A stretch of 64,000 nt of DNA from assembly GCA_016214145.1 (NCBI GenBank), contig JACRPA010000003.1:62001-126000 (forward strand). The letters run 5' to 3'. Within the stretch, counting starts at the first letter, position 1. Each line of letters starts with the position of its first letter. Of this stretch, positions 1 to 64,000 are shown in pieces. Source of the DNA: Rhodocyclales bacterium (GTDB lineage Bacteria > Pseudomonadota > Gammaproteobacteria > Burkholderiales > Rhodocyclaceae). The notes under the pieces are model-generated. The model had not been told where the DNA came from and ran no database searches. It worked only from the letters and a program-made list of their open reading frames with translations. The position numbers and the translations under genes are program-made.

Positions 1-1
1 C

Positions 2-667
2 GTTGCCGCCGGCCAGGATGCCGGCCACTACGGCGAGGTGGTGCCGCTGGTCGGCCGCGACGGCCAGGTCTACGCCGCCGACGACGGCGTGCGGCGCGAC
101 TCCTCGATGGAAGGCCTCGCCAAGCTGAAGCCCTTCTTCGACCGCAAGTACGGCAAGGTCACGCCCGGCAACAGCTCGCAGATCACCGACGGCGGCGCCT
201 GGCTGATCCTCGCCTCCGAGGAAGCCGTGCAGCGCCACGGCCTGCAGCCGCTCGGCCGCATCGTCGATTCGCAATGGGCCGGCCTCGATCCGGCGCAGAT
301 GGGCCTGGGTCCCGTGCACGCCGCCACGCCGATCCTGCAGCGCCACGGCCTCGGCCTCAACGACCTCGACGCCTGGGAAATCAACGAGGCCTTCGCCGCC
401 CAGGTGATCGGCTGCCTCGAAGCGTGGAAGGACGCCGCCTACTGCAGGGAGCAGCTCGGCCTCGACGCCCCGCTGGGCGCGCTCGACGAGAGCAAGCTGA
501 ATGTCGACGGCGGCGCCGTCGCGCTCGGCCACCCGGTCGGCGCCTCCGGCGCGCGCATCGTCCTGCACCTGCTGCAGGTGCTGCGGCGCACGGGCGGCAA
601 GCGCGGCATCGCCACGATCTGCATCGGCGGCGGCCAGGGCGGCGCCATGCTGGTGGAAGCGGTTTAA
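2..667 (+). CDS. Acetyl-CoA acyltransferase (thiolase), 3' part
   Basis: The left edge cuts this gene; about 220 C-terminal residues remain. Thiolases cleave 3-ketoacyl-CoA with CoA, the last step of beta-oxidation, or run the reverse condensation. The C-terminal motifs are visible: NEAFAAQ, the GHPVGASGAR loop with the catalytic His, and a CIGGGQGGA loop with the second catalytic Cys near the end. The nucleophilic Cys of the N-terminal half lies outside the window. It opens a same-strand run of acyl-CoA genes reaching about 9.6 kb. A complete second thiolase lies at 7.6 kb, so the two may differ in chain-length range (inference). Confidence 0.93.
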   Translation, partial: VAAGQDAGHYGEVVPLVGRDGQVYAADDGVRRDSSMEGLAKLKPFFDRKYGKVTPGNSSQITDGGAWLILASEEAVQRHGLQPLGRIVDSQWAGLDPAQMGLGPVHAATPILQRHGLGLNDLDAWEINEAFAAQVIGCLEAWKDAAYCREQLGLDAPLGALDESKLNVDGGAVALGHPVGASGARIVLHLLQVLRRTGGKRGIATICIGGGQGGAMLVEAV

Positions 668-722
668 CAAGAGGAATAGAGCGTCTTCAGGCGCCTTTCG
701 ACAACAATCAGGGGAGGGGAAC

Positions 723-1667
723 ATGAGGATAGGCATTGTGGTGGACTCGGCGTGCGACCTGCCGAAGTCATTCATCGAGGAGAACAACATCGTCGTCATG
801 CCGATTTCGGTTCGCGTCGGCGAGCATCTGTTCGTCGACCGGCGCGATCCGGAGGAAACCTGGTCGTTCTACGCCAGCCACCTCGACACGCGCACGGAGG
901 ATCACGCCGAATCGATCCCCTGGTCGCAGCAGCAGATCGAGGACCTGTTCCTCGACAAGCTGGTGCTGGAATACGACCACGTCTTCTGCCTCACCATCAC
1001 CAGCGCGCGCAGCCTGATCTACACGCATGCCAACCAGGCCTCGCTCAACATCGTCGGCCGCTACAAGGAGCGCCGCCGCCTGGCCGGCGTGCCGGGCCCG
1101 TTCAGCGTCGCCGTCATCAACACCCGCACCATGTTCACCGGCCAGGGCGTGCAGGCGGCCGAGGTGGTGCGCCTGATCCGCGAAGGCGGCACGCCCTCGC
1201 AGATCGGCGCGCGCATCCGCCAGCTCACCGAAGAGACCTACGCCTTCCTCATGCCGGCCGACCTGTTCCATGTCTACAAGCGCGCCTCCAAGCGCGGCGA
1301 CAAGAGCATCAACTGGGGCACTTACACCCTCGGCCAGATGCTCGACGTCAAGCCCATCCTCTGCTCGCACCGCGACCAGACCGGCCCGGTGGGAAAGGTG
1401 CGCGGCTTCGACACAGGCGTCGAAAAGCTGTTCCGCAATACGGCGGACCAGATCCGCAAGGGCCTCAAGGCGCCGCAAGTATGCATCAGCTACGGCGGCA
1501 ATCCCGAGCAGGTGAAGGCCATGCCCGGCTACGCGGAACTGGACCGCGCCGCGCGCCAGCACGAGGTCGACATCATGACTTCGGTGATGAGCATGACGGC
1601 GGCGGTGAACGTCGGCTCCGGCGCACTCTCCGTGGCCTATGCCGCAGGACCCCACGCCTTCCATTGA
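723..1667 (+). CDS. DegV family protein
   Basis: A 314-residue protein beginning MRIGIVVDSACDLP, the typical start of DegV-fold proteins, which bind a fatty acid between two domains. The usual family length is about 280-320 residues. The ATG follows an AGGGGA ribosome-binding sequence. Known DegV/FakB members present fatty acids to a kinase; no FakA partner is visible here, so lipid binding is a family inference. Its position between thiolase and MaoC genes fits a role in handling acyl groups. The stop is one base away from the preferred start of the next gene, so the two are probably translated together. Confidence 0.85.
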   Translation: MRIGIVVDSACDLPKSFIEENNIVVMPISVRVGEHLFVDRRDPEETWSFYASHLDTRTEDHAESIPWSQQQIEDLFLDKLVLEYDHVFCLTITSARSLIYTHANQASLNIVGRYKERRRLAGVPGPFSVAVINTRTMFTGQGVQAAEVVRLIREGGTPSQIGARIRQLTEETYAFLMPADLFHVYKRASKRGDKSINWGTYTLGQMLDVKPILCSHRDQTGPVGKVRGFDTGVEKLFRNTADQIRKGLKAPQVCISYGGNPEQVKAMPGYAELDRAARQHEVDIMTSVMSMTAAVNVGSGALSVAYAAGPHAFH

Positions 1668-1668
1668 G

Positions 1669-2532
1669 ATGAAGCCGGAGATCCGCCTCGACTACCGCGC
1701 GCGCCCCTCGGCGCTGGCCTTCATGGCGCGGGCGCTGCGGCCTTCGCCCGGCCTGAAGCGCGGCGTGCCGGCCATCGCGGCGCGCTGGCGCCACCGCGTC
1801 GCGCCGGCCGAGCTGGCGCGCTTCAACGCGCTCTCCGGCCTGCCCGGGAGCGAGACGCTGCCGCTGCTCTACCCGCACACCATCGCCTTTCCCCTGCATA
1901 TGGCCATCCTCACCCAGCCGGCCTTTCCGGTGCCGATCTGGACGGTGCTGCAGGTGCGCAACCGCATCCAGCAACACGCGCCGCTGGCGCGCGACGCCAC
2001 GCTGGACATCACGGTGCAGGTGGCCGGCCACCGCATCCTGGAGAAGGGCGCCGAGTTCGATTTGCACGCGACGGTGGGCGACGGCACGACGATCGCCTGG
2101 GAAAGCGTGAACACCTTCTACGTGCGCGGCCGCTTCGGCGCGCCGACGGCGCAGGCCGTGCCGGAGGCGCAAAAAGTCAGTCTCCCCGAGACGGCGAGCT
2201 GGCACATGCCGGCCGGCGGCGGCTGGCATTACGGCGGATTGTCGGGCGACTACAACCCGCTGCACCTGTGGAGCGGCTACGCCAGGAAGCACGGTTTCGC
2301 GCAGGCCTTCTTCCATCCGCAGCGGGTGCTCGGCCATTGCCTGGCGCGGCTGCCGCAGGTCGACTCCAGCCTGCCGCTGCGACTGGAGGCCTGGCTGAAG
2401 GGGCCGGTGTTCTACGGCGCGCCGGTGAAGCTGCGCAGCGAGACCGGACCGGACGGGACGCGCTTTGCCCTGCACGTCAACGAGGATGAGCGGCCGGCGA
2501 TCGTCGGCCTTTTGAATACGGAAAGAGGTTGA
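1669..2532 (+). CDS. MaoC-like acyl dehydratase
   Basis: About 287 residues from the ATG at 1669; an in-frame ATG at 1639 overlapping degV is possible. The C-terminal half carries the hotdog-fold hydratase signature, with a LSGDYNPLHL segment like the D-x5-H active site of MaoC/R-hydratases, and the N-terminal half looks like a second, degenerate hotdog. The likely reaction is hydration of 2-enoyl-CoA. It is followed one base later by the fused dehydrogenase/hydratase. Oddity: an R2 dispersed element (2171-2196) is translated in-frame as KVSLPETA in the linker just before the catalytic hotdog. Confidence 0.82.
   Translation: MKPEIRLDYRARPSALAFMARALRPSPGLKRGVPAIAARWRHRVAPAELARFNALSGLPGSETLPLLYPHTIAFPLHMAILTQPAFPVPIWTVLQVRNRIQQHAPLARDATLDITVQVAGHRILEKGAEFDLHATVGDGTTIAWESVNTFYVRGRFGAPTAQAVPEAQKVSLPETASWHMPAGGGWHYGGLSGDYNPLHLWSGYARKHGFAQAFFHPQRVLGHCLARLPQVDSSLPLRLEAWLKGPVFYGAPVKLRSETGPDGTRFALHVNEDERPAIVGLLNTERG
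2171..2196 (+). repeat. R2 dispersed 25-bp element, copy 1 (in maoC-like gene)
   Basis: AAAAGTCAGTCT followed by variable bases and GAGACGGCGA. It lies inside the coding sequence in sense orientation, in the linker ahead of the catalytic motif. Confidence 0.7.
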
Positions 2533-2533
2533 G

Positions 2534-4459
2534 ATGAGCGAACTCAAACACTGGCGCATCGAGCGCGAACCCGGCGGCCTCGCCTGGCTGATTTTCGACA
2601 AGGCGGGGGAGTCCACCAACACCCTCTCCGCCGAAGCCATGCTCGAACTGTCGCAGGCGCTGGACGAGTTCGGGCGCGAGCCGCCGAAGGGCCTGGTGAT
2701 CCGCTCGGGCAAGAGCGCCGGCTTCATCGCCGGCGCCGACATCGAGGAGTTCACGAAGGTCGAGTCGGCCGAGGGCGCCAAGGCCCTGGTGAAGCGCGGC
2801 TGGGACCTCTACAACCGCCTCGCCGCCGTGCGCTATCCGACGCTGGCGCTGATCCGCGGCCACTGCATGGGCGGCGGCACCGAGCTGGCGCTGGCCTGCC
2901 GCTATCGCATCGCGGTGGACGAGCCGGGCACGCGCATCGCCCTGCCGGAAGTCATGCTCGGCATCGTGCCGGGCTGGGGCGGCATGCTGCGCCTGCCGCA
3001 GGTGATCGGCCCGGCCGCCGCGCTCGACATGATGCTCACCGGCCGCGCCCTCGACGCGAAGAAGGCCAAGCGCCTCGGCTTCGCCGACGAGTGCGTGCCG
3101 CCGCGCGTGATGGAGAACGCCGCGCGCATGCTGGTGCTGTCCGGCCAGGCGCCGCGCGCGCTGCCCTTCATGCAGAAGCTGATGAATGGCCCGTTGAAGG
3201 GTTTCGTCGCCGCGCAGGCGAGGAAGCAGGTGGCGAAGCGCGCCCGCCCCGAGCACTACCCGGCGCCTTACGCCATCCTCGACATGTGGGCCCACTACGG
3301 CGGCGATGCGCTCGCCGTGCCGGCCGACAAGCCGACTTCGATGGAGGCCATCGCCGCCTCGCCGACGACGCAGAACCTGGTCCGCGTGTACTACCTGCAG
3401 GAGCGCCTGAAGGGCTTCGGAAAAGACAGCGACTTCGCGCCGAAGCACCTGCACGTAATCGGCGCCGGCGTCATGGGCGGCGACATCGCCGCCTGGGGCG
3501 CGCTGCGCGGCCTCACGGTGACGCTGCAGGACCAGAACATCGAGCGCATCGCCCCGGCCATCCAGCGCGCGGCGGCGGCCTTCAAGAAGAAGCTGCGCGA
3601 CGACACGCAGGTGCGCTTCGCGCTCGACCGCCTGATTCCGGATCCCTCCGGCCAGGGCGCGCGCCAGGCCGACGTGGTGATCGAGGCGATCTTCGAGAAC
3701 CTGGAGGCCAAGCAGAAATTGTTTGCCGACATCGAGGCCATCGCCAAGCCCGATGCGGTGCTCGCCAGCAATACCTCCAGCCTGAAGCTGGAGGACATCG
3801 CCGTCGGCCTGAAGAACCCGTCGCGCCTGATCGGCATCCACTTCTTCAACCCGGTGGCGAAGATGCCGCTGGTCGAGGTGGTCGAGGGCAGGGAGTCCGA
3901 TCCCGAGGTGCTGAAGAAGGGTCTCGCCTTCGTGCGCAAGATCGACAAGCTGGCGCTGCCGGTGAAGAGCGCGCCCGGCTTCCTGGTGAACGCCGTGCTG
4001 GCGCCCTACATGCAGGAAGCGATGCGCTGCGTGGACGAAGGCATCGCGCCGGAAGTGGTGGACGAGGCCGCGCTCGCCTTCGGCATGCCGCTCGGCCCCA
4101 TCGAACTGGCCGACACGGTCGGCCTCGACATCGCGGTGGCCGCCGGCAAGCAGTTGGCGAGCGGCATTAGTGAGCCGCCGAAGAAGCTGATGGAACTCGT
4201 GAACGCCGGCCATCTCGGCCGCAAGACAGGCCGCGGCTTTTACACCTACAATCAGGGCAAGCCGCAGAAGGGCGCCGTGGGGCAGGTGCCGGCGGGACTG
4301 GCCGACCGGCTGGTGAAGCCCTTCCTGGCGGCCGCGCAGCGCTGTGTCTCGGAGGGCGTCGTCGCCGACGCCGAACTGGCCGACGCCGGCGTGATCTTCG
4401 GCACCGGCTTCGCGCCCTTCCGCGGCGGGCCGATGAACTATTTGAAAGAGCATCCGTAG
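2534..4459 (+). CDS. Enoyl-CoA hydratase/3-hydroxyacyl-CoA dehydrogenase fusion (FadJ/FadB type)
   Basis: A 641-residue bifunctional beta-oxidation enzyme. Residues about 1-190 form a crotonase domain with oxyanion-hole segments (GFIAGADIEEF and HCMGGGTELALAC). From about 310 a Rossmann 3-hydroxyacyl-CoA dehydrogenase begins with HVIGAGVMGGDIAAWGA, carries SNTSSL and IHFFNPVAKMPLVEV, and is followed by the helical C-terminal domain. It hydrates 2-enoyl-CoA and oxidises the product with NAD+. It is somewhat shorter than E. coli FadB/FadJ (about 715-730). The stop codon TAG at 4457-4459 comes from the first bases of a palindromic repeat, so the native C-terminus may have been longer. Confidence 0.92.
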   Translation: MSELKHWRIEREPGGLAWLIFDKAGESTNTLSAEAMLELSQALDEFGREPPKGLVIRSGKSAGFIAGADIEEFTKVESAEGAKALVKRGWDLYNRLAAVRYPTLALIRGHCMGGGTELALACRYRIAVDEPGTRIALPEVMLGIVPGWGGMLRLPQVIGPAAALDMMLTGRALDAKKAKRLGFADECVPPRVMENAARMLVLSGQAPRALPFMQKLMNGPLKGFVAAQARKQVAKRARPEHYPAPYAILDMWAHYGGDALAVPADKPTSMEAIAASPTTQNLVRVYYLQERLKGFGKDSDFAPKHLHVIGAGVMGGDIAAWGALRGLTVTLQDQNIERIAPAIQRAAAAFKKKLRDDTQVRFALDRLIPDPSGQGARQADVVIEAIFENLEAKQKLFADIEAIAKPDAVLASNTSSLKLEDIAVGLKNPSRLIGIHFFNPVAKMPLVEVVEGRESDPEVLKKGLAFVRKIDKLALPVKSAPGFLVNAVLAPYMQEAMRCVDEGIAPEVVDEAALAFGMPLGPIELADTVGLDIAVAAGKQLASGISEPPKKLMELVNAGHLGRKTGRGFYTYNQGKPQKGAVGQVPAGLADRLVKPFLAAAQRCVSEGVVADAELADAGVIFGTGFAPFRGGPMNYLKEHP

Positions 4460-4570
4460 GTCGGCTGTAGGTCGGGCTTCAGCCCGACTCGGCCGCTGTT
4501 GTCCCACAGGGATTTCCTTCGGTCATCGGGCTGAAGCCCGACCTACGACCAAAGGAAGTCCCGCGGGACA
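4456..4570. repeat. R1 palindromic repeat (GTAGGTCGGG family), copy 1
   Basis: Left arm GTAGGTCGGGCTTCAGCCC at 4466-4484, loop with GTCCCACAGGGATTTCC, right arm GGGCTGAAGCCCGACCTAC ending at 4546, then an inverted GGAAGTCCCGCGGGACA tail. A short broken copy GTAGGTCGGC precedes it and supplies the stop codon of the upstream gene. The arms would form a strong hairpin between two co-directional genes. Confidence 0.85.
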
Positions 4571-4584
4571 GGAAGAGGTGATGG

Positions 4585-4980
4585 ATGAGCGATGAACTGA
4601 CGCGGCTGCCGAACAAGCAGCCCACCCTGCGCGTGATGCCGATGCCGGCCGACGTGAACCACGCCGGCGATATTTTTGGCGGCTACATCATGGCCAACGT
4701 CGACCTGGCCGGCGGCATTGCCGCCATCCGCCGCGCGCGCGGCCGAGTCGCCACCATCGCGGTGAACCAGTTCCTCTTCAAGCAGCCGGTGTCGGTGGGC
4801 GACGTGCTGTCCTTCTACGCCGAGGTGATCAAGGTCGGCCGCACCTCGATGACCATCAACGTCGAGGTCTACGCCGAGCGCCACCCCACCAATCCGCTGG
4901 TGGTCAAGGTGACCGAAGCGCAGCTCACCTACGTCGCCGTCGACGCCGACGGCGGCAAGCGCGAGGTGCCGCCCGAGTAA
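4585..4980 (+). CDS. yciA: Acyl-CoA thioesterase, YciA type
   Basis: A 131-residue single-hotdog thioesterase, the usual YciA/BACH length. MPADVNHAGDIFGGYIMANVD matches the family's catalytic helix region, with NHAG and GDIFGG conserved. It hydrolyses acyl-CoA to free acid and CoA, probably releasing CoA when acyl-CoA backs up in this beta-oxidation operon. The gene starts at ATG after a GAAGAGGTG ribosome-binding stretch and sits between an R1 palindrome and a CACAGAG inverted repeat. Family assignment is strong; substrate range cannot be read from the sequence. Confidence 0.9.
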   Translation: MSDELTRLPNKQPTLRVMPMPADVNHAGDIFGGYIMANVDLAGGIAAIRRARGRVATIAVNQFLFKQPVSVGDVLSFYAEVIKVGRTSMTINVEVYAERHPTNPLVVKVTEAQLTYVAVDADGGKREVPPE

Positions 4981-4993
4981 GGTCGGACTCTTT

Positions 4994-5085
4994 CAACACA
5001 GAGGACACAGAGGCACAGAGAACACAGAGTTCTTCAATTCGCCTTTCTCTGTGACCTCTGTGCCTCTGTGATCTCTGTGTCAAAG
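4994..5085. repeat. CACAGAG-rich inverted repeat, copy 1
   Basis: Four CACAGAG-type units on the left (from 4996) face CTCTGTG units on the right (to about 5080), giving a long imperfect hairpin that fills the gap between yciA and the next acyl-CoA gene. A related copy lies at 7501-7578. Confidence 0.8.
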
Positions 5086-5111
5086 GCGGTTTTGTCTTTT
5101 TGGAGAACAAC

Positions 5112-7493
5112 GTGAGCAATTTCATCGTACGCAAAGTCGCCGTGCTCGGCGCCGGCGTCATGGGCGCGCAGATCGCCGCCCACTGCGCCAACGCCAACGT
5201 GCCGGTCGTGCTGTTCGACCTGCCGGCGAAAGAGGGCGATCCCAATGGCGTGGTCAGGAAGGCCCTCGACGGCCTCAAGAAACTCGAGCCGACGCCGTTC
5301 GCCGCCAAGGACCGCGTCAATTACATCGACGCCGCCAACTACGATTCGGGCCTGGAGCAGCTGCGCGGCTGCGACCTCATCATCGAGGCCATCGCCGAGA
5401 AGATGGAATGGAAGCACGACCTGTACAAGAAGGTCGCGCCCTTCGTCGCCGAGCACGCCATCTTCGCCAGCAACACCTCCGGCCTGTCGATCAACGCATT
5501 GTCCGAGGCGCTGCCCGCAGCCCTGCGCGGCCGCTTCTGCGGCATCCACTTCTTCAATCCGCCGCGCTACATGCAGCTGGTCGAGGTCATCCCCTGCAAG
5601 GCGAGCGCCGCGCCGATGCTCGACGCGCTGGAGACCTTCCTCACCACGACGCTGGGCAAGGGCGTGGTGCGCGCGCTGGACACGCCGAACTTCGTCGCCA
5701 ACCGCGTTGGCGTGTTTTCCATGCTGGCCGTGATGCACCACACCGCGCGCCTCGGCCTCGGCTTCGACCTGGTGGATGCGCTGACCGGCCCCGCCATCGG
5801 CCGGCCGAAGAGCGCCACCTACCGCACCGCCGACGTGGTCGGCCTCGACACCATGGCCCACGTCATCGGCACCATGCAGGCGACGCTGCCGGAAGATCCC
5901 TGGCACACCTACTACGCCGCCCCGGCGTGGCTGACTTTGCTCATCGGCAAGGGCGCCCTCGGCCAGAAGACCCGGGCCGGCATCTACAGAAAAGAGGGCA
6001 AGGCCATCCATGTCGTCGACCTGGCGACGCAGGGCTACCGCCCCTCCGCCGGCGAGGTCGATGCCGAGGTCGCCGCCATCCTCAAGATCAGGAATCCGGC
6101 GGAGAAGTTCGACAAGCTGCGCGCGCACGCTTCGCCGCAGGCGCAGTTCCTCTGGGCCATCTTCCGCGACATCTTCCACTACTGCGCTTTCCACCTCGAC
6201 GCCATCGCCGGCAACGCGCGCGATGTCGACTTCGCCATGCGCTGGGGCTTCGGCTGGAAGGAAGGCCCCTTCGAGACCTGGCAGGCCGCCGGCTGGCAGG
6301 CCATCGCCAACGCCGTGAAGGCCGACATCGAGGCCGGTCGGGCGATGAGCGCCGCGCCGCTGCCGGCCTGGGTCTTCGACGGACGCAAGGGCGTGCATGG
6401 CGCGACGGGCTCGTATTCGGCGAGCGCGAAAAGCGACAGGCCGCGCACGACGCTGCCGGTGTATGCGCGCCAGATCTTCCCCGAGCGCGTGCTGGGCGAG
6501 GCCGAGGAACGCGGCACCACCGTCTTCGAGAGCGAGGGCGTGCGCCTGTGGCACACCGCCGACGACAAGGACGTCGCCATCCTCTCCTTCAAGAGCAAGA
6601 TGAACACCCTCGGCCCGGAGGTCGTCGAGGGCATCATCGAGGCCGTGGCCCGCGCCGAGCGCGAGCACAAGGGCCTGGTGATCTGGCAAATGAAGCCGCC
6701 GTTCTCCGTCGGCGCCAACCTGGCGGCGCTGGCGCCGGCCATCCAGGCCAGGGATTTCGCCGCGCTGGACAAGGCCGTCGCCCGTTTCCAGCAGATGACG
6801 CAGGCGCTGAAGTACGCCCAGGTGCCGGTCATCGCCGCGGTGAACGGCATGGCGCTCGGCGGCGGCTGCGAGATCGCGATGCACGCCAGCCGCGCGGTGG
6901 CGGCGCTGGAGTCCTACTTCGGCCTGGTCGAGGCCGGCGTCGGCCTCATCCCGGCCGGCGGCGGCTGCAAGGAGTTCGCCGTGCGCGCCTCCGACGCCGC
7001 GACGCGCATCGCCGGCGGCGACGTCTTCCTCTTGCTCCAGCCGCTGTTCCAGACCATCGCCATGGCGACCACTTCGCGCAGCGCCCTGGAGGCGCGCGAG
7101 CTGGGCTTCCTGCGCGAGTCCGATCCGGTGGTGTTCAACCCGCACGAGGTTTTGCACGTCGCCAGGCAGACGGCGCGCGCCCTGGCGGAAGCCGGCTGGC
7201 GGCCGAAGCTGCCGCCGCGCGCAATCAAGGTGGCGGGGCGCAACGGTATCGCCACGCTGGAGATGATGCTGGTGAACATGCGGGAGGGCGGCATGATCTC
7301 CGCCCACGATTACCGCGTCGCGAAGGGCGCGGCTGCCGCGCTGTGCGGCGGCGACGTCGAGACGGGCACGCTGGTGAACGAGGACTGGCTGCTCGCCGTC
7401 GAGCGCCACGAATTCGTCGAGCTGGCGAAGACCGAAAAAACGCAACAGCGCATCGCCCACATGCTGGAGACAGGCAAACCCCTTAGAAACTGA
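5112..7493 (+). CDS. 3-hydroxyacyl-CoA dehydrogenase/enoyl-CoA hydratase fusion (FadN-like order)
   Basis: About 793 residues from a GTG start at 5112, chosen because GGAG lies six bases upstream. The domain order is reversed relative to the fusion at 2.5 kb. A Rossmann NAD-binding domain comes first (VAVLGAGVMGAQIAAHCA, SNTSGLSINAL, GIHFFNPPRYMQLVEV), then the helical dehydrogenase domain. A crotonase domain lies at about 480-700 (NTLGPEVVEGI, FSVGANLAAL, NGMALGGGCEIAMHASR). This order is that of FadN-type proteins. It probably works with the FadA-type thiolase immediately downstream. Confidence 0.9.
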   Translation: MSNFIVRKVAVLGAGVMGAQIAAHCANANVPVVLFDLPAKEGDPNGVVRKALDGLKKLEPTPFAAKDRVNYIDAANYDSGLEQLRGCDLIIEAIAEKMEWKHDLYKKVAPFVAEHAIFASNTSGLSINALSEALPAALRGRFCGIHFFNPPRYMQLVEVIPCKASAAPMLDALETFLTTTLGKGVVRALDTPNFVANRVGVFSMLAVMHHTARLGLGFDLVDALTGPAIGRPKSATYRTADVVGLDTMAHVIGTMQATLPEDPWHTYYAAPAWLTLLIGKGALGQKTRAGIYRKEGKAIHVVDLATQGYRPSAGEVDAEVAAILKIRNPAEKFDKLRAHASPQAQFLWAIFRDIFHYCAFHLDAIAGNARDVDFAMRWGFGWKEGPFETWQAAGWQAIANAVKADIEAGRAMSAAPLPAWVFDGRKGVHGATGSYSASAKSDRPRTTLPVYARQIFPERVLGEAEERGTTVFESEGVRLWHTADDKDVAILSFKSKMNTLGPEVVEGIIEAVARAEREHKGLVIWQMKPPFSVGANLAALAPAIQARDFAALDKAVARFQQMTQALKYAQVPVIAAVNGMALGGGCEIAMHASRAVAALESYFGLVEAGVGLIPAGGGCKEFAVRASDAATRIAGGDVFLLLQPLFQTIAMATTSRSALEARELGFLRESDPVVFNPHEVLHVARQTARALAEAGWRPKLPPRAIKVAGRNGIATLEMMLVNMREGGMISAHDYRVAKGAAAALCGGDVETGTLVNEDWLLAVERHEFVELAKTEKTQQRIAHMLETGKPLRN

Positions 7494-7500
7494 AAACCTT

Positions 7501-7578
7501 GAACCACAGAGAACACAGAGGACACAGAGATTTTTCGAACTGGTCTTCTCTGTGCACTCTGTGACCTCTGTGGTTCAT
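7501..7578. repeat. CACAGAG-rich inverted repeat, copy 2
   Basis: CCACAGAGAACACAGAG and GACACAGAG on the left face TCTCTGTG and GACCTCTGTGG on the right. It fills the gap between the FadN-like gene and fadA and ends just before the fadA ribosome-binding site. It is the same repeat type as 4994-5085. Confidence 0.8.
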
Positions 7579-7593
7579 GATTCTGGAGGCTAT

Positions 7594-8793
7594 ATGACCA
7601 AGCAAATACAAGACGCCTACATCGTCGCCGCCACGCGCACCCCGGTCGGCAAGGTCCGCGGCGCGCTGAGGAACGTGCGCCCCGACGACATGCTGGCCCA
7701 CGTCATCCGCAATGTCATGGCGCGCGCGCCCGGCCTCGATCCCCAGCTGATCGGCGACGTCGTCGTCGGCTGCGCCATGCCGGAAGCCGAGCAGGGCATG
7801 AACGTCGCCCGCATCGGCCTCTTGCTGGCCGGCCTGCCGCAGAGCGTGCCGGGCATGACCATCAACCGCTTCTGCTCCTCCGGCGTGCAGGCCGTGGCGC
7901 TCGCCGCCGACCGCATCCGCCTGGGCGAGGCCGACGTGATGATCGCCGCCGGCACCGAGACCATGAGCATGATGCCGACCATGATGGGCAACAAGATCTC
8001 GCTCAACCCGGCGGTGTTCGAGCACGACGAGAACGTCGGCATCGCCTACGGCATGGGCCTCACCGCCGAGAAAGTGGCGGCGCAGTGGCAGGTCAGCCGC
8101 GAGGACCAGGACGCCTTCGCGGTGGCCAGCCACCGCAAGGCCTGCGCCGCCATCGCCGCGGGCAAGTTCCAGGCGGAGATATCCCCCTACACCGTGCGCG
8201 ACCATGTGCCGGATTTCCGCAGCGGCGCGGTGAAGGTCGTCGAGCGCGTGATGGAAAACGACGAAGGCCCGCGCCCCGACAGCTCGATGGAGGGCCTGGC
8301 GAAACTCAGGCCGGTGTTCGCGGCGAAGGGTTCGGTCACCGCCGGCAACGCCTCGCAGATGTCCGACGGCGCCGGCGCCGTGCTGCTCGTCTCGGAGAAG
8401 ATCCTCAAGCAGTTCAATCTCAAGCCGATCGCCCGCTTCCGCGGCTTCGCCGTGGCCGGCGTGCCGCCGGAGATCATGGGCATCGGCCCGATCGAGGCGA
8501 TTCCGCGCGTGCTGAAGCAGGCCGGCGTGAAGCAGGACGAGGTGGACTGGATCGAGCTCAACGAAGCCTTCGCCGCCCAGGCGCTGGCCGTCATGCGCAC
8601 GCTCGAACTCGACCCGCAGAAGGTGAATCCGCTGGGCGGCGCCATCGCGCTGGGCCATCCGCTCGGCGCCACCGGCGCCATCCGCACCGCCACCGTGATG
8701 GCGGCGATGCAGCGCGGCGAGGCGAAATACGGCATGGTCACCATGTGCATCGGCACCGGCATGGGGGCGGCCGGGCTGTTCGAACGGGTTTGA
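7594..8793 (+). CDS. fadA: Acetyl-CoA acyltransferase (FadA-type thiolase)
   Basis: A complete 399-residue thiolase. The nucleophilic Cys is in NRFCSSGVQAVALAADRI (about residue 91), the catalytic His in GHPLGATGAIR, and the second Cys in CIGTGMGAAGLFE. It starts at ATG 7594 after TGGAGG. It cleaves 3-ketoacyl-CoA to acetyl-CoA and a shortened acyl-CoA. Following directly on the FadN-like gene, it most likely forms its functional partner. Confidence 0.93.
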   Translation: MTKQIQDAYIVAATRTPVGKVRGALRNVRPDDMLAHVIRNVMARAPGLDPQLIGDVVVGCAMPEAEQGMNVARIGLLLAGLPQSVPGMTINRFCSSGVQAVALAADRIRLGEADVMIAAGTETMSMMPTMMGNKISLNPAVFEHDENVGIAYGMGLTAEKVAAQWQVSREDQDAFAVASHRKACAAIAAGKFQAEISPYTVRDHVPDFRSGAVKVVERVMENDEGPRPDSSMEGLAKLRPVFAAKGSVTAGNASQMSDGAGAVLLVSEKILKQFNLKPIARFRGFAVAGVPPEIMGIGPIEAIPRVLKQAGVKQDEVDWIELNEAFAAQALAVMRTLELDPQKVNPLGGAIALGHPLGATGAIRTATVMAAMQRGEAKYGMVTMCIGTGMGAAGLFERV

Positions 8794-8805
8794 ACGGGGG
8801 CAGGC

Positions 8806-9606
8806 ATGAACGACCAGGTATTGCTTTCAATCCGCGGCGCCATCGCCACGCTCACCCTGAACCGCCCGCAGGCGATGAATTCGCTCGGGCTGGAAATGGG
8901 CCAGGCGTTCCTGGCGCGTGTCGAGGAACTGCAGAAGGCGGCGGGCGTGAAGGCCGTCGTCGTCACCGGCGCCGGCGACCACTTCATGGCCGGCGGCGAC
9001 ATCAAGGAATTCCACACCATGGTGGGCGCGGCGCCGGCGGAGCGCGAGCGCGCCTTCGGCAAGCTGATCGGCGAACTGATCAACCCGGCCGTCGAGATCC
9101 TGCGCGGCCTGCCGCAGCCGGTGCTGGGCAAGATCCGCGGCGCCTGCGCCGGCTTCGGCTTTTCGCTGATGGCCGGCTGCGACATGGTGGTGGCGGCCGA
9201 CAACGCCTATTTCACCACCGGCTATTCGCTGCTCGGCACCACCGCCGACGGCGGCGGCACCTGGTTCCTGCCGCGCCTGGTCGGCGCCCGCAAGGCGGCC
9301 GAACTGACCTTTCTCGCCGAGCGCCTCGATGCGCAGCAGGCGCTGGCCCTCGGCCTGCTCAATCGCGTCGTCCCGCCGGCCGAACTCGACGCGGCCTGCG
9401 AGGCGCTGGCCATCCGGCTCGCCTCGGGGCCATCCTTCGCCTTTGCCAATGCCAAGCGCCTGCTCAACCGCTCGCTGACCGCCTCCCTCGCCGACCAGTT
9501 GACGGCGGAAGCCGCCTCGTTCGGCCGCTGCAGCGCCACCGCCGATTTCGCCGAGGGCGTCGCCGCCTTCGTCGAGAAGCGCAAGCCCGCCTTCAAGGGG
9601 GATTGA
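8806..9606 (+). CDS. Enoyl-CoA hydratase/isomerase family protein
   Basis: A 266-residue stand-alone crotonase. Oxyanion-hole segments are seen at HFMAGGDIKEFH and IRGACAGFGFSLMAGCDMVV. The residue after the second loop is followed by YFTTGYSLLGTTADGGGTWFLPR rather than the classic Glu-x-x-x-G, so both catalytic Glu positions should be checked before assuming hydratase activity; isomerase is possible. It sits 12 bp after fadA and is the last acyl-CoA gene of the operon. Confidence 0.88.
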   Translation: MNDQVLLSIRGAIATLTLNRPQAMNSLGLEMGQAFLARVEELQKAAGVKAVVVTGAGDHFMAGGDIKEFHTMVGAAPAERERAFGKLIGELINPAVEILRGLPQPVLGKIRGACAGFGFSLMAGCDMVVAADNAYFTTGYSLLGTTADGGGTWFLPRLVGARKAAELTFLAERLDAQQALALGLLNRVVPPAELDAACEALAIRLASGPSFAFANAKRLLNRSLTASLADQLTAEAASFGRCSATADFAEGVAAFVEKRKPAFKGD

Positions 9607-9642
9607 TCCGTCCTGGTTTATTCACGAAAGGAGCAAGTTGAA

Positions 9643-10110
9643 ATGAGAATTGCGACTACCCTGCTTTTCGTCGGCGCCCTGCTGGCCCTGCCCGTCGCGG
9701 CCGAAATCACCGCCAAGAAGGATCATGTCACGGGCAGCAAGAACCTCGATGTCATCCGCCTGGACGGCGCCACGCTGTTCGGCAGCGCCGAGGACGTTCT
9801 CACGCCGGGCGGCAAGAAGGCCCTCGACAAGGTGGTCAGCGACAATCCGGTGCTGGTCATGAGGAAGATCAAGGTCACCGGCCACACGGACAACATGGGC
9901 ACTGCCGACGACAACCGCAAGCTCTCCCTGCGCCGGGCCGAGGCCGTGCGCAAGTACCTCATCTCGCGGGATGGCAATTTCCGCATCGACGTTGCCGGAC
10001 TCGGCGAAACCAGGCCGCTGGTGCAGTGCGATGCCAAAAAGCCGCGGGCGGAGCTGATTCGCTGCCTGGCGCCCAACCGGCGAGTCGAAATCGAGCAGGT
10101 CCACGAGTGA
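9643..10110 (+). CDS. OmpA-family C-terminal domain protein
   Basis: A 155-residue exported protein: a signal peptide (MRIATTLLFVGALLALPVAA) and one OmpA-like peptidoglycan-binding domain covering the rest, with DGATLFGSAEDVL, VTGHTDN and LSLRRAEAVRKYL. Such domains bind diaminopimelate in peptidoglycan from the periplasm. There is no beta-barrel and no lipobox. A good AAAGGAG ribosome-binding site precedes the ATG. It is separate in function from the acyl-CoA operon before it. Confidence 0.9.
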   Translation: MRIATTLLFVGALLALPVAAEITAKKDHVTGSKNLDVIRLDGATLFGSAEDVLTPGGKKALDKVVSDNPVLVMRKIKVTGHTDNMGTADDNRKLSLRRAEAVRKYLISRDGNFRIDVAGLGETRPLVQCDAKKPRAELIRCLAPNRRVEIEQVHE

Positions 10111-10163
10111 CCCTGTAGCGCGGCGGGCGGATCGAGGCCGGCGGGGCGCGCGCCGGCGTTCCC

Positions 10164-11003
10164 TCATTCGCCCTGTCCCAGCCGCAGCGCCTCCCTCACC
10201 ACCTGGGGCGAGCCGATCACGCTGACGTGGTCGATTCCCTCCAGGACCGCCAGTTCCGCGGCAATGCCGCGCTGCCGCAGGGCCTTCGCATACTCCCGCG
10301 ACAGGGCCGGCGGCGTCACCGCATCCCTTTCTCCGACCATCACCGCCACCCGCGCCTGCGCCGGGATGCGCGCCACCCAGTCGATGGCGGATTCGCTTGT
10401 CCATGGCGTTCCGGACCGCCCCGACATGGCGCGCCACGCCGGCACATTGCAGGGACAGGCCACCAGCACCGCGGCATCGGCCAGTCCCGCATGCCGGCCG
10501 AGCATGACGGCCGCCATTGCCGCACCGCCGGAATGGCCCAGCAGGACCAGCCGGTCCGCCTTGTGGAAGTCCTTCAGCCGGGCCACGGCGTCCGCAACGA
10601 TGTCGATGTTCGCCGCCGTGAAGTTGTCCGCCCTGCCGGCGGCGTTTCCGCTGGATGAATTCCCCGTGTCGTCGTTGTAGCCGGGGCGGATCAGCGCCAC
10701 CGCGACGGCGCCGGGCGCGCCCTGGGCGGCCAGCGCCTCCGCCACCCTGTATTGCGAGGTGGCCGGCGAGCCGGAGGTATGGTTGCCGTGCAGCAGGACA
10801 TACAGCGTGCGGGGAGGGGGACCGCCCGCCTTGCCGTAAGTCCGGGCGATCAGGCATTCCGCGCCGCCGGTGACCCGCGTCACCTGGTCGGGCGCGGCGC
10901 AGGGCGCGGCGCAGGCCGGGCGGAAGGCCAGCGCGGCCAGGAGGAGTCCGGCGGCGCGGGAAACCCGCGGATTTCCGCGCCGCGTCGCGCAGGCCTTCGC
11001 CAC
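10164..11003 (-). CDS. Exported alpha/beta hydrolase
   Basis: A 279-residue protein with an N-terminal hydrophobic signal (LLLAALAFRPACA). The alpha/beta-hydrolase core shows an oxyanion-region VLLHGNHTSGS, nucleophile elbow LVLLGHSGGAAMAA, an acid in VGERDAVTPP and a C-terminal His in GIDHVSVIG. The start is GTG at 11003, one base after the stop of the upstream ThDP gene, which suggests coupled translation. Substrate unknown; it could be an esterase or lipase-like enzyme. Confidence 0.8.
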   Translation of the reverse strand: MAKACATRRGNPRVSRAAGLLLAALAFRPACAAPCAAPDQVTRVTGGAECLIARTYGKAGGPPPRTLYVLLHGNHTSGSPATSQYRVAEALAAQGAPGAVAVALIRPGYNDDTGNSSSGNAAGRADNFTAANIDIVADAVARLKDFHKADRLVLLGHSGGAAMAAVMLGRHAGLADAAVLVACPCNVPAWRAMSGRSGTPWTSESAIDWVARIPAQARVAVMVGERDAVTPPALSREYAKALRQRGIAAELAVLEGIDHVSVIGSPQVVREALRLGQGE

Positions 11004-11004
11004 C

Positions 11005-12738
11005 TTATCCGGTCACCTTGCGCACCAATGCACGGCTCACCATGCGCAGGCGCTGCGCCAGCGGGAAGCGCTTGAAGTTGGTCTTCACCGCGCCCTTGGT
11101 GAAGGCGGTGCGCTTGGAGTAGTCGATGTTCACATCCACCACCACCGGCCGTCCCGTCGCGGCGATGCGGCGCGCTTCGGCGATGCTGCCGGCGATGGCC
11201 GCGTCGTTCTCCATGCGGATGTAGGCCGCGCCGGTCGCCAGCGCGACGCCTTCGAGGTTCACCGAGCCGAGCACGGCGCAGGGCTTGCGGTTGTAGGGGA
11301 TTTCCTGCGCCTGGGCGATCTGCGACAGCTCGCCGTCGTGGAAGACGAAGTAGGCGATGCCGAGGCTCTCCTTGGTCGCGGTGAGGATTTCCATGCAGGT
11401 CATCATGAAGGCGCCGTCGCCGACGATGGAGAACACCTCGCGTTCAGGGCAAGACAGCTTGGCGCCGACTGCGGCGGGAACGGCATAGCCCATGCAGTTG
11501 AAGTCGGTCGGCAGGATCAGGCAGCGCGAGGCATGCACGGGGAAGAGCTCGGCGGTGAGGAAGGTGTGGTTGCCGTCGTCCACCGTGGCGATGGCGTCGT
11601 CGGGCATCTGCTTTCTCAACTCGTCGAAGAAGCGCGCCGGGTTCACGCGGCCCTTGCCGTCGTGGGCATACCACTCCTCGCGGTAGGCCTGCTTGTCGCG
11701 GCGGATCTGTTCCTGCGGGCCGCTGCCGGCCGGCCGCGCCGCGCCGCGCGCGCGCAATTCAAAAGTCAGTCTCTGCAGCACGGCGGCGGCGTCGCCTTCG
11801 AGGGCCACTTTCGCCGGGTAGTTCTTGCTGAACACCTCGGGATTGATGTCGATGTGCACCAGGTTCTCCGGCACGGTCACACCGAAGCTGCCGGTGGCCA
11901 GCTCGCCGAAGCGCGTGCCGACGGCGAGCAGTGCGTCGCAGTCGGCGAAGGCGTTGCGCGAGGCGGGCGCCGCGTGCGGGCCGAAGCTGAAGCCGGCGTG
12001 CAGCGGATGCGCCGCCGGGAACACCGACTGGCCCTGCAGCGTGGTGGCCACCGGCGCCTGCAGGAACTCGGCGATTTCGGCCAGTTGCGGCAGCGCGTCC
12101 ACCGCGCCCCAGCCGGCGAAGAGGCCGGGCCGCTTCGCCGCCAGCAGCAGGTCGGCGGCGCGGGCGATGTCGGCCTGCGCCGGCAGGGACTTCGCCGGCG
12201 GCGGCACGCAGGGGGGCAGTTCGCCCACTTCCTCCGGGAACAGCTGCAGGTTCACCGGCAGCTCGACGAAGACCGGGCCCGGTTCGCCCGTGGTGGCGAT
12301 GCGATAGGCCTCATAAATCGTCGGCACGACGTCGGCGTGGCGCGTGATGTGGAAGCTGGCCTTGGTCAGCGGCTTCATGAAGGCGTGCTGGTCGATCTCG
12401 TGCAACTGGTAGCGCTTGCCGAGGTCGGTGCGGATGCCGCCGGTGATCACCAGCATCGGCACGCCGGCCAGCAGCGCCTCGGCGATTCCGCTTGAAGCGT
12501 GGGTCAGGCCGGCCGCCGGCACGATGGCCAGCGTGCCGACCGTGCCGGAGACGCGGCTCACCGCGTCGGCGATGAAGGAGGCGCTGCCCTCGTGGGTGAC
12601 GAGGACCGGCGTGATCTTTTCCGACTTGTTCAGCTCGTCGTAGAACTCGGTGTTCTGCACGCCGGGGATGCCGAAGGTGAACTTCACGCCGAGCTGCTCG
12701 AGGGCATGCACGGCGAGCCAGGCTGCGGTCTTTTTCAT
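11005..12738 (-). CDS. Thiamine-diphosphate-dependent enzyme, acetolactate synthase-like
   Basis: A 577-residue ThDP enzyme in the usual three-domain order: N-terminal pyrimidine-binding domain with catalytic Glu in VTHEGSASFIADAVSR (about 50), a central domain, and a C-terminal pyrophosphate domain with GDGAFMMTCMEI. The ATG follows AAGGAGGAAAT. No regulatory small subunit is nearby, so true branched-chain biosynthesis is unlikely; benzoylformate decarboxylase-like or oxalyl-CoA-like roles are alternatives. It is translated just ahead of an exported hydrolase. An R2 element lies antisense at 11759-11784 and is read as part of LQRLTFELRA in the central domain region. Confidence 0.82.
   Translation of the reverse strand: MKKTAAWLAVHALEQLGVKFTFGIPGVQNTEFYDELNKSEKITPVLVTHEGSASFIADAVSRVSGTVGTLAIVPAAGLTHASSGIAEALLAGVPMLVITGGIRTDLGKRYQLHEIDQHAFMKPLTKASFHITRHADVVPTIYEAYRIATTGEPGPVFVELPVNLQLFPEEVGELPPCVPPPAKSLPAQADIARAADLLLAAKRPGLFAGWGAVDALPQLAEIAEFLQAPVATTLQGQSVFPAAHPLHAGFSFGPHAAPASRNAFADCDALLAVGTRFGELATGSFGVTVPENLVHIDINPEVFSKNYPAKVALEGDAAAVLQRLTFELRARGAARPAGSGPQEQIRRDKQAYREEWYAHDGKGRVNPARFFDELRKQMPDDAIATVDDGNHTFLTAELFPVHASRCLILPTDFNCMGYAVPAAVGAKLSCPEREVFSIVGDGAFMMTCMEILTATKESLGIAYFVFHDGELSQIAQAQEIPYNRKPCAVLGSVNLEGVALATGAAYIRMENDAAIAGSIAEARRIAATGRPVVVDVNIDYSKRTAFTKGAVKTNFKRFPLAQRLRMVSRALVRKVTG
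11759..11784 (+). repeat. R2 element, copy 2 (antisense in ThDP gene)
   Basis: AAAAGTCAGTCT followed by CTGCAGCACGGCGG. It lies in the coding region of the ThDP enzyme on the opposite strand and keeps the frame open. Confidence 0.7.
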
Positions 12739-12765
12739 ATTTCCTCCTTGCTCAGCAAATTGTCC

Positions 12766-12825
12766 CGTAGGTCGGGCTTCAGCCCGACAACTACCGCTGC
12801 AGTCGGGTTGAAGCCCGACCTACGG
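12766..12825. repeat. R1 palindromic repeat, copy 2
   Basis: GTAGGTCGGGCTTCAGCCC and GGGTTGAAGCCCGACCTAC arms around a short loop between two minus-strand genes. The right arm supplies the TAG stop of the FAD-dependent dehydrogenase (12820-12822). Confidence 0.85.
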
Positions 12826-14430
12826 GGTGCGCCCGGCGATGGATTTTCCGGCGATGCGGCCGGAGAGCACGCAGCAGCCGAGGAAGGTGCCTTCCAGCGC
12901 GCGCAGGCCGTGGCTGCCGCCGCCGCCGAAGCCGGTCGCCTCGCCCGCCGCGTAGAGGCGCGGGATCGGGTTGCCGGCGCTGTCCAGCACGCGGCTGTGC
13001 AGGTCGGTCTGGATGCCGCCGAGGCTCTTGCGGCTGATGATGAATTCGCGGATGGCGATCAGCGGCAGCGCCTTGTGGTCGAGGATCTTCTGGAACTTGC
13101 AGGTGCGCACGCGATCGCCCTTCCACTGCCGCAGCAGGGCCAGGCGCTTGAGCTGCTCATCCTCGAAATGCGCCGGGCCGCGCGCGATCTGCGCGTCGTA
13201 CCTGGTCAATGCCCCGGCCAGCGTCTCCAGGTCGACCGCCTTGTCGCCCTGCAGCGCATTCATCTTCGCCACCAGCGCCGGCAGCGTGTCGGCGACGACG
13301 ACGTCCTCGCAATTCGCCGTCAAGGTGTCGACCAGCCAGCGGTTGCCGAAGAGCAGGTCGCGCAGGAAGGCCAGCCTCTTCTTGTCGCGGATGGACGGGT
13401 TGAACTCGGCGCCGGAGACGGCCAGCTCCTTCAGCGCGATTTTGCGGTTGAGGATCTGCCAGGAATACTGACGTTCGGTGGCGCAGACGCGGGTGACCAG
13501 GTCGCGCGTGTCGAAGCCCGTCACCAGCGGCGGGGCGAAGCGCTGGCCCTGCCAGTCCGTCCAGATCGCCGAACGCGGCGGCACGACGGAGAGGCCGTGA
13601 TTCGGCTTCCTCGGCTGCCAGTGGCGCACGCCGGCGGCGTAGTCCCACATCCTGTCCAGGTGCGTGATGTTTCCGCCGATCCTGCCGACCGCGTCGTGCA
13701 GCGTGCCGTCGGCGTAGCGGTGCGAGCCGTTGAGGATGGTCTGCGGCGGCGTGCGCCAGTCGGCGTGCCAGTTCTGCCGCACCCGCTCCAGGCTGCCGTT
13801 GATGCCGCCCGCGGCGACGACGATGGCCTCGCCGAAGGCTTCGAAAGGCTCGCCGCCTTCTTCCAGCGCGCCGCTGCAGCCGCTGATGCCGCCCATCAGC
13901 GTGGTGAACGATTCGACGCGATGGCCGAAGTGCAGCGTGAGCTTCGCCGCGTTCGGATGGTTGCGCAGCCGCGCGATGAGCTGGACGGCCAGCTCGCGGC
14001 CGGTGCCCCAGACGATGTGGAAGCGCGCCACCGAGTTGCCCGGCGTGTGCAGGCCGCGCTCGATCCAGTGCGGCACCGGGAAGAAACCGATGCCGTTGGC
14101 CTTGAGCCACAGGTAGACCTCGTCGTGGCAGCGTTCGGTGTAGGCCTCGGCCCAGCGCCGCGGCCAGTGGTCCCCGGCGCCGAATTCGGCGAAGGCGCAC
14201 CAGTCGGCGAAGGCCTGCGCGGGGGAATCCCGGATGCCGTTGCGCTTCTGCTCGCGGCTGCCGACGACGAAGATGCCGCCGAAGCTCTCCTTCGCCAGGC
14301 CGCCGAAGTTCTCCTCGCCGTCGCGGTCGAGGATCGCCACGCTCTTGCCGGCGTCCAGCAATTCCAGCGCAGCGCAGATGCCCGCCAGGCCGCCGCCGAT
14401 GATGACGACGTCGCTCTTGTAGGTTCGCAT
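12820..14430 (-). CDS. FAD-dependent dehydrogenase (KstD/fumarate-reductase fold)
   Basis: A 536-residue flavoprotein. The N-terminal dinucleotide-binding motif is VVIIGGGLAGICAALELL, followed by the acidic strand end AILDRDGEENFGG. A C-terminal FAD contact RLYAAGEATGFGGGGSHG is typical of the FAD-binding-dehydrogenase group related to 3-ketosteroid dehydrogenase and flavocytochrome c. It probably removes hydrogens alpha-beta to a carbonyl; the substrate is unknown. A GAGGAGACACACATG start is clear. The stop codon is donated by the palindromic repeat at its 3' end. Confidence 0.85.
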   Translation of the reverse strand: MRTYKSDVVIIGGGLAGICAALELLDAGKSVAILDRDGEENFGGLAKESFGGIFVVGSREQKRNGIRDSPAQAFADWCAFAEFGAGDHWPRRWAEAYTERCHDEVYLWLKANGIGFFPVPHWIERGLHTPGNSVARFHIVWGTGRELAVQLIARLRNHPNAAKLTLHFGHRVESFTTLMGGISGCSGALEEGGEPFEAFGEAIVVAAGGINGSLERVRQNWHADWRTPPQTILNGSHRYADGTLHDAVGRIGGNITHLDRMWDYAAGVRHWQPRKPNHGLSVVPPRSAIWTDWQGQRFAPPLVTGFDTRDLVTRVCATERQYSWQILNRKIALKELAVSGAEFNPSIRDKKRLAFLRDLLFGNRWLVDTLTANCEDVVVADTLPALVAKMNALQGDKAVDLETLAGALTRYDAQIARGPAHFEDEQLKRLALLRQWKGDRVRTCKFQKILDHKALPLIAIREFIISRKSLGGIQTDLHSRVLDSAGNPIPRLYAAGEATGFGGGGSHGLRALEGTFLGCCVLSGRIAGKSIAGRTP

Positions 14431-14771
14431 GTGTGTCTCCTCGCGGACGGGAGGCCGCCCGGCGCGGGTTTTGTTTTGTGCCGATTACCCGCAAAACGAA
14501 AGCATAGCGCAATGCGGCGCGCGTGAGTCGTTGCCCGACGACACGCCAAGTCCTTGCCGCGCAAGGCTTCGTGTCGCAGGGCGGAATCGGCGTCGGCGGG
14601 GGACGACGGATTCTGCGGCGGATTCGCCAGGCGGCGCTGTGCTGCGACGCCATGCGTCTGATCCGTAGGCGGAAACGCGAACAGGCACGCCGCTTGCCTA
14701 TGCCATTACCCGGGGCCGCCGGCATCGCGCGGCCCTGCAGCAAAGCGTTTCATTTCAAAAAAGGAGTCACT
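14431..14771. other. Divergent intergenic region, no gene recognised
   Basis: About 340 bp between the FAD dehydrogenase and the bactofilin gene must hold both promoters. It contains a weak inverted repeat (GGGTTTTGTTTT near 14467 against CGCAAAACGAAAG near 14490). Open frames here have no family resemblance or ribosome-binding site. Confidence 0.4.
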
Positions 14772-15371
14772 ATGCTCGACAAGATGCAACTCTTCGGCAA
14801 ACAGAACGAACCCCAGCGTCCCGGCGCTCCGGCACTCCGCAAACCCGGCGAGCCCGCCACCACGGCCAACATTGGGCCGCCACGACCCGAGTCGCCGTCC
14901 GCCCCTTCAGCGGCCGCCAGGGCCGGCGACAAGCCCGAACTCCCGGAGGGCAGCCGTCTCATTGTCGGTCCCGACATCAAGCTCAAGGGCGCCGAGATCA
15001 GCGATTGCGGCACGCTTGTCGTCGAGGGGCGGGTCGAGGCGGTGCTCGACAGCCAGGCCATCCAGATCGCCGAGCAGGGCGCCTTCTCGGGCCGCGTCGT
15101 CATCGACGTGGCCGAGATTCGCGGTCATTTCGAAGGCGACCTGCTGGCGCGCAAGAGGCTGGTGGTGCACGCGACGGGACAGGTCTCCGGCAAGATCCGC
15201 TACGGCAAGATCGTCATCGAGGAGGGCGGCGAAGTCTCCGGCGACGTGCGCTCGCTCGCCTCCGAGCAGGCCGCCCCCGCTGCGTCGGCGGTGCTCGACG
15301 AGACGAAACGGCCCGAGTTGCTGGTCGGGCTGGATGCCGCACGTCCCCGTACCGCTTCCTTCCAGAAGTAG
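14772..15371 (+). CDS. Bactofilin family cytoskeletal protein
   Basis: A 199-residue bactofilin. A Pro-rich N-terminal tail (to about residue 55) is followed by the DUF583 beta-helix: SRLIVGPDIKLKGAEI, LVVEGRVEA, HFEGDLLARKRLVV, ATGQVSGKIRYGKIVIEEGGEVSGD, the repeating hydrophobic-Gly pattern of the polymer. Bactofilins polymerise without nucleotide and scaffold cell-wall or polar processes. The ATG at 14772 follows AAAAAAGGAG. The gene ends just ahead of a clear intrinsic terminator. Confidence 0.93.
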   Translation: MLDKMQLFGKQNEPQRPGAPALRKPGEPATTANIGPPRPESPSAPSAAARAGDKPELPEGSRLIVGPDIKLKGAEISDCGTLVVEGRVEAVLDSQAIQIAEQGAFSGRVVIDVAEIRGHFEGDLLARKRLVVHATGQVSGKIRYGKIVIEEGGEVSGDVRSLASEQAAPAASAVLDETKRPELLVGLDAARPRTASFQK

Positions 15372-15388
15372 ACCCCACTCCTCCCCTT

Positions 15389-15419
15389 TTCGGGCGCCGC
15401 AAGGGTGCCCGTTTTTTTG
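15389..15419 (+). terminator. Rho-independent terminator of the bactofilin gene
   Basis: Stem CGGGCGCC/GGGTGCCCG with a short loop followed by TTTTTTT, 18 bp after the bactofilin stop. Confidence 0.85.
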
Positions 15420-15420
15420 G

Positions 15421-15471
15421 GGGGCCTGTTCACACTAATTCTGTCCGACAGAATTAGTGTGAACAGGCCCC
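15421..15471. repeat. Perfect 25-1-25 palindrome (R6), copy 1
   Basis: The left arm begins GGGGCCTGTTCACACTAATT and the right arm is its exact reverse complement around one central base. It lies between the bactofilin terminator and metY. A diverged copy lies at 23268-23316. Confidence 0.85.
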
Positions 15472-15517
15472 TGCCGGGCTGGCATAATGGAAGTCGACAC
15501 GGACCTCGGCGAGCGCC

Positions 15518-16813
15518 ATGCCCGACAGGAAATACGGCTTCGAAACCCTGTGCCTGCACGCGGGCAGCCAGCCCGACGCCGCCACCGGCGCACGGGCGGT
15601 GCCGATCTACCAGACCACCTCCTTCGTTTTCGATTCCGCCGAGCACGCCGCCAGCCTGTTCAACCTGCAGACCTTCGGCAACGTCTATTCGCGCATTTCC
15701 AATCCCACGGTGGCGGTGCTGGAGGAGCGCGTCGCCGCGCTCGAAGGCGGCCGCGCCGCCCTCGCCGCCGCCACCGGCCAGTCGGCGCAACTGGTGGCCC
15801 TGCTCACCCTGTGCGAGGCCGGCGACCACATCGTCTCGGCCAGCACGCTCTACGGCGGCACCTACTCGCAGCTCGACTTCAATTTCCGCAAGCTCGGCAT
15901 CGAGACGACCTTCGTCGATCCCGACGAGCCGGAGAACTTCCGCCGCGCCATCACGCCGAAGACGAAATGTCTCTATGCCGAGACCATCGGCAATCCGCGC
16001 GGCAACGTGCTCGACATCGCCGCCGTGGCGGCCGTCGCGCGCGAGGCCGGCCTGCCGCTGCTGATCGACAACACCTTCGCCTCGCCGTATCTGTGCCGGC
16101 CGATCGAGCACGGCGCCGACATCGTCGTGCATTCGGCCACCAAGTTCATCGGCGGCCACGGCACCACCATGGGCGGCGTCATCGTCGAATCGGGCAAGTT
16201 TCCCTGGGACAACGGCAACTTTCCGCAGATGACCGAGCCCTCGCAGGGCTACCACGGCGTGCGCTTCTTTGAAACCTTCGGCGACTTCGGCTTCACCATG
16301 CGCGCCCGCTTCGAGACGCTGCGCACGCTGGGGCCGGCGCTCTCGCCGCTGAATGCCTGGCTGCTGCTGCAGGGCCTGGAGACGCTGCACGTGCGCATGG
16401 AGCGCCATGTCGCCAATGCCCAGGCGGTGGCGGAATTCCTCGCCGCGCATCCGCGCGTCGCCTGGGTGAACCATGCCGGCCTGGCGAACAATCCGTACCA
16501 TGCGCTGGCGCGGAAATATCTGCCGAAGGGCGCCGGTTCCATCTTCACCTTCGGCATCAAGGGTGGCGAGAAGGACGGGAGGCGGGCCGGCGAGAAATTC
16601 ATCGAGAGCGTACAGTTCCTCTCGCACCTGGCCAATGTGGGCGACGCCAAGACGCTGGTGATCCACCCGGCCTCGACCACGCACCGCCAGTTGAGCGGGG
16701 AGCAGCAGGCGAAGGCCGGCGTCTCGCCCGACATGATCCGCCTGTCGGTCGGGCTGGAGACGCTCGACGACATTTTGTGGGACATCGACCAGGCGCTCGA
16801 AAAGAGCGCATGA
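15518..16813 (+). CDS. metY: O-acetylhomoserine sulfhydrylase (MetY-like)
   Basis: A 431-residue PLP enzyme of the Cys/Met-metabolism group. The start MPDRKYGFETLCLHAGSQPD and the length of about 430 fit the O-acetylhomoserine type rather than MetB/MetC (about 390). The PLP lysine is in VVHSATKFIGGHGT, and HPASTTHRQLS near the C-terminus is typical. It makes homocysteine from O-acetylhomoserine and sulfide in methionine synthesis. The stop is followed six bases on by the DUF2802 gene. Confidence 0.92.
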   Translation: MPDRKYGFETLCLHAGSQPDAATGARAVPIYQTTSFVFDSAEHAASLFNLQTFGNVYSRISNPTVAVLEERVAALEGGRAALAAATGQSAQLVALLTLCEAGDHIVSASTLYGGTYSQLDFNFRKLGIETTFVDPDEPENFRRAITPKTKCLYAETIGNPRGNVLDIAAVAAVAREAGLPLLIDNTFASPYLCRPIEHGADIVVHSATKFIGGHGTTMGGVIVESGKFPWDNGNFPQMTEPSQGYHGVRFFETFGDFGFTMRARFETLRTLGPALSPLNAWLLLQGLETLHVRMERHVANAQAVAEFLAAHPRVAWVNHAGLANNPYHALARKYLPKGAGSIFTFGIKGGEKDGRRAGEKFIESVQFLSHLANVGDAKTLVIHPASTTHRQLSGEQQAKAGVSPDMIRLSVGLETLDDILWDIDQALEKSA

Positions 16814-16819
16814 GGAAGA

Positions 16820-17218
16820 ATGAATATGGAGTTCTTCGAGAATTTCGGTTTGCGCGAACTGGTGATCGGCACCGCCGTCCTGCTCGGCGTCTATTCCGGC
16901 ATCGTCATCATCCGCCTGTCGCGCCTGTCGCGGCCGCAGCCCCCCGAGCCGGTCTGGAAAAAGGATCCGGCCGAGTTCGGCCAGCAGATGGTGAAAAGCG
17001 GCATCGAGGCGGAACTCGCCGAGCTGCGCGGCGAAGTGGCCGCGCTGAAGGAGGAAGTCAGCCTGCTCAAGGCGGCGCGCAACGTCTCGCCGCAGTACGG
17101 CGAGGCGGTGGCCATGGCGCAGAAGGGCGTGGCGGCGCAGCAGATCGCCGAGCGCTGCGGCATCTCGGTGGCGGAAGCCGAGATGGTGTGCGCATTGAGC
17201 CGGGCCGGGAACGAATAG
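16820..17218 (+). CDS. DUF2802 domain-containing membrane-anchored protein
   Basis: A 132-residue protein: one N-terminal transmembrane helix (LVIGTAVLLGVYSGIVII), a cytoplasmic coiled segment (about 60-85, GEVAALKEEVSLLKAA), and a C-terminal helix-turn-helix-like DUF2802 region (YGEAVAMAQKGVAAQQIAERCGISVAEAEMV). Function is unknown; relatives occur in beta- and gammaproteobacteria. An AGGAAGA precedes the ATG, and an ATG six bases later (MEFFENF) is an alternative start. Confidence 0.85.
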   Translation: MNMEFFENFGLRELVIGTAVLLGVYSGIVIIRLSRLSRPQPPEPVWKKDPAEFGQQMVKSGIEAELAELRGEVAALKEEVSLLKAARNVSPQYGEAVAMAQKGVAAQQIAERCGISVAEAEMVCALSRAGNE

Positions 17219-17228
17219 GGGAGGGGAG

Positions 17229-17924
17229 ATGGCGGAAGCGGGACGGGATGACCGGGATGAATTGAAAAAGAAGCTGGTGCGCCGCATCGGCGTCGCCGGC
17301 GTGCTCGTCGTCGTGCTGCTCGGCGGGCTGGCGCTGCTGGAAGATGTCCTGCTGGAGAAGCCTGCGCCGCCGCCCGCAGCGCCGGCGCCCGCGGCGGCGG
17401 CCAGGCCGGAAGAAGCCAGGCCTGCCGAGGAAAAACCCGCCGAGGAGAAAAAGGAAGAGGCGGCCAGGCCGGAAGAACCCAAGGCCGAGCCGGAGAAGAC
17501 CGAGATGCCTCTGGCGCCCGCGCCCGAACCGCGGCCCGCTTCCCGCGTCGTCATCAAGCCGCCCGCTGCCGCACCCGCCGCGCCGGCGAAGAAGGCGGCC
17601 ACGACCCAGGTCGAAAGGGTCGCGCCGGCCGCGCCGGCCACGCCGGCGCCCGCCGCGAAGCCCGACCCCGCCACTGTGATCCCCCAAGGGGACTTCCTTC
17701 GGGGCGTTGCGCGCAGCTACCGCCTGCAGATGGGCGTGTTCACCGCCGCGTCGAACGCCGAGGAGCTGCATGCCAGGCTGGAGAAGGCGGGCATCCCGTC
17801 CTACGTCGAGTCGCGCGTGCATGTCGGCCCCTTCAGGACGCAGAAGGAAGCCGACGAGGCGCGCCGCAAGCTGAAGGAGCTCGGTCTCGGCCCCGGCCTG
17901 CTGATCCCGCCGCTGAAACGTTAA
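17229..17924 (+). CDS. SPOR domain protein with Pro/Ala/Glu linker
   Basis: A 231-residue bitopic protein: a short cytoplasmic head, a membrane helix (RIGVAGVLVVVLLGGLALLE), a long Pro/Ala/Glu-rich periplasmic linker (about 40-155) and a C-terminal SPOR domain (YRLQMGVFTAASNAEELHARL, VHVGPFRTQKEADEARRKL). SPOR domains bind denuded glycan strands at the septum, so a cell-division role is likely. The linker just before the SPOR domain contains a repeat-derived stretch at 17684-17710, read as IPQGDFLRG and matching the core of the R1 elements. The gene follows DUF2802 by 10 bp. Confidence 0.88.
   Translation: MAEAGRDDRDELKKKLVRRIGVAGVLVVVLLGGLALLEDVLLEKPAPPPAAPAPAAAARPEEARPAEEKPAEEKKEEAARPEEPKAEPEKTEMPLAPAPEPRPASRVVIKPPAAAPAAPAKKAATTQVERVAPAAPATPAPAAKPDPATVIPQGDFLRGVARSYRLQMGVFTAASNAEELHARLEKAGIPSYVESRVHVGPFRTQKEADEARRKLKELGLGPGLLIPPLKR
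17684..17710. repeat. R1-core-like repeat fragment in the SPOR linker
   Basis: CCCCAAGGGGACTTCCTTC followed by GGGGC resembles the R1 loop sequence CCCACGGGGATTTCCTTCGG and the inverted tail at 4549-4570. It is translated in-frame in a low-complexity linker. Confidence 0.5.
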
Positions 17925-17933
17925 GGAGCTGTC

Positions 17934-18314
17934 ATGAGCAGGAAGATCATCGCCACCGGCAACGCCCCCGCCGCCATCGGCCCCTATTCGCAGGCGGTGC
18001 AGGCCGGCGGCGCCGTCTATCTCTCCGGCCAGATCGGCCTCGACCCGGCCACCATGCAGATGGCCGAGGGCATCGACGCGCAGATCGCGCGCGTGTTCGA
18101 CAACCTGAAGGCCGTCGCCGCCGCGGCCGGCGGCTCGCTCGCCGACGCCGTCAAGGTCAACATCTACGTCACCGACCTCGCCAACTTCGCCAGGGTGAAC
18201 GACGCCATGGCGAAATATTTCAGCCAGCCCTATCCGGCCCGCGCCACGGTGCAGGTGGCGGCACTGCCGCGCGGCGCGCTGGTCGAGGTCGACGCCGTTC
18301 TGGTCATTGCGTGA
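17934..18314 (+). CDS. ridA: RidA family reactive-intermediate deaminase
   Basis: A 126-residue RidA/YjgF protein at the normal family length. It shows [46 protein letters not shown] and a C-terminal stretch with the conserved Arg ([23 protein letters not shown]). RidA hydrolyses reactive enamines/imines such as 2-aminoacrylate. The ATG follows AAGGAGCTGTC. Its last four bases, GTGA, overlap the start of recG. Confidence 0.94.
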
Positions 18315-20443
18315 CTGTGGTCTCGCGGTCCCGTAGGTCGGGCTTCAGCCCGACATCGGCCGCAGATGTCCCACGGGGATTTCCTTCGGTCATCGGGCTG
18401 AAGCCCGACCTACCCGGACATATCCCAGGCGTCACCCCGGCCACCGCGGCCAAGCTCGCCCAGCTCGGCATCCGCACGCAGGCCGACCTCGTCCTGCACC
18501 TGCCGCTGCGCTATGAGGACGAGACGCAGCTCACGCCGATCGCCGATCTGCGTCCCGGCGTCCCCGCCCAGGTCGAAGCCGAGATCGTCGAATCCGGCGT
18601 GCAGTACCGGCCGCGCCGCCAGCTCGTCGTGCGCGTGCGGGACGATGCCGGCGGCGATCTGGTGCTGCGCTTCCTGAATTTTTACGGCAGCCAGCTGAAG
18701 CAGCTTGCCCCGGGACGGCGCCTGCGCATTTTCGGCGAGCCGCGCGGCGGCTTCCTCGGCGACGAGATGGTGCATCCGCGCTACCGTCTCGTTGCGGAAG
18801 ACGATCCGCTGCCGCAGGCGATGACGCCGATCTATCCGACTACCGCCGGCCTCTCGCAGCTGGCGCTGCGCAAATGCATCGACCTCGCGCTGAGCGAGGC
18901 CGACCTCGCCGAGACCCTGCCCGAGCCGCTGCGCGGAAAACTCCATCTCGCGCCTTTCGCCGACAGCGTGCATCTGCTGCATCATCCGACGCCGGCCACC
19001 TCGCTGGCCGAGCTGTCCGACCGCGAACACCCGGCCTGGCAGCGCATCAAGTTCGACGAACTGCTCGCCCAGCAGCTTTCGCTGCGCCGCGCCCACGAAG
19101 CGCGCCGCGCCAAGACCGCGCCGCCCCTGCCGGCGAAAGGCACGCTGACGAAACAACTCCTCGCCGCGCTGCCCTTCAGGCTCACCGCCGCGCAGCAGCG
19201 TGTCTGGCGCGAGATCGCCGCCGATCTCGGCGAACATCACCCCATGCAGCGCCTGCTGCAGGGCGACGTCGGCAGCGGCAAGACGGTGGTCGCCGCGCTC
19301 GCCATGCTCGCCGCCGTCGAGAACGGCCACCAGGCCGCGCTCATGGCGCCCACCGAGATCCTCGCCGAGCAGCATTGGCGCAAGCTCTCGCAATGGCTCG
19401 CTCCGCTCGGCCTGGACATCGCCTGGCTCTCCGGCAGCCTGAAGAAGAAGGACAAGGCGGCGATGGCCGAGGCGATTTCCTCCGGCCGCGCACCGCTCGC
19501 CATCGGCACCCACGCCCTCATCGAGGAGGCGGTGGATTTCTCTCGCCTCGGCCTTGCCATCATCGACGAGCAGCACCGCTTCGGCGTGCGCCAGAGACTG
19601 ACTTTGCGCGAGAAGGGCGTCAATCCGCATCAGCTCATGATGTCCGCCACGCCGATCCCGCGCACCCTGGCCATGAGCTACTACGCCGACCTCGACGTTT
19701 CGGTGATCGACGAGCTGCCGCCCGGCAGGAAGCCCGTGCTCACCAAGCTGGTGTCGGAGGCGCGCCGCGACGAGGTCATCGCCCGCATCCGCGACGCCTG
19801 CGCGGAAGGCAGGCAGGCCTACTGGGTCTGCCCGCTCATCGAGGAATCCGAGAAACTGCAATTGCAGACGGCGGTGGATACCTTCGAGCGTTTGCGCGCC
19901 GAGTTGCCCGCACTGAACATCGGCCTGGTGCACGGCCGCCTCAAGGGCGAGGAGAAGGCGCGGGCGATGGGCGATTTCGCTTCGGGGAAAGTGCAGCTCC
20001 TCGTCGCCACCACGGTGATCGAGGTCGGCGTCGACGTGCCCAACGCCTCGCTGATGGTGATCGAGCACGCCGAGCGCTTCGGCCTCTCGCAACTGCACCA
20101 GTTGCGCGGACGCGTCGGCCGCGGCGCCGACGCATCGGCCTGCATCCTGCTCTACGCCCATCCGCTCGGCGAGACGGCGCGGGCGCGGCTGAAAGTCATC
20201 TTCGAGAATGCCGACGGCTTCGAGATCGCCCGCCAGGATTTGCATCTGCGCGGCCCCGGCGAATTCCTCGGCAGCCGCCAGAGCGGCGTGCCGCTGCTGC
20301 GCTTCGCCGACCTGGAGGCCGACGCCGACCTGCTTGAAGCGGCGCGCGAGACGGCGGAATTGCTGCTGAAGGAATACCCCGACGTCGCCGACCGGCACGT
20401 CGAACGCTGGCTGGGCGGCAGAAGGGAACTGCTCAAGGTTTGA
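18311..20443 (+). CDS. recG: ATP-dependent DNA helicase RecG
   Basis: About 710 residues from the GTG at 18311, which overlaps the ridA stop. After an unusual N-terminus come the wedge/OB domain (about 60-170) and the helicase motor with GDVGSGKT (about 318), DEQH (about 419), [11 protein letters not shown] and the C-terminal [10 protein letters not shown] of RecG. It remodels stalled forks and branched recombination intermediates. Oddity: residues about 7-37 are encoded by an R1 palindromic repeat (18331-18414), replacing the usual native beginning; native-type sequence starts near [17 protein letters not shown]. Confidence 0.95.
18331..18414. repeat. R1 palindromic repeat, copy 3 (translated as RecG N-terminus)
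   Basis: GTAGGTCGGGCTTCAGCCC left arm, GTCCCACGGGGATTTCC loop, GGGCTGAAGCCCGACCTAC right arm. In the recG frame the loop and right arm read [14 protein letters not shown]. Confidence 0.85.
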
Positions 20444-20501
20444 TCTGGACAACCCTGAACTGCCTTGTAAGAACCCATTCCGGGCGCCTATACTTCGCAC
20501 C

Positions 20502-21203
20502 ATGCTGATGAAGAAAACCGCTCAAACGGACTTCCGCGAGACCCCTCTCTATACCGCCACCGAGGCGGCGCATTACCTGCGCGTTCCCGTGTCGACGGTG
20601 CGTGCGTGGGCGTTCGGCCAGGGCCACCGCAAGGATGGGTCCAGGCAGTTCAAGTCGGTGATCGAACTGAGCAAGCGCCAGGGGCGACAGCTCACGTTCA
20701 TCAACCTGGTCGAACTGTTCGTGCTGTCCGCGATCCGCCGCCGGCATGGCGTGGCCCTGCCTCAAGTCCGGCGCGCCCTGGATTACCTGAAGAAGAGTTT
20801 TCCCTCGCCGCATCCTCTCGCCGACCACGAGTTCCAGACCAACGGCGTCGATCTTTTTGCCAAGAAGTTTGGCGAATACCTCAATCTGTCGCGCGATGGC
20901 CAGATCGAGATCAAGCAGCTGATCGAGGCGCGCCTGCGCTGCGTCATGCGCGACGCTGCCGGCGTACCCCTCAAGCTGTACCTCTCTCCGCGGAGCGCGG
21001 AGGGGGCGAATCTCGGCATTGTGCTGATCGATCCGCGATTCGGCTTCGGCCGGCCGGTCATCGAGGGCACCGGTATCCGCACGGAGGTCATCGTCGGCCG
21101 CTTCAGCGCCGGCGAGACGATCGACTCGATTGCCGAGGACTACGGCCGCTCGCGGGATGAGATCGAGGAAATCGTCCGCGGCGAACTGCCGCTGGCCGCG
21201 TGA
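20502..21203 (+). CDS. VapB45-like antitoxin with N-terminal HTH and DUF433
   Basis: A 233-residue protein. The N-terminal half has a helix-turn-helix of MerR-like type (YTATEAAHYLRVPVSTVRAW) followed by RRRHGVALPQVRRALDYL. The C-terminal part is a DUF433 domain (RPVIEGTGIRTEVIVGRF, ETIDSIAEDYGRSRDEIEEI). This layout is known for antitoxins paired with DUF5615/VapC45 PIN-like toxins. The last four bases GTGA overlap the toxin start. The pair sits between recG and ubiA and is followed by an R2 element. Confidence 0.82.
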   Translation: MLMKKTAQTDFRETPLYTATEAAHYLRVPVSTVRAWAFGQGHRKDGSRQFKSVIELSKRQGRQLTFINLVELFVLSAIRRRHGVALPQVRRALDYLKKSFPSPHPLADHEFQTNGVDLFAKKFGEYLNLSRDGQIEIKQLIEARLRCVMRDAAGVPLKLYLSPRSAEGANLGIVLIDPRFGFGRPVIEGTGIRTEVIVGRFSAGETIDSIAEDYGRSRDEIEEIVRGELPLAA

Positions 21204-21601
21204 CGCCGAAGCCCGCCAGCGGCCTCGTCTTTTTCATCGACCGCAGTCTTGGCCGCAAGTATGTCGCGCAGGCGCTGCGCGAGACCGGTGCGACGGTCGA
21301 GGTCCACGACGATCATTTCCCCCAGAACACAACCGATGTCGATTGGCTGACGGAAGTCGGCCGGCGCGGCTGGGTGGTGCTCTCCAAGGACGAACGCATT
21401 CGCCGCAACCGGATCGAACGCGCCGCGCTGGACGCGACGCAGGTTCGCGCCTTCTTTCTGACCCAACAGGACATCACCGGTCCGGAGATGGCCGACCTGT
21501 TCAAGAGCGTACTGAAGGGCATGGAGAACCGGGCCGTCTCGCAGCCAGCGCCTTTCATTTACACGATTTCCCGCAGCGGGCAGTTCTCTCGGGTCAAATA
21601 G
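21200..21601 (+). CDS. VapC45-like PIN-domain toxin
   Basis: A 133-residue PIN-like protein. Acidic residues at the expected places include the Asp in VFFIDRSLGRKY, Asp in VHDDHFP and the Asp/Glu in VVLSKDERIRRN, consistent with a metal-dependent RNase fold of the Mut7-C/VapC45 group. It starts at a GTG overlapping the antitoxin gene by four bases, so the antitoxin is made first from the same message. RNase activity and target are inferred from the family. Confidence 0.8.
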   Translation: MTPKPASGLVFFIDRSLGRKYVAQALRETGATVEVHDDHFPQNTTDVDWLTEVGRRGWVVLSKDERIRRNRIERAALDATQVRAFFLTQQDITGPEMADLFKSVLKGMENRAVSQPAPFIYTISRSGQFSRVK

Positions 21602-21641
21602 CGGCAGCTTGCTGCCTGGTATCGGCGCCAGGCGCGGCAGG

Positions 21642-21666
21642 AAAAGTCAGTCTCCATAGCACGGCG
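21642..21666 (+). repeat. R2 element, copy 3
   Basis: AAAAGTCAGTCTCCATAGC followed by ACGGCGA, intergenic between the VapBC45-like pair and ubiA. Confidence 0.75.
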
Positions 21667-21733
21667 ATTCAACGAGGGGCTGCTGCGCCGCACAGGGTTC
21701 AGGCCGCGTCCGTTCGCGGTGTAAAATCCGCCC

Positions 21734-22627
21734 ATGTCCGAACTCACCCTGCGCCAGCGCCTCGACGCCTACGAACGCCTGATGCGGCTCGACAAGCCGA
21801 TCGGCACGCTGCTGTTGTTGTGGCCGACGATGTGGGCGGTGTGGATCTCTGCAGAGGGTGCGCCGAGCCTGTTCATCGTCTGGATCTTCGCGCTGGGCAC
21901 GCTGCTGATGCGCTCGGCCGGCGTGGTGATGAACGATTACGCCGACCGGCATTTCGATCTGCACGTGGAGCGCACGAAGAACCGGCCGCTGACCGCCGGC
22001 ATCGTCTCGGAGCGCGAGGCGCTGTGGCTTGCCACCGGCGTGACGCTGTGCGCCTTCCTGCTCATCCTGCCGCTGCACAAGCTGGTGTGGGCGCTCTCGG
22101 TGGTGGCGCTGTTCCTGGCGGCGAGCTATCCGCTCACCAAGCGCTTCCTCGCCATCCCGCAGGCGTATCTCGGGGTGGCCTTCGGCTTCGGCATCCCGAT
22201 GGCCTTCGCGGCGCAGCTCTACACGGTGCCGCCGCTGGCCTGGGTGATGCTATTGGCGAACATCTTCTGGGCCATCGGCTACGACACCTGCTACGCCATG
22301 GTGGACCGCGAGGACGACCTGAAGATCGGCATCAAGACTTCCGCCATCACCTTCGGCCGCTTCGACGTGGCGGCGGTGATGGCCAGCTACGCGATCACGT
22401 TGTCGATCCTTGCGTGGGTCGGCGCGCAAGCCGGGCGCGGCATGCTCTATTACGCCGGACTGGCGGTGGCGGCGGGGATGATGCTAAGGCATTACTTCTG
22501 GATCCGCGGCCGCGAGCGCATGCCGTGCTTCCGCGCCTTCATGGACAACAACTGGGTCGGCGCGGCGATCTTCGCCGGCCTCTTCGCCGACTACGCGCTG
22601 CGCTCCGGCCGCTGGCCGACCCTCTGA
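21734..22627 (+). CDS. ubiA: 4-hydroxybenzoate polyprenyltransferase
   Basis: A 297-residue integral-membrane prenyltransferase with about eight to nine hydrophobic helices. Both Asp-rich motifs are present: NDYADRHFD (about 72-80) and [12 protein letters not shown] (about 193-204). Length and motifs match UbiA, which attaches the polyprenyl tail to 4-hydroxybenzoate in ubiquinone synthesis. UbiD, acting next in the pathway, is at 60.9 kb. The start is ATG 21734, [20 protein letters not shown]. Confidence 0.94.
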
Positions 22628-22634
22628 GTTCCGC

Positions 22635-23180
22635 TCAGCGCTTTCCCGCGCCCATCGGCGTCAGGCCCTTGCAGTCCGGGCCGAGATACGTCATCTGCGA
22701 CTCCATCTGCATGGTGTGGCGGCCGGAAGCGTCCATCGTGACCGCATCCATGCGCGAGTTGATGGTGTTGCCCGAAACCGTGCTCTCGCCCTTGCCCTGG
22801 GTGCGGCGCCCTTCGATGGCGCAGTCGTACTCGTAGCGGGTGGTGCTGCCGCTGCGGCTCATCTTGGTCGGCTGGCAGCGCCCCTCGTGGTCGATCATGG
22901 GGGCGTCACGCTTGGCCATTTCCTCGCTGATGCACATGCGCGTGGCGCCGCCGGGCCCCATGCTCATGCCCTGGCGGCCCATCATGGCTTCCATCTGCTT
23001 GCGCTGCTCGGGCGGCAGGCCGGCCATCTGCTGCTGCATCTGACGCATCTGGGCCTGCATGTCCTGGCCGTCGATGATCTGCTTGCTGGTCTTCATTTCC
23101 CACAGGCCGGCCTTCATGTCGCCGGCGAAGGCGGGGGCGGCGAGCAGGGACAGGCCGAGGGCAAGAATCAACTTTTTCAT
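22635..23180 (-). CDS. DUF3617 family exported protein
   Basis: A 181-residue protein with a signal peptide cut after AAPAFAG, then the DUF3617 hallmark MKAGLWEMKTSKQIIDG. A Met/Gln-rich segment (about 45-78, MQAQMRQMQQQMAGLPPEQR) and two Cys follow. The family is common in proteobacteria and has no established function. AAAGGAG lies before the ATG. It converges on ubiA with an 8-bp gap and diverges from the histidine kinase gene. Confidence 0.87.
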   Translation of the reverse strand: MKKLILALGLSLLAAPAFAGDMKAGLWEMKTSKQIIDGQDMQAQMRQMQQQMAGLPPEQRKQMEAMMGRQGMSMGPGGATRMCISEEMAKRDAPMIDHEGRCQPTKMSRSGSTTRYEYDCAIEGRRTQGKGESTVSGNTINSRMDAVTMDASGRHTMQMESQMTYLGPDCKGLTPMGAGKR

Positions 23181-23267
23181 CGCAGGCTCCTTTGCGTGGT
23201 TGGCCGGCCGGAAATGGCGGCATCATCAAGCGGACATTGTGCCAGAAGCCGGGCCTGGATTCTTCCT

Positions 23268-23316
23268 GGGGCCTGTTCACATTAGTTTTGCCGACAAAAC
23301 TAACGTGAACAGGCCC
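23268..23316. repeat. R6 palindrome, copy 2
   Basis: GGGCCTGTTCACATTAGTTT and its near-exact reverse complement (AAACTAACGTGAACAGGCCC) flank a few central bases. It is related to the perfect palindrome at 15421-15471, with matching outer arms and a diverged core. Confidence 0.8.
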
Positions 23317-23373
23317 TGGGGTTTCCATGCTTCAATCCTGCTTGAAGAGTGATAAATTGGCGGGCAGCCGGCG

Positions 23374-23415
23374 CGGACTATTGGGGTGATTACCTAGTTC
23401 TCCGGCGGTTGTCCC
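23374..23415 (+). promoter_or_regulatory. Candidate 42-bp operator, copy A (upstream of the histidine kinase)
   Basis: Shares the central GTGATTACCTAG and the right-hand GGTTGTCCCTGA with the site at 47785-47826. It ends 61 bp before the kinase ATG, suggesting autoregulation. Confidence 0.5.
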
Positions 23416-23476
23416 TGATTGATCCGGATGGGGAGGCTGTTAAGGTTGCATTGCACAATGGAGCAGTGTCGGCGAA

Positions 23477-24772
23477 ATGATCACTGGTAGCGACGCGATG
23501 TGGCTGGGATTTGTTGCCCTGTGGGGCGCGCTGACGGTCGCGCTGATCGCCCTTGCGGTGATGCTGCTCCGCCTGCGCGAGGCGGAGCAGCGGCTGCGCG
23601 ACAAGGAGGCCGAGCAGCAGGGCGTGCTGGACCGCCTGCAGGAGAACGAATACCGCCTTCGCACCATCATCGAATCCGAACCCGAGTGCGTCAAGCTGCA
23701 GGCCGCCGACGGCACCGTCCTGGAAATCAACCCGGCCGGGCTCAGGCTGGTGGACGCCGGCCGGCCGGAGGACATCATCGGCAAGAAGATCTATGACGTC
23801 GTCGCGCAGGAATACAAGGACATCTACCGGGAAAACATGCGGCGCGTCTTCGAAGGCGAAGCCGTGGTGTACGAGTTCAAGTCGATCACCCTCAAGGGCA
23901 GGACGTGCTGGATGGAGACGCATGCCGTGCCCTTGCGCGATGCGCGCGGCGCGGTCTACGCGCTGCTCGGCATCACGCGCGACATCACCGAACACAAGTG
24001 GGCCGAGGAGCAGGGGCGGCGGCACCAGACGGAACTGGCGCGGGTGGCCCGCCTGTCGACCATGGGCGAAATGGCCACCGGCCTGGCCCACGAACTCAAC
24101 CAGCCGCTCTCGGCGATCGCCAACTTCGCGCGCGGCTGCATCCGCCGGCTGCGCAGCGGCGATGTGGCGCCGGCCGACCTGATCGAGCCGCTCGAGGAGG
24201 TCTGCGAGCAGGCGGAGCGCGCCGGGGAGATCATGCGCCACGTGCGCGATTTCGTCCGCAAGAGCGAGCCGAGGATGACGGCCGTCGACATCAACCAGGT
24301 CGTGCGCAGCGTGGTCAAGTTCACCGAACTGGAAGCGCGCCAGCATGAAACGGTCGTGACGCTCCACCTGGCGCCGCAGCAGCCCCGGGTGTGGGCCGAT
24401 TCCATCATGGTCGAGCAGGTCATCTGCAACCTGGTGCGCAACGCCATGGAGGCGATGGCCGAGACGCGCTCCCTGCGCCGCGAGATCATGATCCGCACCG
24501 TGCCGCAGGGCGAGGACGCCATCGAAATCGAGGTCATCGACACCGGCCCCGGCATCGACGGCGCGGTCATCGACCAGGTCTTCGACCAGTTCTTCACCAC
24601 CAAGCCGGAAGGCGTCGGCATGGGCCTGTCGATCAGCCGTTCGATCGTCGAGTCGCATGGCGGCAGCATCCGCGCCGAGTCGCGGGCGGGCGGCGCCACG
24701 TTCCGCTTCACCCTGCAGGCCATTCCGCTCAGGTTGAGCAGCGATGAGCGACGCTACAGTCTTCATAGTTGA
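23477..24772 (+). CDS. PAS-containing sensor histidine kinase (FixL-like)
   Basis: A 431-residue kinase: one N-terminal membrane helix (MWLGFVALWGALTVALIALA), a coiled linker, a PAS domain (about 55-165), a HisKA domain with the phospho-accepting His205 in MATGLAHELNQPLSAI, and an ATPase domain with N-box NLVRNAMEAMAE, DTGPGID and GVGMGLSISRSIVE. There is no obvious heme-PAS signature, so the signal is unknown. It overlaps the response-regulator gene by 29 bp. The 42-bp site upstream recurs before the NO-reductase-like and formate dehydrogenase genes, suggesting what this pair controls (inference). Confidence 0.92.
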   Translation: MITGSDAMWLGFVALWGALTVALIALAVMLLRLREAEQRLRDKEAEQQGVLDRLQENEYRLRTIIESEPECVKLQAADGTVLEINPAGLRLVDAGRPEDIIGKKIYDVVAQEYKDIYRENMRRVFEGEAVVYEFKSITLKGRTCWMETHAVPLRDARGAVYALLGITRDITEHKWAEEQGRRHQTELARVARLSTMGEMATGLAHELNQPLSAIANFARGCIRRLRSGDVAPADLIEPLEEVCEQAERAGEIMRHVRDFVRKSEPRMTAVDINQVVRSVVKFTELEARQHETVVTLHLAPQQPRVWADSIMVEQVICNLVRNAMEAMAETRSLRREIMIRTVPQGEDAIEIEVIDTGPGIDGAVIDQVFDQFFTTKPEGVGMGLSISRSIVESHGGSIRAESRAGGATFRFTLQAIPLRLSSDERRYSLHS

Positions 24773-25355
24773 CGACGACCAGGCCGTCGCCCGCAGCCTG
24801 CGCTGGCTGATCGAGACGGTGCGGCTGAAGGTCGAGACCTTCGCTTCGGCGCAGGCGTTTCTCGACGGCTACGATGCGTCGAAACCGGGGTGCCTGGTGC
24901 TCGACGTGCGCATGCCGGGGATGAGCGGCCTGGAACTGCAGGAACGCCTCGCCGCGCGGCGCACCCACCACGTGCCGATCATCTTCATCACCGGCCACGG
25001 CGACGTGCAGATGGCGGTGCGGGCGGTGCAGGCCGGCGCCTTCGACTTCGTCGAGAAGCCCTTCAACGACCAGGACCTGCTCGACCGCATCCAGCGCGCC
25101 ATCGCCTTCGAAGGCGAGCAGCGCGGGCGGGAGGCGCATCGCGCCCAGTTGCGGGCGCTCTTCGCCAGCCTGACGCCGCGCGAGCGCGAGGTGCTCGATC
25201 TCGTCGTCGAGGGTCTGTCGAACAAGGCCATCGCCAACGCGCTGGGCTTGAGCGCCAAGACCGTGGAAGTGCATCGCGCCAAGGTGATGGAGAAGCTGCA
25301 CGCTCGCTCGCTCTCCGACCTGGTGAAGCTGGCCATGCAGCACCAGGCGGCATAG
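24744..25355 (+). CDS. FixJ/NarL-family response regulator
   Basis: A 203-residue two-domain regulator. The receiver has the acidic pocket DDD at 10-12, phospho-acceptor Asp54 in LVLDVRMPGMSG, Thr in FITGHGD and Lys in FVEKPF. The LuxR-type DNA-binding domain is LTPREREVLDLVVEGLSNKA with KTVEVHRAKVMEKL. It is the partner of the overlapping kinase. NarL/FixJ regulators often bind TACYY-type heptamers, and TACCTAG occurs in the shared 42-bp site, making this protein the first candidate for its binder (inference). Confidence 0.94.
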   Translation: MSDATVFIVDDDQAVARSLRWLIETVRLKVETFASAQAFLDGYDASKPGCLVLDVRMPGMSGLELQERLAARRTHHVPIIFITGHGDVQMAVRAVQAGAFDFVEKPFNDQDLLDRIQRAIAFEGEQRGREAHRAQLRALFASLTPREREVLDLVVEGLSNKAIANALGLSAKTVEVHRAKVMEKLHARSLSDLVKLAMQHQAA

Positions 25356-25368
25356 CCGCCATCCCGAA

Positions 25369-25394
25369 CGCCGTACTACAGCGACTGACTTTTC
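25369..25394 (-). repeat. R2 element, copy 4 (contains the lpd stop codon)
   Basis: On the minus strand AAAAGTCAGTCGCTGTAGTA followed by CGGCG. The lpd reading frame runs into it as KSQSL and stops at its TAG. Confidence 0.75.
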
Positions 25395-27154
25395 CGCGGC
25401 GGCGGCAGGTCGGTGCACGAGCCGTGCGCGACGATGGCCGCCAGGCCCACGGTTTCCCCCAGCGTCGGGTGCGGGTGGTGGATGGCCTTGCCGATGGCGG
25501 CGGCGTCGCAGCCCCGGCTGATCGCGAGGGCGATCTCGCCGACCATGTCGCCCGCGCCGGGTCCGACGATCGCGCCGCCGAGCAGCGCGCCGCCCGCCGC
25601 ATCGAACAGCAGCTTGGTCATGCCGTAGTCGGCGCCGTTGGCGATGGCCCGCCCCGAGGCGGCCCAGGGAAAGCGCGCCACCTCGACGGCAAGGCCCCTG
25701 CGTTTCGCCTCGTCTTCCGACAAGCCGACCCAGGCCACTTCCGGATGCGTGTAGGCGACGCCGGGGATCAGCGAGTCGTCGTGATGGCTCGCCAGCCCCG
25801 CGGCGGATTCGGCGGCGACGTGGCCCTGGTGCGCCGCCTTGTGCGCCAGCATCGGCAGGCCGACGATGTCGCCGACGGCGTAGATGTGCGGCACATTGGT
25901 CTCCATGCGGCTGCCGGTCGGGATGAAGCCGGCCGCATCGACGGCGAGGCCGGCCTTGTCGGCGTCGAGGCGCAGGCCGTTCGGCTTGCGCCCGACCGCC
26001 TGCAGCACCAGGTCGTAGCGTTGCGCCTCCGCCGGCGCCATGTCGCCCTCGAAGCGCACCCACACGCCCTCGTCGCCGGCGTGCGCCGCCACGGTGCGCG
26101 TGCGCAGCATGACGCTGTCGAAGCGGTGCCGGTTCTGCTGTTCCCAGATCGCCGCCAGGTCGCGGTCGGGGCCGGGCATCAGCATGTCCTGCGCCTCCAC
26201 CACGTCGATGCGGGCGCCGAGCGCCGAGTACACCGTCGCCATCTCCAGGCCGATGATGCCGCCGCCGATCACCAGCATGCGGCGCGGCCGGCTGCGCAGT
26301 TCCAGCGCGCCGGTGGAGTCGACGATGCGCGCGTCCTTGGGCAGGAAGGGCAGATGCACCGGATGCGAGCCGGCGGCGACGATGCATTGGTCGAAACGGA
26401 CTGCCTGCCGGCCCTCGGCGGTGTCCACCTCGACGCAGTGCGCGTCGCGGAAGCGGCCGCTGCCGGCGACGACGCGCACCTTGCGCGCCCTGGCCATCCC
26501 CGCCAGGCCGCCGGTGAGGCGGCCCACCACCTTCGCCTTGTGCGCGCGCAGCGCCTCGAGGTCGATCTCCGGCGCGCCGAAGCGGATGCCCGCGGCGGCC
26601 ATGCCGGCGGCCTCCTCCATCGCCGCCGTCAGGTGCAGCAGCGCCTTCGACGGAATGCAGCCGACGTTGAGGCAGACGCCGCCGAGCACGGCGTGGCGTT
26701 CCACCAGCACGGTGTCCAGGCCGAGGTCGGCGGCGCGGAAGGCCGCCGAATAGCCGCCCGGCCCGCCGCCCAGCACCAGCAGCCCGCAGGCGATCTCCGG
26801 CAGTCCGGCCGTCTCGCGCGTGGCGGCGGTGAAGGCCGCGAAAAGAGAAAAGCGGGGCGGCGCGGCGGGCAATGCGCCGTCCCGCAAGGGCTGACTTTTC
26901 GGGCGCTGCTCGCGCGCCTCCTCCAGCACGACGACGATGCTGCCGGCGGCGACCGCGTCGCCCCGCGCCACGCGCACCTCGACGACGGTGCCGTCGACCG
27001 GCGCCTGCACGTCGAGCGCCGCCTTGCCCGATTCGACGGTGAGCAGCGCATCGTCGGCCCAGACGGCGTCGCCCGGGCCGACGAGGATTTCCGCGACGGA
27101 CAGCGCGCCCTTGTCGCCGACGTCGGGAACGGCGATCTCGTGCAGGCGGCCCAC
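25376..27154 (-). CDS. lpdA: Dihydrolipoyl dehydrogenase with N-terminal lipoyl domain
   Basis: About 592 residues from a GTG at 27154, chosen because it lies 8 bp after the osmC stop and gives the expected lipoyl-domain start. Residues 1-75 form a lipoyl domain with the lipoylated Lys44 in VESGKA. The E3 flavoprotein follows with GGGPGGYSAAFRAADLG, redox disulfide GGVCLNVGCIPSK, NAD motif GGGIIGLEMATVY and C-terminal HPHPTLGE with the catalytic His. It reoxidises dihydrolipoamide; no E1 or E2 genes are near. R2 elements lie in the lipoyl-E3 linker (RPKSQPLRDGA) and at the stop codon. Confidence 0.92.
   Translation of the reverse strand: MGRLHEIAVPDVGDKGALSVAEILVGPGDAVWADDALLTVESGKAALDVQAPVDGTVVEVRVARGDAVAAGSIVVVLEEAREQRPKSQPLRDGALPAAPPRFSLFAAFTAATRETAGLPEIACGLLVLGGGPGGYSAAFRAADLGLDTVLVERHAVLGGVCLNVGCIPSKALLHLTAAMEEAAGMAAAGIRFGAPEIDLEALRAHKAKVVGRLTGGLAGMARARKVRVVAGSGRFRDAHCVEVDTAEGRQAVRFDQCIVAAGSHPVHLPFLPKDARIVDSTGALELRSRPRRMLVIGGGIIGLEMATVYSALGARIDVVEAQDMLMPGPDRDLAAIWEQQNRHRFDSVMLRTRTVAAHAGDEGVWVRFEGDMAPAEAQRYDLVLQAVGRKPNGLRLDADKAGLAVDAAGFIPTGSRMETNVPHIYAVGDIVGLPMLAHKAAHQGHVAAESAAGLASHHDDSLIPGVAYTHPEVAWVGLSEDEAKRRGLAVEVARFPWAASGRAIANGADYGMTKLLFDAAGGALLGGAIVGPGAGDMVGEIALAISRGCDAAAIGKAIHHPHPTLGETVGLAAIVAHGSCTDLPPPRKSQSL
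26874..26900 (-). repeat. R2 element, copy 5 (lipoyl-E3 linker)
   Basis: On the minus strand GAAAAGTCAGCCCTTGCGG followed by GACGGCGC. It is translated in-frame as KSQPLRDGA between the lipoyl and E3 domains. Confidence 0.7.
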
Positions 27155-27162
27155 GGCCGGCC

Positions 27163-27687
27163 TCAGGCCATGACGACGTTGTTGATCGTCACCTTGCCCG
27201 ACACCTCGATCGGCCGCACCAGCGTGTCGAGCACCGGGCAATGCGACTCCACCGCCTCGATCAGCTTGCGCAGCTCGGCTTCCGGCGCGGCGCTCTTCAG
27301 CACGGTCTCGTAGGTGATCTTCTGGTAGCCGGGCGGCACCGACGGGTCCATGCCGAAGAGGCCCTTCAGGTCGAGCGAGCCCTTCAGGTTGACCTTCACC
27401 TCGTCGAGCTGGATGCCCATCATCGAGGCCATCGCCGAATACATGATCTCCTGGCAGGCGCCGAGCGAGACGAGCAGCAGCTCGACCGGGTTCGCCCCCC
27501 TGTCCTGTCCGCCCAGCTCGGGCGGCTCGTCCACGACGATGGGCGCGAAGTGGCGCACCTGGCCGGTGCAGCGCACGTCTTCCACCAGCGCCGTCTGCGC
27601 TTCGAACACCACGCGCGACATGACCGGGTTGTCCTGGATGCCCTTCACGGTCCTGCTCAGCGCTTCCTTCAAGGCTTGCTGCGTCAT
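27163..27687 (-). CDS. OsmC family protein
   Basis: A 174-residue OsmC/Ohr-fold protein with one Cys in LLVSLGACQEIMYSAMASMMG and a second in ESHCPVLDTLVRP, the two-Cys arrangement of OsmC-type thiol peroxidases. Such enzymes reduce organic hydroperoxides and, in some bacteria, are recycled by lipoylated proteins and lipoamide dehydrogenase. The immediate downstream lipoyl-E3 gene, 8 bp away, fits that partnership (inference). Start CAGGAGGAGACCCGCATG is clear. Confidence 0.9.
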   Translation of the reverse strand: MTQQALKEALSRTVKGIQDNPVMSRVVFEAQTALVEDVRCTGQVRHFAPIVVDEPPELGGQDRGANPVELLLVSLGACQEIMYSAMASMMGIQLDEVKVNLKGSLDLKGLFGMDPSVPPGYQKITYETVLKSAAPEAELRKLIEAVESHCPVLDTLVRPIEVSGKVTINNVVMA

Positions 27688-27770
27688 GCGGGTCTCCTCC
27701 TGTGGGTTATGGATCTTGCGGGGCGTTCGCCCGCAGGAGACTGTGCGGCAAGCCGGCGCGGAAAAATATC

Positions 27771-27803
27771 GGGACGATGCCCCCGTCCGATCCGGAATGT
27801 CCC
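27771..27803 (-). promoter_or_regulatory. Weak relative of the 42-bp operator, copy D (upstream of osmC)
   Basis: On the minus strand GGGACATTCCGGATC then, 9 bp closer than in the full sites, CATCGTCCC. The left half matches GGAACAATCAGGAT at about 11 of 14 positions. The spacing is one helical turn short, so this is tentative. Confidence 0.25.
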
Positions 27804-28699
27804 TATGTCAGGTAATGGTCAACCAGCAGCGCGGCGAAGAGCAGGAAGAGGTAGGTGATCGACCAGCGGAAGCTGGCCTGCGCCGCGCGGTCGCTGTAGC
27901 GGCGCAGCATGCGCCAGGCGTGGGCGATGAAGACGCCGTTCAGGACCAGCGCCGCGGCGAGATAGAAGGCGCCGCTCATGCCGATGAGAAAGGGCATCGT
28001 CGTCACCGCCGCCAGGCCCAGCGTGTAGGCGAAGATGCAGCGCAGCGTGTATTCGCGGCCGTACACCACCGGCAGCATCGGCAGTTTGGCGTCGGCGTAC
28101 TCGTGGGCGCGATAGAGCGCCAGCGACCAGAAGTGCGGCGGCGTCCACACGAAGACGATGAGGAACAGCAGCCAGGCCTCGCCCGGCGTCTGGCCGGCGA
28201 CGGCCGCCCAGCCGAGCACCGGCGGCATGGCGCCCGAGGCGCCGCCGATCACGATGTTCTGCGGCGTGCGCGGCTTCAGGATCACCGTGTACACGACGGC
28301 GTAGCCGACGAAGGTGGCCAGGGTCAGCCACATGGTGAGCGGGTTGACGAAGGCATGCAGCAGGGCCAGCCCCGCGCCGCCGATGGCGCCGGAGAGGATC
28401 AGGGTCTCCAGCGAATTGACTTCCCCGCGCGGCAGCGGGCGGTTGCGCGTGCGCGCCATCGCCGCGTCGATCTCCTGCTCGACGAGGCAGTTCACCGCGG
28501 CGGCGGCGCCCGCCACCAGGGCGATGCCGAGCGCGCCGGCGAAGAGGATCTGCAGCGGCACCATGCCCGGCGCGGCGAGGAACATGCCGATGACGGCGCA
28601 GAACACGATCAGGGTGTTGACCCGCGGCTTGGTCAGTCGCAGGTAGCGGCGCAGGCGTTCGGCCGGGCCGGGGCGGGCGGTGAGGATCGATTCGGCCAT
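27803..28699 (-). CDS. cyoE: Heme O synthase (protoheme IX farnesyltransferase)
   Basis: A 298-residue UbiA-superfamily membrane enzyme (CtaB/CyoE). The Asp-rich motif [20 protein letters not shown] and the second motif [19 protein letters not shown] are both present, with about nine membrane helices. It farnesylates heme B to heme O, needed by many heme-copper enzymes. ATG 28699 follows AGGAGATCTCCGCTT. It is divergent from the CuA/heme-copper pair at 28.9 kb, with a 42-bp shared site between them, so it probably supplies heme to that enzyme or to an oxidase elsewhere. Confidence 0.94.
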
Positions 28700-28764
28700 A
28701 AGCGGAGATCTCCTGATCGTTAATGGCCCGGCCAGTCTAGCCCCCCTGCCACTTCGTTCAATCG

Positions 28765-28806
28765 GGAACATCCTCAGTATCACTAAGTAAACATCCTGAT
28801 TGTTCC
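28765..28806 (-). promoter_or_regulatory. Candidate 42-bp operator, copy B (cyoE/CuA-subunit divergon)
   Basis: On the minus strand GGAACAATCAGGATG, then TTTACTTAG, ending ATGTTCC; the length and ends are identical to copy C at 47785-47826, with which the first 15 bases are identical. It lies 66 bp from cyoE and 89 bp from the CuA-subunit start. Confidence 0.6.
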
Positions 28807-28894
28807 TCCCGGCGCCGCGGCCTATCGTTCGCCTACTACAAGAGCGGCCGGACAATCCGGCCGTACCGACAAATCCGAGGAGGAGGCAATCGCC

Positions 28895-29455
28895 ATGTTG
28901 GACTACGTGTATACCGGCTGGGGCGCGTTCTGGGCGACCATGTTCATGTTCATCCCCTTTGCCCTGATGGCGTACTGGGTCATCCGCAGGAAAAGCCTGG
29001 TCGATACGGGCCCGACGCGGTTGCAGCCCAGCGAATTTGCGCCCATAGAGGGCATTTGGCTGACGTTCGCATTCATCTTCTTCGTCGTCGCCAACCTGGC
29101 CAGCCTGAAATTCATCCCGTGGGCCGCCGCCTCCGGCGCGACCGGCGGCGAGGCCGAGGTGCAAGTCGACTTCACGGCGAAGTCCTGGGCCTACGACATC
29201 TCCAACCGCCAGATCGAGGCCGGCAAGCCGGTGAGATTCTCCGGCCGGTCGAGCGACACCCAGCACGGCTTCGCCGTCTATCACCCGGACGGCAGGGTGC
29301 TGTTCACCATGCTGATGATGCCGGGCACCACCAAGCCCACGTCGGTCGTCTATACGTTCAAGGAGCCGGGCAAGTACGCGGTGCGCTGCCTCGAGTACTG
29401 CGGCATCGCCCACCACCGGATGCAGGACGAACTGACCGTCGTTAAAAGCAACTGA
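28895..29455 (+). CDS. CuA-containing subunit II of a heme-copper enzyme (NorS-like)
   Basis: A 186-residue membrane protein. Two helices ([20 protein letters not shown] and [20 protein letters not shown]) are followed by a cupredoxin domain with a complete CuA site: His in [10 protein letters not shown] and the exact CxExCGxxHxxM pattern in [12 protein letters not shown]. It accepts electrons from cytochrome c and passes them to subunit I, encoded 36 bp downstream. There is no CxxCH heme motif. The partner's unusual active site suggests an sNOR-type NO reductase rather than a cytochrome oxidase. GAGGAGG precedes the ATG. Confidence 0.85.
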
Positions 29456-29491
29456 GGCAACCGAGCGCACCCCAGTCGAGGAGAATCCGAA

Positions 29492-31021
29492 ATGAGCATA
29501 GCCACCACCATCGTCAAGAGCACGCCGATCTTCGGCAAGATGTTTGCGGTCGACAAGAGCACCGGCCTGGAGGAGATCAACGCCTGGCCGGCGCTGATGA
29601 TCATGAGTTCCTTCGTCTGGCTCGTCGTCGCCGGCCTGCTTGGCCTGGTCATGCCGGCGACGCAGATCTTCGATCTCGGCTCCGACCACTTCTACACCAC
29701 GCTGACGCTGCACGGCGCGGCGCTGACCTTCCCCTTCTCGTTCCAGCTCATGATGGGCGTCGGCCTGCACCGCTCCGGCGGCTGCGTCGGCAAGCCGGTC
29801 ACCGGACTGTTTGCGGCGCTGTCCTGGCTGACGATGAACCTGGGCGCCGCCATCCTCACCGTCGCCGTCCTCATGGGCCTCAAGGTCAGCGTGGTGGTGA
29901 TGTTCCCCCTGCCCCTGGTCGGTGCGCAGATGGGCGTCTGGAGCATGGAGTCGGTGATCGTCGGCTTCACCGGCATCTACCTGGTGCTTGCCTGCATGAT
30001 CCTCTGCTACCCGCTGCTGGTGTTCAAGATGCTGTTCTTCGGCAAGAAGCGCGCGGAGCTCGTCCTCTCCGAGCGCTCGCTCAACGAGCCGGGCATGCTG
30101 GGCATGCTGCTCGCCGCCGCGACCCTGCTGCTGACGGGCCTGCCGCTGGTGGTGGTCGGCACGACGCTGCTGCTGGCGCTCTACAAGATCCTCCCCATGT
30201 CGCTCGCCGCCTGGGCGGCCGATCCGGTGGTGTTCCAATACACCTTCTATCTCTTCGCCCACAACCTGATGGAGGCGATGGCCCTGATGGTGGCGAGCGC
30301 GATGTATGCCACGCTGCCGCTCTACCTGGCCGACGGCTCGCGCAAGCTCTACAGCGAGAAGCTGGCCAACCTCGCCTTGTGGGTCCTGCTGGTGACGTCG
30401 GTCACCTCGGGCCTGCATCATTTCATCACCTTCTACCCGAACCAGCCGGCGGCCCTGTCCTACTGGGGCAACATCATGAGCTGGGGCACCGGCATGGGTG
30501 CGGCGATCAGCATCTTCACCATCCTCGCCACCATCTGGCAGCACGGCCTGAAGCCCGAGCCCGGCATCGTTGCCGTGCTCGTCGGCTGGGCGCTCTACAT
30601 CCTCGACGGCGCCAGCGCCATCGTCACCTCCAACATCGCCTGGACCTACCAGCTGCATGGCACCATGTGGCAGAGCGGCCATTTCATGACGGTCGTCCTC
30701 TCCATGTCCCTGATGTGGATGGGCGTGCTGTATCACCACTATCCGGTGATCACGGGCCGCAAGCTCGACGCGGGGCTGGGCAGCCTGTATATCAAGCTGA
30801 TGACCGTCGGCAGCTTCGGCGCGGCCATCGTCATGCTGGCGGGCGGGGCGGCCGGCATGCCGCGGCGCTTCGCCGACTGGCACCCGGAAGGCTGGATGCT
30901 CTACGGCAACCTCATCCTGGCCTTCGGCCTCATCATCGGCGCCTCGTTTGCCGTATATTTCTACAACCTGATGAAGTCGCGCGAGATCTCCGCGCCCATG
31001 GGCGAGCTGGCCCGGGCGTAA
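29492..31021 (+). CDS. Heme-copper superfamily subunit I with NOR-like active site (NorY-like)
   Basis: A 509-residue protein with about twelve hydrophobic helices. Expected heme-ligand histidines are present (His74 in [23 protein letters not shown] further on), with a His-His pair at 309-310 (SGLHHFITF). Where oxidases have H-P-E-V-Y with the cross-linked Tyr, this protein has His257 and Glu261 in FAHNLMEAM. His-x3-Glu is the FeB ligand pattern of nitric oxide reductases. With the CuA subunit upstream it fits the sNOR (NorSY) group; a divergent oxidase is the alternative. An intrinsic terminator follows. Confidence 0.82.
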
Positions 31022-31040
31022 GACGATTCGGCAAACCGAA

Positions 31041-31071
31041 GCGTCCGCAGCGATGCGGACGCTTTTTTTTT
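31041..31071 (+). terminator. Rho-independent terminator after the heme-copper operon
   Basis: Stem AGCGTCCGCA/TGCGGACGCT with a short loop followed by a run of nine T, 20 bp after the subunit I stop. Confidence 0.9.
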
Positions 31072-31083
31072 GGCACCATCCCG

Positions 31084-33462
31084 ATGCCCTGCAAGCTCTG
31101 CGGCCTGCCCCTGCCGAAACCGCCGGTGTCCGACGCCGGCCACGACTTCTGCTGCATCGGCTGCCGCGAGGTGTACCGCGCCTTCGGCGAGGACGCCCTA
31201 GCCAACCACGCGGCAAAAGTCAGTCCCCGTGATACGGCGCCGCCGCCCGGAAGCCGCGAGGCCTTCCTCTGGATCGACGGCATGCACTGCGCCTCCTGCG
31301 AATTCCTCATCGGCAAGCTCGCCCTGAAGCACCCCGGCGTGTTCGACGCCGCCTCCAGTTACGCTACTGCCACCGCGCGCATCGTCTACGACCCGGCGCG
31401 GGTGAAGGAAGCCGACCTGCCGGCGCTGCTCAGCCGCCACGGCTACCGCGCCCGGCTGCGCGGCGAGCCGGCGCCGGAGCACGAAGAGGGGCTCGACCTG
31501 CTGCGCCTGGTGTCCGGCGTCACCGCCGCCTCGCTGGTGATGATGCTGACCTTCATCTTCATCTACCCGATCCATGGCGGCTGGCTGACGGTGGAAGACT
31601 ACGGCGCGATGCGCCGGCTCGCCTTCGAGGCCGTGCCGATCTTCCTGTTCTTCCTGACGACCATCCTGGTGTTCTTCGTCGGCTGGCCGATCCTGCGCGG
31701 GGCCTGGATCGGCCTGCGCGCCCGCCTGCCCAACATGGACGTCCTGCTCGCCCTGGCCATCCTCGCGGCCTACGGCTACAGCATCATCCAGTTCTTCAAC
31801 CGCTCCATCGATCTTTACTTCGAGGTGGCCGGCACGCTGGTCATGATCGTCACCATCGGCCGCTACCTCGAGCGCGGCGCCCGCGCGCGCGCCACCGAAT
31901 CGCTCAAATCCATCATGCGGGCCTGGGCGCCGCGCGCCTGCGTGCTGCGCGGCGGCCAGTATCTCGACTGTCCGCTCGACGAGGTGCGGCCGCACGACCG
32001 CGTTTTCGTGCGTCAGGGCGAGGCCATCCCCGTCGACGGCAGCATCGTCGCTGGCCGCGGCGCGGTGGACGAATCGCTCATGACCGGCGAGCCCTTCCCG
32101 GTCGCGCGCGGCGAGGGCGAGAAGGTGCTCGGCGGCAGCCGCCTGCTCGAAGGCAACCTGGAGATAGACACCGGCCCGCAGGTGGAAAGCCGCATGGCCA
32201 ACCTCGCCCGCATCCTCTGGAATACGCAGAGCGCGAGCACCGGCCTGCAGGCCCGCGTCGACCGCCTCTCGCGCCGCTTCGTGCCCGGCGTGCTGGCGCT
32301 GGCGGCGCTGGTCGGCATCGGTTTCCTCGCCACCGGCGCGGGCGCCGAGAAGGCCCTGCTGGCCGCGCTCGCCACGCTCATCGTCTCCTGCCCGTGCACC
32401 TTCGGCCTGGCCATCCCGCTCACCACCGCGGCGGCGATCGGCGCCGCGCTGCGCCGCGGCATCGTCGTCACCGGCCCCGACCTCTTCGAGAAATCGCCGC
32501 GCGTCGACATCGTCGCCCTCGACAAGACCGGCACGCTCTCCAGCGGCGAAATGGCGGTGGTCGAGGTGATCGGCTCGGCCGAGCTCGCCGCCCGCGCCGC
32601 CGCCGTCGAGCGGCACTCGCCGCACCCGGTGGCGCGCGCCATCGCCCAACTCGACGCCGGCCGCAGCGCCGGCGAGGTCGCGCTCCACCCGGGGCGCGGC
32701 GCCATCGCCACGGTCGGCGGCAAGCGCATCGCCGTCGGCAGCCGCACGCTGTTCGCCACGCTCGGCTGGACGGTTCCCGAGTCCCTGTCGGAGCGCGCCG
32801 AGCAGAGCCGTCACGGCGAGGCCGTCGTCTCCTACGTCGGCTGGGACGGCGTCGCCGAAGGCGCCATCCTCACCCGCGACCGCTCGCGCCCGGCCTGGGA
32901 CCGCGTCGTCGAGTCGCTGCGCCGCCACTGCCGCGTCGTGCTGCTCACCGGCGCCGAGCATCCCAACGGCTACCGCCAGCATGTCGACGAGGTGCACGCC
33001 GGCGTGCCGCCCGAGGCCAAGGCCGCCGTCATCCGCCGGCTGAAGGCGCAGGGCCGCGTCGCCATGATCGGCGACGGCAGCAACGACGCGCCGGCGCTGG
33101 CCGAAGCCGACCTCGGCATCGCCTTCGGCGCGCCCACCGCGCTGGCGGCCGAGGCCGCCGACATCGTCATCCCCGGCAAGCGCCTCGAGCGCGTGCTCGA
33201 AGCCTTCCTCCTCATCGGCGTCACCCGCCGGCGCATCCGGCAGAACCTCGGCTGGGCGCTGGCCTACAACGCCATCGCCATCCCGCTGGCGGCCACCGGC
33301 ATGCTCAGCCCGCTCGTCGCCGCCGCGGCGATGTCGGCGAGCAGTCTCCTGGTAGTGATGAACGCCGCGCGGCCGATCCTCGGCAAGGACCCGTTCGAAG
33401 GCGAGGGTGAAGACGGCGAGCGCACCGAGCCCGTTCCCGGCGCGCCGTCCTCGGCGCGCTAA
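31084..33462 (+). CDS. Copper-type P1B ATPase (CcoI/CopA-like)
   Basis: A 792-residue heavy-metal ATPase. An N-terminal Cys-rich segment (CKLCG, FCCIGC) as in CcoI/FixI precedes a GMHCASC metal-binding domain (Cys69, Cys72), eight membrane helices with CPC in [11 protein letters not shown] (about 436), TGEP, phosphorylated Asp480 in DKTGT, and [10 protein letters not shown]. It probably exports or delivers Cu(I) to a heme-copper enzyme, fitting its place after the CuA protein genes. An R2 element is translated as KVSPRDTA between the two Cys regions, and a second R2 element supplies the TAA stop. Confidence 0.92.
31214..31239 (+). repeat. R2 element, copy 6 (in the P-ATPase gene)
   Basis: AAAAGTCAGTCCCCGTGATA followed by CGGCGC, in-frame in the linker between the N-terminal Cys-rich segment and the GMHCASC domain. 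Confidence 0.75.
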
Positions 33463-33486
33463 AAGTCAGCCTCCACGATACGGCGA
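33461..33486 (+). repeat. R2 element, copy 7 (P-ATPase stop codon; left edge of HigBA cassette)
   Basis: AAAAGTCAGCCTCCACGATA followed by CGGCGA. Its first two A bases complete the TAA stop of the ATPase. Confidence 0.8.
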
Positions 33487-33494
33487 GGAACGAG

Positions 33495-33522
33495 TTGCCG
33501 GATATACCCAATACGGTATACT
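33495..33522 (+). promoter_or_regulatory. higBA promoter and operator
   Basis: TTGCCG (33495-33500), a 16-bp spacer and TATACT (33517-33522). The palindrome TATACC-N6-GGTATA (33503-33520) covers the spacer and -10, a natural site for repression by HigA. The -10 ends 6 bp before the ATG, implying a leaderless or nearly leaderless message. Confidence 0.6.
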
Positions 33523-33528
33523 GCTGCC

Positions 33529-33906
33529 ATGACTTTGCCTGCACGAACCGAACGGCCTCTGTATTGGGTCGGTTCAGCAAAGCGCGACTTCCTGGCGTTT
33601 CCCGAGGCGGTCGTGGGCGACGTGGGCTATCTGCTCGGAGTAGTGCAAGCGGGCGGGCAACCGCCGTCCGCAAAACCATGGAAGGGCGAGGGCCCCGGCG
33701 TATTCGAACTGGTGGAGGATTTCCGCGGGGACACCTATCGCGTGACCTACACGGTGCGGTTCGCCAAGGCGATTTATGTCCTGCACTGCTTCCAGAAGAA
33801 ATCGCCGTCAGGCATTCGCACGGCGAAAACGGACATCGAGCTCATCCATGAGCGATTGAAGACTGCAAGAAATGACTACGAGGTGCGCTATGGCAAGGAA
33901 GACTGA
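33529..33906 (+). CDS. higB: HigB-type toxin (RelE/ParE superfamily, Gp49-like)
   Basis: A 125-residue toxin of the HigB/phage Gp49-like group. LYWVGSAKRDFLAFPEAV near the start and FAKAIYVLHCFQKKSP with TAKTDIELIHERL near the end are the family's conserved blocks. Such toxins cut mRNA on the ribosome. The toxin comes first and overlaps the antitoxin gene by 17 bp, the usual HigBA order. It is flanked by same-orientation R2 elements at 33461 and 34248. Confidence 0.88.
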   Translation: MTLPARTERPLYWVGSAKRDFLAFPEAVVGDVGYLLGVVQAGGQPPSAKPWKGEGPGVFELVEDFRGDTYRVTYTVRFAKAIYVLHCFQKKSPSGIRTAKTDIELIHERLKTARNDYEVRYGKED

Positions 33907-34225
33907 GAAAGTGGAAGCCGGCACGGGCGATGTGTTCCATGACCTGGGATTCGCCGACGCGGGCGAGCGCAAGTTGCGCGTCCAACTCGCCATGCGGATC
34001 AACGACCTGATCAAGGAACGCAAGCTGACGCAGTCCGCAGTCGCCGAAATCTTCGGCATTCCCCAGCCCCACGTATCCGAGCTGCGCCACTACAAACTCA
34101 AACGCTTTTCGTCCGAGCGCCTGCTGCACTTCATCACCCAGCTCGACAGGGACGTGGAAATCGTCATCCGCCCAAAGGCAGCGAATCATGCTTCGGGTTT
34201 GGTGTCGGTGCTGGTCGCTGCGTAA
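33890..34225 (+). CDS. higA: HigA-type antitoxin (XRE helix-turn-helix)
   Basis: A 111-residue antitoxin. ATG 33890 is preferred; an upstream in-frame start at 33872 also exists. The XRE helix-turn-helix is MRINDLIKERKLTQSAVAEI followed by FGIPQPHVSELRHYKLKRFS. It neutralises HigB and probably binds the TATACC-N6-GGTATA palindrome in the promoter. It ends about 20 bp before an R2 element. Confidence 0.88.
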   Translation: MARKTEKVEAGTGDVFHDLGFADAGERKLRVQLAMRINDLIKERKLTQSAVAEIFGIPQPHVSELRHYKLKRFSSERLLHFITQLDRDVEIVIRPKAANHASGLVSVLVAA

Positions 34226-34247
34226 GCTGGCCGCGCGAGACGAACCG

Positions 34248-34273
34248 CAAAAGTCAGTCTCTGCGATACGGTG
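34248..34273 (+). repeat. R2 element, copy 8 (between HigBA and SIR2 cassettes)
   Basis: AAAAGTCAGTCTCTGCGATA followed by CGGTGA, intergenic, same orientation as copies 7, 9 and 10. Confidence 0.8.
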
Positions 34274-34520
34274 ATGGCGTGCTGGTTTGGAAGTTGCGGA
34301 TGACCTGAACTCGGCCGAAGCGGCCGGTCACGCGGCTCAGCTGAATGGCCGGTGTAGCGCAAACTGCCGCCGTCCAAGAAACCAGCCACCTGAAAAAACG
34401 CGTTCGTCAGCAGCGACGCGAATCCCCACCTCTTTGCCTTTTATCCCAAGGGCGAATCGGTCACTAACACCGCCAGTTGCACTCGTTGCTGTTTGCTTTG
34501 CCAATACTGAAGATGTCTGA
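34274..34520. other. Non-coding stretch downstream of the SIR2-like gene
   Basis: No convincing gene. Base composition falls from the GC-rich host pattern to a clearly more AT-rich one from about 34390, marking the boundary of the AT-richer segment that holds the SIR2-like gene. Confidence 0.4.
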
Positions 34521-35393
34521 TCAGCGAAAACTAGCGACACATGCGTCATACGCTTCAGCGTATGACGCGCCAACATGATCAATCACTCTTACGCCCAGCG
34601 CAGACATAATTGACATTCTTGCTTCGTCTACAGTGCTTTGCTTTTTATCTGAACAGCGATGAAAAACGGCTTGGGCTATCGGAAACCGTTTCCGTTTCAG
34701 TCGCTCCTTCTCTGTAATGAGGTTCCAAAGGTGATTTTCTGTGTAATCCAGGCCGAATCCGATGATATGAACCTCATGCTCAAGGAACAGATCTACCCAG
34801 CTTTCAACGTCAGCCAGCGAGCCCTTATTGTTCCGCGAGAATTTCGAGAGATACGGCTTTCCGTCTCTAGCTTTCGCATTAGTCTCAACACCCGAAGTCA
34901 AAAAATTTCGAATCTTGTGGATATAGCCTGAATATTGCTCATGCCCGAGCATGATACTGCCGACAATGTCCAACTCCCCGTGAATGTGCCAGACATGACG
35001 ATTACCCGAACTCCTTCGTCTAAATAAGCTGTAGAAGGTCTCGCGAGCCGGAAAGTTTGGAATCCAACTCCCACCATCTGCGGCTTCTAAGTTGTAGTCA
35101 TAATTCGTAGTGAGTATGTGCTGAAAATTGAGCGCCATGAGATCTTTGTGATACTTGTTGGGCGCCACCCTGCTTTCTAAATCTTCAGCGATCTTCTGCT
35201 TCAATTGACTATGCAGGCCCCCCTTGGCAATTTCCTCGAACCAGAGGGTGAACGGCTTAGCTTTGCGTACTTCGCTTTCATGTTTCGTCTTGGGAGTTCC
35301 TGCCAAGTTATTTAGTAGAGCATTCCAGCTTGCGCCCCCATCTGAAACAAGATTGAAGCCGTTACCAATCAATAGAATTTTTTTCTTCGCCAT
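34521..35393 (-). CDS. SIR2-like domain protein
   Basis: A 290-residue protein. ILLIGNGFNLVSDGG opens a Rossmann-like fold; TTNYD (95-99) and HIHGE (136-140) match the conserved Asn and His of bacterial SIR2-like (SIR2_2) domains, and HIIGFGLDYTE follows. These domains act as NAD+-degrading effectors in several phage-defence systems; AbiH-type proteins are a related alternative. The start follows GGAGGAAAGA. Codon and base use are much AT-richer than neighbours, indicating transfer. It diverges from the giant nuclease-STAND gene, with which it may form a system (inference). Confidence 0.72.
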   Translation of the reverse strand: MAKKKILLIGNGFNLVSDGGASWNALLNNLAGTPKTKHESEVRKAKPFTLWFEEIAKGGLHSQLKQKIAEDLESRVAPNKYHKDLMALNFQHILTTNYDYNLEAADGGSWIPNFPARETFYSLFRRRSSGNRHVWHIHGELDIVGSIMLGHEQYSGYIHKIRNFLTSGVETNAKARDGKPYLSKFSRNNKGSLADVESWVDLFLEHEVHIIGFGLDYTENHLWNLITEKERLKRKRFPIAQAVFHRCSDKKQSTVDEARMSIMSALGVRVIDHVGASYAEAYDACVASFR

Positions 35394-35774
35394 TCTTTCC
35401 TCCCATTGTCTTCATTATGGCTTGAATAGCATATTCCACGACCATGAGGGACATTGGCAAAAGATGCCAAGAACGGCTTACCTCCGAGTGGCCGGTGAGA
35501 TGCGAGTCGCTGACCGACATAACCAGAAAATCGCGTTGCAGTCTTGCCGACCTGTGGTCTGTTGCTCTTGGCATGAGACCTATTCTCAGCCTTTGCTGCC
35601 GGTTGAGACAGTCAGATCGAACGGCCGGTGTTATGCAGTTTGTCGACATTGATAGGGGAGTCGGTCAAAACAACCATGTTCAGAGGGTCCCGGTAGCACC
35701 CTCGGTATAGGGTGGCGTGGCTGGCTCGGGGCGTCGTGCAGCCAATTGCAACACCCGCCGTTAGATTCGAAAAT
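35394..35774. other. Divergent intergenic region of the SIR2/STAND pair
   Basis: About 380 bp that must contain both promoters. I see no convincing gene and no strong promoter; GGTATAGGG at about 35703 is a weak -10 candidate for the large gene. AT-richer than the host average. Confidence 0.35.
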
Positions 35775-38700
35775 ATGGCCGGGAGCATGGTAACCTCGAT
35801 TGCAATGGCAAAATCGCACAGCAAGTTTGACAGTGTCCGGGCCTCGCGGGATGGCCACGAATTCCACGAAGCGTGGGTTGCGCGCAAGTGTTTGGGGCTG
35901 TTACTTCCCAAGGACGATCTGACTGGCGTCGCGATCGAAGGATTCGCCGGAGACGACCAGGACAAAGTAACGACAGAGGCGAACGAGATCGCAGACGCAG
36001 TACTGTATTACGGCAAGCGCGCCTCCTTCGAGCAAGCCCGTAGTGTCGTCGTTGTGCAGGTGAAGTACTCGAAGGCTGCGGAGCTCAAGCCGTTTCGAGC
36101 TGCGGACGCCAAGAAGACGCTAGGTAAGTTTGCAAGGGCATATCGCGCGTACAAGCGCCAGCATGGCACGACACAGGCACGGCAGAAGCTCCGCTTCGAG
36201 TTGGTCACCAATCGACCAATCCTGGACGAACTGACTGAAGCGCTCCACGGACTAACTTCCGGCATGACACTGCGTGGCACGGCGAAAACGCAAGCCACGC
36301 AGATTAAGACAGCGTGCAAGCTCGACGGTAAAGACCTCATCGAATTTGTCAGCCGCCTTCAGCTCGCCGGACTGACGGGCAACCTGCGAGAGACCAAGCA
36401 TCAGCTGGCGATGTCCCTTGCGGACTGGTCGCCCGCTCGTGACCCGATGGCCAGCGTCAGGTTGAATGCAATTAGACAGTTGGCGCGGGACAAGGCCGGT
36501 CTGGCCAACCAGCGTAGAAACCTCATATCGCGCACCGACATCCTGACGGCATTGGAACTTCAGGACGAAAGCGACCTGTTGCCGTGTCCGGCCAGCTTTC
36601 CCCGCGTAGGGGCGGTCGTCGAGCGGCAACAACTCGCCGATACCGTCGCGAGAATCCCGCAACTGGAGCGGCCGTTGGTCGTCCACGCTGATGGGGGCGT
36701 TGGCAAGACAGTTTTCATAAACTCCATTGCGGCGAGCCTGGCGCCGTCGCACGAAGTGGTGCTGTTTGACTGCTTTGGCATGGGCCAGTACCGTGCGCCT
36801 GGCGATGCAAGGCACCTCCCGCGACGCGGGCTGGTTCATATTGCAAATGATCTGGCCTGCCGCGGCCTTTGTGACCCTCTGCTGCCGACAACAGATAATG
36901 GCGACGACATCATTCGTGCCTTTCGTGGTCGATTGAGTCAAGCGGCGGAGACAATTCGACGGGCGCGATCGGATCGACAACTGGTTCTGCTGCTGGATGC
37001 GATCGACAACGCTGACGAGCACGCCCGAGACCGCCGCGAGGATTCCTTCCCCAGATTGCTCCTTGAGAGCATCGGTCTTGCCGGATCAATTCCTGGCGTG
37101 CAGCTCGTGGTGAGTGCGCGCAGCCACCGGCGGCATGCCGCCACCGGTGGTGTCGCATGCGAAGAGCTGGCACTGAGCACGTTCACGCCTGCCGAAACGG
37201 CCGAGTTTCTGCGCCATCGAGTGAAAAAGCTGACCGAAGTCAGTGTGCAAGTTGCTCAGTCTAGATCTCGCGGAAATGCTAGGGTGCTTGAACATCTGGC
37301 TGGGGAAGGTGCAGATCTTCTAGCACCGTCCGAGATCAATAAAGTCATCGAACTGGATGATCTGCTTCGAAAGCGCATTGCTGGCGCACTTTCGGAGGCG
37401 AGAATTCACGGCTACCGCGACGAGGACATCAAGACTTTTCTCGCCGGCTTGGCCACACTGCCGCCTCCGGTGCCCGTCAGAGAGTTCGCTGAGGTCAATC
37501 GGCTCTCTGAAGGGGCGATCAAGAGCTTTGCCGCCGATCTGTCCCCGCTGCTGGAACAAACCAAGCATGGGTTGATGTTCCGCGACGAGCCGACGGAGAC
37601 ACTGATTCGGCAAGATTATTCCGCCGAACCGTCTGCTCTTCGCGCGCTCGCCAACAACCTATACGGCATGCAAGGCACGTCGGTGTACGCCGCGACTACG
37701 TTGCCCGACTTGCTACAGCAACTGGGCGATGGCGAGCAATTGTTTCGACTTGCCTTCGACGAGCGACTCCCTGCCGCCATCAAGAGCGCAGTGGGCCAGC
37801 AGGCCATTCGGCACGCCCGACTCAAGGCGGCCATTGCGCACGCGGCTAGCCAAAGCGACTTGGATCGCTTAGTGCCGTTGTTGGTGGAGATGTCCACCCT
37901 CGCCGCCGTGGACCAGCGCGGCACGCAATACCTCCTCGACCACCCGGATCTCACCGTCGCGTCGGGTGATATCGATTCGGTACGGCGCCTGTTTGAAGTA
38001 CGCACAAAGTGGCCGGGAACCCGACATGCGAGGCTCGCTATCGCCCATGCCTTGACGGGTGATCTCGCGGACGCCTACCGCCACGTTCACCGGGTTGACG
38101 AGTGGAGATCGCACTACTTTGAGCAGGACGACGACTATCGACGGGACAACGGTAGTCCGAAGGCGCTGGATATGGCAGCAATTCCCTTTTGCCTGCTGGT
38201 CAAGGGCGATAGCGTCGCCGCAGCCCGGGACATTGCCGGCTGGGTGGACTGGTTCGCCTTCGAAGTCGCCGAGGAGGTGTTCGCGTTCGCGCGCTTAGGT
38301 GCCGCGGCTGGCGTCGTACGCCAGGACGCGCTCAGCAAGTTCATGACGGCACGGCCCACGCTCGGGGTGCTCGCCGCCGCCATTCGTTTCACCGACGGGG
38401 ATGAAGGATCGCAACGATCGCTGATCACTTCTCTGGCGGGAGCGTGCGCGAAAGAGCCCAAGGGAGCGAACCTTGGGAAGGAAGATTATCGGCCGCAAGC
38501 GCGCCCGATCGTTCGCGGCCTGCTCCGTGCGGCGTCTGTCGCCGTGGTGCGGGGGATGGACGGGGAGGCGAGCGCGATTCTTTCAGCGATCCAGCTACCG
38601 GTGCCCTCACTTCATACGTACATGGACAGTTACTGGACCGGCGACGTCTATCCGTTTCTGGCTCGGCAGGTGCTCGTCCGTGTGGCGGCAGGTGCGGTCG

Positions 38701-41700
38701 TGGACGAGCGAGACCTGCTTCCCGCCGAACTGTCCGATCTGGCCCAGAGCGTGCCTGCCGAGCTCCACGGCTCGGAGTTTCGGCGGGTATTGAAGGCAGA
38801 GCTCGAGAAGCGCCTCCGAGCGCGTCGAGCGGAAGGTGTCGAGAACTTCGACTACAGCACGAACAGCTCGACCGAGCGGTTCATCGACAACCGTCTGGAC
38901 GCCTGGCTACGGGTAGCGCTCGCGTTTGCGGAAGCCATCCGAGGTGTGCGCGGTGGTAAGAAGGGGTCGTTGACTCCATTGGTCGACCTTTGGACAGAGC
39001 TTCGCAACAAGCAGGACTACTACACCGGAGGCGTCGAAGCCCAGCGGCAACACAATGCGGTCGGAGAGCGCCTTCTGACGTTGGCGCTGGGCGCGGATTT
39101 CGCCTTGGACACGGTAGAGGTTCGGCGATACGTCGATGCCCTCAGCGGCGACGGGATGGTCGCCGTCCCGAGAGTCATTGAAGTCGTCGGGATTTTGGCC
39201 ACGCGACCGGCGTTTCAAGCGCTTGCGGGGACACTCGCCGTCCAGGCAAAAGCGGCGATCGAGCGCGAGGATGAGGTCGACCAACGCGCAAGCTACTTCG
39301 CGGCTCTTGGCAGGGCGATCTCGCCGGCCAGCCGCGAGGAGGCCGTCGAATACTTCCGGCGCGGCCTCGAGCAGATGGATGCCATCGGCTCCGGCGATTA
39401 CCAGTTCGCCAACGAGCTGATGCATTTCGCGAGTGCGCTTCATGGCGAGCAGCTCGCGGATCCGGACAGCCACACGCTGTCGAACATCTGCGAACTCAAC
39501 CTGGGGGAGGAGCACAAGTTCCATTGGGCGATGTACGGGGCCGCGATGGCCAAGGCTTCTGGTCTGAAAGGTCTGGCCAAGCTCGCTCGCTGGGAGGATC
39601 GCGAACGGATTTCTCTCGACTATACCCTGCTGCCTTACCTGCGCGCTCTGCTCATCAATGAACAGGTGGATCCAGCCATTGCGCTGACGATGCTTCGGGT
39701 TTCCAATCCGGCCGAGCTTTATGTGTGTGGAACCGAACAGCTAGTCGAGTCGCTGGAAGACAAAGACAGTGGCCGTTTGGGCGAATGGGCTGAGGCGCTG
39801 ATTGAGCAGTACCTGCAAGACAATCCTGGATCCTTCGCGTCCGATACACCACGAGCGCTGGCGCGTTTAGCGAAGAGCGCCCTGGGAGAGACATCCCGAG
39901 AGTACTCCTATCTCTCCGCTGTGGCCGCCAAGAACGAGGTGACGAGGGACGAGTACAACAACTTGAACAACTGGCGGGAGCCCTCGTCGCTCGTGCATGT
40001 CAAGGAAAGGCAAGCAGAGCAGGATGCGGCCTTGGGCTTTGTCCAGTCGCTGCTCGTCGATCTGGACCCTGTTGACGAACTGGCGGTCACTATGGCGATG
40101 ACGTTCCTGGAGGGACGCGGCGTCGGAATGCGCCTGGAGCGGCACCTCCTCGATCTATTGCGGCTGAAAGTCGTGTTCGAGGATTGGCCGACCTATGTCA
40201 GGATGATTGCCCGCCAAGAGTCGCTTGATCTCTACGACAAGCTTCACGAGCTTCGTGCGTGCAAGGACGCCTGGTCTGGGGCATCGAATGCGGTCGTGGC
40301 GGCACTGCAGGAGTGCGCTGACATCCTCGTGCGAGAGAACGCGTTCGAGTTCATTACCTTCGATAGTCTGTCGGCATCGCAGCTTAACGACCTGTCCGCG
40401 CTCTCTGGTGTCGATCGCCAAGCATTAATCATCGGCCTGGTCCAGGAATTCTCTCGTCCCAACACATCGATTCCCGCGTCCGTGTGGTTGAGTCTCGCCG
40501 CTGAATTCAATCGAAAGGCGACCCCCGGGGTGGGCCAGCAAGCGCTAACGCGGCTACTTAGCAGTGGTCCCGCCAAACTGGCGTCCTCGGCGGCGGATGG
40601 CGCCTGGCAGCCTGGCCTCTATCCTTCGGGGGAGGCCGTCGACGCCGCGGCCGGGCTTCTCTGGTTTGCCTTGGGGTCGCCAGATGCTTCCCGCCGTTGG
40701 ATGGCCGCCCACAGCCTTCGGACGGCGGTGAGGCTGGGCAGGGCCGATGTCCTCGAACAGGTCGTTGCGCGGTTCGACTGGACGCATGCGGGGGCGTTTC
40801 AGGCGAAGGAACTGCGGTTCTTCTACCTGCACGCGCAGCTCTGGCTCTTGATTGCTCTGGCGCGGATCGCGATCGATGACCCGGATAGCGTCGCCGGACA
40901 TCAAGCGCTGCTCGAGAAGATCGTCGTCGACACGATGGACCGCCATGTGCTGCGGAAGCATTTCGCCGCACTGGCCCTACTGGCGTGCACTGGCCATGGC
41001 CGGATCACGCTGGGGCCTGCGGCGTTGAAGGCCCTCAGAGACGTCAATCGTTCGCCGCATTCGATGAAGACGTCGAAGGACTACACCGGCAATTCGTTCT
41101 ACCAGTCGCGGCCCGAGGAGTACCCGGCGCCGGAGAGGGAGCTGCACCTGGATTATGACTTCGACAAGCACGAGGTCTCCGGCTTGAGCGATGTGTTCGG
41201 TCGATCGCGGTGGGAAACGGCGGATGCCATCAATGCCTGGGTGCGGCGGCACGATACAGAGATCACCTACATGTCGGATAGTGGAGCTCGGCGCGGATAC
41301 AGCCGCGATGGCTTTCGTGGCAATAGCGATAAGCATCACTCGTATGGCGAGCAGTTGTGCTGGCATGCCTTACACGCCGTCGCCGGCGAGTTTCTGGCCA
41401 AGTACCCCGTGGTTTGCCGTCCCTACGACGAAGACAGCCCTTGGGCCGAGTGGCTCAGTCGCCGTGTGCTGACGCACACTGAGAGCTTCTGGCTGGCCGA
41501 CGGCACAGATTGGCGGCCCGTGGATACCCGCATCAACCTGCGCGAGGCTGGCGAAAAGGGAGTGGTGGTGACCGGTGACCCGAGTAAGCTCCTTTCGCTA
41601 CTGGGCATTGGATCGTCGATTGGTGAGTGGTTGGTCGTGGATGGCGATTGGAACGCTATGGATGGCGTTGGCGTGCACGTGCAGTCGGCATTGGCGCCAA

Positions 41701-42272
41701 GCCGTAAGAGCGCGAACCTGGCCACGACGCTGGCAGCAATGGATCCATTCCAAGCCTATTTGCCACGGCTGCGGGGGTATGAGGATGCTGACCGTGGTTC
41801 AGCGCGCTCGCACGCGCCCTATCTGCCGTGGGTGGTGACGCAGGAATTGGACGCTCGGCTCGACGCGGCCGATACACTGGGCGTGGCCGAGGCGGCGCAA
41901 AGAGCCAGGCTCGCGAGCGCAGTGAATGCGTTCGGGCAACTTGCCTCGACCGACCCATTCCACCGAACTTGGAGCGACCCCCCCGGCAACGTCGTTGTGC
42001 GCTCGGAGGTGTGGGCTAGCCACACCGAAGGCCGCGAGGGCGGGCGTGGCAGCGGCTCACGATTGCAGTGTCGCACGACGCTACTCCGGGATTTTCTTTC
42101 CGCTAACGCGTCCCATCTGTTGCTTCTGGTGATCCTGCGACGCTACGAGCCTGGGTCTGGCAGCCGCGCGTCACGGTTTTGGCACACGACGGCCGTGGTG
42201 CGGGTGACCGAGTCACTCGAGTTCACCCTTCATCCGGGTCGAGTGAACGAACTGCACGAATCGAAGTTATAA
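35775..42272 (+). CDS. Giant nuclease-STAND NTPase (Avs/AVAST-like defence protein)
   Basis: About 2165 residues; the start is uncertain (ATG at 35775, 35787 or 35805; upstream GTG at 35712). Residues about 10-160 resemble a Cap4/DUF4297-type PD-(D/E)xK nuclease: SRDGHEFHEAWVARKCL, an acidic EGFAGDDQDKV stretch and VVVVQVKY with Lys97. A STAND ATPase follows with Walker A HADGGVGKTVF (Lys311), Walker B LVLLLDAIDNAD (Asp408) and a VVSARSH sensor. About 1600 C-terminal residues are helical-looking then unassigned, the expected sensor part. Avs proteins bind phage proteins and activate a nuclease; the exact type is not assigned. Confidence 0.75.
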   Translation: MAGSMVTSIAMAKSHSKFDSVRASRDGHEFHEAWVARKCLGLLLPKDDLTGVAIEGFAGDDQDKVTTEANEIADAVLYYGKRASFEQARSVVVVQVKYSKAAELKPFRAADAKKTLGKFARAYRAYKRQHGTTQARQKLRFELVTNRPILDELTEALHGLTSGMTLRGTAKTQATQIKTACKLDGKDLIEFVSRLQLAGLTGNLRETKHQLAMSLADWSPARDPMASVRLNAIRQLARDKAGLANQRRNLISRTDILTALELQDESDLLPCPASFPRVGAVVERQQLADTVARIPQLERPLVVHADGGVGKTVFINSIAASLAPSHEVVLFDCFGMGQYRAPGDARHLPRRGLVHIANDLACRGLCDPLLPTTDNGDDIIRAFRGRLSQAAETIRRARSDRQLVLLLDAIDNADEHARDRREDSFPRLLLESIGLAGSIPGVQLVVSARSHRRHAATGGVACEELALSTFTPAETAEFLRHRVKKLTEVSVQVAQSRSRGNARVLEHLAGEGADLLAPSEINKVIELDDLLRKRIAGALSEARIHGYRDEDIKTFLAGLATLPPPVPVREFAEVNRLSEGAIKSFAADLSPLLEQTKHGLMFRDEPTETLIRQDYSAEPSALRALANNLYGMQGTSVYAATTLPDLLQQLGDGEQLFRLAFDERLPAAIKSAVGQQAIRHARLKAAIAHAASQSDLDRLVPLLVEMSTLAAVDQRGTQYLLDHPDLTVASGDIDSVRRLFEVRTKWPGTRHARLAIAHALTGDLADAYRHVHRVDEWRSHYFEQDDDYRRDNGSPKALDMAAIPFCLLVKGDSVAAARDIAGWVDWFAFEVAEEVFAFARLGAAAGVVRQDALSKFMTARPTLGVLAAAIRFTDGDEGSQRSLITSLAGACAKEPKGANLGKEDYRPQARPIVRGLLRAASVAVVRGMDGEASAILSAIQLPVPSLHTYMDSYWTGDVYPFLARQVLVRVAAGAVVDERDLLPAELSDLAQSVPAELHGSEFRRVLKAELEKRLRARRAEGVENFDYSTNSSTERFIDNRLDAWLRVALAFAEAIRGVRGGKKGSLTPLVDLWTELRNKQDYYTGGVEAQRQHNAVGERLLTLALGADFALDTVEVRRYVDALSGDGMVAVPRVIEVVGILATRPAFQALAGTLAVQAKAAIEREDEVDQRASYFAALGRAISPASREEAVEYFRRGLEQMDAIGSGDYQFANELMHFASALHGEQLADPDSHTLSNICELNLGEEHKFHWAMYGAAMAKASGLKGLAKLARWEDRERISLDYTLLPYLRALLINEQVDPAIALTMLRVSNPAELYVCGTEQLVESLEDKDSGRLGEWAEALIEQYLQDNPGSFASDTPRALARLAKSALGETSREYSYLSAVAAKNEVTRDEYNNLNNWREPSSLVHVKERQAEQDAALGFVQSLLVDLDPVDELAVTMAMTFLEGRGVGMRLERHLLDLLRLKVVFEDWPTYVRMIARQESLDLYDKLHELRACKDAWSGASNAVVAALQECADILVRENAFEFITFDSLSASQLNDLSALSGVDRQALIIGLVQEFSRPNTSIPASVWLSLAAEFNRKATPGVGQQALTRLLSSGPAKLASSAADGAWQPGLYPSGEAVDAAAGLLWFALGSPDASRRWMAAHSLRTAVRLGRADVLEQVVARFDWTHAGAFQAKELRFFYLHAQLWLLIALARIAIDDPDSVAGHQALLEKIVVDTMDRHVLRKHFAALALLACTGHGRITLGPAALKALRDVNRSPHSMKTSKDYTGNSFYQSRPEEYPAPERELHLDYDFDKHEVSGLSDVFGRSRWETADAINAWVRRHDTEITYMSDSGARRGYSRDGFRGNSDKHHSYGEQLCWHALHAVAGEFLAKYPVVCRPYDEDSPWAEWLSRRVLTHTESFWLADGTDWRPVDTRINLREAGEKGVVVTGDPSKLLSLLGIGSSIGEWLVVDGDWNAMDGVGVHVQSALAPSRKSANLATTLAAMDPFQAYLPRLRGYEDADRGSARSHAPYLPWVVTQELDARLDAADTLGVAEAAQRARLASAVNAFGQLASTDPFHRTWSDPPGNVVVRSEVWASHTEGREGGRGSGSRLQCRTTLLRDFLSANASHLLLLVILRRYEPGSGSRASRFWHTTAVVRVTESLEFTLHPGRVNELHESKL

Positions 42273-42368
42273 GCGGCCTTGCACGCTAATGGAGGGAGTC
42301 ATGTGGTTCACTTCAAGCACCCTAAGGATCGTGTCGTGTATTTGCGAGGGACTGCTTCTGGGCGATAG
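42273..42368 (+). pseudogene. Possible hicA 3' remnant
   Basis: Directly after the giant gene's stop the frame reads NGGSHVVHFKHPKDRVV and ends at TAG. GSHxxxFKHP is the hallmark of HicA/YcfA RNA-binding toxins, but nothing upstream and no typical VPHP tail is present. A decayed fragment or chance. Confidence 0.22.
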
Positions 42369-42530
42369 TGGCCCGCGAGAAGATCATATGTGGCAGTCCG
42401 CTTCGGCCGAACAGCGGAAATACCCCCTGCTGCAATCTCGTTGCTTTTCCCGTGTAACACAGGCCGACCTCACCAAACATTCGGTTGATGTGACTGCCTC
42501 ATCTGGCGGAGCCCAGGTTGATTTTGCTCC

Positions 42531-42559
42531 TTGCCCGCAAGTAGCTTAAAAGCTACAAT
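42531..42559 (+). promoter_or_regulatory. Promoter/operator of the second RelE/HigA pair
   Basis: TTGCCC (42531-42536), a 17-bp spacer and TACAAT (42554-42559). The inverted repeat GTAGCTT-AA-AAGCTAC (42541-42556) overlaps the spacer and -10. The -10 ends 5 bp before the toxin ATG, so the message is probably leaderless. Confidence 0.6.
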
Positions 42560-42564
42560 ACCCC

Positions 42565-42888
42565 ATGATCGAAGTATTCCGCTACGTGGCCGAGCCCGGG
42601 TGCGAGCCGGTGACGGAGTGGCTCCAGACGCTGCAGGACAAGCGGGCGCAAGCCAGGATTCGTGTCCGTCTGAAGCGCCTGAAGGCCGGCATGTTCGGCG
42701 ATTGCGAGGCGGTTGGCGACGGCGTGCTCGAATTGCGCGAGCATCTGGGTGCGGGATACCGGGTGTATTTCGGCCGGCACGGGCAGACTGTCGTGATCCT
42801 GCTGTGCGGCGGAAGCAAGAAAACCCAGTCGTCGGACATCAAGACGGCCAGGCAGTATTGGGCCGACTGGAAACGGAGGCAGACATGA
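42565..42888 (+). CDS. RelE/HigB-family addiction-module toxin
   Basis: A 107-residue protein of the phage-derived Gp49-like/RelE group: EVFRYVAEPGCEPVTEWLQ, LGAGYRVYFGRHGQTVVILL and GGSKKTQSSDIKTARQYWAD are conserved blocks of the putative addiction-module killer family. It probably acts as a ribosome-dependent mRNA interferase. ATGA overlap with the antitoxin gene. It lies downstream of the giant STAND gene in the same orientation but has its own promoter. Confidence 0.88.
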   Translation: MIEVFRYVAEPGCEPVTEWLQTLQDKRAQARIRVRLKRLKAGMFGDCEAVGDGVLELREHLGAGYRVYFGRHGQTVVILLCGGSKKTQSSDIKTARQYWADWKRRQT

Positions 42889-43217
42889 GCAGGAAAGTGA
42901 AAGCGGCGGTTGCCCACCACGCGCGCGAGGTCGCGGAACTTCGCGCGGACCGCGAACTGGCGGTGGAATATCTCAAGGCCGCCATGGAATCCCTCGACGA
43001 TCCGGACGATCGCGCGGCAGGGCTGCTCGCGCTGCGCACCGTTGCCGAGGCCTACGGCGGGCTCGGCGCGGTGGCGGCCGAGGCGGGCATCAGCCGTGAA
43101 TCGCTCTACCGTGCCCTGTCCGCCAAGGGCAATCCGACCCTGAAGACCATCCTCGCCGTCCTCAAGGCCGTCGGCATGCGGCTGTCGGTGGAACCCGGCG
43201 AACGTCTCGCCGCCTGA
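42885..43217 (+). CDS. Addiction-module antidote, HigA/XRE type
   Basis: A 110-residue antitoxin with an N-terminal toxin-binding region and a C-terminal helix-turn-helix (YGGLGAVAAEAGISRESLYR and LSAKGNPTLKTILAVLKAVG), the standard layout for antidotes of this RelE group. Start ATG 42885 overlaps the toxin stop by four bases and is preceded by GGAGGC. It likely binds GTAGCTT-AA-AAGCTAC upstream of the toxin gene. Confidence 0.88.
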   Translation: MSRKVKAAVAHHAREVAELRADRELAVEYLKAAMESLDDPDDRAAGLLALRTVAEAYGGLGAVAAEAGISRESLYRALSAKGNPTLKTILAVLKAVGMRLSVEPGERLAA

Positions 43218-43267
43218 ACGTCGGCTGCCGCGATTGCGCGGCATCGCAATTCGCCAACCCAGCAGGG

Positions 43268-43292
43268 AAAGTCAGTCTGCGTGATACGGCGA
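43268..43292 (+). repeat. R2 element, copy 9 (right edge of the SIR2-STAND cassette)
   Basis: AAAGTCAGTCTGCGTGATA followed by CGGCGA, intergenic, 50 bp after the antidote gene; same orientation as copies 7, 8 and 10. Confidence 0.8.
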
Positions 43293-43307
43293 TCAACTGC
43301 CTTGCGA

Positions 43308-43330
43308 TTTATCAGACGCTGTTTGATAAA
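43308..43330. repeat. Inverted repeat TTTATCAGAC/GTTTGATAAA
   Basis: Ten-base arms with one mismatch around a 3-base centre, in the 334-bp gene-free stretch before the AAA ATPase. AT-rich compared with surroundings. Confidence 0.6.
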
Positions 43331-43345
43331 TTCGGACAGGTGGGA

Positions 43346-43370
43346 ATTTTGCAGACAGTGTCTGCAAAAT
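43346..43370. repeat. Perfect inverted repeat ATTTTGCAGACA-G-TGTCTGCAAAAT
   Basis: Twelve-base perfect arms around one base. Contains GCAGACAGTGTCTGC; a candidate protein-binding or resolution site beside the R2 element. No T-run follows that would make it a terminator. Confidence 0.7.
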
Positions 43371-43516
43371 CTCCTTTGAAGACACCGTATCATGGCCGGC
43401 ACACGGCGGTCGAGACGCTCATCGTCATGCGCGGGCGGTCATCTGGCAGGCTGAACCTGTGCTCCGGAGGCAGGAGCAGCCATGATTTGACCTGAATTAC
43501 TTAAATTATCGCAAGC

Positions 43517-43543
43517 TTGTAAAGTCAATAAACTTGATATAAC
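43517..43543 (+). promoter_or_regulatory. Candidate promoter of the AAA ATPase
   Basis: TTGTAA (43517-43522), a short 15-bp spacer and TATAAC (43538-43543), 8 bp before the ATG. No ribosome-binding site precedes the start, so a leaderless message is possible. Confidence 0.4.
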
Positions 43544-43551
43544 CTGCCGCC

Positions 43552-44742
43552 ATGGATCCGATCAAGAACCCCTACGCCCCTGGAGCGGGCACGCAGCCGC
43601 CGGAATTGGCGGGACGCGACGAGTTGCGCGAAACTGTCCGCATCGCGCTTGAACGAGTGCGGGCTGGCCGGCCCACCAAGAGCATCCTGATGGTCGGACT
43701 GCGGGGTGTGGGGAAAACGGTATTGCTGGACCGGCTGCGAGACGACGCCGAGGCGGTTGGAATTCAGACGCTCCGCGTGGAGGCCCCCGAGAGCCGCTCT
43801 CTGCCGGCCATTCTGGCCCCGCAATTACGGCAGGCGTTGTTGCGGCTGTCCAGGAATGAGCAGGCGAAGGAGTTCGCCCAGCGTGCCTTGCGCGGGCTGG
43901 CCGGCTTCGCCAAGGCGCTCAAGATCAAGTACCAGGACATCGAGGTGGGGCTGGACTTCGACCCGGAGCCTGGGCTGGCCGACAACGGCGATCTCGAACA
44001 CGACTTGCAGGCGCTGCTGGAAGTGACGGGCGCTGCCGCAAAGAAGGCCGGCACGGCGCTGGTCATGTTCGTGGATGAACTTCAGTATGTGGCCGAGGAA
44101 GAACTGGCGGCGCTGATCACGGCCTTGCACCGCACCGCTCAGCGCAGCCTGCCTGTTGTGCTGGTCGGCGCAGGCCTGCCTCAGTTGCCCGGCAAAATGG
44201 GTCGGGCCAAGTCTTACGCGGAGCGGTTGTTCGATTTCCCGCAAATCGGCCCGCTGCCCCGCGATGCTGCGCGCCTGGCGATCACCAAGCCGGCGCTGGA
44301 CGAAGGGGTGAGCGTGGATGAAGGCGCGCTCGATCGGATCATTCAGGAGACGCGCGGTTATCCCTATTTCCTGCAGGAATGGGGCAAGCACGCGTGGGAC
44401 ACGGCCGATGCTTCCCCGATCACGCTTCAGGATGTCGAACAGGCCACCGCGAGCGCAATCGCCGCACTGGACGAGAGTTTTTTCCGGGTTCGATTAGACC
44501 GATTGACCCCGCTGGAAAAGAAATACCTGCGCGCCATGGCCGAGCTCGGCTCCGGCCCGCACCGTTCCGGCGACATCGCTGAACAACTGGGCCGCGAAGT
44601 CACTTCGCTCGGACCCACCCGGAGCCAATTGATCGTCAAGGGCATGATCTGGAGTCCGAGCCACGGCGACACGGCCTTCACCGTTCCGCTATTCGATGAG
44701 TTCATGAAGCGAATCATGCCCGGCGACGATTGGAAGAGCTGA
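43552..44742 (+). CDS. Orphan AAA/STAND-like ATPase
   Basis: A 396-residue ATPase similar to the archaeal-type AAA ATPase group. Walker A is VGLRGVGKTVLLDRL (Lys55), Walker B LVMFVDELQYV (Asp175), sensor region LPVVLVGAGLPQL, lid about 240-290 (ETRGYPYFLQEWGKHAW) and a C-terminal winged-helix-like part (SGDIAEQLGREV). No effector domain is fused and no partner gene is adjacent; it stands alone between two R2 elements (43268 and 44745). Its role is unknown; relatives are often found in mobile or defence loci. Confidence 0.8.
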   Translation: MDPIKNPYAPGAGTQPPELAGRDELRETVRIALERVRAGRPTKSILMVGLRGVGKTVLLDRLRDDAEAVGIQTLRVEAPESRSLPAILAPQLRQALLRLSRNEQAKEFAQRALRGLAGFAKALKIKYQDIEVGLDFDPEPGLADNGDLEHDLQALLEVTGAAAKKAGTALVMFVDELQYVAEEELAALITALHRTAQRSLPVVLVGAGLPQLPGKMGRAKSYAERLFDFPQIGPLPRDAARLAITKPALDEGVSVDEGALDRIIQETRGYPYFLQEWGKHAWDTADASPITLQDVEQATASAIAALDESFFRVRLDRLTPLEKKYLRAMAELGSGPHRSGDIAEQLGREVTSLGPTRSQLIVKGMIWSPSHGDTAFTVPLFDEFMKRIMPGDDWKS

Positions 44743-44744
44743 GG

Positions 44745-44770
44745 AAAAGTCAGTCTGCGTAGTACGGCGA
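44745..44770 (+). repeat. R2 element, copy 10 (after the AAA ATPase)
   Basis: AAAAGTCAGTCTGCGTAGTA followed by CGGCGA, starting 3 bp after the ATPase stop; right-hand end of the accessory island. Confidence 0.8.
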
Positions 44771-44779
44771 TATGCAATT

Positions 44780-44820
44780 TCCCCTCTCCCTAACCCTCTC
44801 CCCGCATGCGGGGAGAGGGG
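44780..44820. repeat. CCCTCTCCCC hairpin repeat
   Basis: CCCTCTCCCCGCA and TGCGGGGAGAGGG form a perfect palindrome, preceded by a further CCCCTCTCCC. This type of intergenic hairpin is common in GC-rich proteobacteria. Confidence 0.75.
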
Positions 44821-44840
44821 ATGGATTTGCGGCGCGCTAA

Positions 44841-44879
44841 GGGATAACCCCTAGCCCCCACTGGAATGATCCGGATTCC
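44841..44879 (-). promoter_or_regulatory. Weak relative of the 42-bp operator, copy E (upstream of adhI)
   Basis: On the minus strand GGAATCCGGAT at one end and GGGGTTATCCC at the other, with CTAG inside, 39 bp overall. The right half resembles GGTTGTTCC/GGTTGTCCC of copies C and A. It lies 90 bp before the adhI start. Confidence 0.3.
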
Positions 44880-44968
44880 GCGCCTGTGCGGAGTTGGATA
44901 AATTCCAGCGACAACCTCCGGAGGGGAATCCCGCCCGATCCGGCATCGAAATCACCGAGGAGCGAACC

Positions 44969-46078
44969 ATGGACGTACGCGCAGCCGTGGCCTGGAAGGC
45001 CGGCGCCCCCCTGACCATTGAAACGGTGCAGCTCGACGGCCCGAAGGCCGGCGAGGTGCTGGTGGAGATCAAGGCCACCGGCGTCTGCCACACCGATGCC
45101 TTCACGCTCTCCGGCGACGATCCGGAGGGATTGTTTCCGGCCATCCTCGGCCACGAGGGCGCCGGCGTCGTCGTCGAAGTGGGCGCCGGGGTGACCAGCG
45201 TCAAGCCGGGCGACCACGTCATTCCGCTGTACACGCCGGAATGCCGCCAGTGCGAGTACTGCCTGTCGCAGAAGACCAACCTCTGTCAGGCGATCCGTTC
45301 CACGCAGGGGCAGGGCTTGATGCCCGACGGCAGCAGCCGCTTCAGCATCGGCGGCAAGAAGCTGTTCCATTACATGGGCACGTCGACCTTCGCCAACTAT
45401 TCGGTGATGCCGGAGATCTCGGTGGCGAAGATCCGCGAGGACGCGCCCTTCGACAAGGTCTGCTACATCGGCTGCGGCGTCACCACCGGCATCGGCGCGG
45501 TGATCTACACGGCCAAGGTGAAGCCGGGCAGCAGCGTGGTGGTGTTCGGCCTCGGCGGCATCGGCCTCAACGTCCTCCAGGGCGCGCGCATGGCCGGCGC
45601 CGGCATGATCGTCGGCGTCGACCTCAATCCGTCGCGCAAGACGCTGGCGGAGAAGTTCGGCATGACGCACTTCGTCAATCCGAAGGAGGTCGAGGGCGAC
45701 CTCGTCGCCCACCTGGTCAACCTGACGAAGGGCGGCGCCGACTACACCTTCGAGTGCGTCGGCAACGTCAAGCTGATGCGCCAGGCGCTGGAGTGCTGCC
45801 ACAAGGGCTGGGGCGTCTCCACCATCATCGGCGTCGCCGGCGCCGGACAGGAGATCGCCACGCGGCCGTTCCAGCTCGTCACCGGCCGCGTCTGGCAGGG
45901 CTCCGCCTTCGGCGGCGCACGCGGCCGCACCGACGTGCCGAAGATCGTCGACTGGTACATGGAAGGCAAGATCAACATCGACGACCTGATCACCCACGTC
46001 ATGCCGCTGGAGCGCATCAACGAGGCCTTCGACCTGATGCACGAGGGCAAGTCGATCCGCTCGGTCGTGACCTTCTGA
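44969..46078 (+). CDS. adhI: S-(hydroxymethyl)glutathione dehydrogenase / class III alcohol dehydrogenase
   Basis: A 369-residue zinc alcohol dehydrogenase of class III (FrmA/AdhI). Catalytic zinc ligands are in [12 protein letters not shown] and LGHEGAG, structural zinc cysteines in [15 protein letters not shown], the class III substrate-site stretch is [13 protein letters not shown], and the NAD motif GLGGIGLNV. It oxidises S-hydroxymethylglutathione to S-formylglutathione and also reduces S-nitrosoglutathione. ATG 44969 follows GAGGAGCG. The hydrolase for its product is encoded two bases after its stop. Confidence 0.96.
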
Positions 46079-46080
46079 AC

Positions 46081-46956
46081 ATGGCGCTGACCACCGTCTC
46101 GCAGAACCTGTGCTTCGGCGGCGTGCAGGGCGTCTACAGCCACGCCTCGCCCGAGACCGGCTGCAGCATGCGCTTCGGGCTGTTCCTGCCGCCGCAGGCG
46201 CAGCAGGGGCTGGTGCCGGTGCTCTACTGGCTGTCCGGCCTGACCTGCACCGAGGAGAACTTCATCGTCAAGGCGGGCGCGCAGCGCGTCGCCGCCGAGC
46301 TCGGCATCGCCATCGTCGCGCCGGACACCAGCCCGCGCGGCGCGGATATTCCCGACGACAAGGACAGCTACGACTTCGGCAAGGGCGCGGGATTCTATGT
46401 GGACGCGACCCGGGAGCCGTGGAGCAGGAACTACCGGATGTATTCCTACCTCACGGATGAACTTCCCTGGCTCGTCGCATCGAATTTTCCTGTCGACCCG
46501 GCGCGGGCCGGCATCTTCGGCCACTCCATGGGCGGCCACGGCGCGCTGGTTCTGGCATTGCGCAATCCCCAGCGCTTCAAGTCGGTGTCGGCCTTCGCGC
46601 CGATTTCTTCGCCGATGCGCTGCCCCTGGGGCGAGAGGGCCTTCGAAGGCTACCTTGGCCTGGATCGCGACGCCTGGCGCGAGTACGACGCCACGGCGCT
46701 GATCGAATCACGCGGCTGGAAGGGGCCGCCGCTGCTGGTCGACCAGGGCAGCCAGGACCAGTTCCTCAAGACCCAGCTCAAGCCGGAATTGCTGCGCGAG
46801 GCCTGCGCGAAGGCCGGCGTGACGCTCGACCTGCGCCTGCGCGAGGGCTACGACCACAGCTATTTCTTCATCGCCAGCTTCATCGAGGAACACCTCCGCT
46901 TTCACGCGCGCCACCTGGCCGCGCACCAGCCCACGGTCGAGGGCGTGCTGCAGTAG
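46081..46956 (+). CDS. fghA: S-formylglutathione hydrolase
   Basis: A 291-residue esterase-D-type hydrolase. LSGLTCTEENFIVKAGAQR is the family signature; the nucleophile Ser is in FGHSMGGHGALV, the acid lies near LLVDQGSQDQF and the catalytic His in GYDHSYFFIASF. It converts S-formylglutathione to formate and glutathione, completing the step begun by AdhI; formate then goes to the dehydrogenase at 47.9-52.4 kb. Start ATG 46081 is two bases after the adhI stop. Confidence 0.96.
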   Translation: MALTTVSQNLCFGGVQGVYSHASPETGCSMRFGLFLPPQAQQGLVPVLYWLSGLTCTEENFIVKAGAQRVAAELGIAIVAPDTSPRGADIPDDKDSYDFGKGAGFYVDATREPWSRNYRMYSYLTDELPWLVASNFPVDPARAGIFGHSMGGHGALVLALRNPQRFKSVSAFAPISSPMRCPWGERAFEGYLGLDRDAWREYDATALIESRGWKGPPLLVDQGSQDQFLKTQLKPELLREACAKAGVTLDLRLREGYDHSYFFIASFIEEHLRFHARHLAAHQPTVEGVLQ

Positions 46957-46971
46957 TAGGAGAATTAACCG

Positions 46972-47124
46972 GCGCCCTTCGATACGCGCTTCGCGCTACT
47001 CAGGGCGAACGGGGGGGGTGTGCGGATTCCGTGCTTCGCGCAACTCAGGGCGAACGGAAGAGTGGTTGCCCATCCCACCCGTTCACGCTGAGTAGGCGGC
47101 TCTGCCGCCGTATCGAAGCGCCAG
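46972..47124. repeat. Complex inverted repeat (TTCGATACGCGCTTCGCGC type)
   Basis: CTTCGATACGC and GCTACTCAGGGCGAACGG on the left face CCGTTCACGCTGAGTAG and CGTATCGAAGC on the right, with an internal partial copy (CTTCGCGCAACTCAGGGCGAA). It fills the convergent gap between fghA and gfa and could terminate both. Confidence 0.75.
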
Positions 47125-47134
47125 GATTTGGTGA

Positions 47135-47707
47135 CTACGCCGCCTTCCTGCTCTTGGCGACGTGCGTGGATATCGCGTCCATCAGTGCCGGCGACAGGCA
47201 GTCGTAGGGTTCCAGTCCGAGCTGCTTCAGGCGTCCCCGCACGGCAGGCATTTGCGCCGGGTCGGTGCCGGTTTCGATGATGGAGGAAACGAAGGCCGCG
47301 AATTCCGGCGGCGACCAGCCGCTGCTGTCGGAGAGTTCGGTGTGCACGAAATCGAGGCCGTAGAACGGATGCGCCTTGTTCTCGATGCGGCCGAACATAT
47401 GCACCCCGCAGCCGGTGCAGGCGTGGCGCTGGATGGCCGCGCTGCTGTCGACGATCTTCAGCTTTTCCGGATGGGCCGTGACCTGCACCTTGTCGCGCGA
47501 AACGACGGCGACCTGCGAGAACAGCGCGCCGGCCGGCTTCCAGCACTTGCTGCAGCCGCAGGCGTGGTTGTGCGCGGTCTGCGCGCCGATGGTCACTTCG
47601 ACCTTGTCCTTGGCGCATTTGCAGTAAAGCTTGCCGCCGGCAAAACCGGCTGCGGCCGGCTTGATGCCGGCGTCGATCGACGGGTGAATCATTGCGGCAT
47701 TGCTCAT
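47135..47707 (-). CDS. gfa: Glutathione-dependent formaldehyde-activating enzyme
   Basis: A 190-residue Gfa/CENP-V-fold zinc protein. Zinc-binding Cys clusters are [19 protein letters not shown] and [14 protein letters not shown], the full Gfa pattern. Gfa speeds condensation of formaldehyde with glutathione, giving the substrate of AdhI. ATG 47707 is chosen over the upstream in-frame ATG at 47791 because the latter would overlap the regulatory region. It is divergent from the formate dehydrogenase genes with the 42-bp site between them, consistent with joint control of formaldehyde and formate oxidation. Confidence 0.93.
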
Positions 47708-47784
47708 GAATCGCTTCCTCCTCCCCGATAGGGATACGTTAGCCAAAAGAGAGACCGCCTCCAAAATAATCCGGCCGCCTTGCC

Positions 47785-47826
47785 GGAACAATCAGGATGA
47801 TTACCTAGGGACATGAAGGTTGTTCC
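47785..47826 (+). promoter_or_regulatory. Candidate 42-bp operator, copy C (gfa/formate dehydrogenase divergon)
   Basis: GGAACAATCAGGATG, then ATTACCTAG, ending AAGGTTGTTCC. Identical in its first 15 bases and in length to copy B on the other strand at 28765-28806. It lies 77 bp from the gfa start and 49 bp from the fdhB start. Confidence 0.6.
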
Positions 47827-47875
47827 TGACGGACGCGGGATTGTTCTGGATCGGGCAATCCTGCAAAATCCGTCC

Positions 47876-49573
<1,698 letters not shown>

Positions 49574-49645
49574 GATTTCTCTGCATTTCTTTGCGTCCTT
49601 TGCGCCTTTGCGATCTTTGCGTTGAGGGCGGTTTGCGGCGGTGCC

Positions 49646-52408
49646 ATGAGTGACGCGATCTGCTTCACGTTCGACGGCCGCGAGATCGAGGCGCGCGCGG
49701 ACGAGAGCATCCTGCAGGCGGCGCAGCGCCACGGCGTCGACATTCCGCACCTCTGTTACAAGGACGGCCTGCGTGCGGATGGCAACTGCCGCGCCTGCGT
49801 GGTGGAAATCGCCGGCGAGCGCACGCTGGCGCCCTCCTGCTGCCGTGCGCCGAAGGCCGGCATGCAGGTGCAGGCGCAGAGCGTCCGCGCCGTGGCAGCG
49901 CAGAAGATGGTGCTGGAGCTGCTTGCCTCGGACATGCCGGCCGAGGCGGTGCGCGCGGATTCCGAACTCGACGGCTGGGTTCGGCGTATGGACGTAGGCG
50001 CGCCACGCTTCCCGCAGCGTTCGCAGCCGGCAGCGGATACTTCGCATCCCGCCATCGCCGTGCGGCTCGACGCCTGCATCCAGTGCACGCGCTGCCTGCG
50101 CGCCTGCCGCGAGGTGCAGGTGAATGACGTCATCGGCTATGCGAGGCGCGGCGAGATCGTTTTCGACTTCGGCGATCCGATGGGCGTGAGCTCCTGCGTC
50201 GGCTGCGGCGAGTGTGTGGCGGCTTGTCCGACGGGGGCCTTGCAGCCGGCGGAATCCGTAGGTCGGCCTTCAGGCCGACACGTCCCACGGGGATTTCCTT
50301 CGGTCATCGGGCTGAAGCCCGACCTACAAGTCCGGCCGGAGACGCACGTCGCCTCCCTCTGCCCCTACTGCGGCGTCGGCTGCCAGGTCACCTACCGCGT
50401 GCGCGGTGACTCAATCATCGGCGTCGACGGCCGCGACGGGCCGGCCAACCGCGGCCGGCTGTGCGTCAAGGGCCGCTACGGCTACGACTATGCGCGCCAT
50501 CCGCAGCGCCTGACCCAACCGCTCATCCGCAAGCCCGACACGAAGAAGTCGGTCGACAACACGCTGGCGGCTTTCCGCGAGGCGAACTGGGAAGAGGCGC
50601 TGGACTTCGCCGCCGACGGCCTCAAGCGCATCCTCGCCCGCGACGGCAAAACCGCGCTGGCCGGCTTCGGCTCGGCGAAGGGCTCGAACGAGGAGGCCTA
50701 TCTTTTCCAGAAGCTGGTGCGCACCGGTTTCGGCACGAACAACGTCGACCACTGCACGCGGCTCTGCCACGCCTCGTCGGTGGCGGCGCTGCTCGAGGGC
50801 CTCGGCTCGGCCGCGGTGTCGAATCCCGTCGCCGACGTGCAATACGCCGACGTGATCGTCGTCATCGGCGCCAACCCGACGGTGAACCACCCGGTGGCGG
50901 CGACCTGGATGAAGAATGCGGTGGAGCGGGGCGCCACGCTGATTGTCATCGACCCGCGCCAGACCGAGCTGGCGCGCCATGCGACCTACGCCCTGCAGTT
51001 CAAGCCGGACAGCGACGTGGCCCTGCTCAATGCCATCGCGAACGTGATTGTCACCGAAGGACTGACCAGCGAGGCCTTCATCGCCGAACGCACGGAAGGC
51101 TACGCGGCCTTCCGCGAGAACGTCCTTGCCGCCACGCCCGAGGCGATGGCGCCGGTATGCGGCATCGCTGCGGAGACGATCCGCATCGTGGCTCGCACCT
51201 ACGCCAAGGCCAAGGCGGCGATGATCTTCTGGGGCATGGGCGTCTCGCAGCATACGCACGGCACGGACAACGCGCGCTGCCTCATCGCGCTGGCGCTGAT
51301 GACAGGACAGATCGGCCGGCCCGGCACCGGCCTGCATCCGCTGCGCGGCCAGAACAACGTGCAGGGCGCGTCGGACGCCGGCCTCATCCCGATGATGCTG
51401 CCGGACTATGGCCGCGTGACCGATGACGCCGTGCGCGCCCGCTTCGAGAAACTGTGGGGCGTGGCGCTCGATCCGCAGCCAGGCCTCACCGTGGTGGAGA
51501 TTCTCGACGCGGCCTGCCGCGGCGATGTGCGCGGTATGTATGTCATGGGCGAGAACCCGGCCATGTCGGACCCCGACCTCGCCCACGCGCGCGCCGGGCT
51601 GGCTTCGCTGCAGCATCTGGTCGTGCAGGACATCTTCCTCACCGAAACCGCCGCGCTGGCCGACGTGGTGCTGCCGGCTTCCGTCTTCGCCGAAAAGACC
51701 GGCAGCTTCACCAACACCGACCGCACGGTGCAGATCGGCCGCGCCGCCCTGGATCCGCCGGGCGAGGCGCGGCAGGACTTGTGGATCGTGCAGGAACTGG
51801 CGCGCCGGCTCGGGCTGGACTGGAACTATGCCGGGCCGCAGGCGGTGTTCGAGGAAATGCGCCGTGCCATGCCGTCGATCGCCGGCATTTCGTGGGAGCG
51901 ACTGGAGCGCGAGGATGCGGTGACCTATCCCTGCCTGGATGCGGCGGACCCGGGGCAGCCGGTGATCTTCACGGAGCGCTTTCCGACGGCGAGCGGGCGC
52001 GGGAAATTCGTGCCTGCGCAGTTCAGGCCGGCGGCCGAACTGCCGGACGCCGACTTCCCCTTCGTGCTCATCACCGGCCGCGTGCTGGAGCACTGGCACA
52101 CCGGCGCCATGACGCGCCGCTCGGAAATTCTGGATGCGCTGGAGCCGGAGGCGCATGTGGACGTGCACCCGCAGGACCTTGCCGGACTGGGCTGCAAAGC
52201 GGGGGAGTTCGTGACGCTGGAAACGCGGCGCGGAAAGGTGTCGGCCAGGGCGCGCGCCGATGCCGGGCTGGCGCGCGGCACGCTGTTCATGCCCTTCTGC
52301 TACGTCGAGGCGGCGGCCAACCTGTTGACCAATCCGGCGCTCGATCCCTTCGGGAAAATTCCGGAATTCAAGTACTGCGCGGCCAGGCTGGCCGGCGGCG
52401 GGGGGTAG
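49646..52408 (+). CDS. NAD-dependent formate dehydrogenase, alpha (catalytic) subunit
   Basis: A 920-residue molybdo/tungsto-enzyme. It begins with a [2Fe-2S] ferredoxin domain (HLCYKDGLRADGNCRACVVE). Two [4Fe-4S] clusters follow (CIQCTRCLRACREVQ; CVGCGECVAACPTGAL), then the formate dehydrogenase core with [4Fe-4S] motif CPYCGVGC and the catalytic residue a Cys (C374 in DHCTRLCHASSV), not selenocysteine. It oxidises formate to CO2. Oddity: between the ferredoxin-type clusters and CPYCG the protein carries about 25 residues encoded by an R1 palindromic repeat. ATG 49646 is used. Confidence 0.94.
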   Translation: MSDAICFTFDGREIEARADESILQAAQRHGVDIPHLCYKDGLRADGNCRACVVEIAGERTLAPSCCRAPKAGMQVQAQSVRAVAAQKMVLELLASDMPAEAVRADSELDGWVRRMDVGAPRFPQRSQPAADTSHPAIAVRLDACIQCTRCLRACREVQVNDVIGYARRGEIVFDFGDPMGVSSCVGCGECVAACPTGALQPAESVGRPSGRHVPRGFPSVIGLKPDLQVRPETHVASLCPYCGVGCQVTYRVRGDSIIGVDGRDGPANRGRLCVKGRYGYDYARHPQRLTQPLIRKPDTKKSVDNTLAAFREANWEEALDFAADGLKRILARDGKTALAGFGSAKGSNEEAYLFQKLVRTGFGTNNVDHCTRLCHASSVAALLEGLGSAAVSNPVADVQYADVIVVIGANPTVNHPVAATWMKNAVERGATLIVIDPRQTELARHATYALQFKPDSDVALLNAIANVIVTEGLTSEAFIAERTEGYAAFRENVLAATPEAMAPVCGIAAETIRIVARTYAKAKAAMIFWGMGVSQHTHGTDNARCLIALALMTGQIGRPGTGLHPLRGQNNVQGASDAGLIPMMLPDYGRVTDDAVRARFEKLWGVALDPQPGLTVVEILDAACRGDVRGMYVMGENPAMSDPDLAHARAGLASLQHLVVQDIFLTETAALADVVLPASVFAEKTGSFTNTDRTVQIGRAALDPPGEARQDLWIVQELARRLGLDWNYAGPQAVFEEMRRAMPSIAGISWERLEREDAVTYPCLDAADPGQPVIFTERFPTASGRGKFVPAQFRPAAELPDADFPFVLITGRVLEHWHTGAMTRRSEILDALEPEAHVDVHPQDLAGLGCKAGEFVTLETRRGKVSARARADAGLARGTLFMPFCYVEAAANLLTNPALDPFGKIPEFKYCAARLAGGGG
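50256..50326. repeat. R1 palindromic repeat, copy 4 (translated inside formate dehydrogenase alpha)
   Basis: Left arm GTAGGTCGGCCTTCAGGCC, loop GTCCCACGGGGATTTCC, right arm GGGCTGAAGCCCGACCTAC. In the reading frame the loop and right arm give [14 protein letters not shown], exactly the peptide of the RecG N-terminus. Confidence 0.88.
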
Positions 52409-52417
52409 GTGCAGCCC

Positions 52418-52597
52418 TTATCTGTGGAACGAGAGCAGGTCGCTTTTGCTCCGCCCCCAGAGGTCCGAGGGATTGCCGACCGTGCGTCGCAGTTCGGCCC
52501 GGGCCATTGATGCCGTGACGGGCTGCTTGAAAGAGATCAGTTGGGCGAAGGTCTGCCCAGCCAGCCGGTAGAGCCAGGTGCGGCGTCGTACGATCAT
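52418..52597 (-). CDS. Small basic hypothetical protein (59 aa)
   Basis: A 59-residue ORF beginning MIVRRRTWLYRLAGQTFAQL, rich in Arg/Lys, with no recognised domain. Support comes from a perfect AGGAGG 5 bases before the ATG. It converges on the formate dehydrogenase alpha gene with a 9-bp gap. It does not resemble the FdsD delta subunit. Possibly a short regulatory or membrane-associated peptide; function unknown. Confidence 0.5.
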   Translation of the reverse strand: MIVRRRTWLYRLAGQTFAQLISFKQPVTASMARAELRRTVGNPSDLWGRSKSDLLSFHR

Positions 52598-52694
52598 GAA
52601 TCCTCCTTCCGATCTGCCGTGTCGATGGTGCTCGCCTTCTATGCGGGCGGTGAATTCGACTTTACTCCAATTCGAATCGGGCAAGCATTTTTTG

Positions 52695-53318
52695 TTACGG
52701 GATGCAGCGACCTTTGTGCATCCGGATCGTGCAGTTCGCCTGCGGCGGCGCAGCATCCGCGCCGCGTTCGGCGGCCGGCTCGACGCCGTGGCCGCCGCGC
52801 CAGTCGGCCGGGCGCAGCGCCTGCATGATGACCTCGCCCGATTCCTCGCGCAGCGGCTTGAAACCGAGGCTGGCGGCGAGCCCCAGCATCGGGCGGTTGT
52901 CGCGCAGGCTGGAGAGCTGGATGCGCTTCAGGCCGCGCGACCAGGCGTGGCGCAACAGGTAGTCGAGCAGCGCGCGGCCGACGCCCTTGTGCCGCAACTG
53001 ATTGGAGACGGCGATGCCCAGCTCCGCGCAGGAGAGGGCGCCGGGGCGGTTTTCCGGGCAGGTTTCGCCGCCGGGAATGGCGGAGAGCTCGGCCACGCCG
53101 ACCAGGCGCTCGTCGAAGAAGGCGCCGAAAATCACGCAGCCGTTCCCGAAGCGCATCTGCGCCGCGTAGGCCTCCACGCTGGCGGGCGTCATGGTGCGGA
53201 AGAAGCGCCAGTAGAGCGCGACATCGTCCATTTCCCGCAGGAAGAAGCGCACGATGGCTTCCCGTTCGCCGGCGGCGAGCGGGCGGATCGTGACAGGCGG
53301 GGGCGCTGGCGTATTCAT
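52695..53318 (-). CDS. GNAT family N-acetyltransferase
   Basis: About 207 residues from ATG 53318; an upstream ATG at 53357 is possible. The GNAT fold is recognisable: VTIRPLAAGEREAIVRFFLR, VGVAELSAI, and the acetyl-CoA-binding motif A as ELGIAVSNQLRHKGVGRALL followed by IQLSSLRDNRPMLGLAASLG. The C-terminal about 40 residues are low-complexity Ala/Arg-rich. Substrate is unknown; the sequence resembles stand-alone versions of the acetyltransferase domain found in protein-lysine acetyltransferases, but this is not certain. Confidence 0.85.
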   Translation of the reverse strand: MNTPAPPPVTIRPLAAGEREAIVRFFLREMDDVALYWRFFRTMTPASVEAYAAQMRFGNGCVIFGAFFDERLVGVAELSAIPGGETCPENRPGALSCAELGIAVSNQLRHKGVGRALLDYLLRHAWSRGLKRIQLSSLRDNRPMLGLAASLGFKPLREESGEVIMQALRPADWRGGHGVEPAAERGADAAPPQANCTIRMHKGRCIP

Positions 53319-53476
53319 GTGCGATTTGCCACTGATGGAAGCATGGTTTCCATGCATCCTGCTTGCACTTTAAGACCTTTTGGCTATCCTGAAAAGGTAC
53401 CGGAGGGGACTTTCGGCGCCCGCAGGATGCGGGCGCCAGAAGTCCACAAACGGGACCCACAGAGAGAGGAAACAAC

Positions 53477-53722
53477 ATGAAAATCACAACGTTCGCATTG
53501 CTGGGCGGCCTCGCCCTGGCCAGCGCCCAGGCCTTCGCCTTCCATTGCCCGATGGACATGAAGAAGATCGACGAGGCGATGGCGAAGAACCCGCAGCTCT
53601 CCGCTGCGCAGATGTCGGAAGTGAAGAAGCTGCGCGCCGAGGGCGAAACCCTGCACAAGGCCGGCAAGCACCAGGAGTCGGTGGACACCCTGGGCAAGGC
53701 GATGAAGCTCCTCAATTTGTAG
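53477..53722 (+). CDS. Small exported helical protein
   Basis: An 81-residue protein: signal peptide MKITTFALLGGLALASAQAF, then a mature part of about 60 residues with one Cys (HCPMDMKKID) and a helical body ending LHKAGKHQESVDTLGKAMKL. No assigned family was recognised; the size and His-rich helical end recall small periplasmic stress proteins. GAGAGAGGAAAC precedes the ATG. The TAG stop is the start of an R1 palindrome, so the native C-terminus may have been longer. Confidence 0.75.
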   Translation: MKITTFALLGGLALASAQAFAFHCPMDMKKIDEAMAKNPQLSAAQMSEVKKLRAEGETLHKAGKHQESVDTLGKAMKLLNL

Positions 53723-53767
53723 GTCGGGCTTTAGCCCGACAAGTCGGCCTGAAGGCCGACCTACAAC
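53719..53767. repeat. R1 palindromic repeat, copy 5
   Basis: Arms TGTAGGTCGGGCTTTAGCCC and GGCCTGAAGGCCGACCTACA around a very short loop, between convergent genes. It supplies the stop of the small exported protein. Confidence 0.85.
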
Positions 53768-53770
53768 CCA

Positions 53771-55090
53771 TCAGCGGTGCCGCGAGCCCGAATGATGCTG
53801 GGCGGCGTTGCCGCGCGAGGCGTTGCCCCGCTGCGGCTGGCCCGGCCGGGGCGGCGCGCCCTTCGGCGCATTCCCCGGGCGGTTGCCGCCGCGCGGGCTG
53901 CCCGAGCGCTGTCCCTGGCCGCGCTTGCCGTTCTCGATCGGCTCCGCGCGGATGCTCGGATCGGGTTCGAAGCCGGGCAGCACGATCTTCTCGATCGGCT
54001 TCTTCAGCAGGCGCTCGATGTCGCGCAGCAGTCCGAGTTCATCCACGCAAACCAGCGAGACGGCATGGCCGCTGGCCCCGGCGCGGCCGGTGCGGCCGAT
54101 GCGGTGCACGTAGTCCTCCGGCACGTTGGGCAGCTCGAAGTTCACCACGTGCGGCAACTGGTCGATGTCCAGGCCGCGGGCGGCGATGTCGGTGGCGACC
54201 AGCACGTTGAGCTTCATGCTCTTGAAGTCGGCCAGCGCCCGTGTCCGCGCGCCCTGGCTCTTGTTGCCGTGGATGGCGGCGGCGCTGATGTCGGCCTTGT
54301 TGAGCTTCTCGGCCAGCGTGTTGGCGCCGTGCTTGGTGCGCATGAACACCAGCACCTGGTGCCAGTGGTGGTCGTCGATCAGCTTGATCAGCAGGTCGCG
54401 CTTCCTCGCCTTGTCGACGGGGTAGACGCGCTGGCTGACCAGCTCGGCGGTGGCATTGCGCGGCGCCACCTCGACCAGTTGCGGCTCGCGCAGCAGGCCA
54501 TTGGCGAGGCCGCGGATCTCGTCGGAGAAAGTGGCGGAGAAGAGCAGGGTCTGCTTCTGCTTCGGCACCAGCGCAAGAACCTTCCTGATGTCGTGGATGA
54601 AGCCCATGTCGAGCATGCGGTCGGCCTCGTCCAGCACGAGGATCTCGATGCCGGAGAGGTCGACGGTGCGCTGGCCGACGTGGTCGAGCAGGCGGCCCGG
54701 CGTCGCCACCAGGATGTCGACGCCGCTCTTCAGCGCCTTGATCTGCGGACCGATGCCGACGCCGCCGAAGACCAGCGTGGATTTAAGCGGCAGGAAATGG
54801 CCGTAGGTGCGCACGCTTTCCTCGACCTGGGCGGCGAGCTCGCGCGTCGGCGTCAGCACCAGCACGCGCGGCTTGCCGCGAGCGGTGGCCGGCTTCGTGC
54901 TGAGCAATTGCAAAATGGGCAGGGTGAAGCCGGCAGTCTTGCCGGTGCCGGTCTGGGCGGCGGCCATCAGGTCGCGGCCGGCGAGAACGACGGGAATCGC
55001 CTTGGCCTGGATCGGCGTCGGCTCGGTGTAGCCTTCTTCGGCAATGGCGCGAAGAATCTCGGCGCGCAGGCCGAGTTCGGTAAAGCTCAT
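53771..55090 (-). CDS. rhlE: DEAD-box RNA helicase, RhlE type
   Basis: A 439-residue helicase with Q-motif [20 protein letters not shown], Walker [43 protein letters not shown] and [10 protein letters not shown]. The C-terminal extension (about 385-439) is Gly/Arg/Pro/Asn-rich and basic, as in RhlE-type RNA helicases. It unwinds RNA during ribosome assembly or decay, especially in the cold. The start is ATG 55090, [10 protein letters not shown]. Confidence 0.95.
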
Positions 55091-55253
55091 GATGATGTTC
55101 CTGGATCAGCCTCGCCTTGGTGGCGATCAGTCTGGGCAGGATCTCGTTGGGGAGAAGAAAACGCGAATGAGTGAGACGCGGCGCGCGGCAAGCTGACTGA
55201 TTGATGGCCAGCGCGGCGCGCAGTGTAACACCTTTATGCAGAGCGGAAGGGAA

Positions 55254-56162
55254 TTATTCCGGTGGCGCGAGAACACGCAGCGCGCGAGGCAGGATCGAGA
55301 AGCGCACCGGCGCATGGCCGATCAGTTCGCCGTCGGCCTCGACGGGTTGCGCCGTGGCCGATTCCACGGCGCCCTCCGCCTCGCGCAATGCCAGCACTTT
55401 CGGATGCGTCAGCAGCGTGCCGTCGAAAAGGCGGCGCAGGCTTTTCAGCACTTCCCAGCGCGAGAGATCCTGAATCAGGGTGATGTCGAAGAGGCCGTCG
55501 TCGACCTCGGCCAGCGGCGCCACGTTCATGCCGCTGCCGCAGTAGCGGCCGATGGCGAAGAACAGCACGAAGGCGCGGGTGTCGATCTTCCTCTCGGCAA
55601 AAGTCAGTCCCAGCGATACGGCGCGGTAGTTGAGCAGGCCCTTCGCCAGGCCGACCAGATAAGCCATCGGCCCGAGCGTGCGGTCGGGCAGGGCCTCGAC
55701 GACATGGGCGTCGAAGCCGAGGCCGGCGACGTTGATGAAGTGCCGCACGCTGCCGTCGGCGAAGGTAGCGACGCCGACATCCTGCAGGCGGCTCGCGCCG
55801 GACGCCATCAGCGCGGCGACTGCCGCGTAGTCCTTTGGAATGCGGTGGGTGCGCGCCCAGTCGTTGCCGGTGCCGATGGGCATGACGCCGAGCGTGACCT
55901 CGGCCGTCGGCACGTCATGCTGGCGGAAGATGCCGTTTGCGCATTCGTTGACCGTGCCGTCGCCGCCGACGGCGAGGAGGTGGCGGCAACCGCCCTCGAC
56001 GGCGGCGCGTGCGAGGTCGACGGCATGGCCCGGATGCTCGCTGATGGCGAAGTCGAAATCGATGCCGTGCCGCCGCAGAACCGCCTCGATCTCGTGGCGA
56101 TGGTGCATCGCCCGGCCCTGGCCGGAGATGGGGTTGGCGACGACGAGCCATGTGCCATTCAT
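55254..56162 (-). CDS. YegS/BmrU family lipid kinase (diacylglycerol kinase domain)
   Basis: A 302-residue kinase with NPISGQGRAMHHRHEIEAVL at the N-terminus, the nucleotide-binding GGDGTVNECANGIF (about 64-77) and LGVMPIGTGNDWARTHRIP. The C-terminal beta-sandwich follows. It phosphorylates a lipid such as diacylglycerol or phosphatidylglycerol. An R2 element is antisense inside (55599-55624), read as AVSLGLTFAE between two strands. The first about 50 codons are duplicated at 58754-58914. Start ATG 56162 follows AAAGGATCAG. Confidence 0.9.
   Translation of the reverse strand: MNGTWLVVANPISGQGRAMHHRHEIEAVLRRHGIDFDFAISEHPGHAVDLARAAVEGGCRHLLAVGGDGTVNECANGIFRQHDVPTAEVTLGVMPIGTGNDWARTHRIPKDYAAVAALMASGASRLQDVGVATFADGSVRHFINVAGLGFDAHVVEALPDRTLGPMAYLVGLAKGLLNYRAVSLGLTFAERKIDTRAFVLFFAIGRYCGSGMNVAPLAEVDDGLFDITLIQDLSRWEVLKSLRRLFDGTLLTHPKVLALREAEGAVESATAQPVEADGELIGHAPVRFSILPRALRVLAPPE
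55599..55624 (+). repeat. R2 element, copy 11 (antisense in yegS-like gene)
   Basis: AAAAGTCAGTCCCAGCGATA followed by CGGCGC; keeps the kinase frame open on the other strand. Confidence 0.75.
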
Positions 56163-56289
56163 GTCGCTGATCCTTTGTAAATTCAGTGAGACGGAAATAC
56201 CGGACGAGGCCGTTTCCGCTGTCTATAATGCATAGAAGCCGCTGGCCGGCCCGGACGCAACGCCAAACAATAAACCAAAGGAGGCGATC

Positions 56290-57450
56290 ATGCGCAACAC
56301 CCTGAACCTGTGTCGCGGAATGTTGCTGTCGGTTGCATTATTGATGTTGCCCGGCGCCGTGATGGCGGCTGGGTTTTCCGACAAGCTGGCTGAAAAGGTA
56401 ACCAAAGATCCTCAGGCGCAAGAACAGATCAAAAATGCCGCCGACGCGCTGGAAGCCGCAGCCGAGAGTTTTGCCACCAAGGGTGAATCCACTGCTGGCG
56501 CCAGCGGGCCGATGATGCAAGTCATCTACAATATCGATACGTTGATCTGCAGTTCGTGGGTCATCGCCTTTCGCCAGGAACTGCAGCGACTCAGCATCAA
56601 ATACTCAACACAGGAACCCTCGGTCAGGGACCTCAACGTCTGGAGAGCTGCCAGAGAATTGCTCAGTAGCGTGGAACGAGCCTGCCAGGACGTTCTGCAA
56701 CCGGGAACGGGAACCAGCGTGACGACACCGGGAACGGGGGGCACCGTGACCCCGCCCTCAACCGAGGCACCCCCCGCAGGTCAGCCTTTCACGCCGCGGC
56801 CGGGCTGGACCATCACCGACGAGATCTGCGCCCGCAAGTGCTCGGCAGAGAGCGCGGCCACACAGCGCGCCGACTGGAACAAGTATCAAGCCGAAACCGC
56901 CGAAAAGAATGCGCGTGACCAACTGGCCAGGGATGAACGCGAGCTGGCATCGGAGCGGGAAAACCTGGCTCGTGCCGAAGCCCGCCTCACGAGCGCGAAT
57001 GCCAGCCTGGCCCGTTATGAAGCCTTTGCCAAACGCTTGCCGGCGAGCGCGGATGGACGCAGCAACGTCGACAACAACCTGACGGCGGAGCGCGCCAATG
57101 CCCGCAGTGCGGCCAGGGAGGAATCGGTGGCTCGCAACCGCGTCGCCACGAAGGAAAGGGCCGCCGCCTCGTCACGCAGCGCGCTCGACCGCGCCACGGC
57201 AAACCGGGCCCGTGCCGAGCAGGATGCGGCGAATGCGCAGGCTGCCCTGGATAACTGCCTGCGCAACTGCTACAGGCAGGCGGCGGGCGCTGGCGGAACC
57301 TCTACCGGGACATCCACCGGCACGTCCACAGGAACCTCCACAGGAACCTCCACAGGAACTTCTACCGGGACATCCACCGGCACCTCCACCGGCACTTCCA
57401 CGGGGACCTCGGGATCGGGGACCCATCTCCCGATAGGGGGCGGCTACTGA
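56290..57450 (+). CDS. Exported coiled-coil protein with GTST repeat tail (X1)
   Basis: A 386-residue protein of unknown function. The signal peptide MRNTLNLCRGMLLSVALLML ends near VMAA; a helical domain with isolated Cys residues follows, then a Pro/Thr linker (about 135-170). A long coiled coil (about 190-320, ARDQLARDERELASEREN and similar) leads into a C-terminal run of ten GTST-type repeats (about 337-375). A TATAAT lies at 56224-56229 and AAAGGAGGCGATC precedes the ATG. Its first nine codons and leader match X2 at 59 kb, but the rest differs, as if two alternative cargo genes used one promoter-signal module. Confidence 0.75.
   Translation: MRNTLNLCRGMLLSVALLMLPGAVMAAGFSDKLAEKVTKDPQAQEQIKNAADALEAAAESFATKGESTAGASGPMMQVIYNIDTLICSSWVIAFRQELQRLSIKYSTQEPSVRDLNVWRAARELLSSVERACQDVLQPGTGTSVTTPGTGGTVTPPSTEAPPAGQPFTPRPGWTITDEICARKCSAESAATQRADWNKYQAETAEKNARDQLARDERELASERENLARAEARLTSANASLARYEAFAKRLPASADGRSNVDNNLTAERANARSAAREESVARNRVATKERAAASSRSALDRATANRARAEQDAANAQAALDNCLRNCYRQAAGAGGTSTGTSTGTSTGTSTGTSTGTSTGTSTGTSTGTSTGTSGSGTHLPIGGGY
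57298..57411 (+). repeat. 12-bp tandem repeat encoding GTST
   Basis: About nine to ten units of GGAACCTCCACA and close variants (GGCACGTCCACA, GGGACATCCACC) encode Gly-Thr-Ser-Thr at the end of X1. Unit number is likely to vary by slippage without frameshift. Confidence 0.85.
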
Positions 57451-57548
57451 CTGTTTCCCCAATGCCGGCCGGCGCGCAGGCTTGCCCGGTGAGATAGCGC
57501 AACAGAATCCTGAGCGCCGCCCCCGACGACAGGCGAAATGACGGGGAC

Positions 57549-57644
57549 GCACCCCAGGAGTACTTCTTCAGGGTGGCTGCGCCAGCCCTTCTGGGCGCAC
57601 CCCAGGAGTACTTCTTCAGGGTGGCTTCGCCAGCCCTTCTGGGC
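57549..57644. repeat. Tandem 48-bp duplication downstream of X1
   Basis: Two near-identical 48-bp units, each starting GCACCCCAGGAGTACTTC and ending CCAGCCCTTCTGGG, with one base difference (GGCTGCGCC versus GGCTTCGCC). Each unit can fold on itself (AGGGTGGC against GCCAGCCCT). Confidence 0.8.
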
Positions 57645-57688
57645 GCATCCGATCTAATCGGTCGCGTCCCCTTTCACTTTCCGCACCC

Positions 57689-57890
57689 ATGAAATACCGC
57701 GACCTGCGCGACTTCATCGCTCAACTCGAGAAGCTCGGCGAGCTGAAGCGCATCGCCGCCGAGGTCGCCCCGCATCTGGAGATGACCGAAGTGTGCGACC
57801 GCGTGCTGCGCGCGGGTGGCCCGGCGCTGCTGTTCGAGCATCCCAAGGGCCACTCCATGCCGGTGCTCGGCAACCTGTTCGGCACGCCGC
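57689..57890 (+). pseudogene. Truncated ubiD copy (5' 202 bp only)
   Basis: The first 67 codons of UbiD, about 95% identical in DNA to 60880-61081, then an abrupt break at GGCACGCCGC. The upstream TCTAATCGG...CC box also matches the full gene's TATAATCGG region. The enzyme core is missing, so it cannot make UbiD. It is the left-hand relic of the duplicated yegS-X-ubiD locus. Confidence 0.88.
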
Positions 57891-57894
57891 CGCG

Positions 57895-58113
57895 ATCCTC
57901 GGGCAGGACGCAGGCGGCCTTGCCGCAATCCCGGCGGAACATCGAGAAGTGGCGCCACCAGATCCAGGCCAGCGCCGGCAGCGCGCCGATCAACACATAG
58001 TCGAGCATTCCCAATTCCGCTTCGCCACGCCACCAGGCCACGGTGGCGCGCACGGCCTCGATGAGCAGCACCATGTAGGCGAAGCCGGCGACAAGCAGCA
58101 GCAGGCGCCGCAT
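57895..58113 (-). pseudogene. Truncated small membrane-protein gene
   Basis: On the minus strand MRRLLLLVAGFAYMVLLIEA starts at 58113, with two membrane helices (second: [19 protein letters not shown]), then the frame runs out of its own sequence at about 57895 and continues into antisense ubiD fragment to 57721. It starts by overlapping the dacB-fragment stop (TGATG), so the two were probably one operon before the rearrangement. No family recognised. Confidence 0.5.
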
Positions 58114-58757
58114 CAACACGTTCTTTCGTAAACGCAGGCGAGCAGGGCGTCCTGCGCCGCCTTGGCGGCGCCGGCGTTGAGCACGGAGCCTTCGCGCAGG
58201 CCGCCTTCGATGCTGCCGCCCAGTTCGGCCCACAGTTGCCGGAAGACGCCGGCGACGAATTGCGGATGGACGAACGCGGCGACGTGGCGGCTCTTCTCGC
58301 CGCAGGCGGCCGGGTAGGTGCCAGTGAGGATCAGGCGTGCCGCCGCTCCAGTGTGGGCGAGATCCATGCGGATGGCCTCATACCAGGCGCTGCCGCAGGC
58401 GCCCTCGCCGAGCTTCACCAGGTTGACGAGATCGAGCTGTGCCGGCGCCGGCTCGGCATGGATCGCCACAGTTTTCTTCCCGGCGTCCGGCGCGAAGTCG
58501 AGGCGGATCGACTTGTAGTTGAGCAGCAGCGCGTCCGGCCCGACGTTGTAGGGCCGCAATGGCTCGCCGTCGAAGCGGGCCGGATCATGGTTGGCGGGCA
58601 CGAAGTGGCCGCGGTCGAGCACCAGGTCGCCGCGCATCTCGCGCAGGCCCTTGCCGCGCAGCTGGCGCAGCAGCAGCCAGAACTGCTCGAAGCCCAGCTT
58701 GGGATCGCCATATCCCTTGAGCAGGAGGTCTCCCTCGAGCACACCGTCCTTCAGCGG
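58113..58757 (-). pseudogene. dacB (PBP4-type D-Ala-D-Ala carboxypeptidase) fragment
   Basis: About 215 residues similar to the middle of DacB-type penicillin-binding proteins: LEGDLLLKGYGDPKLGFEQF, LREMRGDLVLDRGHF and LRPYNVGPDALLLNYKSI. The N-terminal SxxK serine region is missing. After GSVL the sequence jumps to what looks like the extreme C-terminus (NAGAAKAAQDALLACVYERT), so the SxN and KTG motifs are also lost in an in-frame deletion. It cannot be active. Confidence 0.72.
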
Positions 58758-58914
58758 CGCGCGCGAGGTCGACGGCATGGCCCGGGTGTTCGCTGATGAC
58801 GAAGTCGAAATCGAGGTCGTGCCGCCGCAGCACGGCCTCGATCTCATGACGATGGTGCATCGCCCGGCCCTGGCCGGAGATGGGGTTGGCGACGACGAGC
58901 CAGCGGTTGTTCAT
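58754..58914 (-). pseudogene. Truncated yegS-like copy (5' end only)
   Basis: The first about 50 codons of the lipid kinase (NRWLVVANPISGQGRAMHHR onward) repeated with about 90% DNA identity to 56002-56162. The copy breaks at GGCGCGCGCGAGGTC, where dacB sequence begins. The ATP-binding GGDGT motif is absent. Confidence 0.85.
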
Positions 58915-59000
58915 CGGAGTAGTATTTGTTCGCTCTGGGTCGCCGTGCATGAGGATTCCGCTGCGGCGCTGCGTAAAACGATAACGCAAAGGAGGGCATC

Positions 59001-60815
59001 ATGCGCAATACCCTGAATTTGTGTCGCCAACTCATCCTGTCGTCAATTGTTTTATTGGCGCCCGTTTCTGTCTGGGCGGACGGAGGCACAGGACAAGCTG
59101 CCCCCGTCCCACCGAGAGAGAGCATTCTCGACCAGATCGACGACGGGAAGTTTCGTGACAGACCAGTCGCATTTTCCGCCGCGTGCCCGGAATGCGCCGG
59201 TTTGGCCGACCGGATCGCCGAACAACGGAAATATTTGGAGCTTGACAGGGCTCAACTTGAGCATATGCGTGAATACATAACCGAAGCCCTCCTTAAAGGG
59301 AAAACGTCTATATTCGACATGGATGAATCTGGGAGTCTGAGGGCAATCAGCATTAAGGAGTACGAACGGTCTCTCCGCAGTCGGGCGGAGCGGGTGGAAA
59401 ACCTCGAACGCGACATCGAAACCCTCCGCCGCCAGCTCGACGAATGCAACAAGCGATGCGCCCCGCAGCCCCCAGGCCCGGGCGCGCACATCACGCATTG
59501 TTCCGCCTGCAATCCTATCGGCCTCCGGCAGGGCGAACTGGAGCGGGAGCGCAAGGCAAAGGAGGCCGAGCGCGACAGGCTGTCGCGTGAGGCGCAGGAA
59601 ATATCCGGTCGCATGATGGATGGCAAGGCGCAACCCGGCGACGGTTCGCAGCTTCAGGAAAGGCGCCGTCGCATTGTGACGCTGACCAATGAGATCGACG
59701 AGGGCAACCGGCAGATCGAACGCCTGGAGCGCGAGATGCGGGAATGCGAACGCACCGCCTGCCCGCCGCCCAAACCGGTCGGCGAGCCGCCCAGGCCTGT
59801 GGAAGGGCGCAAGGATGCGGCGGTACGGAAGGATTTGCAGCCAGCGCCAATTGGCGGGACGGGCTGCTCGTTCCCGCCGGCGCAACCCGTCACCATCGGC
59901 CCCAAGGAACAGTTCGGCTATACCGACGAGCAGAAGGCGGCAGAAACCGGCAAGGCCGTGCTCGGCCTGCTCGGCGGCTTCCTCGGTGGCCGGGGCGGTG
60001 GTGGCGGTGGAGGCGGCTCCGGCCCTGTCAGCCCGCCCGGCGGCGACAAGCCGCGTCTGGCCGACGACCCGATCCGCGACAAGCAGACCTTCACCGATGC
60101 GCAGACCGGCACGGCGATCAAGGTCGGCGCGCAGTACCGGCCCGACGGCAGGCTGCTGGTGAGCGTGGATGTCGACAAGGCCGAGGACAAGGGCGTGGTG
60201 CACCAGGCGGTGATGGAGCGCCTGCAACCCCAGCCCGACGGCGGCTGCAAGACGCAGGGTGCCGAGCCCATCGAGTGGCTGCACTACGAGATATGGGAGG
60301 ACTGGTGGGCGAAGATCCGCATCCAGCGCTATGAAAGCGTCGACGGCGGGCCGTGGCGCAAGACCGCCGATACGGGCTGGCGCGACTGGGGCAGCGGCTC
60401 GCGCCTGCTGGAGAGCGGCACCATGAGGGCCGACCAGATCCCCCGCACGGCGTGGGGCTCGATGGGCGCCGACCGTGCCTTCGGCGGCCCGCGTTCCGCC
60501 GGCGCGCTGTTCGATCCGGGCAAGCCGCTGGTGCTGGACAAGCCCTCGCCCGAACGACTCGTGGTGCATGTTTCCCAGCCGGGCAAGGATCCCGTGACGA
60601 CCATTCCGTTTACGCTGTACCCAACCTACGGCATGGATGGCAAGGTCTCCTATACCGATCAGCAGCCGGACTTCAGAGCCGCGCTGCGCGGCATGAAACT
60701 CGATGCCGGCGGCGGCATGCAACGCATCGATCCGCCCGCGGTCGGGGCTGAGCCGCAGGGAAGCATTCTCGACCAGATCGACTCCGGCGTGGGCAAGACG
60801 CCCCTGGCGAAATGA
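59001..60815 (+). CDS. Exported coiled-coil protein (X2)
   Basis: A 604-residue protein of unknown function. Signal peptide MRNTLNLCRQLILSSIVLLA ends near VWA. Coiled-coil stretches (about 75-150 and 170-250, QLQERRRRIVTLTNEIDEGN) with Cys pairs (CPEC, CNKRC, CSAC) are followed by a Gly-rich hinge (LGGFLGGRGGGGGGGGSG, about 330) and a compact C-terminal region of about 260 residues (DKQTFTDAQTGTAIKVGAQY, EWLHYEIWEDWWAKIRIQRY). The mature N-terminus RESILDQIDDGK is echoed at the C-terminus as GSILDQIDSGVG. It shares leader and signal start with X1. AAAGGAGGGCATC precedes the ATG. Confidence 0.75.
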   Translation: MRNTLNLCRQLILSSIVLLAPVSVWADGGTGQAAPVPPRESILDQIDDGKFRDRPVAFSAACPECAGLADRIAEQRKYLELDRAQLEHMREYITEALLKGKTSIFDMDESGSLRAISIKEYERSLRSRAERVENLERDIETLRRQLDECNKRCAPQPPGPGAHITHCSACNPIGLRQGELERERKAKEAERDRLSREAQEISGRMMDGKAQPGDGSQLQERRRRIVTLTNEIDEGNRQIERLEREMRECERTACPPPKPVGEPPRPVEGRKDAAVRKDLQPAPIGGTGCSFPPAQPVTIGPKEQFGYTDEQKAAETGKAVLGLLGGFLGGRGGGGGGGGSGPVSPPGGDKPRLADDPIRDKQTFTDAQTGTAIKVGAQYRPDGRLLVSVDVDKAEDKGVVHQAVMERLQPQPDGGCKTQGAEPIEWLHYEIWEDWWAKIRIQRYESVDGGPWRKTADTGWRDWGSGSRLLESGTMRADQIPRTAWGSMGADRAFGGPRSAGALFDPGKPLVLDKPSPERLVVHVSQPGKDPVTTIPFTLYPTYGMDGKVSYTDQQPDFRAALRGMKLDAGGGMQRIDPPAVGAEPQGSILDQIDSGVGKTPLAK

Positions 60816-60844
60816 GTGCGGCAAAGGACGGGGGATGCTTCCGA

Positions 60845-60850
60845 TATAAT
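60845..60850 (+). promoter_or_regulatory. Candidate ubiD promoter -10 box
   Basis: TATAAT in CCGATATAATCGG, 29 bp before the ubiD ATG. No good -35 hexamer is visible at standard spacing. Confidence 0.45.
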
Positions 60851-60879
60851 CGGCCGCATCCCTTTCTTCCCTCGCACCC

Positions 60880-62358
60880 ATGAAATACCGCGACCTGCGC
60901 GACTTCATCGCGCAACTCGAACAACTTGGCGAACTGAAGCGCATCGCCGCCGAGGTCGCCCCGCATCTGGAGATGACCGAGGTGTGCGACCGCGTTCTGC
61001 GCGCGGGCGGCCCGGCGCTGCTCTTCGAGCATCCCAAGGGCCACTCCATGCCGGTGCTGGGCAACCTGTTCGGCACGCCGCATCGCGTGGCGCTGGGCAT
61101 GGGAGCGGAATCAACTGAAGCGCTGCGCGAGGTGGGCAAGCTGCTCGCCACCCTCAAGGAGCCGGAGCCGCCGAAGGGATTGAAGGACGCCTGGGACAAG
61201 CTGCCGGTGCTGAAGCAGGTGCTCAACATGGCGCCGAAGGAAGTGTCCTCCGCGCCCTGCCAGGAAACGGTGTGGGAAGGGAAAGACGTCGACCTGTCGC
61301 GTCTGCCGATCCAGACCTGCTGGCCGGGCGATGTGGCGCCGCTCATCACCTGGGGCCTCACCGTCACGCGGGGCCCTATGAAGACGCGCCAGAACCTCGG
61401 CATCTACCGCCAGCAGGTGATCGCACGGAACAAGGTGATCATGCGCTGGCTGCCGCATCGCGGCGGCGCGCTGGATTTCCGCGACCATTGCCTGAAGCAT
61501 CCGGGCCAGCCCTTCCCGGTGGCGGTGGCGCTCGGCGCCGACCCGGCGACGATACTCGGCGCGGTGACGCCGGTGCCGGATTCGCTTTCCGAATACCAGT
61601 TCGCCGGCCTGCTGCGCGGCGCGAAGACCGAAGTCGTGAAGTGTCTCGGAGAATTGCACAGAAAGGCGGACCTGCAGGTGCCGGCCTCCGCCGAGATCGT
61701 GCTGGAAGGCGTCATCCGCCCCGATGAAACGGCCATCGAGGGACCCTTCGGCGACCACACCGGCTACTACAACGAACGGGCCGAGTTCCCGGTGTTCACG
61801 ATCGAGCGCATGACCATGCGCCGCAACCCGATCTACCACAGCACCTACACCGGCAAGCCGCCCGACGAGCCGGCCATGCTCGGCGTGGCGCTGAACGAGG
61901 TGTTCGTGCCGCTGCTGCAGAAGCAGTTTCCGGAGATCGTCGACTTCTACCTGCCGCCCGAGGGCTGCTCCTACCGCCTGGCGGTGGTGAGCATGAGGAA
62001 GCAGTACCCCGGCCACGCCAGGCGCGTCATGTTCGGCATCTGGAGCTACCTGCGCCAGTTCATGTACACCAAGTTCATCGTCGTCGTCGACGATGACGTG
62101 AATGTGCGCGACTGGAAGGAAGTGGTGTGGGCGCTGACGACACGCGTCGACGCCGCGCGCGACACGCTGATCGCGCAGAACACGCCGATCGACTACCTCG
62201 ACTTTGCTTCGCCGGTGGCCGGCCTCGGCAGCAAGATGGGCATCGACGCGACCAACAAGTGGCCGGGCGAGACCAGCCGCGAGTGGGGCCGCGCCATCGC
62301 CATGGATGAGGCGGTGAAGCGCCGCGTCGACGCACTGTGGCGGGAACTGGGGCTGTGA
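60880..62358 (+). CDS. ubiD: UbiD family decarboxylase (polyprenyl-4-hydroxybenzoate carboxy-lyase)
   Basis: A 492-residue prenyl-FMN-dependent decarboxylase at the normal UbiD length. [79 protein letters not shown] and [20 protein letters not shown] are typical. It removes the carboxyl group from polyprenyl-4-hydroxybenzoate in ubiquinone synthesis. No ubiX is adjacent. Its 5' end is duplicated at 57689-57890. Confidence 0.96.
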
Positions 62359-62371
62359 TGCGGCCGGTCCT

Positions 62372-62398
62372 CGCCGTATTGTGCGGACTGACTTTTTC
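62372..62398 (-). repeat. R2 element, copy 12 (between ubiD and the PRTase gene)
   Basis: On the minus strand GAAAAAGTCAGTCCGCACAA followed by TACGGCG; it ends 12 bp before the GTG start of the next gene. Confidence 0.75.
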
Positions 62399-62410
62399 CG
62401 GGTGGCCGCA

Positions 62411-62977
62411 GTGAGCGAAGGGAAGGTTGCCGGCGAGCGCTTCTGCCTCTACGACACGGCGGCGCTGCAGGCGGTGCTCGACCGCATGGCGGCGCAGGCG
62501 GCGACCTTCCTCGCCGGCGAAGCCGATCCGCTGCTGCTGGGGATACTCCGCCGCGGCATGCCGCTGGCGGAGACGCTGCAGGCGCGGCTGAAGGCGAAGC
62601 ACGGCCTGGATGTGCCCTGCTACGGCCTGCGCCTCAAGCGCTACGCCGACGACCTGACCCTGCTGCATCCGGAGACGGAACTCACCGAAAACGCCGAGTT
62701 TTCTGCGCGCGACCTGACGCGCGCCACGGTGCTGGTGGTGGATGACGTCCTCTACGAGGGACATTCGCTGGCGCGCGTGCTGGCCTACCTGTCGCGGCGC
62801 GGCGCGCCGACGGTGCGCATCGCGGCGCTGGCCGACCGCTGTGTCGCCAGGCTGCCGATCCGCGCCAACATCGTCGGCGTCAAGCTGCAGATCGCGGCGG
62901 GCGATGTGGTCGAGTGCAATGTCCCGCCCTACGAGGAAACCCTGAAGATCGAACTGCTGCGCCCGGCGCGGCCATAG
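62411..62977 (+). CDS. Phosphoribosyltransferase (PyrR-like)
   Basis: About 188 residues from GTG 62411, chosen because upstream sequence is the R2 element. The PRPP-binding motif is ATVLVVDDVLYEGHSLARVL (about 115), followed by a typical PRTase hood (LRRGMPLAETLQARL, LRLKRYADDL). Length and motif fit PyrR, the bifunctional pyrimidine regulator/uracil phosphoribosyltransferase; in betaproteobacteria such proteins may be only enzymes. Linked only by position to ubiD. Confidence 0.85.
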   Translation: MSEGKVAGERFCLYDTAALQAVLDRMAAQAATFLAGEADPLLLGILRRGMPLAETLQARLKAKHGLDVPCYGLRLKRYADDLTLLHPETELTENAEFSARDLTRATVLVVDDVLYEGHSLARVLAYLSRRGAPTVRIAALADRCVARLPIRANIVGVKLQIAAGDVVECNVPPYEETLKIELLRPARP

Positions 62978-62995
62978 CCCGGGCTGGTTCGCCGC

Positions 62996-64000
62996 TCAAG
63001 CAAGTCGCTGGCGGATTTCCCGGGCGGCCGTGGCCGTGCGACCCAGCTTGACCGGGCCCTCGATCGGCGCCTGGCCGAGTATGCGCGTCAGGGTCGCCGT
63101 CACCGTTGCCGTATCGTCGTCGAAGGCGTCGTGCGCGGTGGCGCGCGAGGCTCCCGCGGTCCCGGCTGCTTCGTTGTTCGGCGCCAGCACCCAGTCCGCC
63201 CGGCCGGCGGCGAACAGTTGCCGCACTTCGTCATCCTTCTCGATGTACTTCTGCATGCCGAGCAGCGGCCCGCCGTCGGGCCGCACCAGGGGGATGCGGT
63301 GCGGTTCCTCGCCAGCGTTCGACACCAGGTAGAGCAGCGATTTGTTGTAGATGTGCTTGCAGTTGTCGTCCAGCTCCTTGCGGTCGGTCAGGGTGAACAC
63401 GGCGAAGCGGCCGATGCCGCCGGAGGCGATCCCGGGCAGATAGGTTTCCTTGAAGAGGTCGACGCGGCAGGCCGGCGCCCAGAGTGTGCAGGTGCGCACT
63501 TTCAGGCCGAAGCCGGTCTCGCCCTTGAGCGGGCCGACGGCAATGGGGCCGCCGGACGACAGCAGCTGCACCAGCGGCGCCTGGAAGATGCCGCCGGCGC
63601 TGTGGGCGACGGCGTGGATCTCGACGGTCGGATCGGCCGCGCAGAGCCGGCGGATGCATTCGGCGGCGAAGCGCGCGCCGCCGTCCGTCCGCCGCGTGGC
63701 GAGCAGGGCGTTTTCCTTGACTTCTTCCCAGAGCGCCTTGCCGCCGCCGACGCGGGCGATGGCCTCCAGCGCGTCGTCGAGGCGGTCGAGCATGAAATCC
63801 TTGGCGGCCTCGAGCACTCCTTCGGGGCGTCGCTGGCGCAGCGCGTCCTCGAGGATGTTTTTCACCGTGCTCCAGAAGTCGGTGCGCCAGATAAAGCCTA
63901 CCGGGTAGATGTGGTTGGCCAGCATGGCCGGACGATAGCTGGCGATGCGCGCCGCGGCCTCGTCCTCGCCGACCAGGCCGCCGTGGGCGTAGAGCAGCAG
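62996..64000 (-). CDS. Alpha/beta-hydrolase-like protein, 5' end beyond the window
   Basis: At least 334 residues; the frame stays open through the right edge. LLLYAHGGLVGEDEAAARIA near the edge resembles an oxyanion loop, and EIHAVAHSAGGIFQAPLVQL is a nucleophile-elbow motif (AHSAGG). ECIRRLCAADPTVEIHAVAH and WAPACRVDLFKETYLPGIAS follow. The family could be a large intracellular lipase/esterase; the exact group is not recognised. It converges on the phosphoribosyltransferase gene with an 18-bp gap. Confidence 0.7.
   Translation of the reverse strand: MLLYAHGGLVGEDEAAARIASYRPAMLANHIYPVGFIWRTDFWSTVKNILEDALRQRRPEGVLEAAKDFMLDRLDDALEAIARVGGGKALWEEVKENALLATRRTDGGARFAAECIRRLCAADPTVEIHAVAHSAGGIFQAPLVQLLSSGGPIAVGPLKGETGFGLKVRTCTLWAPACRVDLFKETYLPGIASGGIGRFAVFTLTDRKELDDNCKHIYNKSLLYLVSNAGEEPHRIPLVRPDGGPLLGMQKYIEKDDEVRQLFAAGRADWVLAPNNEAAGTAGASRATAHDAFDDDTATVTATLTRILGQAPIEGPVKLGRTATAAREIRQRLA

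Follow-up and report, generated by a model that had tools for sequence, protein, structure and literature searches.

Background

The oxygen-sensing FixLJ system of Sinorhizobium and Bradyrhizobium shares with the locus analysed here a FixJ-type regulator, a PAS kinase and a small regulon; both also place a box of the type TAAGTAATTTCCCTTA immediately before the -35 region, with a likeness that is modest at some of the present sites. A review describes how glutathione-dependent formaldehyde genes come under two-component control, as predicted here, in Paracoccus (FlhRS) and Rhodobacter (AfdRS/RfdRS) (PMC4776306). Because the AdhC/GSNO-reductase enzyme has two activities, the same review suggests that nitrosative and formaldehyde stress may be connected. 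The norSY-senC genes of ammonia oxidisers (sNOR) share with the present locus a cupredoxin subunit II and a haem-copper subunit I without the oxidase Tyr. Cupredoxin subunits have been described in sNOR, gNOR and eNOR (PMC8756737), and CuA-type NO-reductase-like enzymes are described as liable to be called cytochrome oxidases by annotation (PMC11388526, PMC8756737).

The window (the whole stretch of 64,000 nucleotides that was analysed, from a Rhodocyclales bacterium) carries the features in Table 1. From their sequences they are judged to form a new FixJ/NarL-type autoregulated regulon, an unusual one in that a CuA-type NO-reductase-like enzyme would be placed under joint control with formaldehyde handling via glutathione.

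Table 1. Predicted features of the regulon, with positions in the window.
Feature	Position	Strand	Remarks
Operator C	23370..23424	+	Upstream of histidine kinase gene; R1 54.1 bits
FixJ-box-like 16-mer, site C	23381..23396	-	11/16 to TAAGTAATTTCCCTTA
Predicted kinase promoter	23419..23446	+	TTGATC-16-TAAGGT; -35 inside operator; TANNNT at 16 bp in 14/14 kinase sites collected
Sensor histidine kinase	23477..24772	+	N-terminal hydrophobic helix (read from sequence); PAS, HisKA, HATPase (Pfam)
FixJ-type response regulator	24744..25355	+	REC + LuxR/GerE (Pfam); ORF overlaps kinase ORF
ctaB/cyoE-like gene	27803..28699	-	Presumably haem farnesyltransferase; named by recognition of the sequence
Predicted ctaB promoter	28734..28761	-	TTGAAC-16-TAGACT; TANNNT at 16 bp in 5/10 ctaB loci
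Operator A	28756..28810	-	Common to divergent ctaB and norS promoters; R1 55.8 bits
FixJ-box-like 16-mer, site A	28784..28799	+	11/16
Predicted norS promoter	28800..28828	+	TTGTTC-17-TATCGT; TANNNT at 17 bp in 10/10
norS-like subunit II	28895..29455	+	CuA-type motif, read from sequence; NCBIfam CoxB 41.6 bits, below cut-off
norY-like haem-copper subunit I	29492..31021	+	Helix VI HNLME, with Glu aligned to the oxidase Tyr
gfa, S-(hydroxymethyl)glutathione synthase / formaldehyde-activating enzyme	47135..47707	-	TIGR02820 331 bits, above the cut-off of 234.55
Predicted gfa promoter	47763..47791	-	TTGTTC-17-TATTTT; TANNNT at 17 bp in 10/10
Operator B	47782..47833	+	Upstream of gfa; R1 49.9 bits
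FixJ-box-like 16-mer, site B	47792..47807	-	11/16

Operator sites in the window and genome

Sites A (28765-28806, minus strand) and B (47785-47826, plus strand) are 42 bp each and identical at 34 of the 42 positions, and site C is identical to A and to B at 27 of 42 in either comparison. A search of the whole window with the 42-bp consensus and up to 3 mismatches, for which 0 matches were expected by chance, returned only B because the pattern used fits A only beyond 3 mismatches. Site B as a DNA query against its own genome (E≤1e-3) returned only B and A. The core GATTACYTAG alone was not significant in the window at 1 mismatch, with 3 matches where 1.0 would be expected by chance; 3 were also reached in 12 of 100 shuffles. 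The full-length element, not the short core, was decisive for sites A, B and C being real. A sequence model of the element, R1, was built from 11 training sites including A, B and C, and with filters off gave 12 matches in the window; A, C and B scored as in Table 1, far above the next match at 6.3 bits. In the own 3.42-Mb genome R1 reported A, B and C and nothing else up to E 10 (150 of 671 first-look candidates scored). This confirmed the initial annotation in its claim of one operator common to several promoters, and the genome scan that it had proposed placed all sites upstream of genes rather than at random places.

The weaker copies that it had noted did not hold up. The one at adhI (44841) is at chance level (R1 3.4-4.0 bits, E 5.4 and 3.5), R1 reports nothing at osmC (27771) up to E 10, and none of the R1 matches with mapped surroundings lay at either gene. 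Likewise, 42 bp is correct for A and B but not for the whole element, which is about 55 bp long and includes the -35 boxes. The GGAACA...TGTTCC symmetry is partial, with self-complementary positions numbering 22/42 in B, 18/42 in A and 14/42 in C. Better inverted arms are CAATYRGG and the right-hand ATTG; the CAATYRGG arm was present in 10/10 ctaB/norS sites, 8/10 gfa sites and 7/14 kinase sites.

Conservation across genomes

R1 was run on 40 of 79 loci and on 16 source genomes. The operator was found upstream of the kinase in 14 of the 17 kinase-ortholog loci examined, at norS in 10 of 11 norS loci, and at gfa in all nine genomes where gfa and its upstream DNA were seen, which supports the upstream placement noted earlier. 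In these counts L052, whose contig is as long as that of L036 (G001 C32), was not included a second time, and L049 and L050, both from one MAG, count as two kinase sites. No R1 site was found upstream of the kinase orthologs in L035, L048 and L051. Five held-out genomes (G152-G156), which were picked by kinase and not by site and lay outside R1 training, showed three sites each (E≤1.2e-5) at kinase, ctaB/norS and gfa.

Among 150 family genomes, sites at E≤0.001 occurred in six, the same six that carry the kinase at 71% identity or more; because these six site-bearing genomes supplied the training sites, what is new among them is limited to the gfa sites of G073, G001 and G117. In 399 order genomes, sites (E≤0.01, with stricter filters) were confined to the own genome, and the kinase (E≤1e-85) to the own genome and, at 47%, G503. 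Neither gfa nor a gfa site was found in G010 and G114, where the norS site is kept; the absence of gfa in G114 could be an effect of its 94% completeness. Conversely, neither norY nor a norS site was found in G001, where the gfa site is kept. The similar copies within one region might suggest mobile DNA or a dispersed repeat instead of an operator. This is hardly credible given that G073 and G152-G156 each carry the three copies at orthologous positions, that the sequence diverges outside the conserved blocks and that promoter spacing is fixed.

The kinase, the response regulator and the likely binder

The ORFs of kinase and regulator share positions 24744-24772. Two Pfam domains scored above cut-off in the regulator, Response_reg at 111.9 bits and GerE at 76.5 bits, which places it in the FixJ/NarL type. 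It scored 235.8 bits against the NCBIfam FixJ equivalog (cut-off 255) and by this measure is not FixJ proper, just as the kinase, at 235.7 bits against the FixL equivalog (cut-off 850), is not FixL proper. The nearest solved full-length relatives of the regulator are 1yio and FixJ 5xso.

When the FixJ box of S. meliloti (as given in PMC4999443) was compared with the 11 training sites, its best match fell in one register every time, with 9-14 of 16 positions matching, although these agreements are not independent because the sites are homologous. Depending on the site, between 0 and 703 of 2000 base shuffles reached the FixJ-box score, the upper value belonging to L37ctaB (9/16). Modest as it is at some sites, the likeness of the core to the FixJ box favours the neighbouring FixJ-type regulator as binder. 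TACCTAG had been compared with NarL/FixJ-type heptamers; the motif is better described as part of a FixJ-like box (TARGTAAWCAYCCTRA) than as a NarL heptamer.

The response regulator encoded beside the kinase probably binds the predicted operators, with its own operon, ctaB/norSY and gfa as targets. The earlier choice of the FixJ-like regulator as natural candidate is supported by the co-occurrence of sites and kinase, the FixJ-box likeness and the autoregulatory site. It is improbable, though conceivable, that the operator is real and bound by another regulator, such as a NO- or formaldehyde-responsive factor encoded elsewhere, with the two-component system merely a target. In favour of another binder, L035 has a ctaB/norS site, yet a kinase gene without one. 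Against it, sites and kinase co-occur across the 150 family and 399 order genomes and the FixJ-box likeness sits in a fixed register. In addition, the regulator segment SAKTVEVHRAKVM is identical in 11/11 regulators from site-bearing genomes, and G065 has a changed element before the kinase together with a changed regulator segment. The segment is also changed in L048, L051 and L038, but in L035 it is unchanged although the kinase gene has no site upstream.

Predicted promoter architecture

The outer ATTG blocks of the element are likely -35 elements at fixed spacing. The right-hand ATTG was found in 14/14 kinase sites, 10/10 ctaB/norS sites and 0/10 gfa sites; its retention at kinase and ctaB/norS and absence at gfa is expected if ATTG is the -35. 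Site A serves ctaB as well as norS. The ctaB loci without TANNNT at 16 bp (5/10) have CAGACT at 17 bp, and in 5 of the 20 norS and gfa promoters the best-scoring hexamer lay at 15 bp rather than 17 bp. The left arm of the kinase sites, intended as a negative control, showed TANNNT at 17 bp in 0/8 but at 16 bp in 5/8.

Given binding by the regulator, activation is the probable outcome. Repression by the same regulator, covering the -35 boxes and released on signal, is unlikely but deserves some weight; as to the binder it is counted within the preferred explanation. The element does overlap the -35 hexamers, and unphosphorylated FixJ is described in one paper as binding and repressing nif promoters in R. 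palustris (PMC13327599). On the other hand, apart from TTG the -35 hexamers (TTGTTC, TTGATC) are poor, which would suit activated promoters, and FixJ at fixK is described as protecting -69/-44 and -57/-31, a place used for activation (PMC4999443).

Predicted target genes

The norS-like subunit II had no Pfam match, and the CuA ligands C-x3-C, H and M were read from its sequence, as for the cupredoxin of sNOR. Alignment of the norY product with oxidases placed Glu261 at the Tyr position and Asn258 right after the His. Its predicted structure, from a 10-sequence alignment, had a pLDDT of 61.9, too poor a model to decide the class, and its 35 Foldseek matches (E≤0.001) are described as oxidases or respiratory complexes. 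In a comparison of the norY protein with plasmids, all matches were below 60% identity and 0 of 141 records had 80% coverage. The gene after norY is copA-like.

The earlier reading of the operator as joining the two-component system to NO-reductase-like genes stood, but its extension to formate dehydrogenase did not, the conserved target of B being gfa. Among the mapped loci, those of the window, G073 and G152 have the formate dehydrogenase gene beside gfa, and no others do.

Proposed regulation

One sensor-regulator pair probably controls itself, the NO-reductase-like enzyme and the formaldehyde-handling gene together. A stress signal would lead the PAS kinase to phosphorylate the response regulator. 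The regulator would then bind both the FixJ-like box (TARGTAAWCAYCCTRATTG) and the half that faces it (GGWTGTYCCTGATTG) and, as a class-II-type activator, may contact sigma-70 RNA polymerase at the -35 that overlaps the operator. The common ctaB/norS operator would fire in both directions and the operator at the kinase would give positive feedback. The predicted products comprise an enzyme that modifies haem, a CuA-type NO-reductase-like complex and a glutathione-formaldehyde enzyme. The regulon enzymes are predicted to handle reactive species, and therefore the signal is most likely such a species, with NO, formaldehyde or an adduct with glutathione as candidates. A more specific proposal is tentative: a dedicated two-component system would respond to a species in which NO and formaldehyde chemistry meet, for example a glutathione adduct. 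It would use a two-way operator that carries its own -35 boxes to switch on both the glutathione-formaldehyde enzyme and a CuA-type NO reductase whose active site contains Glu. This two-component system is absent from the NO regulators named in one survey, the combination of CuA-type NO reductase and active-site Glu is absent from the class table of one paper, and no paper on this operator or regulon appeared by title among the literature matches listed.

Comparison with known systems

Overall, a short regulon is predicted in full, with three operators and four promoters. It suggests how the CuA-type NO-reductase-like enzymes, which are poorly understood, might be controlled, and would connect nitrosative and formaldehyde stress genetically. 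It differs from FixLJ in that neither protein reaches its NCBIfam cut-off (FixL for the kinase, FixJ for the regulator), and in its targets: those described for FixJ include fixK and nifA (PMC4999443), whereas here the sites lie at norSY/ctaB, gfa and the system itself. In contrast to norSY-senC, ctaB is divergent from norS and a copA-like gene follows norY. The table of one paper gives sNOR an Asn at the oxidase Tyr position (PMC8756737) whereas alignment to oxidases puts Glu there in the present protein. In gene arrangement, FlhRS and AfdRS are described with an extra ORF between R and S, whereas the kinase and regulator ORFs overlap here. Finally, FlhRS and AfdRS/RfdRS are described as controlling adhI or flhA-fghA, whereas here gfa is the predicted target and a NO-reductase-like operon is included.

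Copies of the element in the window and its genome

Comparison of the three copies in the window, A at ctaB/norS, B before gfa and C upstream of the kinase, showed 34/42 identities between A and B and 27/42 between C and each of the others, which confirmed the common element of the initial annotation. When B and its right flank served as the query in a DNA search of the genome containing the window (own genome; 3,422,993 bases in 12 contigs), B itself and A were the sole matches at E ≤0.001. R1, a sequence-only model of the element built from an alignment of 11 sites, was then used for genome scans in which 150 first-look candidates out of several hundred were scored per genome. In the own genome, for which the annotation had proposed such a scan, A, B and C were recovered up to E 10. 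The core GATTACYTAG, with one mismatch, occurred 3 times in the window against 1 expected by chance, and 12 of 100 shuffles reached 3, so the evidence lies in the entire element and not in its core. Sequences related to the near-perfect palindrome listed in the table, which is a terminator or a small dispersed repeat, occur at C4:77421 (window 15421-15470), C10:252064 and C6:124425 of the own genome (contig:position).

Features of the window and predicted promoters
Feature	Position	Strand	Detail
Palindrome	23257-23326		CTGTTCAC-TTAGTTTTG...CAAAACTAA-GTGAACAG
Site C	23374-23415	+	42 positions compared
PAS sensor histidine kinase	23477-24772		predicted promoter TTGATC-16-TAAGGT
FixJ-type response regulator	24744-25355
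Site A	28765-28806	-	42 positions compared
ctaB			predicted promoter TTGAAC-16-TAGACT
norS			predicted promoter TTGTTC-17-TATCGT
norY	29492-31021		subunit I with Glu
Probable anti-phage island	33529-44742		between copA and adhI
SIR2_2/ThsA-like gene	34521-35393
NACHT protein			2186 aa; Avs3a match over residues 38-845, E 2e-195
AAA ATPase	43552-44742
Site B	47785-47826	+	42 positions compared
gfa			predicted promoter TTGTTC-17-TATTTT

Conservation of the element

Among 150 family genomes, own included, kinase orthologs were found in G073 (91%), G010 (80%), G001 (75%), G114 (74%) and G117 (71%), and weaker relatives in G065 (52%) and G070 (47%). Of the five ortholog genomes, all but G114 had the element upstream of the kinase, and all but G001 had it between ctaB and norS; in G001, norY was not found at E ≤1e-60, nor was the norS site. 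With 150 candidates scored in each, R1 matches up to E 10 numbered 3 in G073, 2 in G010, 1 in G114, 3 in G001 and 4 in G117; two short and partial ones, in G001 (E 0.035) and G117 (E 0.45), were taken as chance. No match up to E 10 was found among the 150 candidates of G121, a genome of the same genus without a kinase ortholog, or of G065, and a single partial match (E 0.022) came from G070. R1 sites at E ≤0.001 occurred in 6 of the 150 genomes, which were those with a kinase of at least 71%. Since R1 was trained on these six genomes, what is new there is that G073, G001 and G117 have a third site and that no sites were found in the other genomes. Among 399 order genomes, scanned with stricter filters, sites at E ≤0.01 were found in the own genome only, and G503 (47%) alone had a kinase match at E ≤1e-85 beyond it.

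Held-out loci were gathered by kinase similarity alone; the R1 scan covered 40 of these 79 loci, as well as 16 source genomes. Three sites at E ≤1.2e-5 were present in each of five source genomes (G152-G156): one at the kinase, one between ctaB and norS, and one ahead of gfa. G153 (E 0.30) and G154 (E 0.068) each had one further weak match. Short contigs carried one site each in G150 and G151 and two in G158. Single matches were found in G157 (E 0.077) and in G164 (E 0.0068, not placed at any target). The R1 scan found no site in the Panacagrimonas genome G163, the Thiobacillus-labelled G160, G161, G162 and G165, or G159. Four Thiobacillus-type kinase relatives (L054, L055, L067 and L069) have a palindrome-bearing GTTCCGATCGGA in common just upstream of the kinase match.

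Putative target genes

The gfa site was present in 9/9 genomes where gfa and its upstream DNA were seen (own, G073, G001, G117 and G152-G156), and formate dehydrogenase was divergent to gfa in three of them only (own, G073 and G152). The proposed link of B to formaldehyde/formate genes was thus supported for gfa and not for the formate dehydrogenase neighbour. At E ≤1e-40, gfa was absent from G010 and G114, as was its site; the absence from G114 is less certain, its completeness being 94%. The ctaB/norS site was found at 10 of 11 norS loci and the kinase site at 14 of 17 ortholog loci, the exceptions being L051 for the former and L035, L048 and L051 for the latter.

At L051 (3031-3075, before norS), where R1 has no match, a diverged left half CTAGGAAGCACCCTAGTTGCCC was seen by eye, 17 bp from TATGGT and so with an unchanged promoter spacing. 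A further kinase-regulator pair (46% and 45%; L036, 5429-8017) closely follows gfa on its downstream side in G001. In G157, a Polaromonas MAG, a gfa-type operator (L146, ~1480-1700; E 0.077, 17-bp spacing) precedes what by eye resembles a shortened gfa-like reading frame near a copA-like gene.

Predicted promoter architecture

A total of 34 sites were collected (14 kinase, 10 ctaB/norS and 10 gfa, including the weak G157 site). Rightward, TTG was located 28-29 bases from the core start, followed at exactly 16 bp by TANNNT in 14/14 kinase and 5/10 ctaB sites; the remaining five ctaB sites had CAGACT at 17 bp. Leftward, TANNNT stood exactly 17 bp on in all 10 norS and all 10 gfa sites, and the best-scoring hexamer against TATAAT was at 15 bp in 5 of these 20. 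The left arm of the kinase sites was the intended control; it kept TTG in 8/14, and among these eight TANNNT was at 17 bp in none and at 16 bp in five, so the control was not clean. All 14 kinase sites and all 10 ctaB/norS sites retained the right-hand ATTG, which none of the 10 gfa sites had; the left-hand CAATYRGG was retained in 7/14 kinase sites, 10/10 ctaB/norS sites and 8/10 gfa sites. From the fixed spacings and kept arms, the element is predicted to be a promoter-proximal operator, and the ctaB/norS copy serves two divergent predicted promoters.

Candidate binder

The regulator consists of REC and GerE domains, with 1yio and FixJ (5xso) as PDB neighbours. Its segment SAKTVEVHRAKVM, which we take to be the recognition-helix region, was identical in 11/11 regulators of site-bearing genomes and altered in L048, L051 and L038. 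All 11 training sites had their best match to the FixJ 16-mer in one register; it lay on the opposite strand from the core and showed 9-14 identities. Window sites had 11 identities each, equalled by 76 (A), 31 (B) and 15 (C) of 2000 shuffles; for the other eight the counts were 183, 2, 0, 16, 52, 5, 0 and 703 of 2000. PMC4999443 cites the S. meliloti FixJ site as TAAGTAATTTCCCTTA, with protected regions at -69/-44 and -57/-31. The single register and the conserved segment support, rather than prove, the earlier proposal that the FixJ-like regulator may bind the element.

Upstream of the 52% kinase of G065, L038 (10637-10680) holds a diverged element missed by R1. It contains TTGGGACTTTCCCTTA, which matches the FixJ box at 12/16 on the other strand (3/2000 shuffles), and it stands beside a regulator with an altered DNA-binding segment.

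Putatively controlled enzymes and neighbouring island

In norY, the haem-copper histidines were kept (by reading) and Glu261 replaces the oxidase Tyr of helix VI; H257, N258 and E261 were invariant in 10/10 aligned sequences. Together with the CuA-type motif of norS, this substitution suggests an NO-reductase-like role, a reading drawn from sequence. The norY profile matched only oxidases in PDB at E ≤1. The table of PMC8756737 gives the helix VI residue as Asn in sNOR and Glu in cNOR/qNOR; a CuA-type enzyme with Glu in subunit I lies outside that table and is possibly an unlisted class. Six haem-copper subunit genes were found in the own genome, one qNOR-like by eye. The adjoining ctaB would fit a haem O/A enzyme. 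The identity of gfa is well supported, and a PQQ alcohol dehydrogenase, above cut-off on the same contig as the window, is a possible aldehyde source.

The probable anti-phage island separates copA from adhI and includes a small toxin-antitoxin-like pair, seen by eye. In L037 and L044, adhI follows copA within 0.9 kb.

Proposed circuit and comparison with known systems

The circuit is most likely an autoregulated activator: the phosphorylated regulator would bind the element and activate its targets, among them the kinase-regulator operon itself. NO and formaldehyde are equally ranked candidate signals, since each of the two targets is retained by some relatives in which the other is missing.

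NO regulators named in the survey PMC1274295 are HcpR, DNR, NnrR, NarXL, NarQP, NorR and NsrR, and neither 'FixJ' nor 'formaldehyde' appears in its main text. FlhRS/AfdRS, by the description in PMC4776306, differ from the present system in their target and in the order of their genes. In mode of action FixLJ comes closest, although kinase and regulator here both fall below the FixL/FixJ family cut-offs, and the regulon was filed as a new FixJ/NarL-type regulon.
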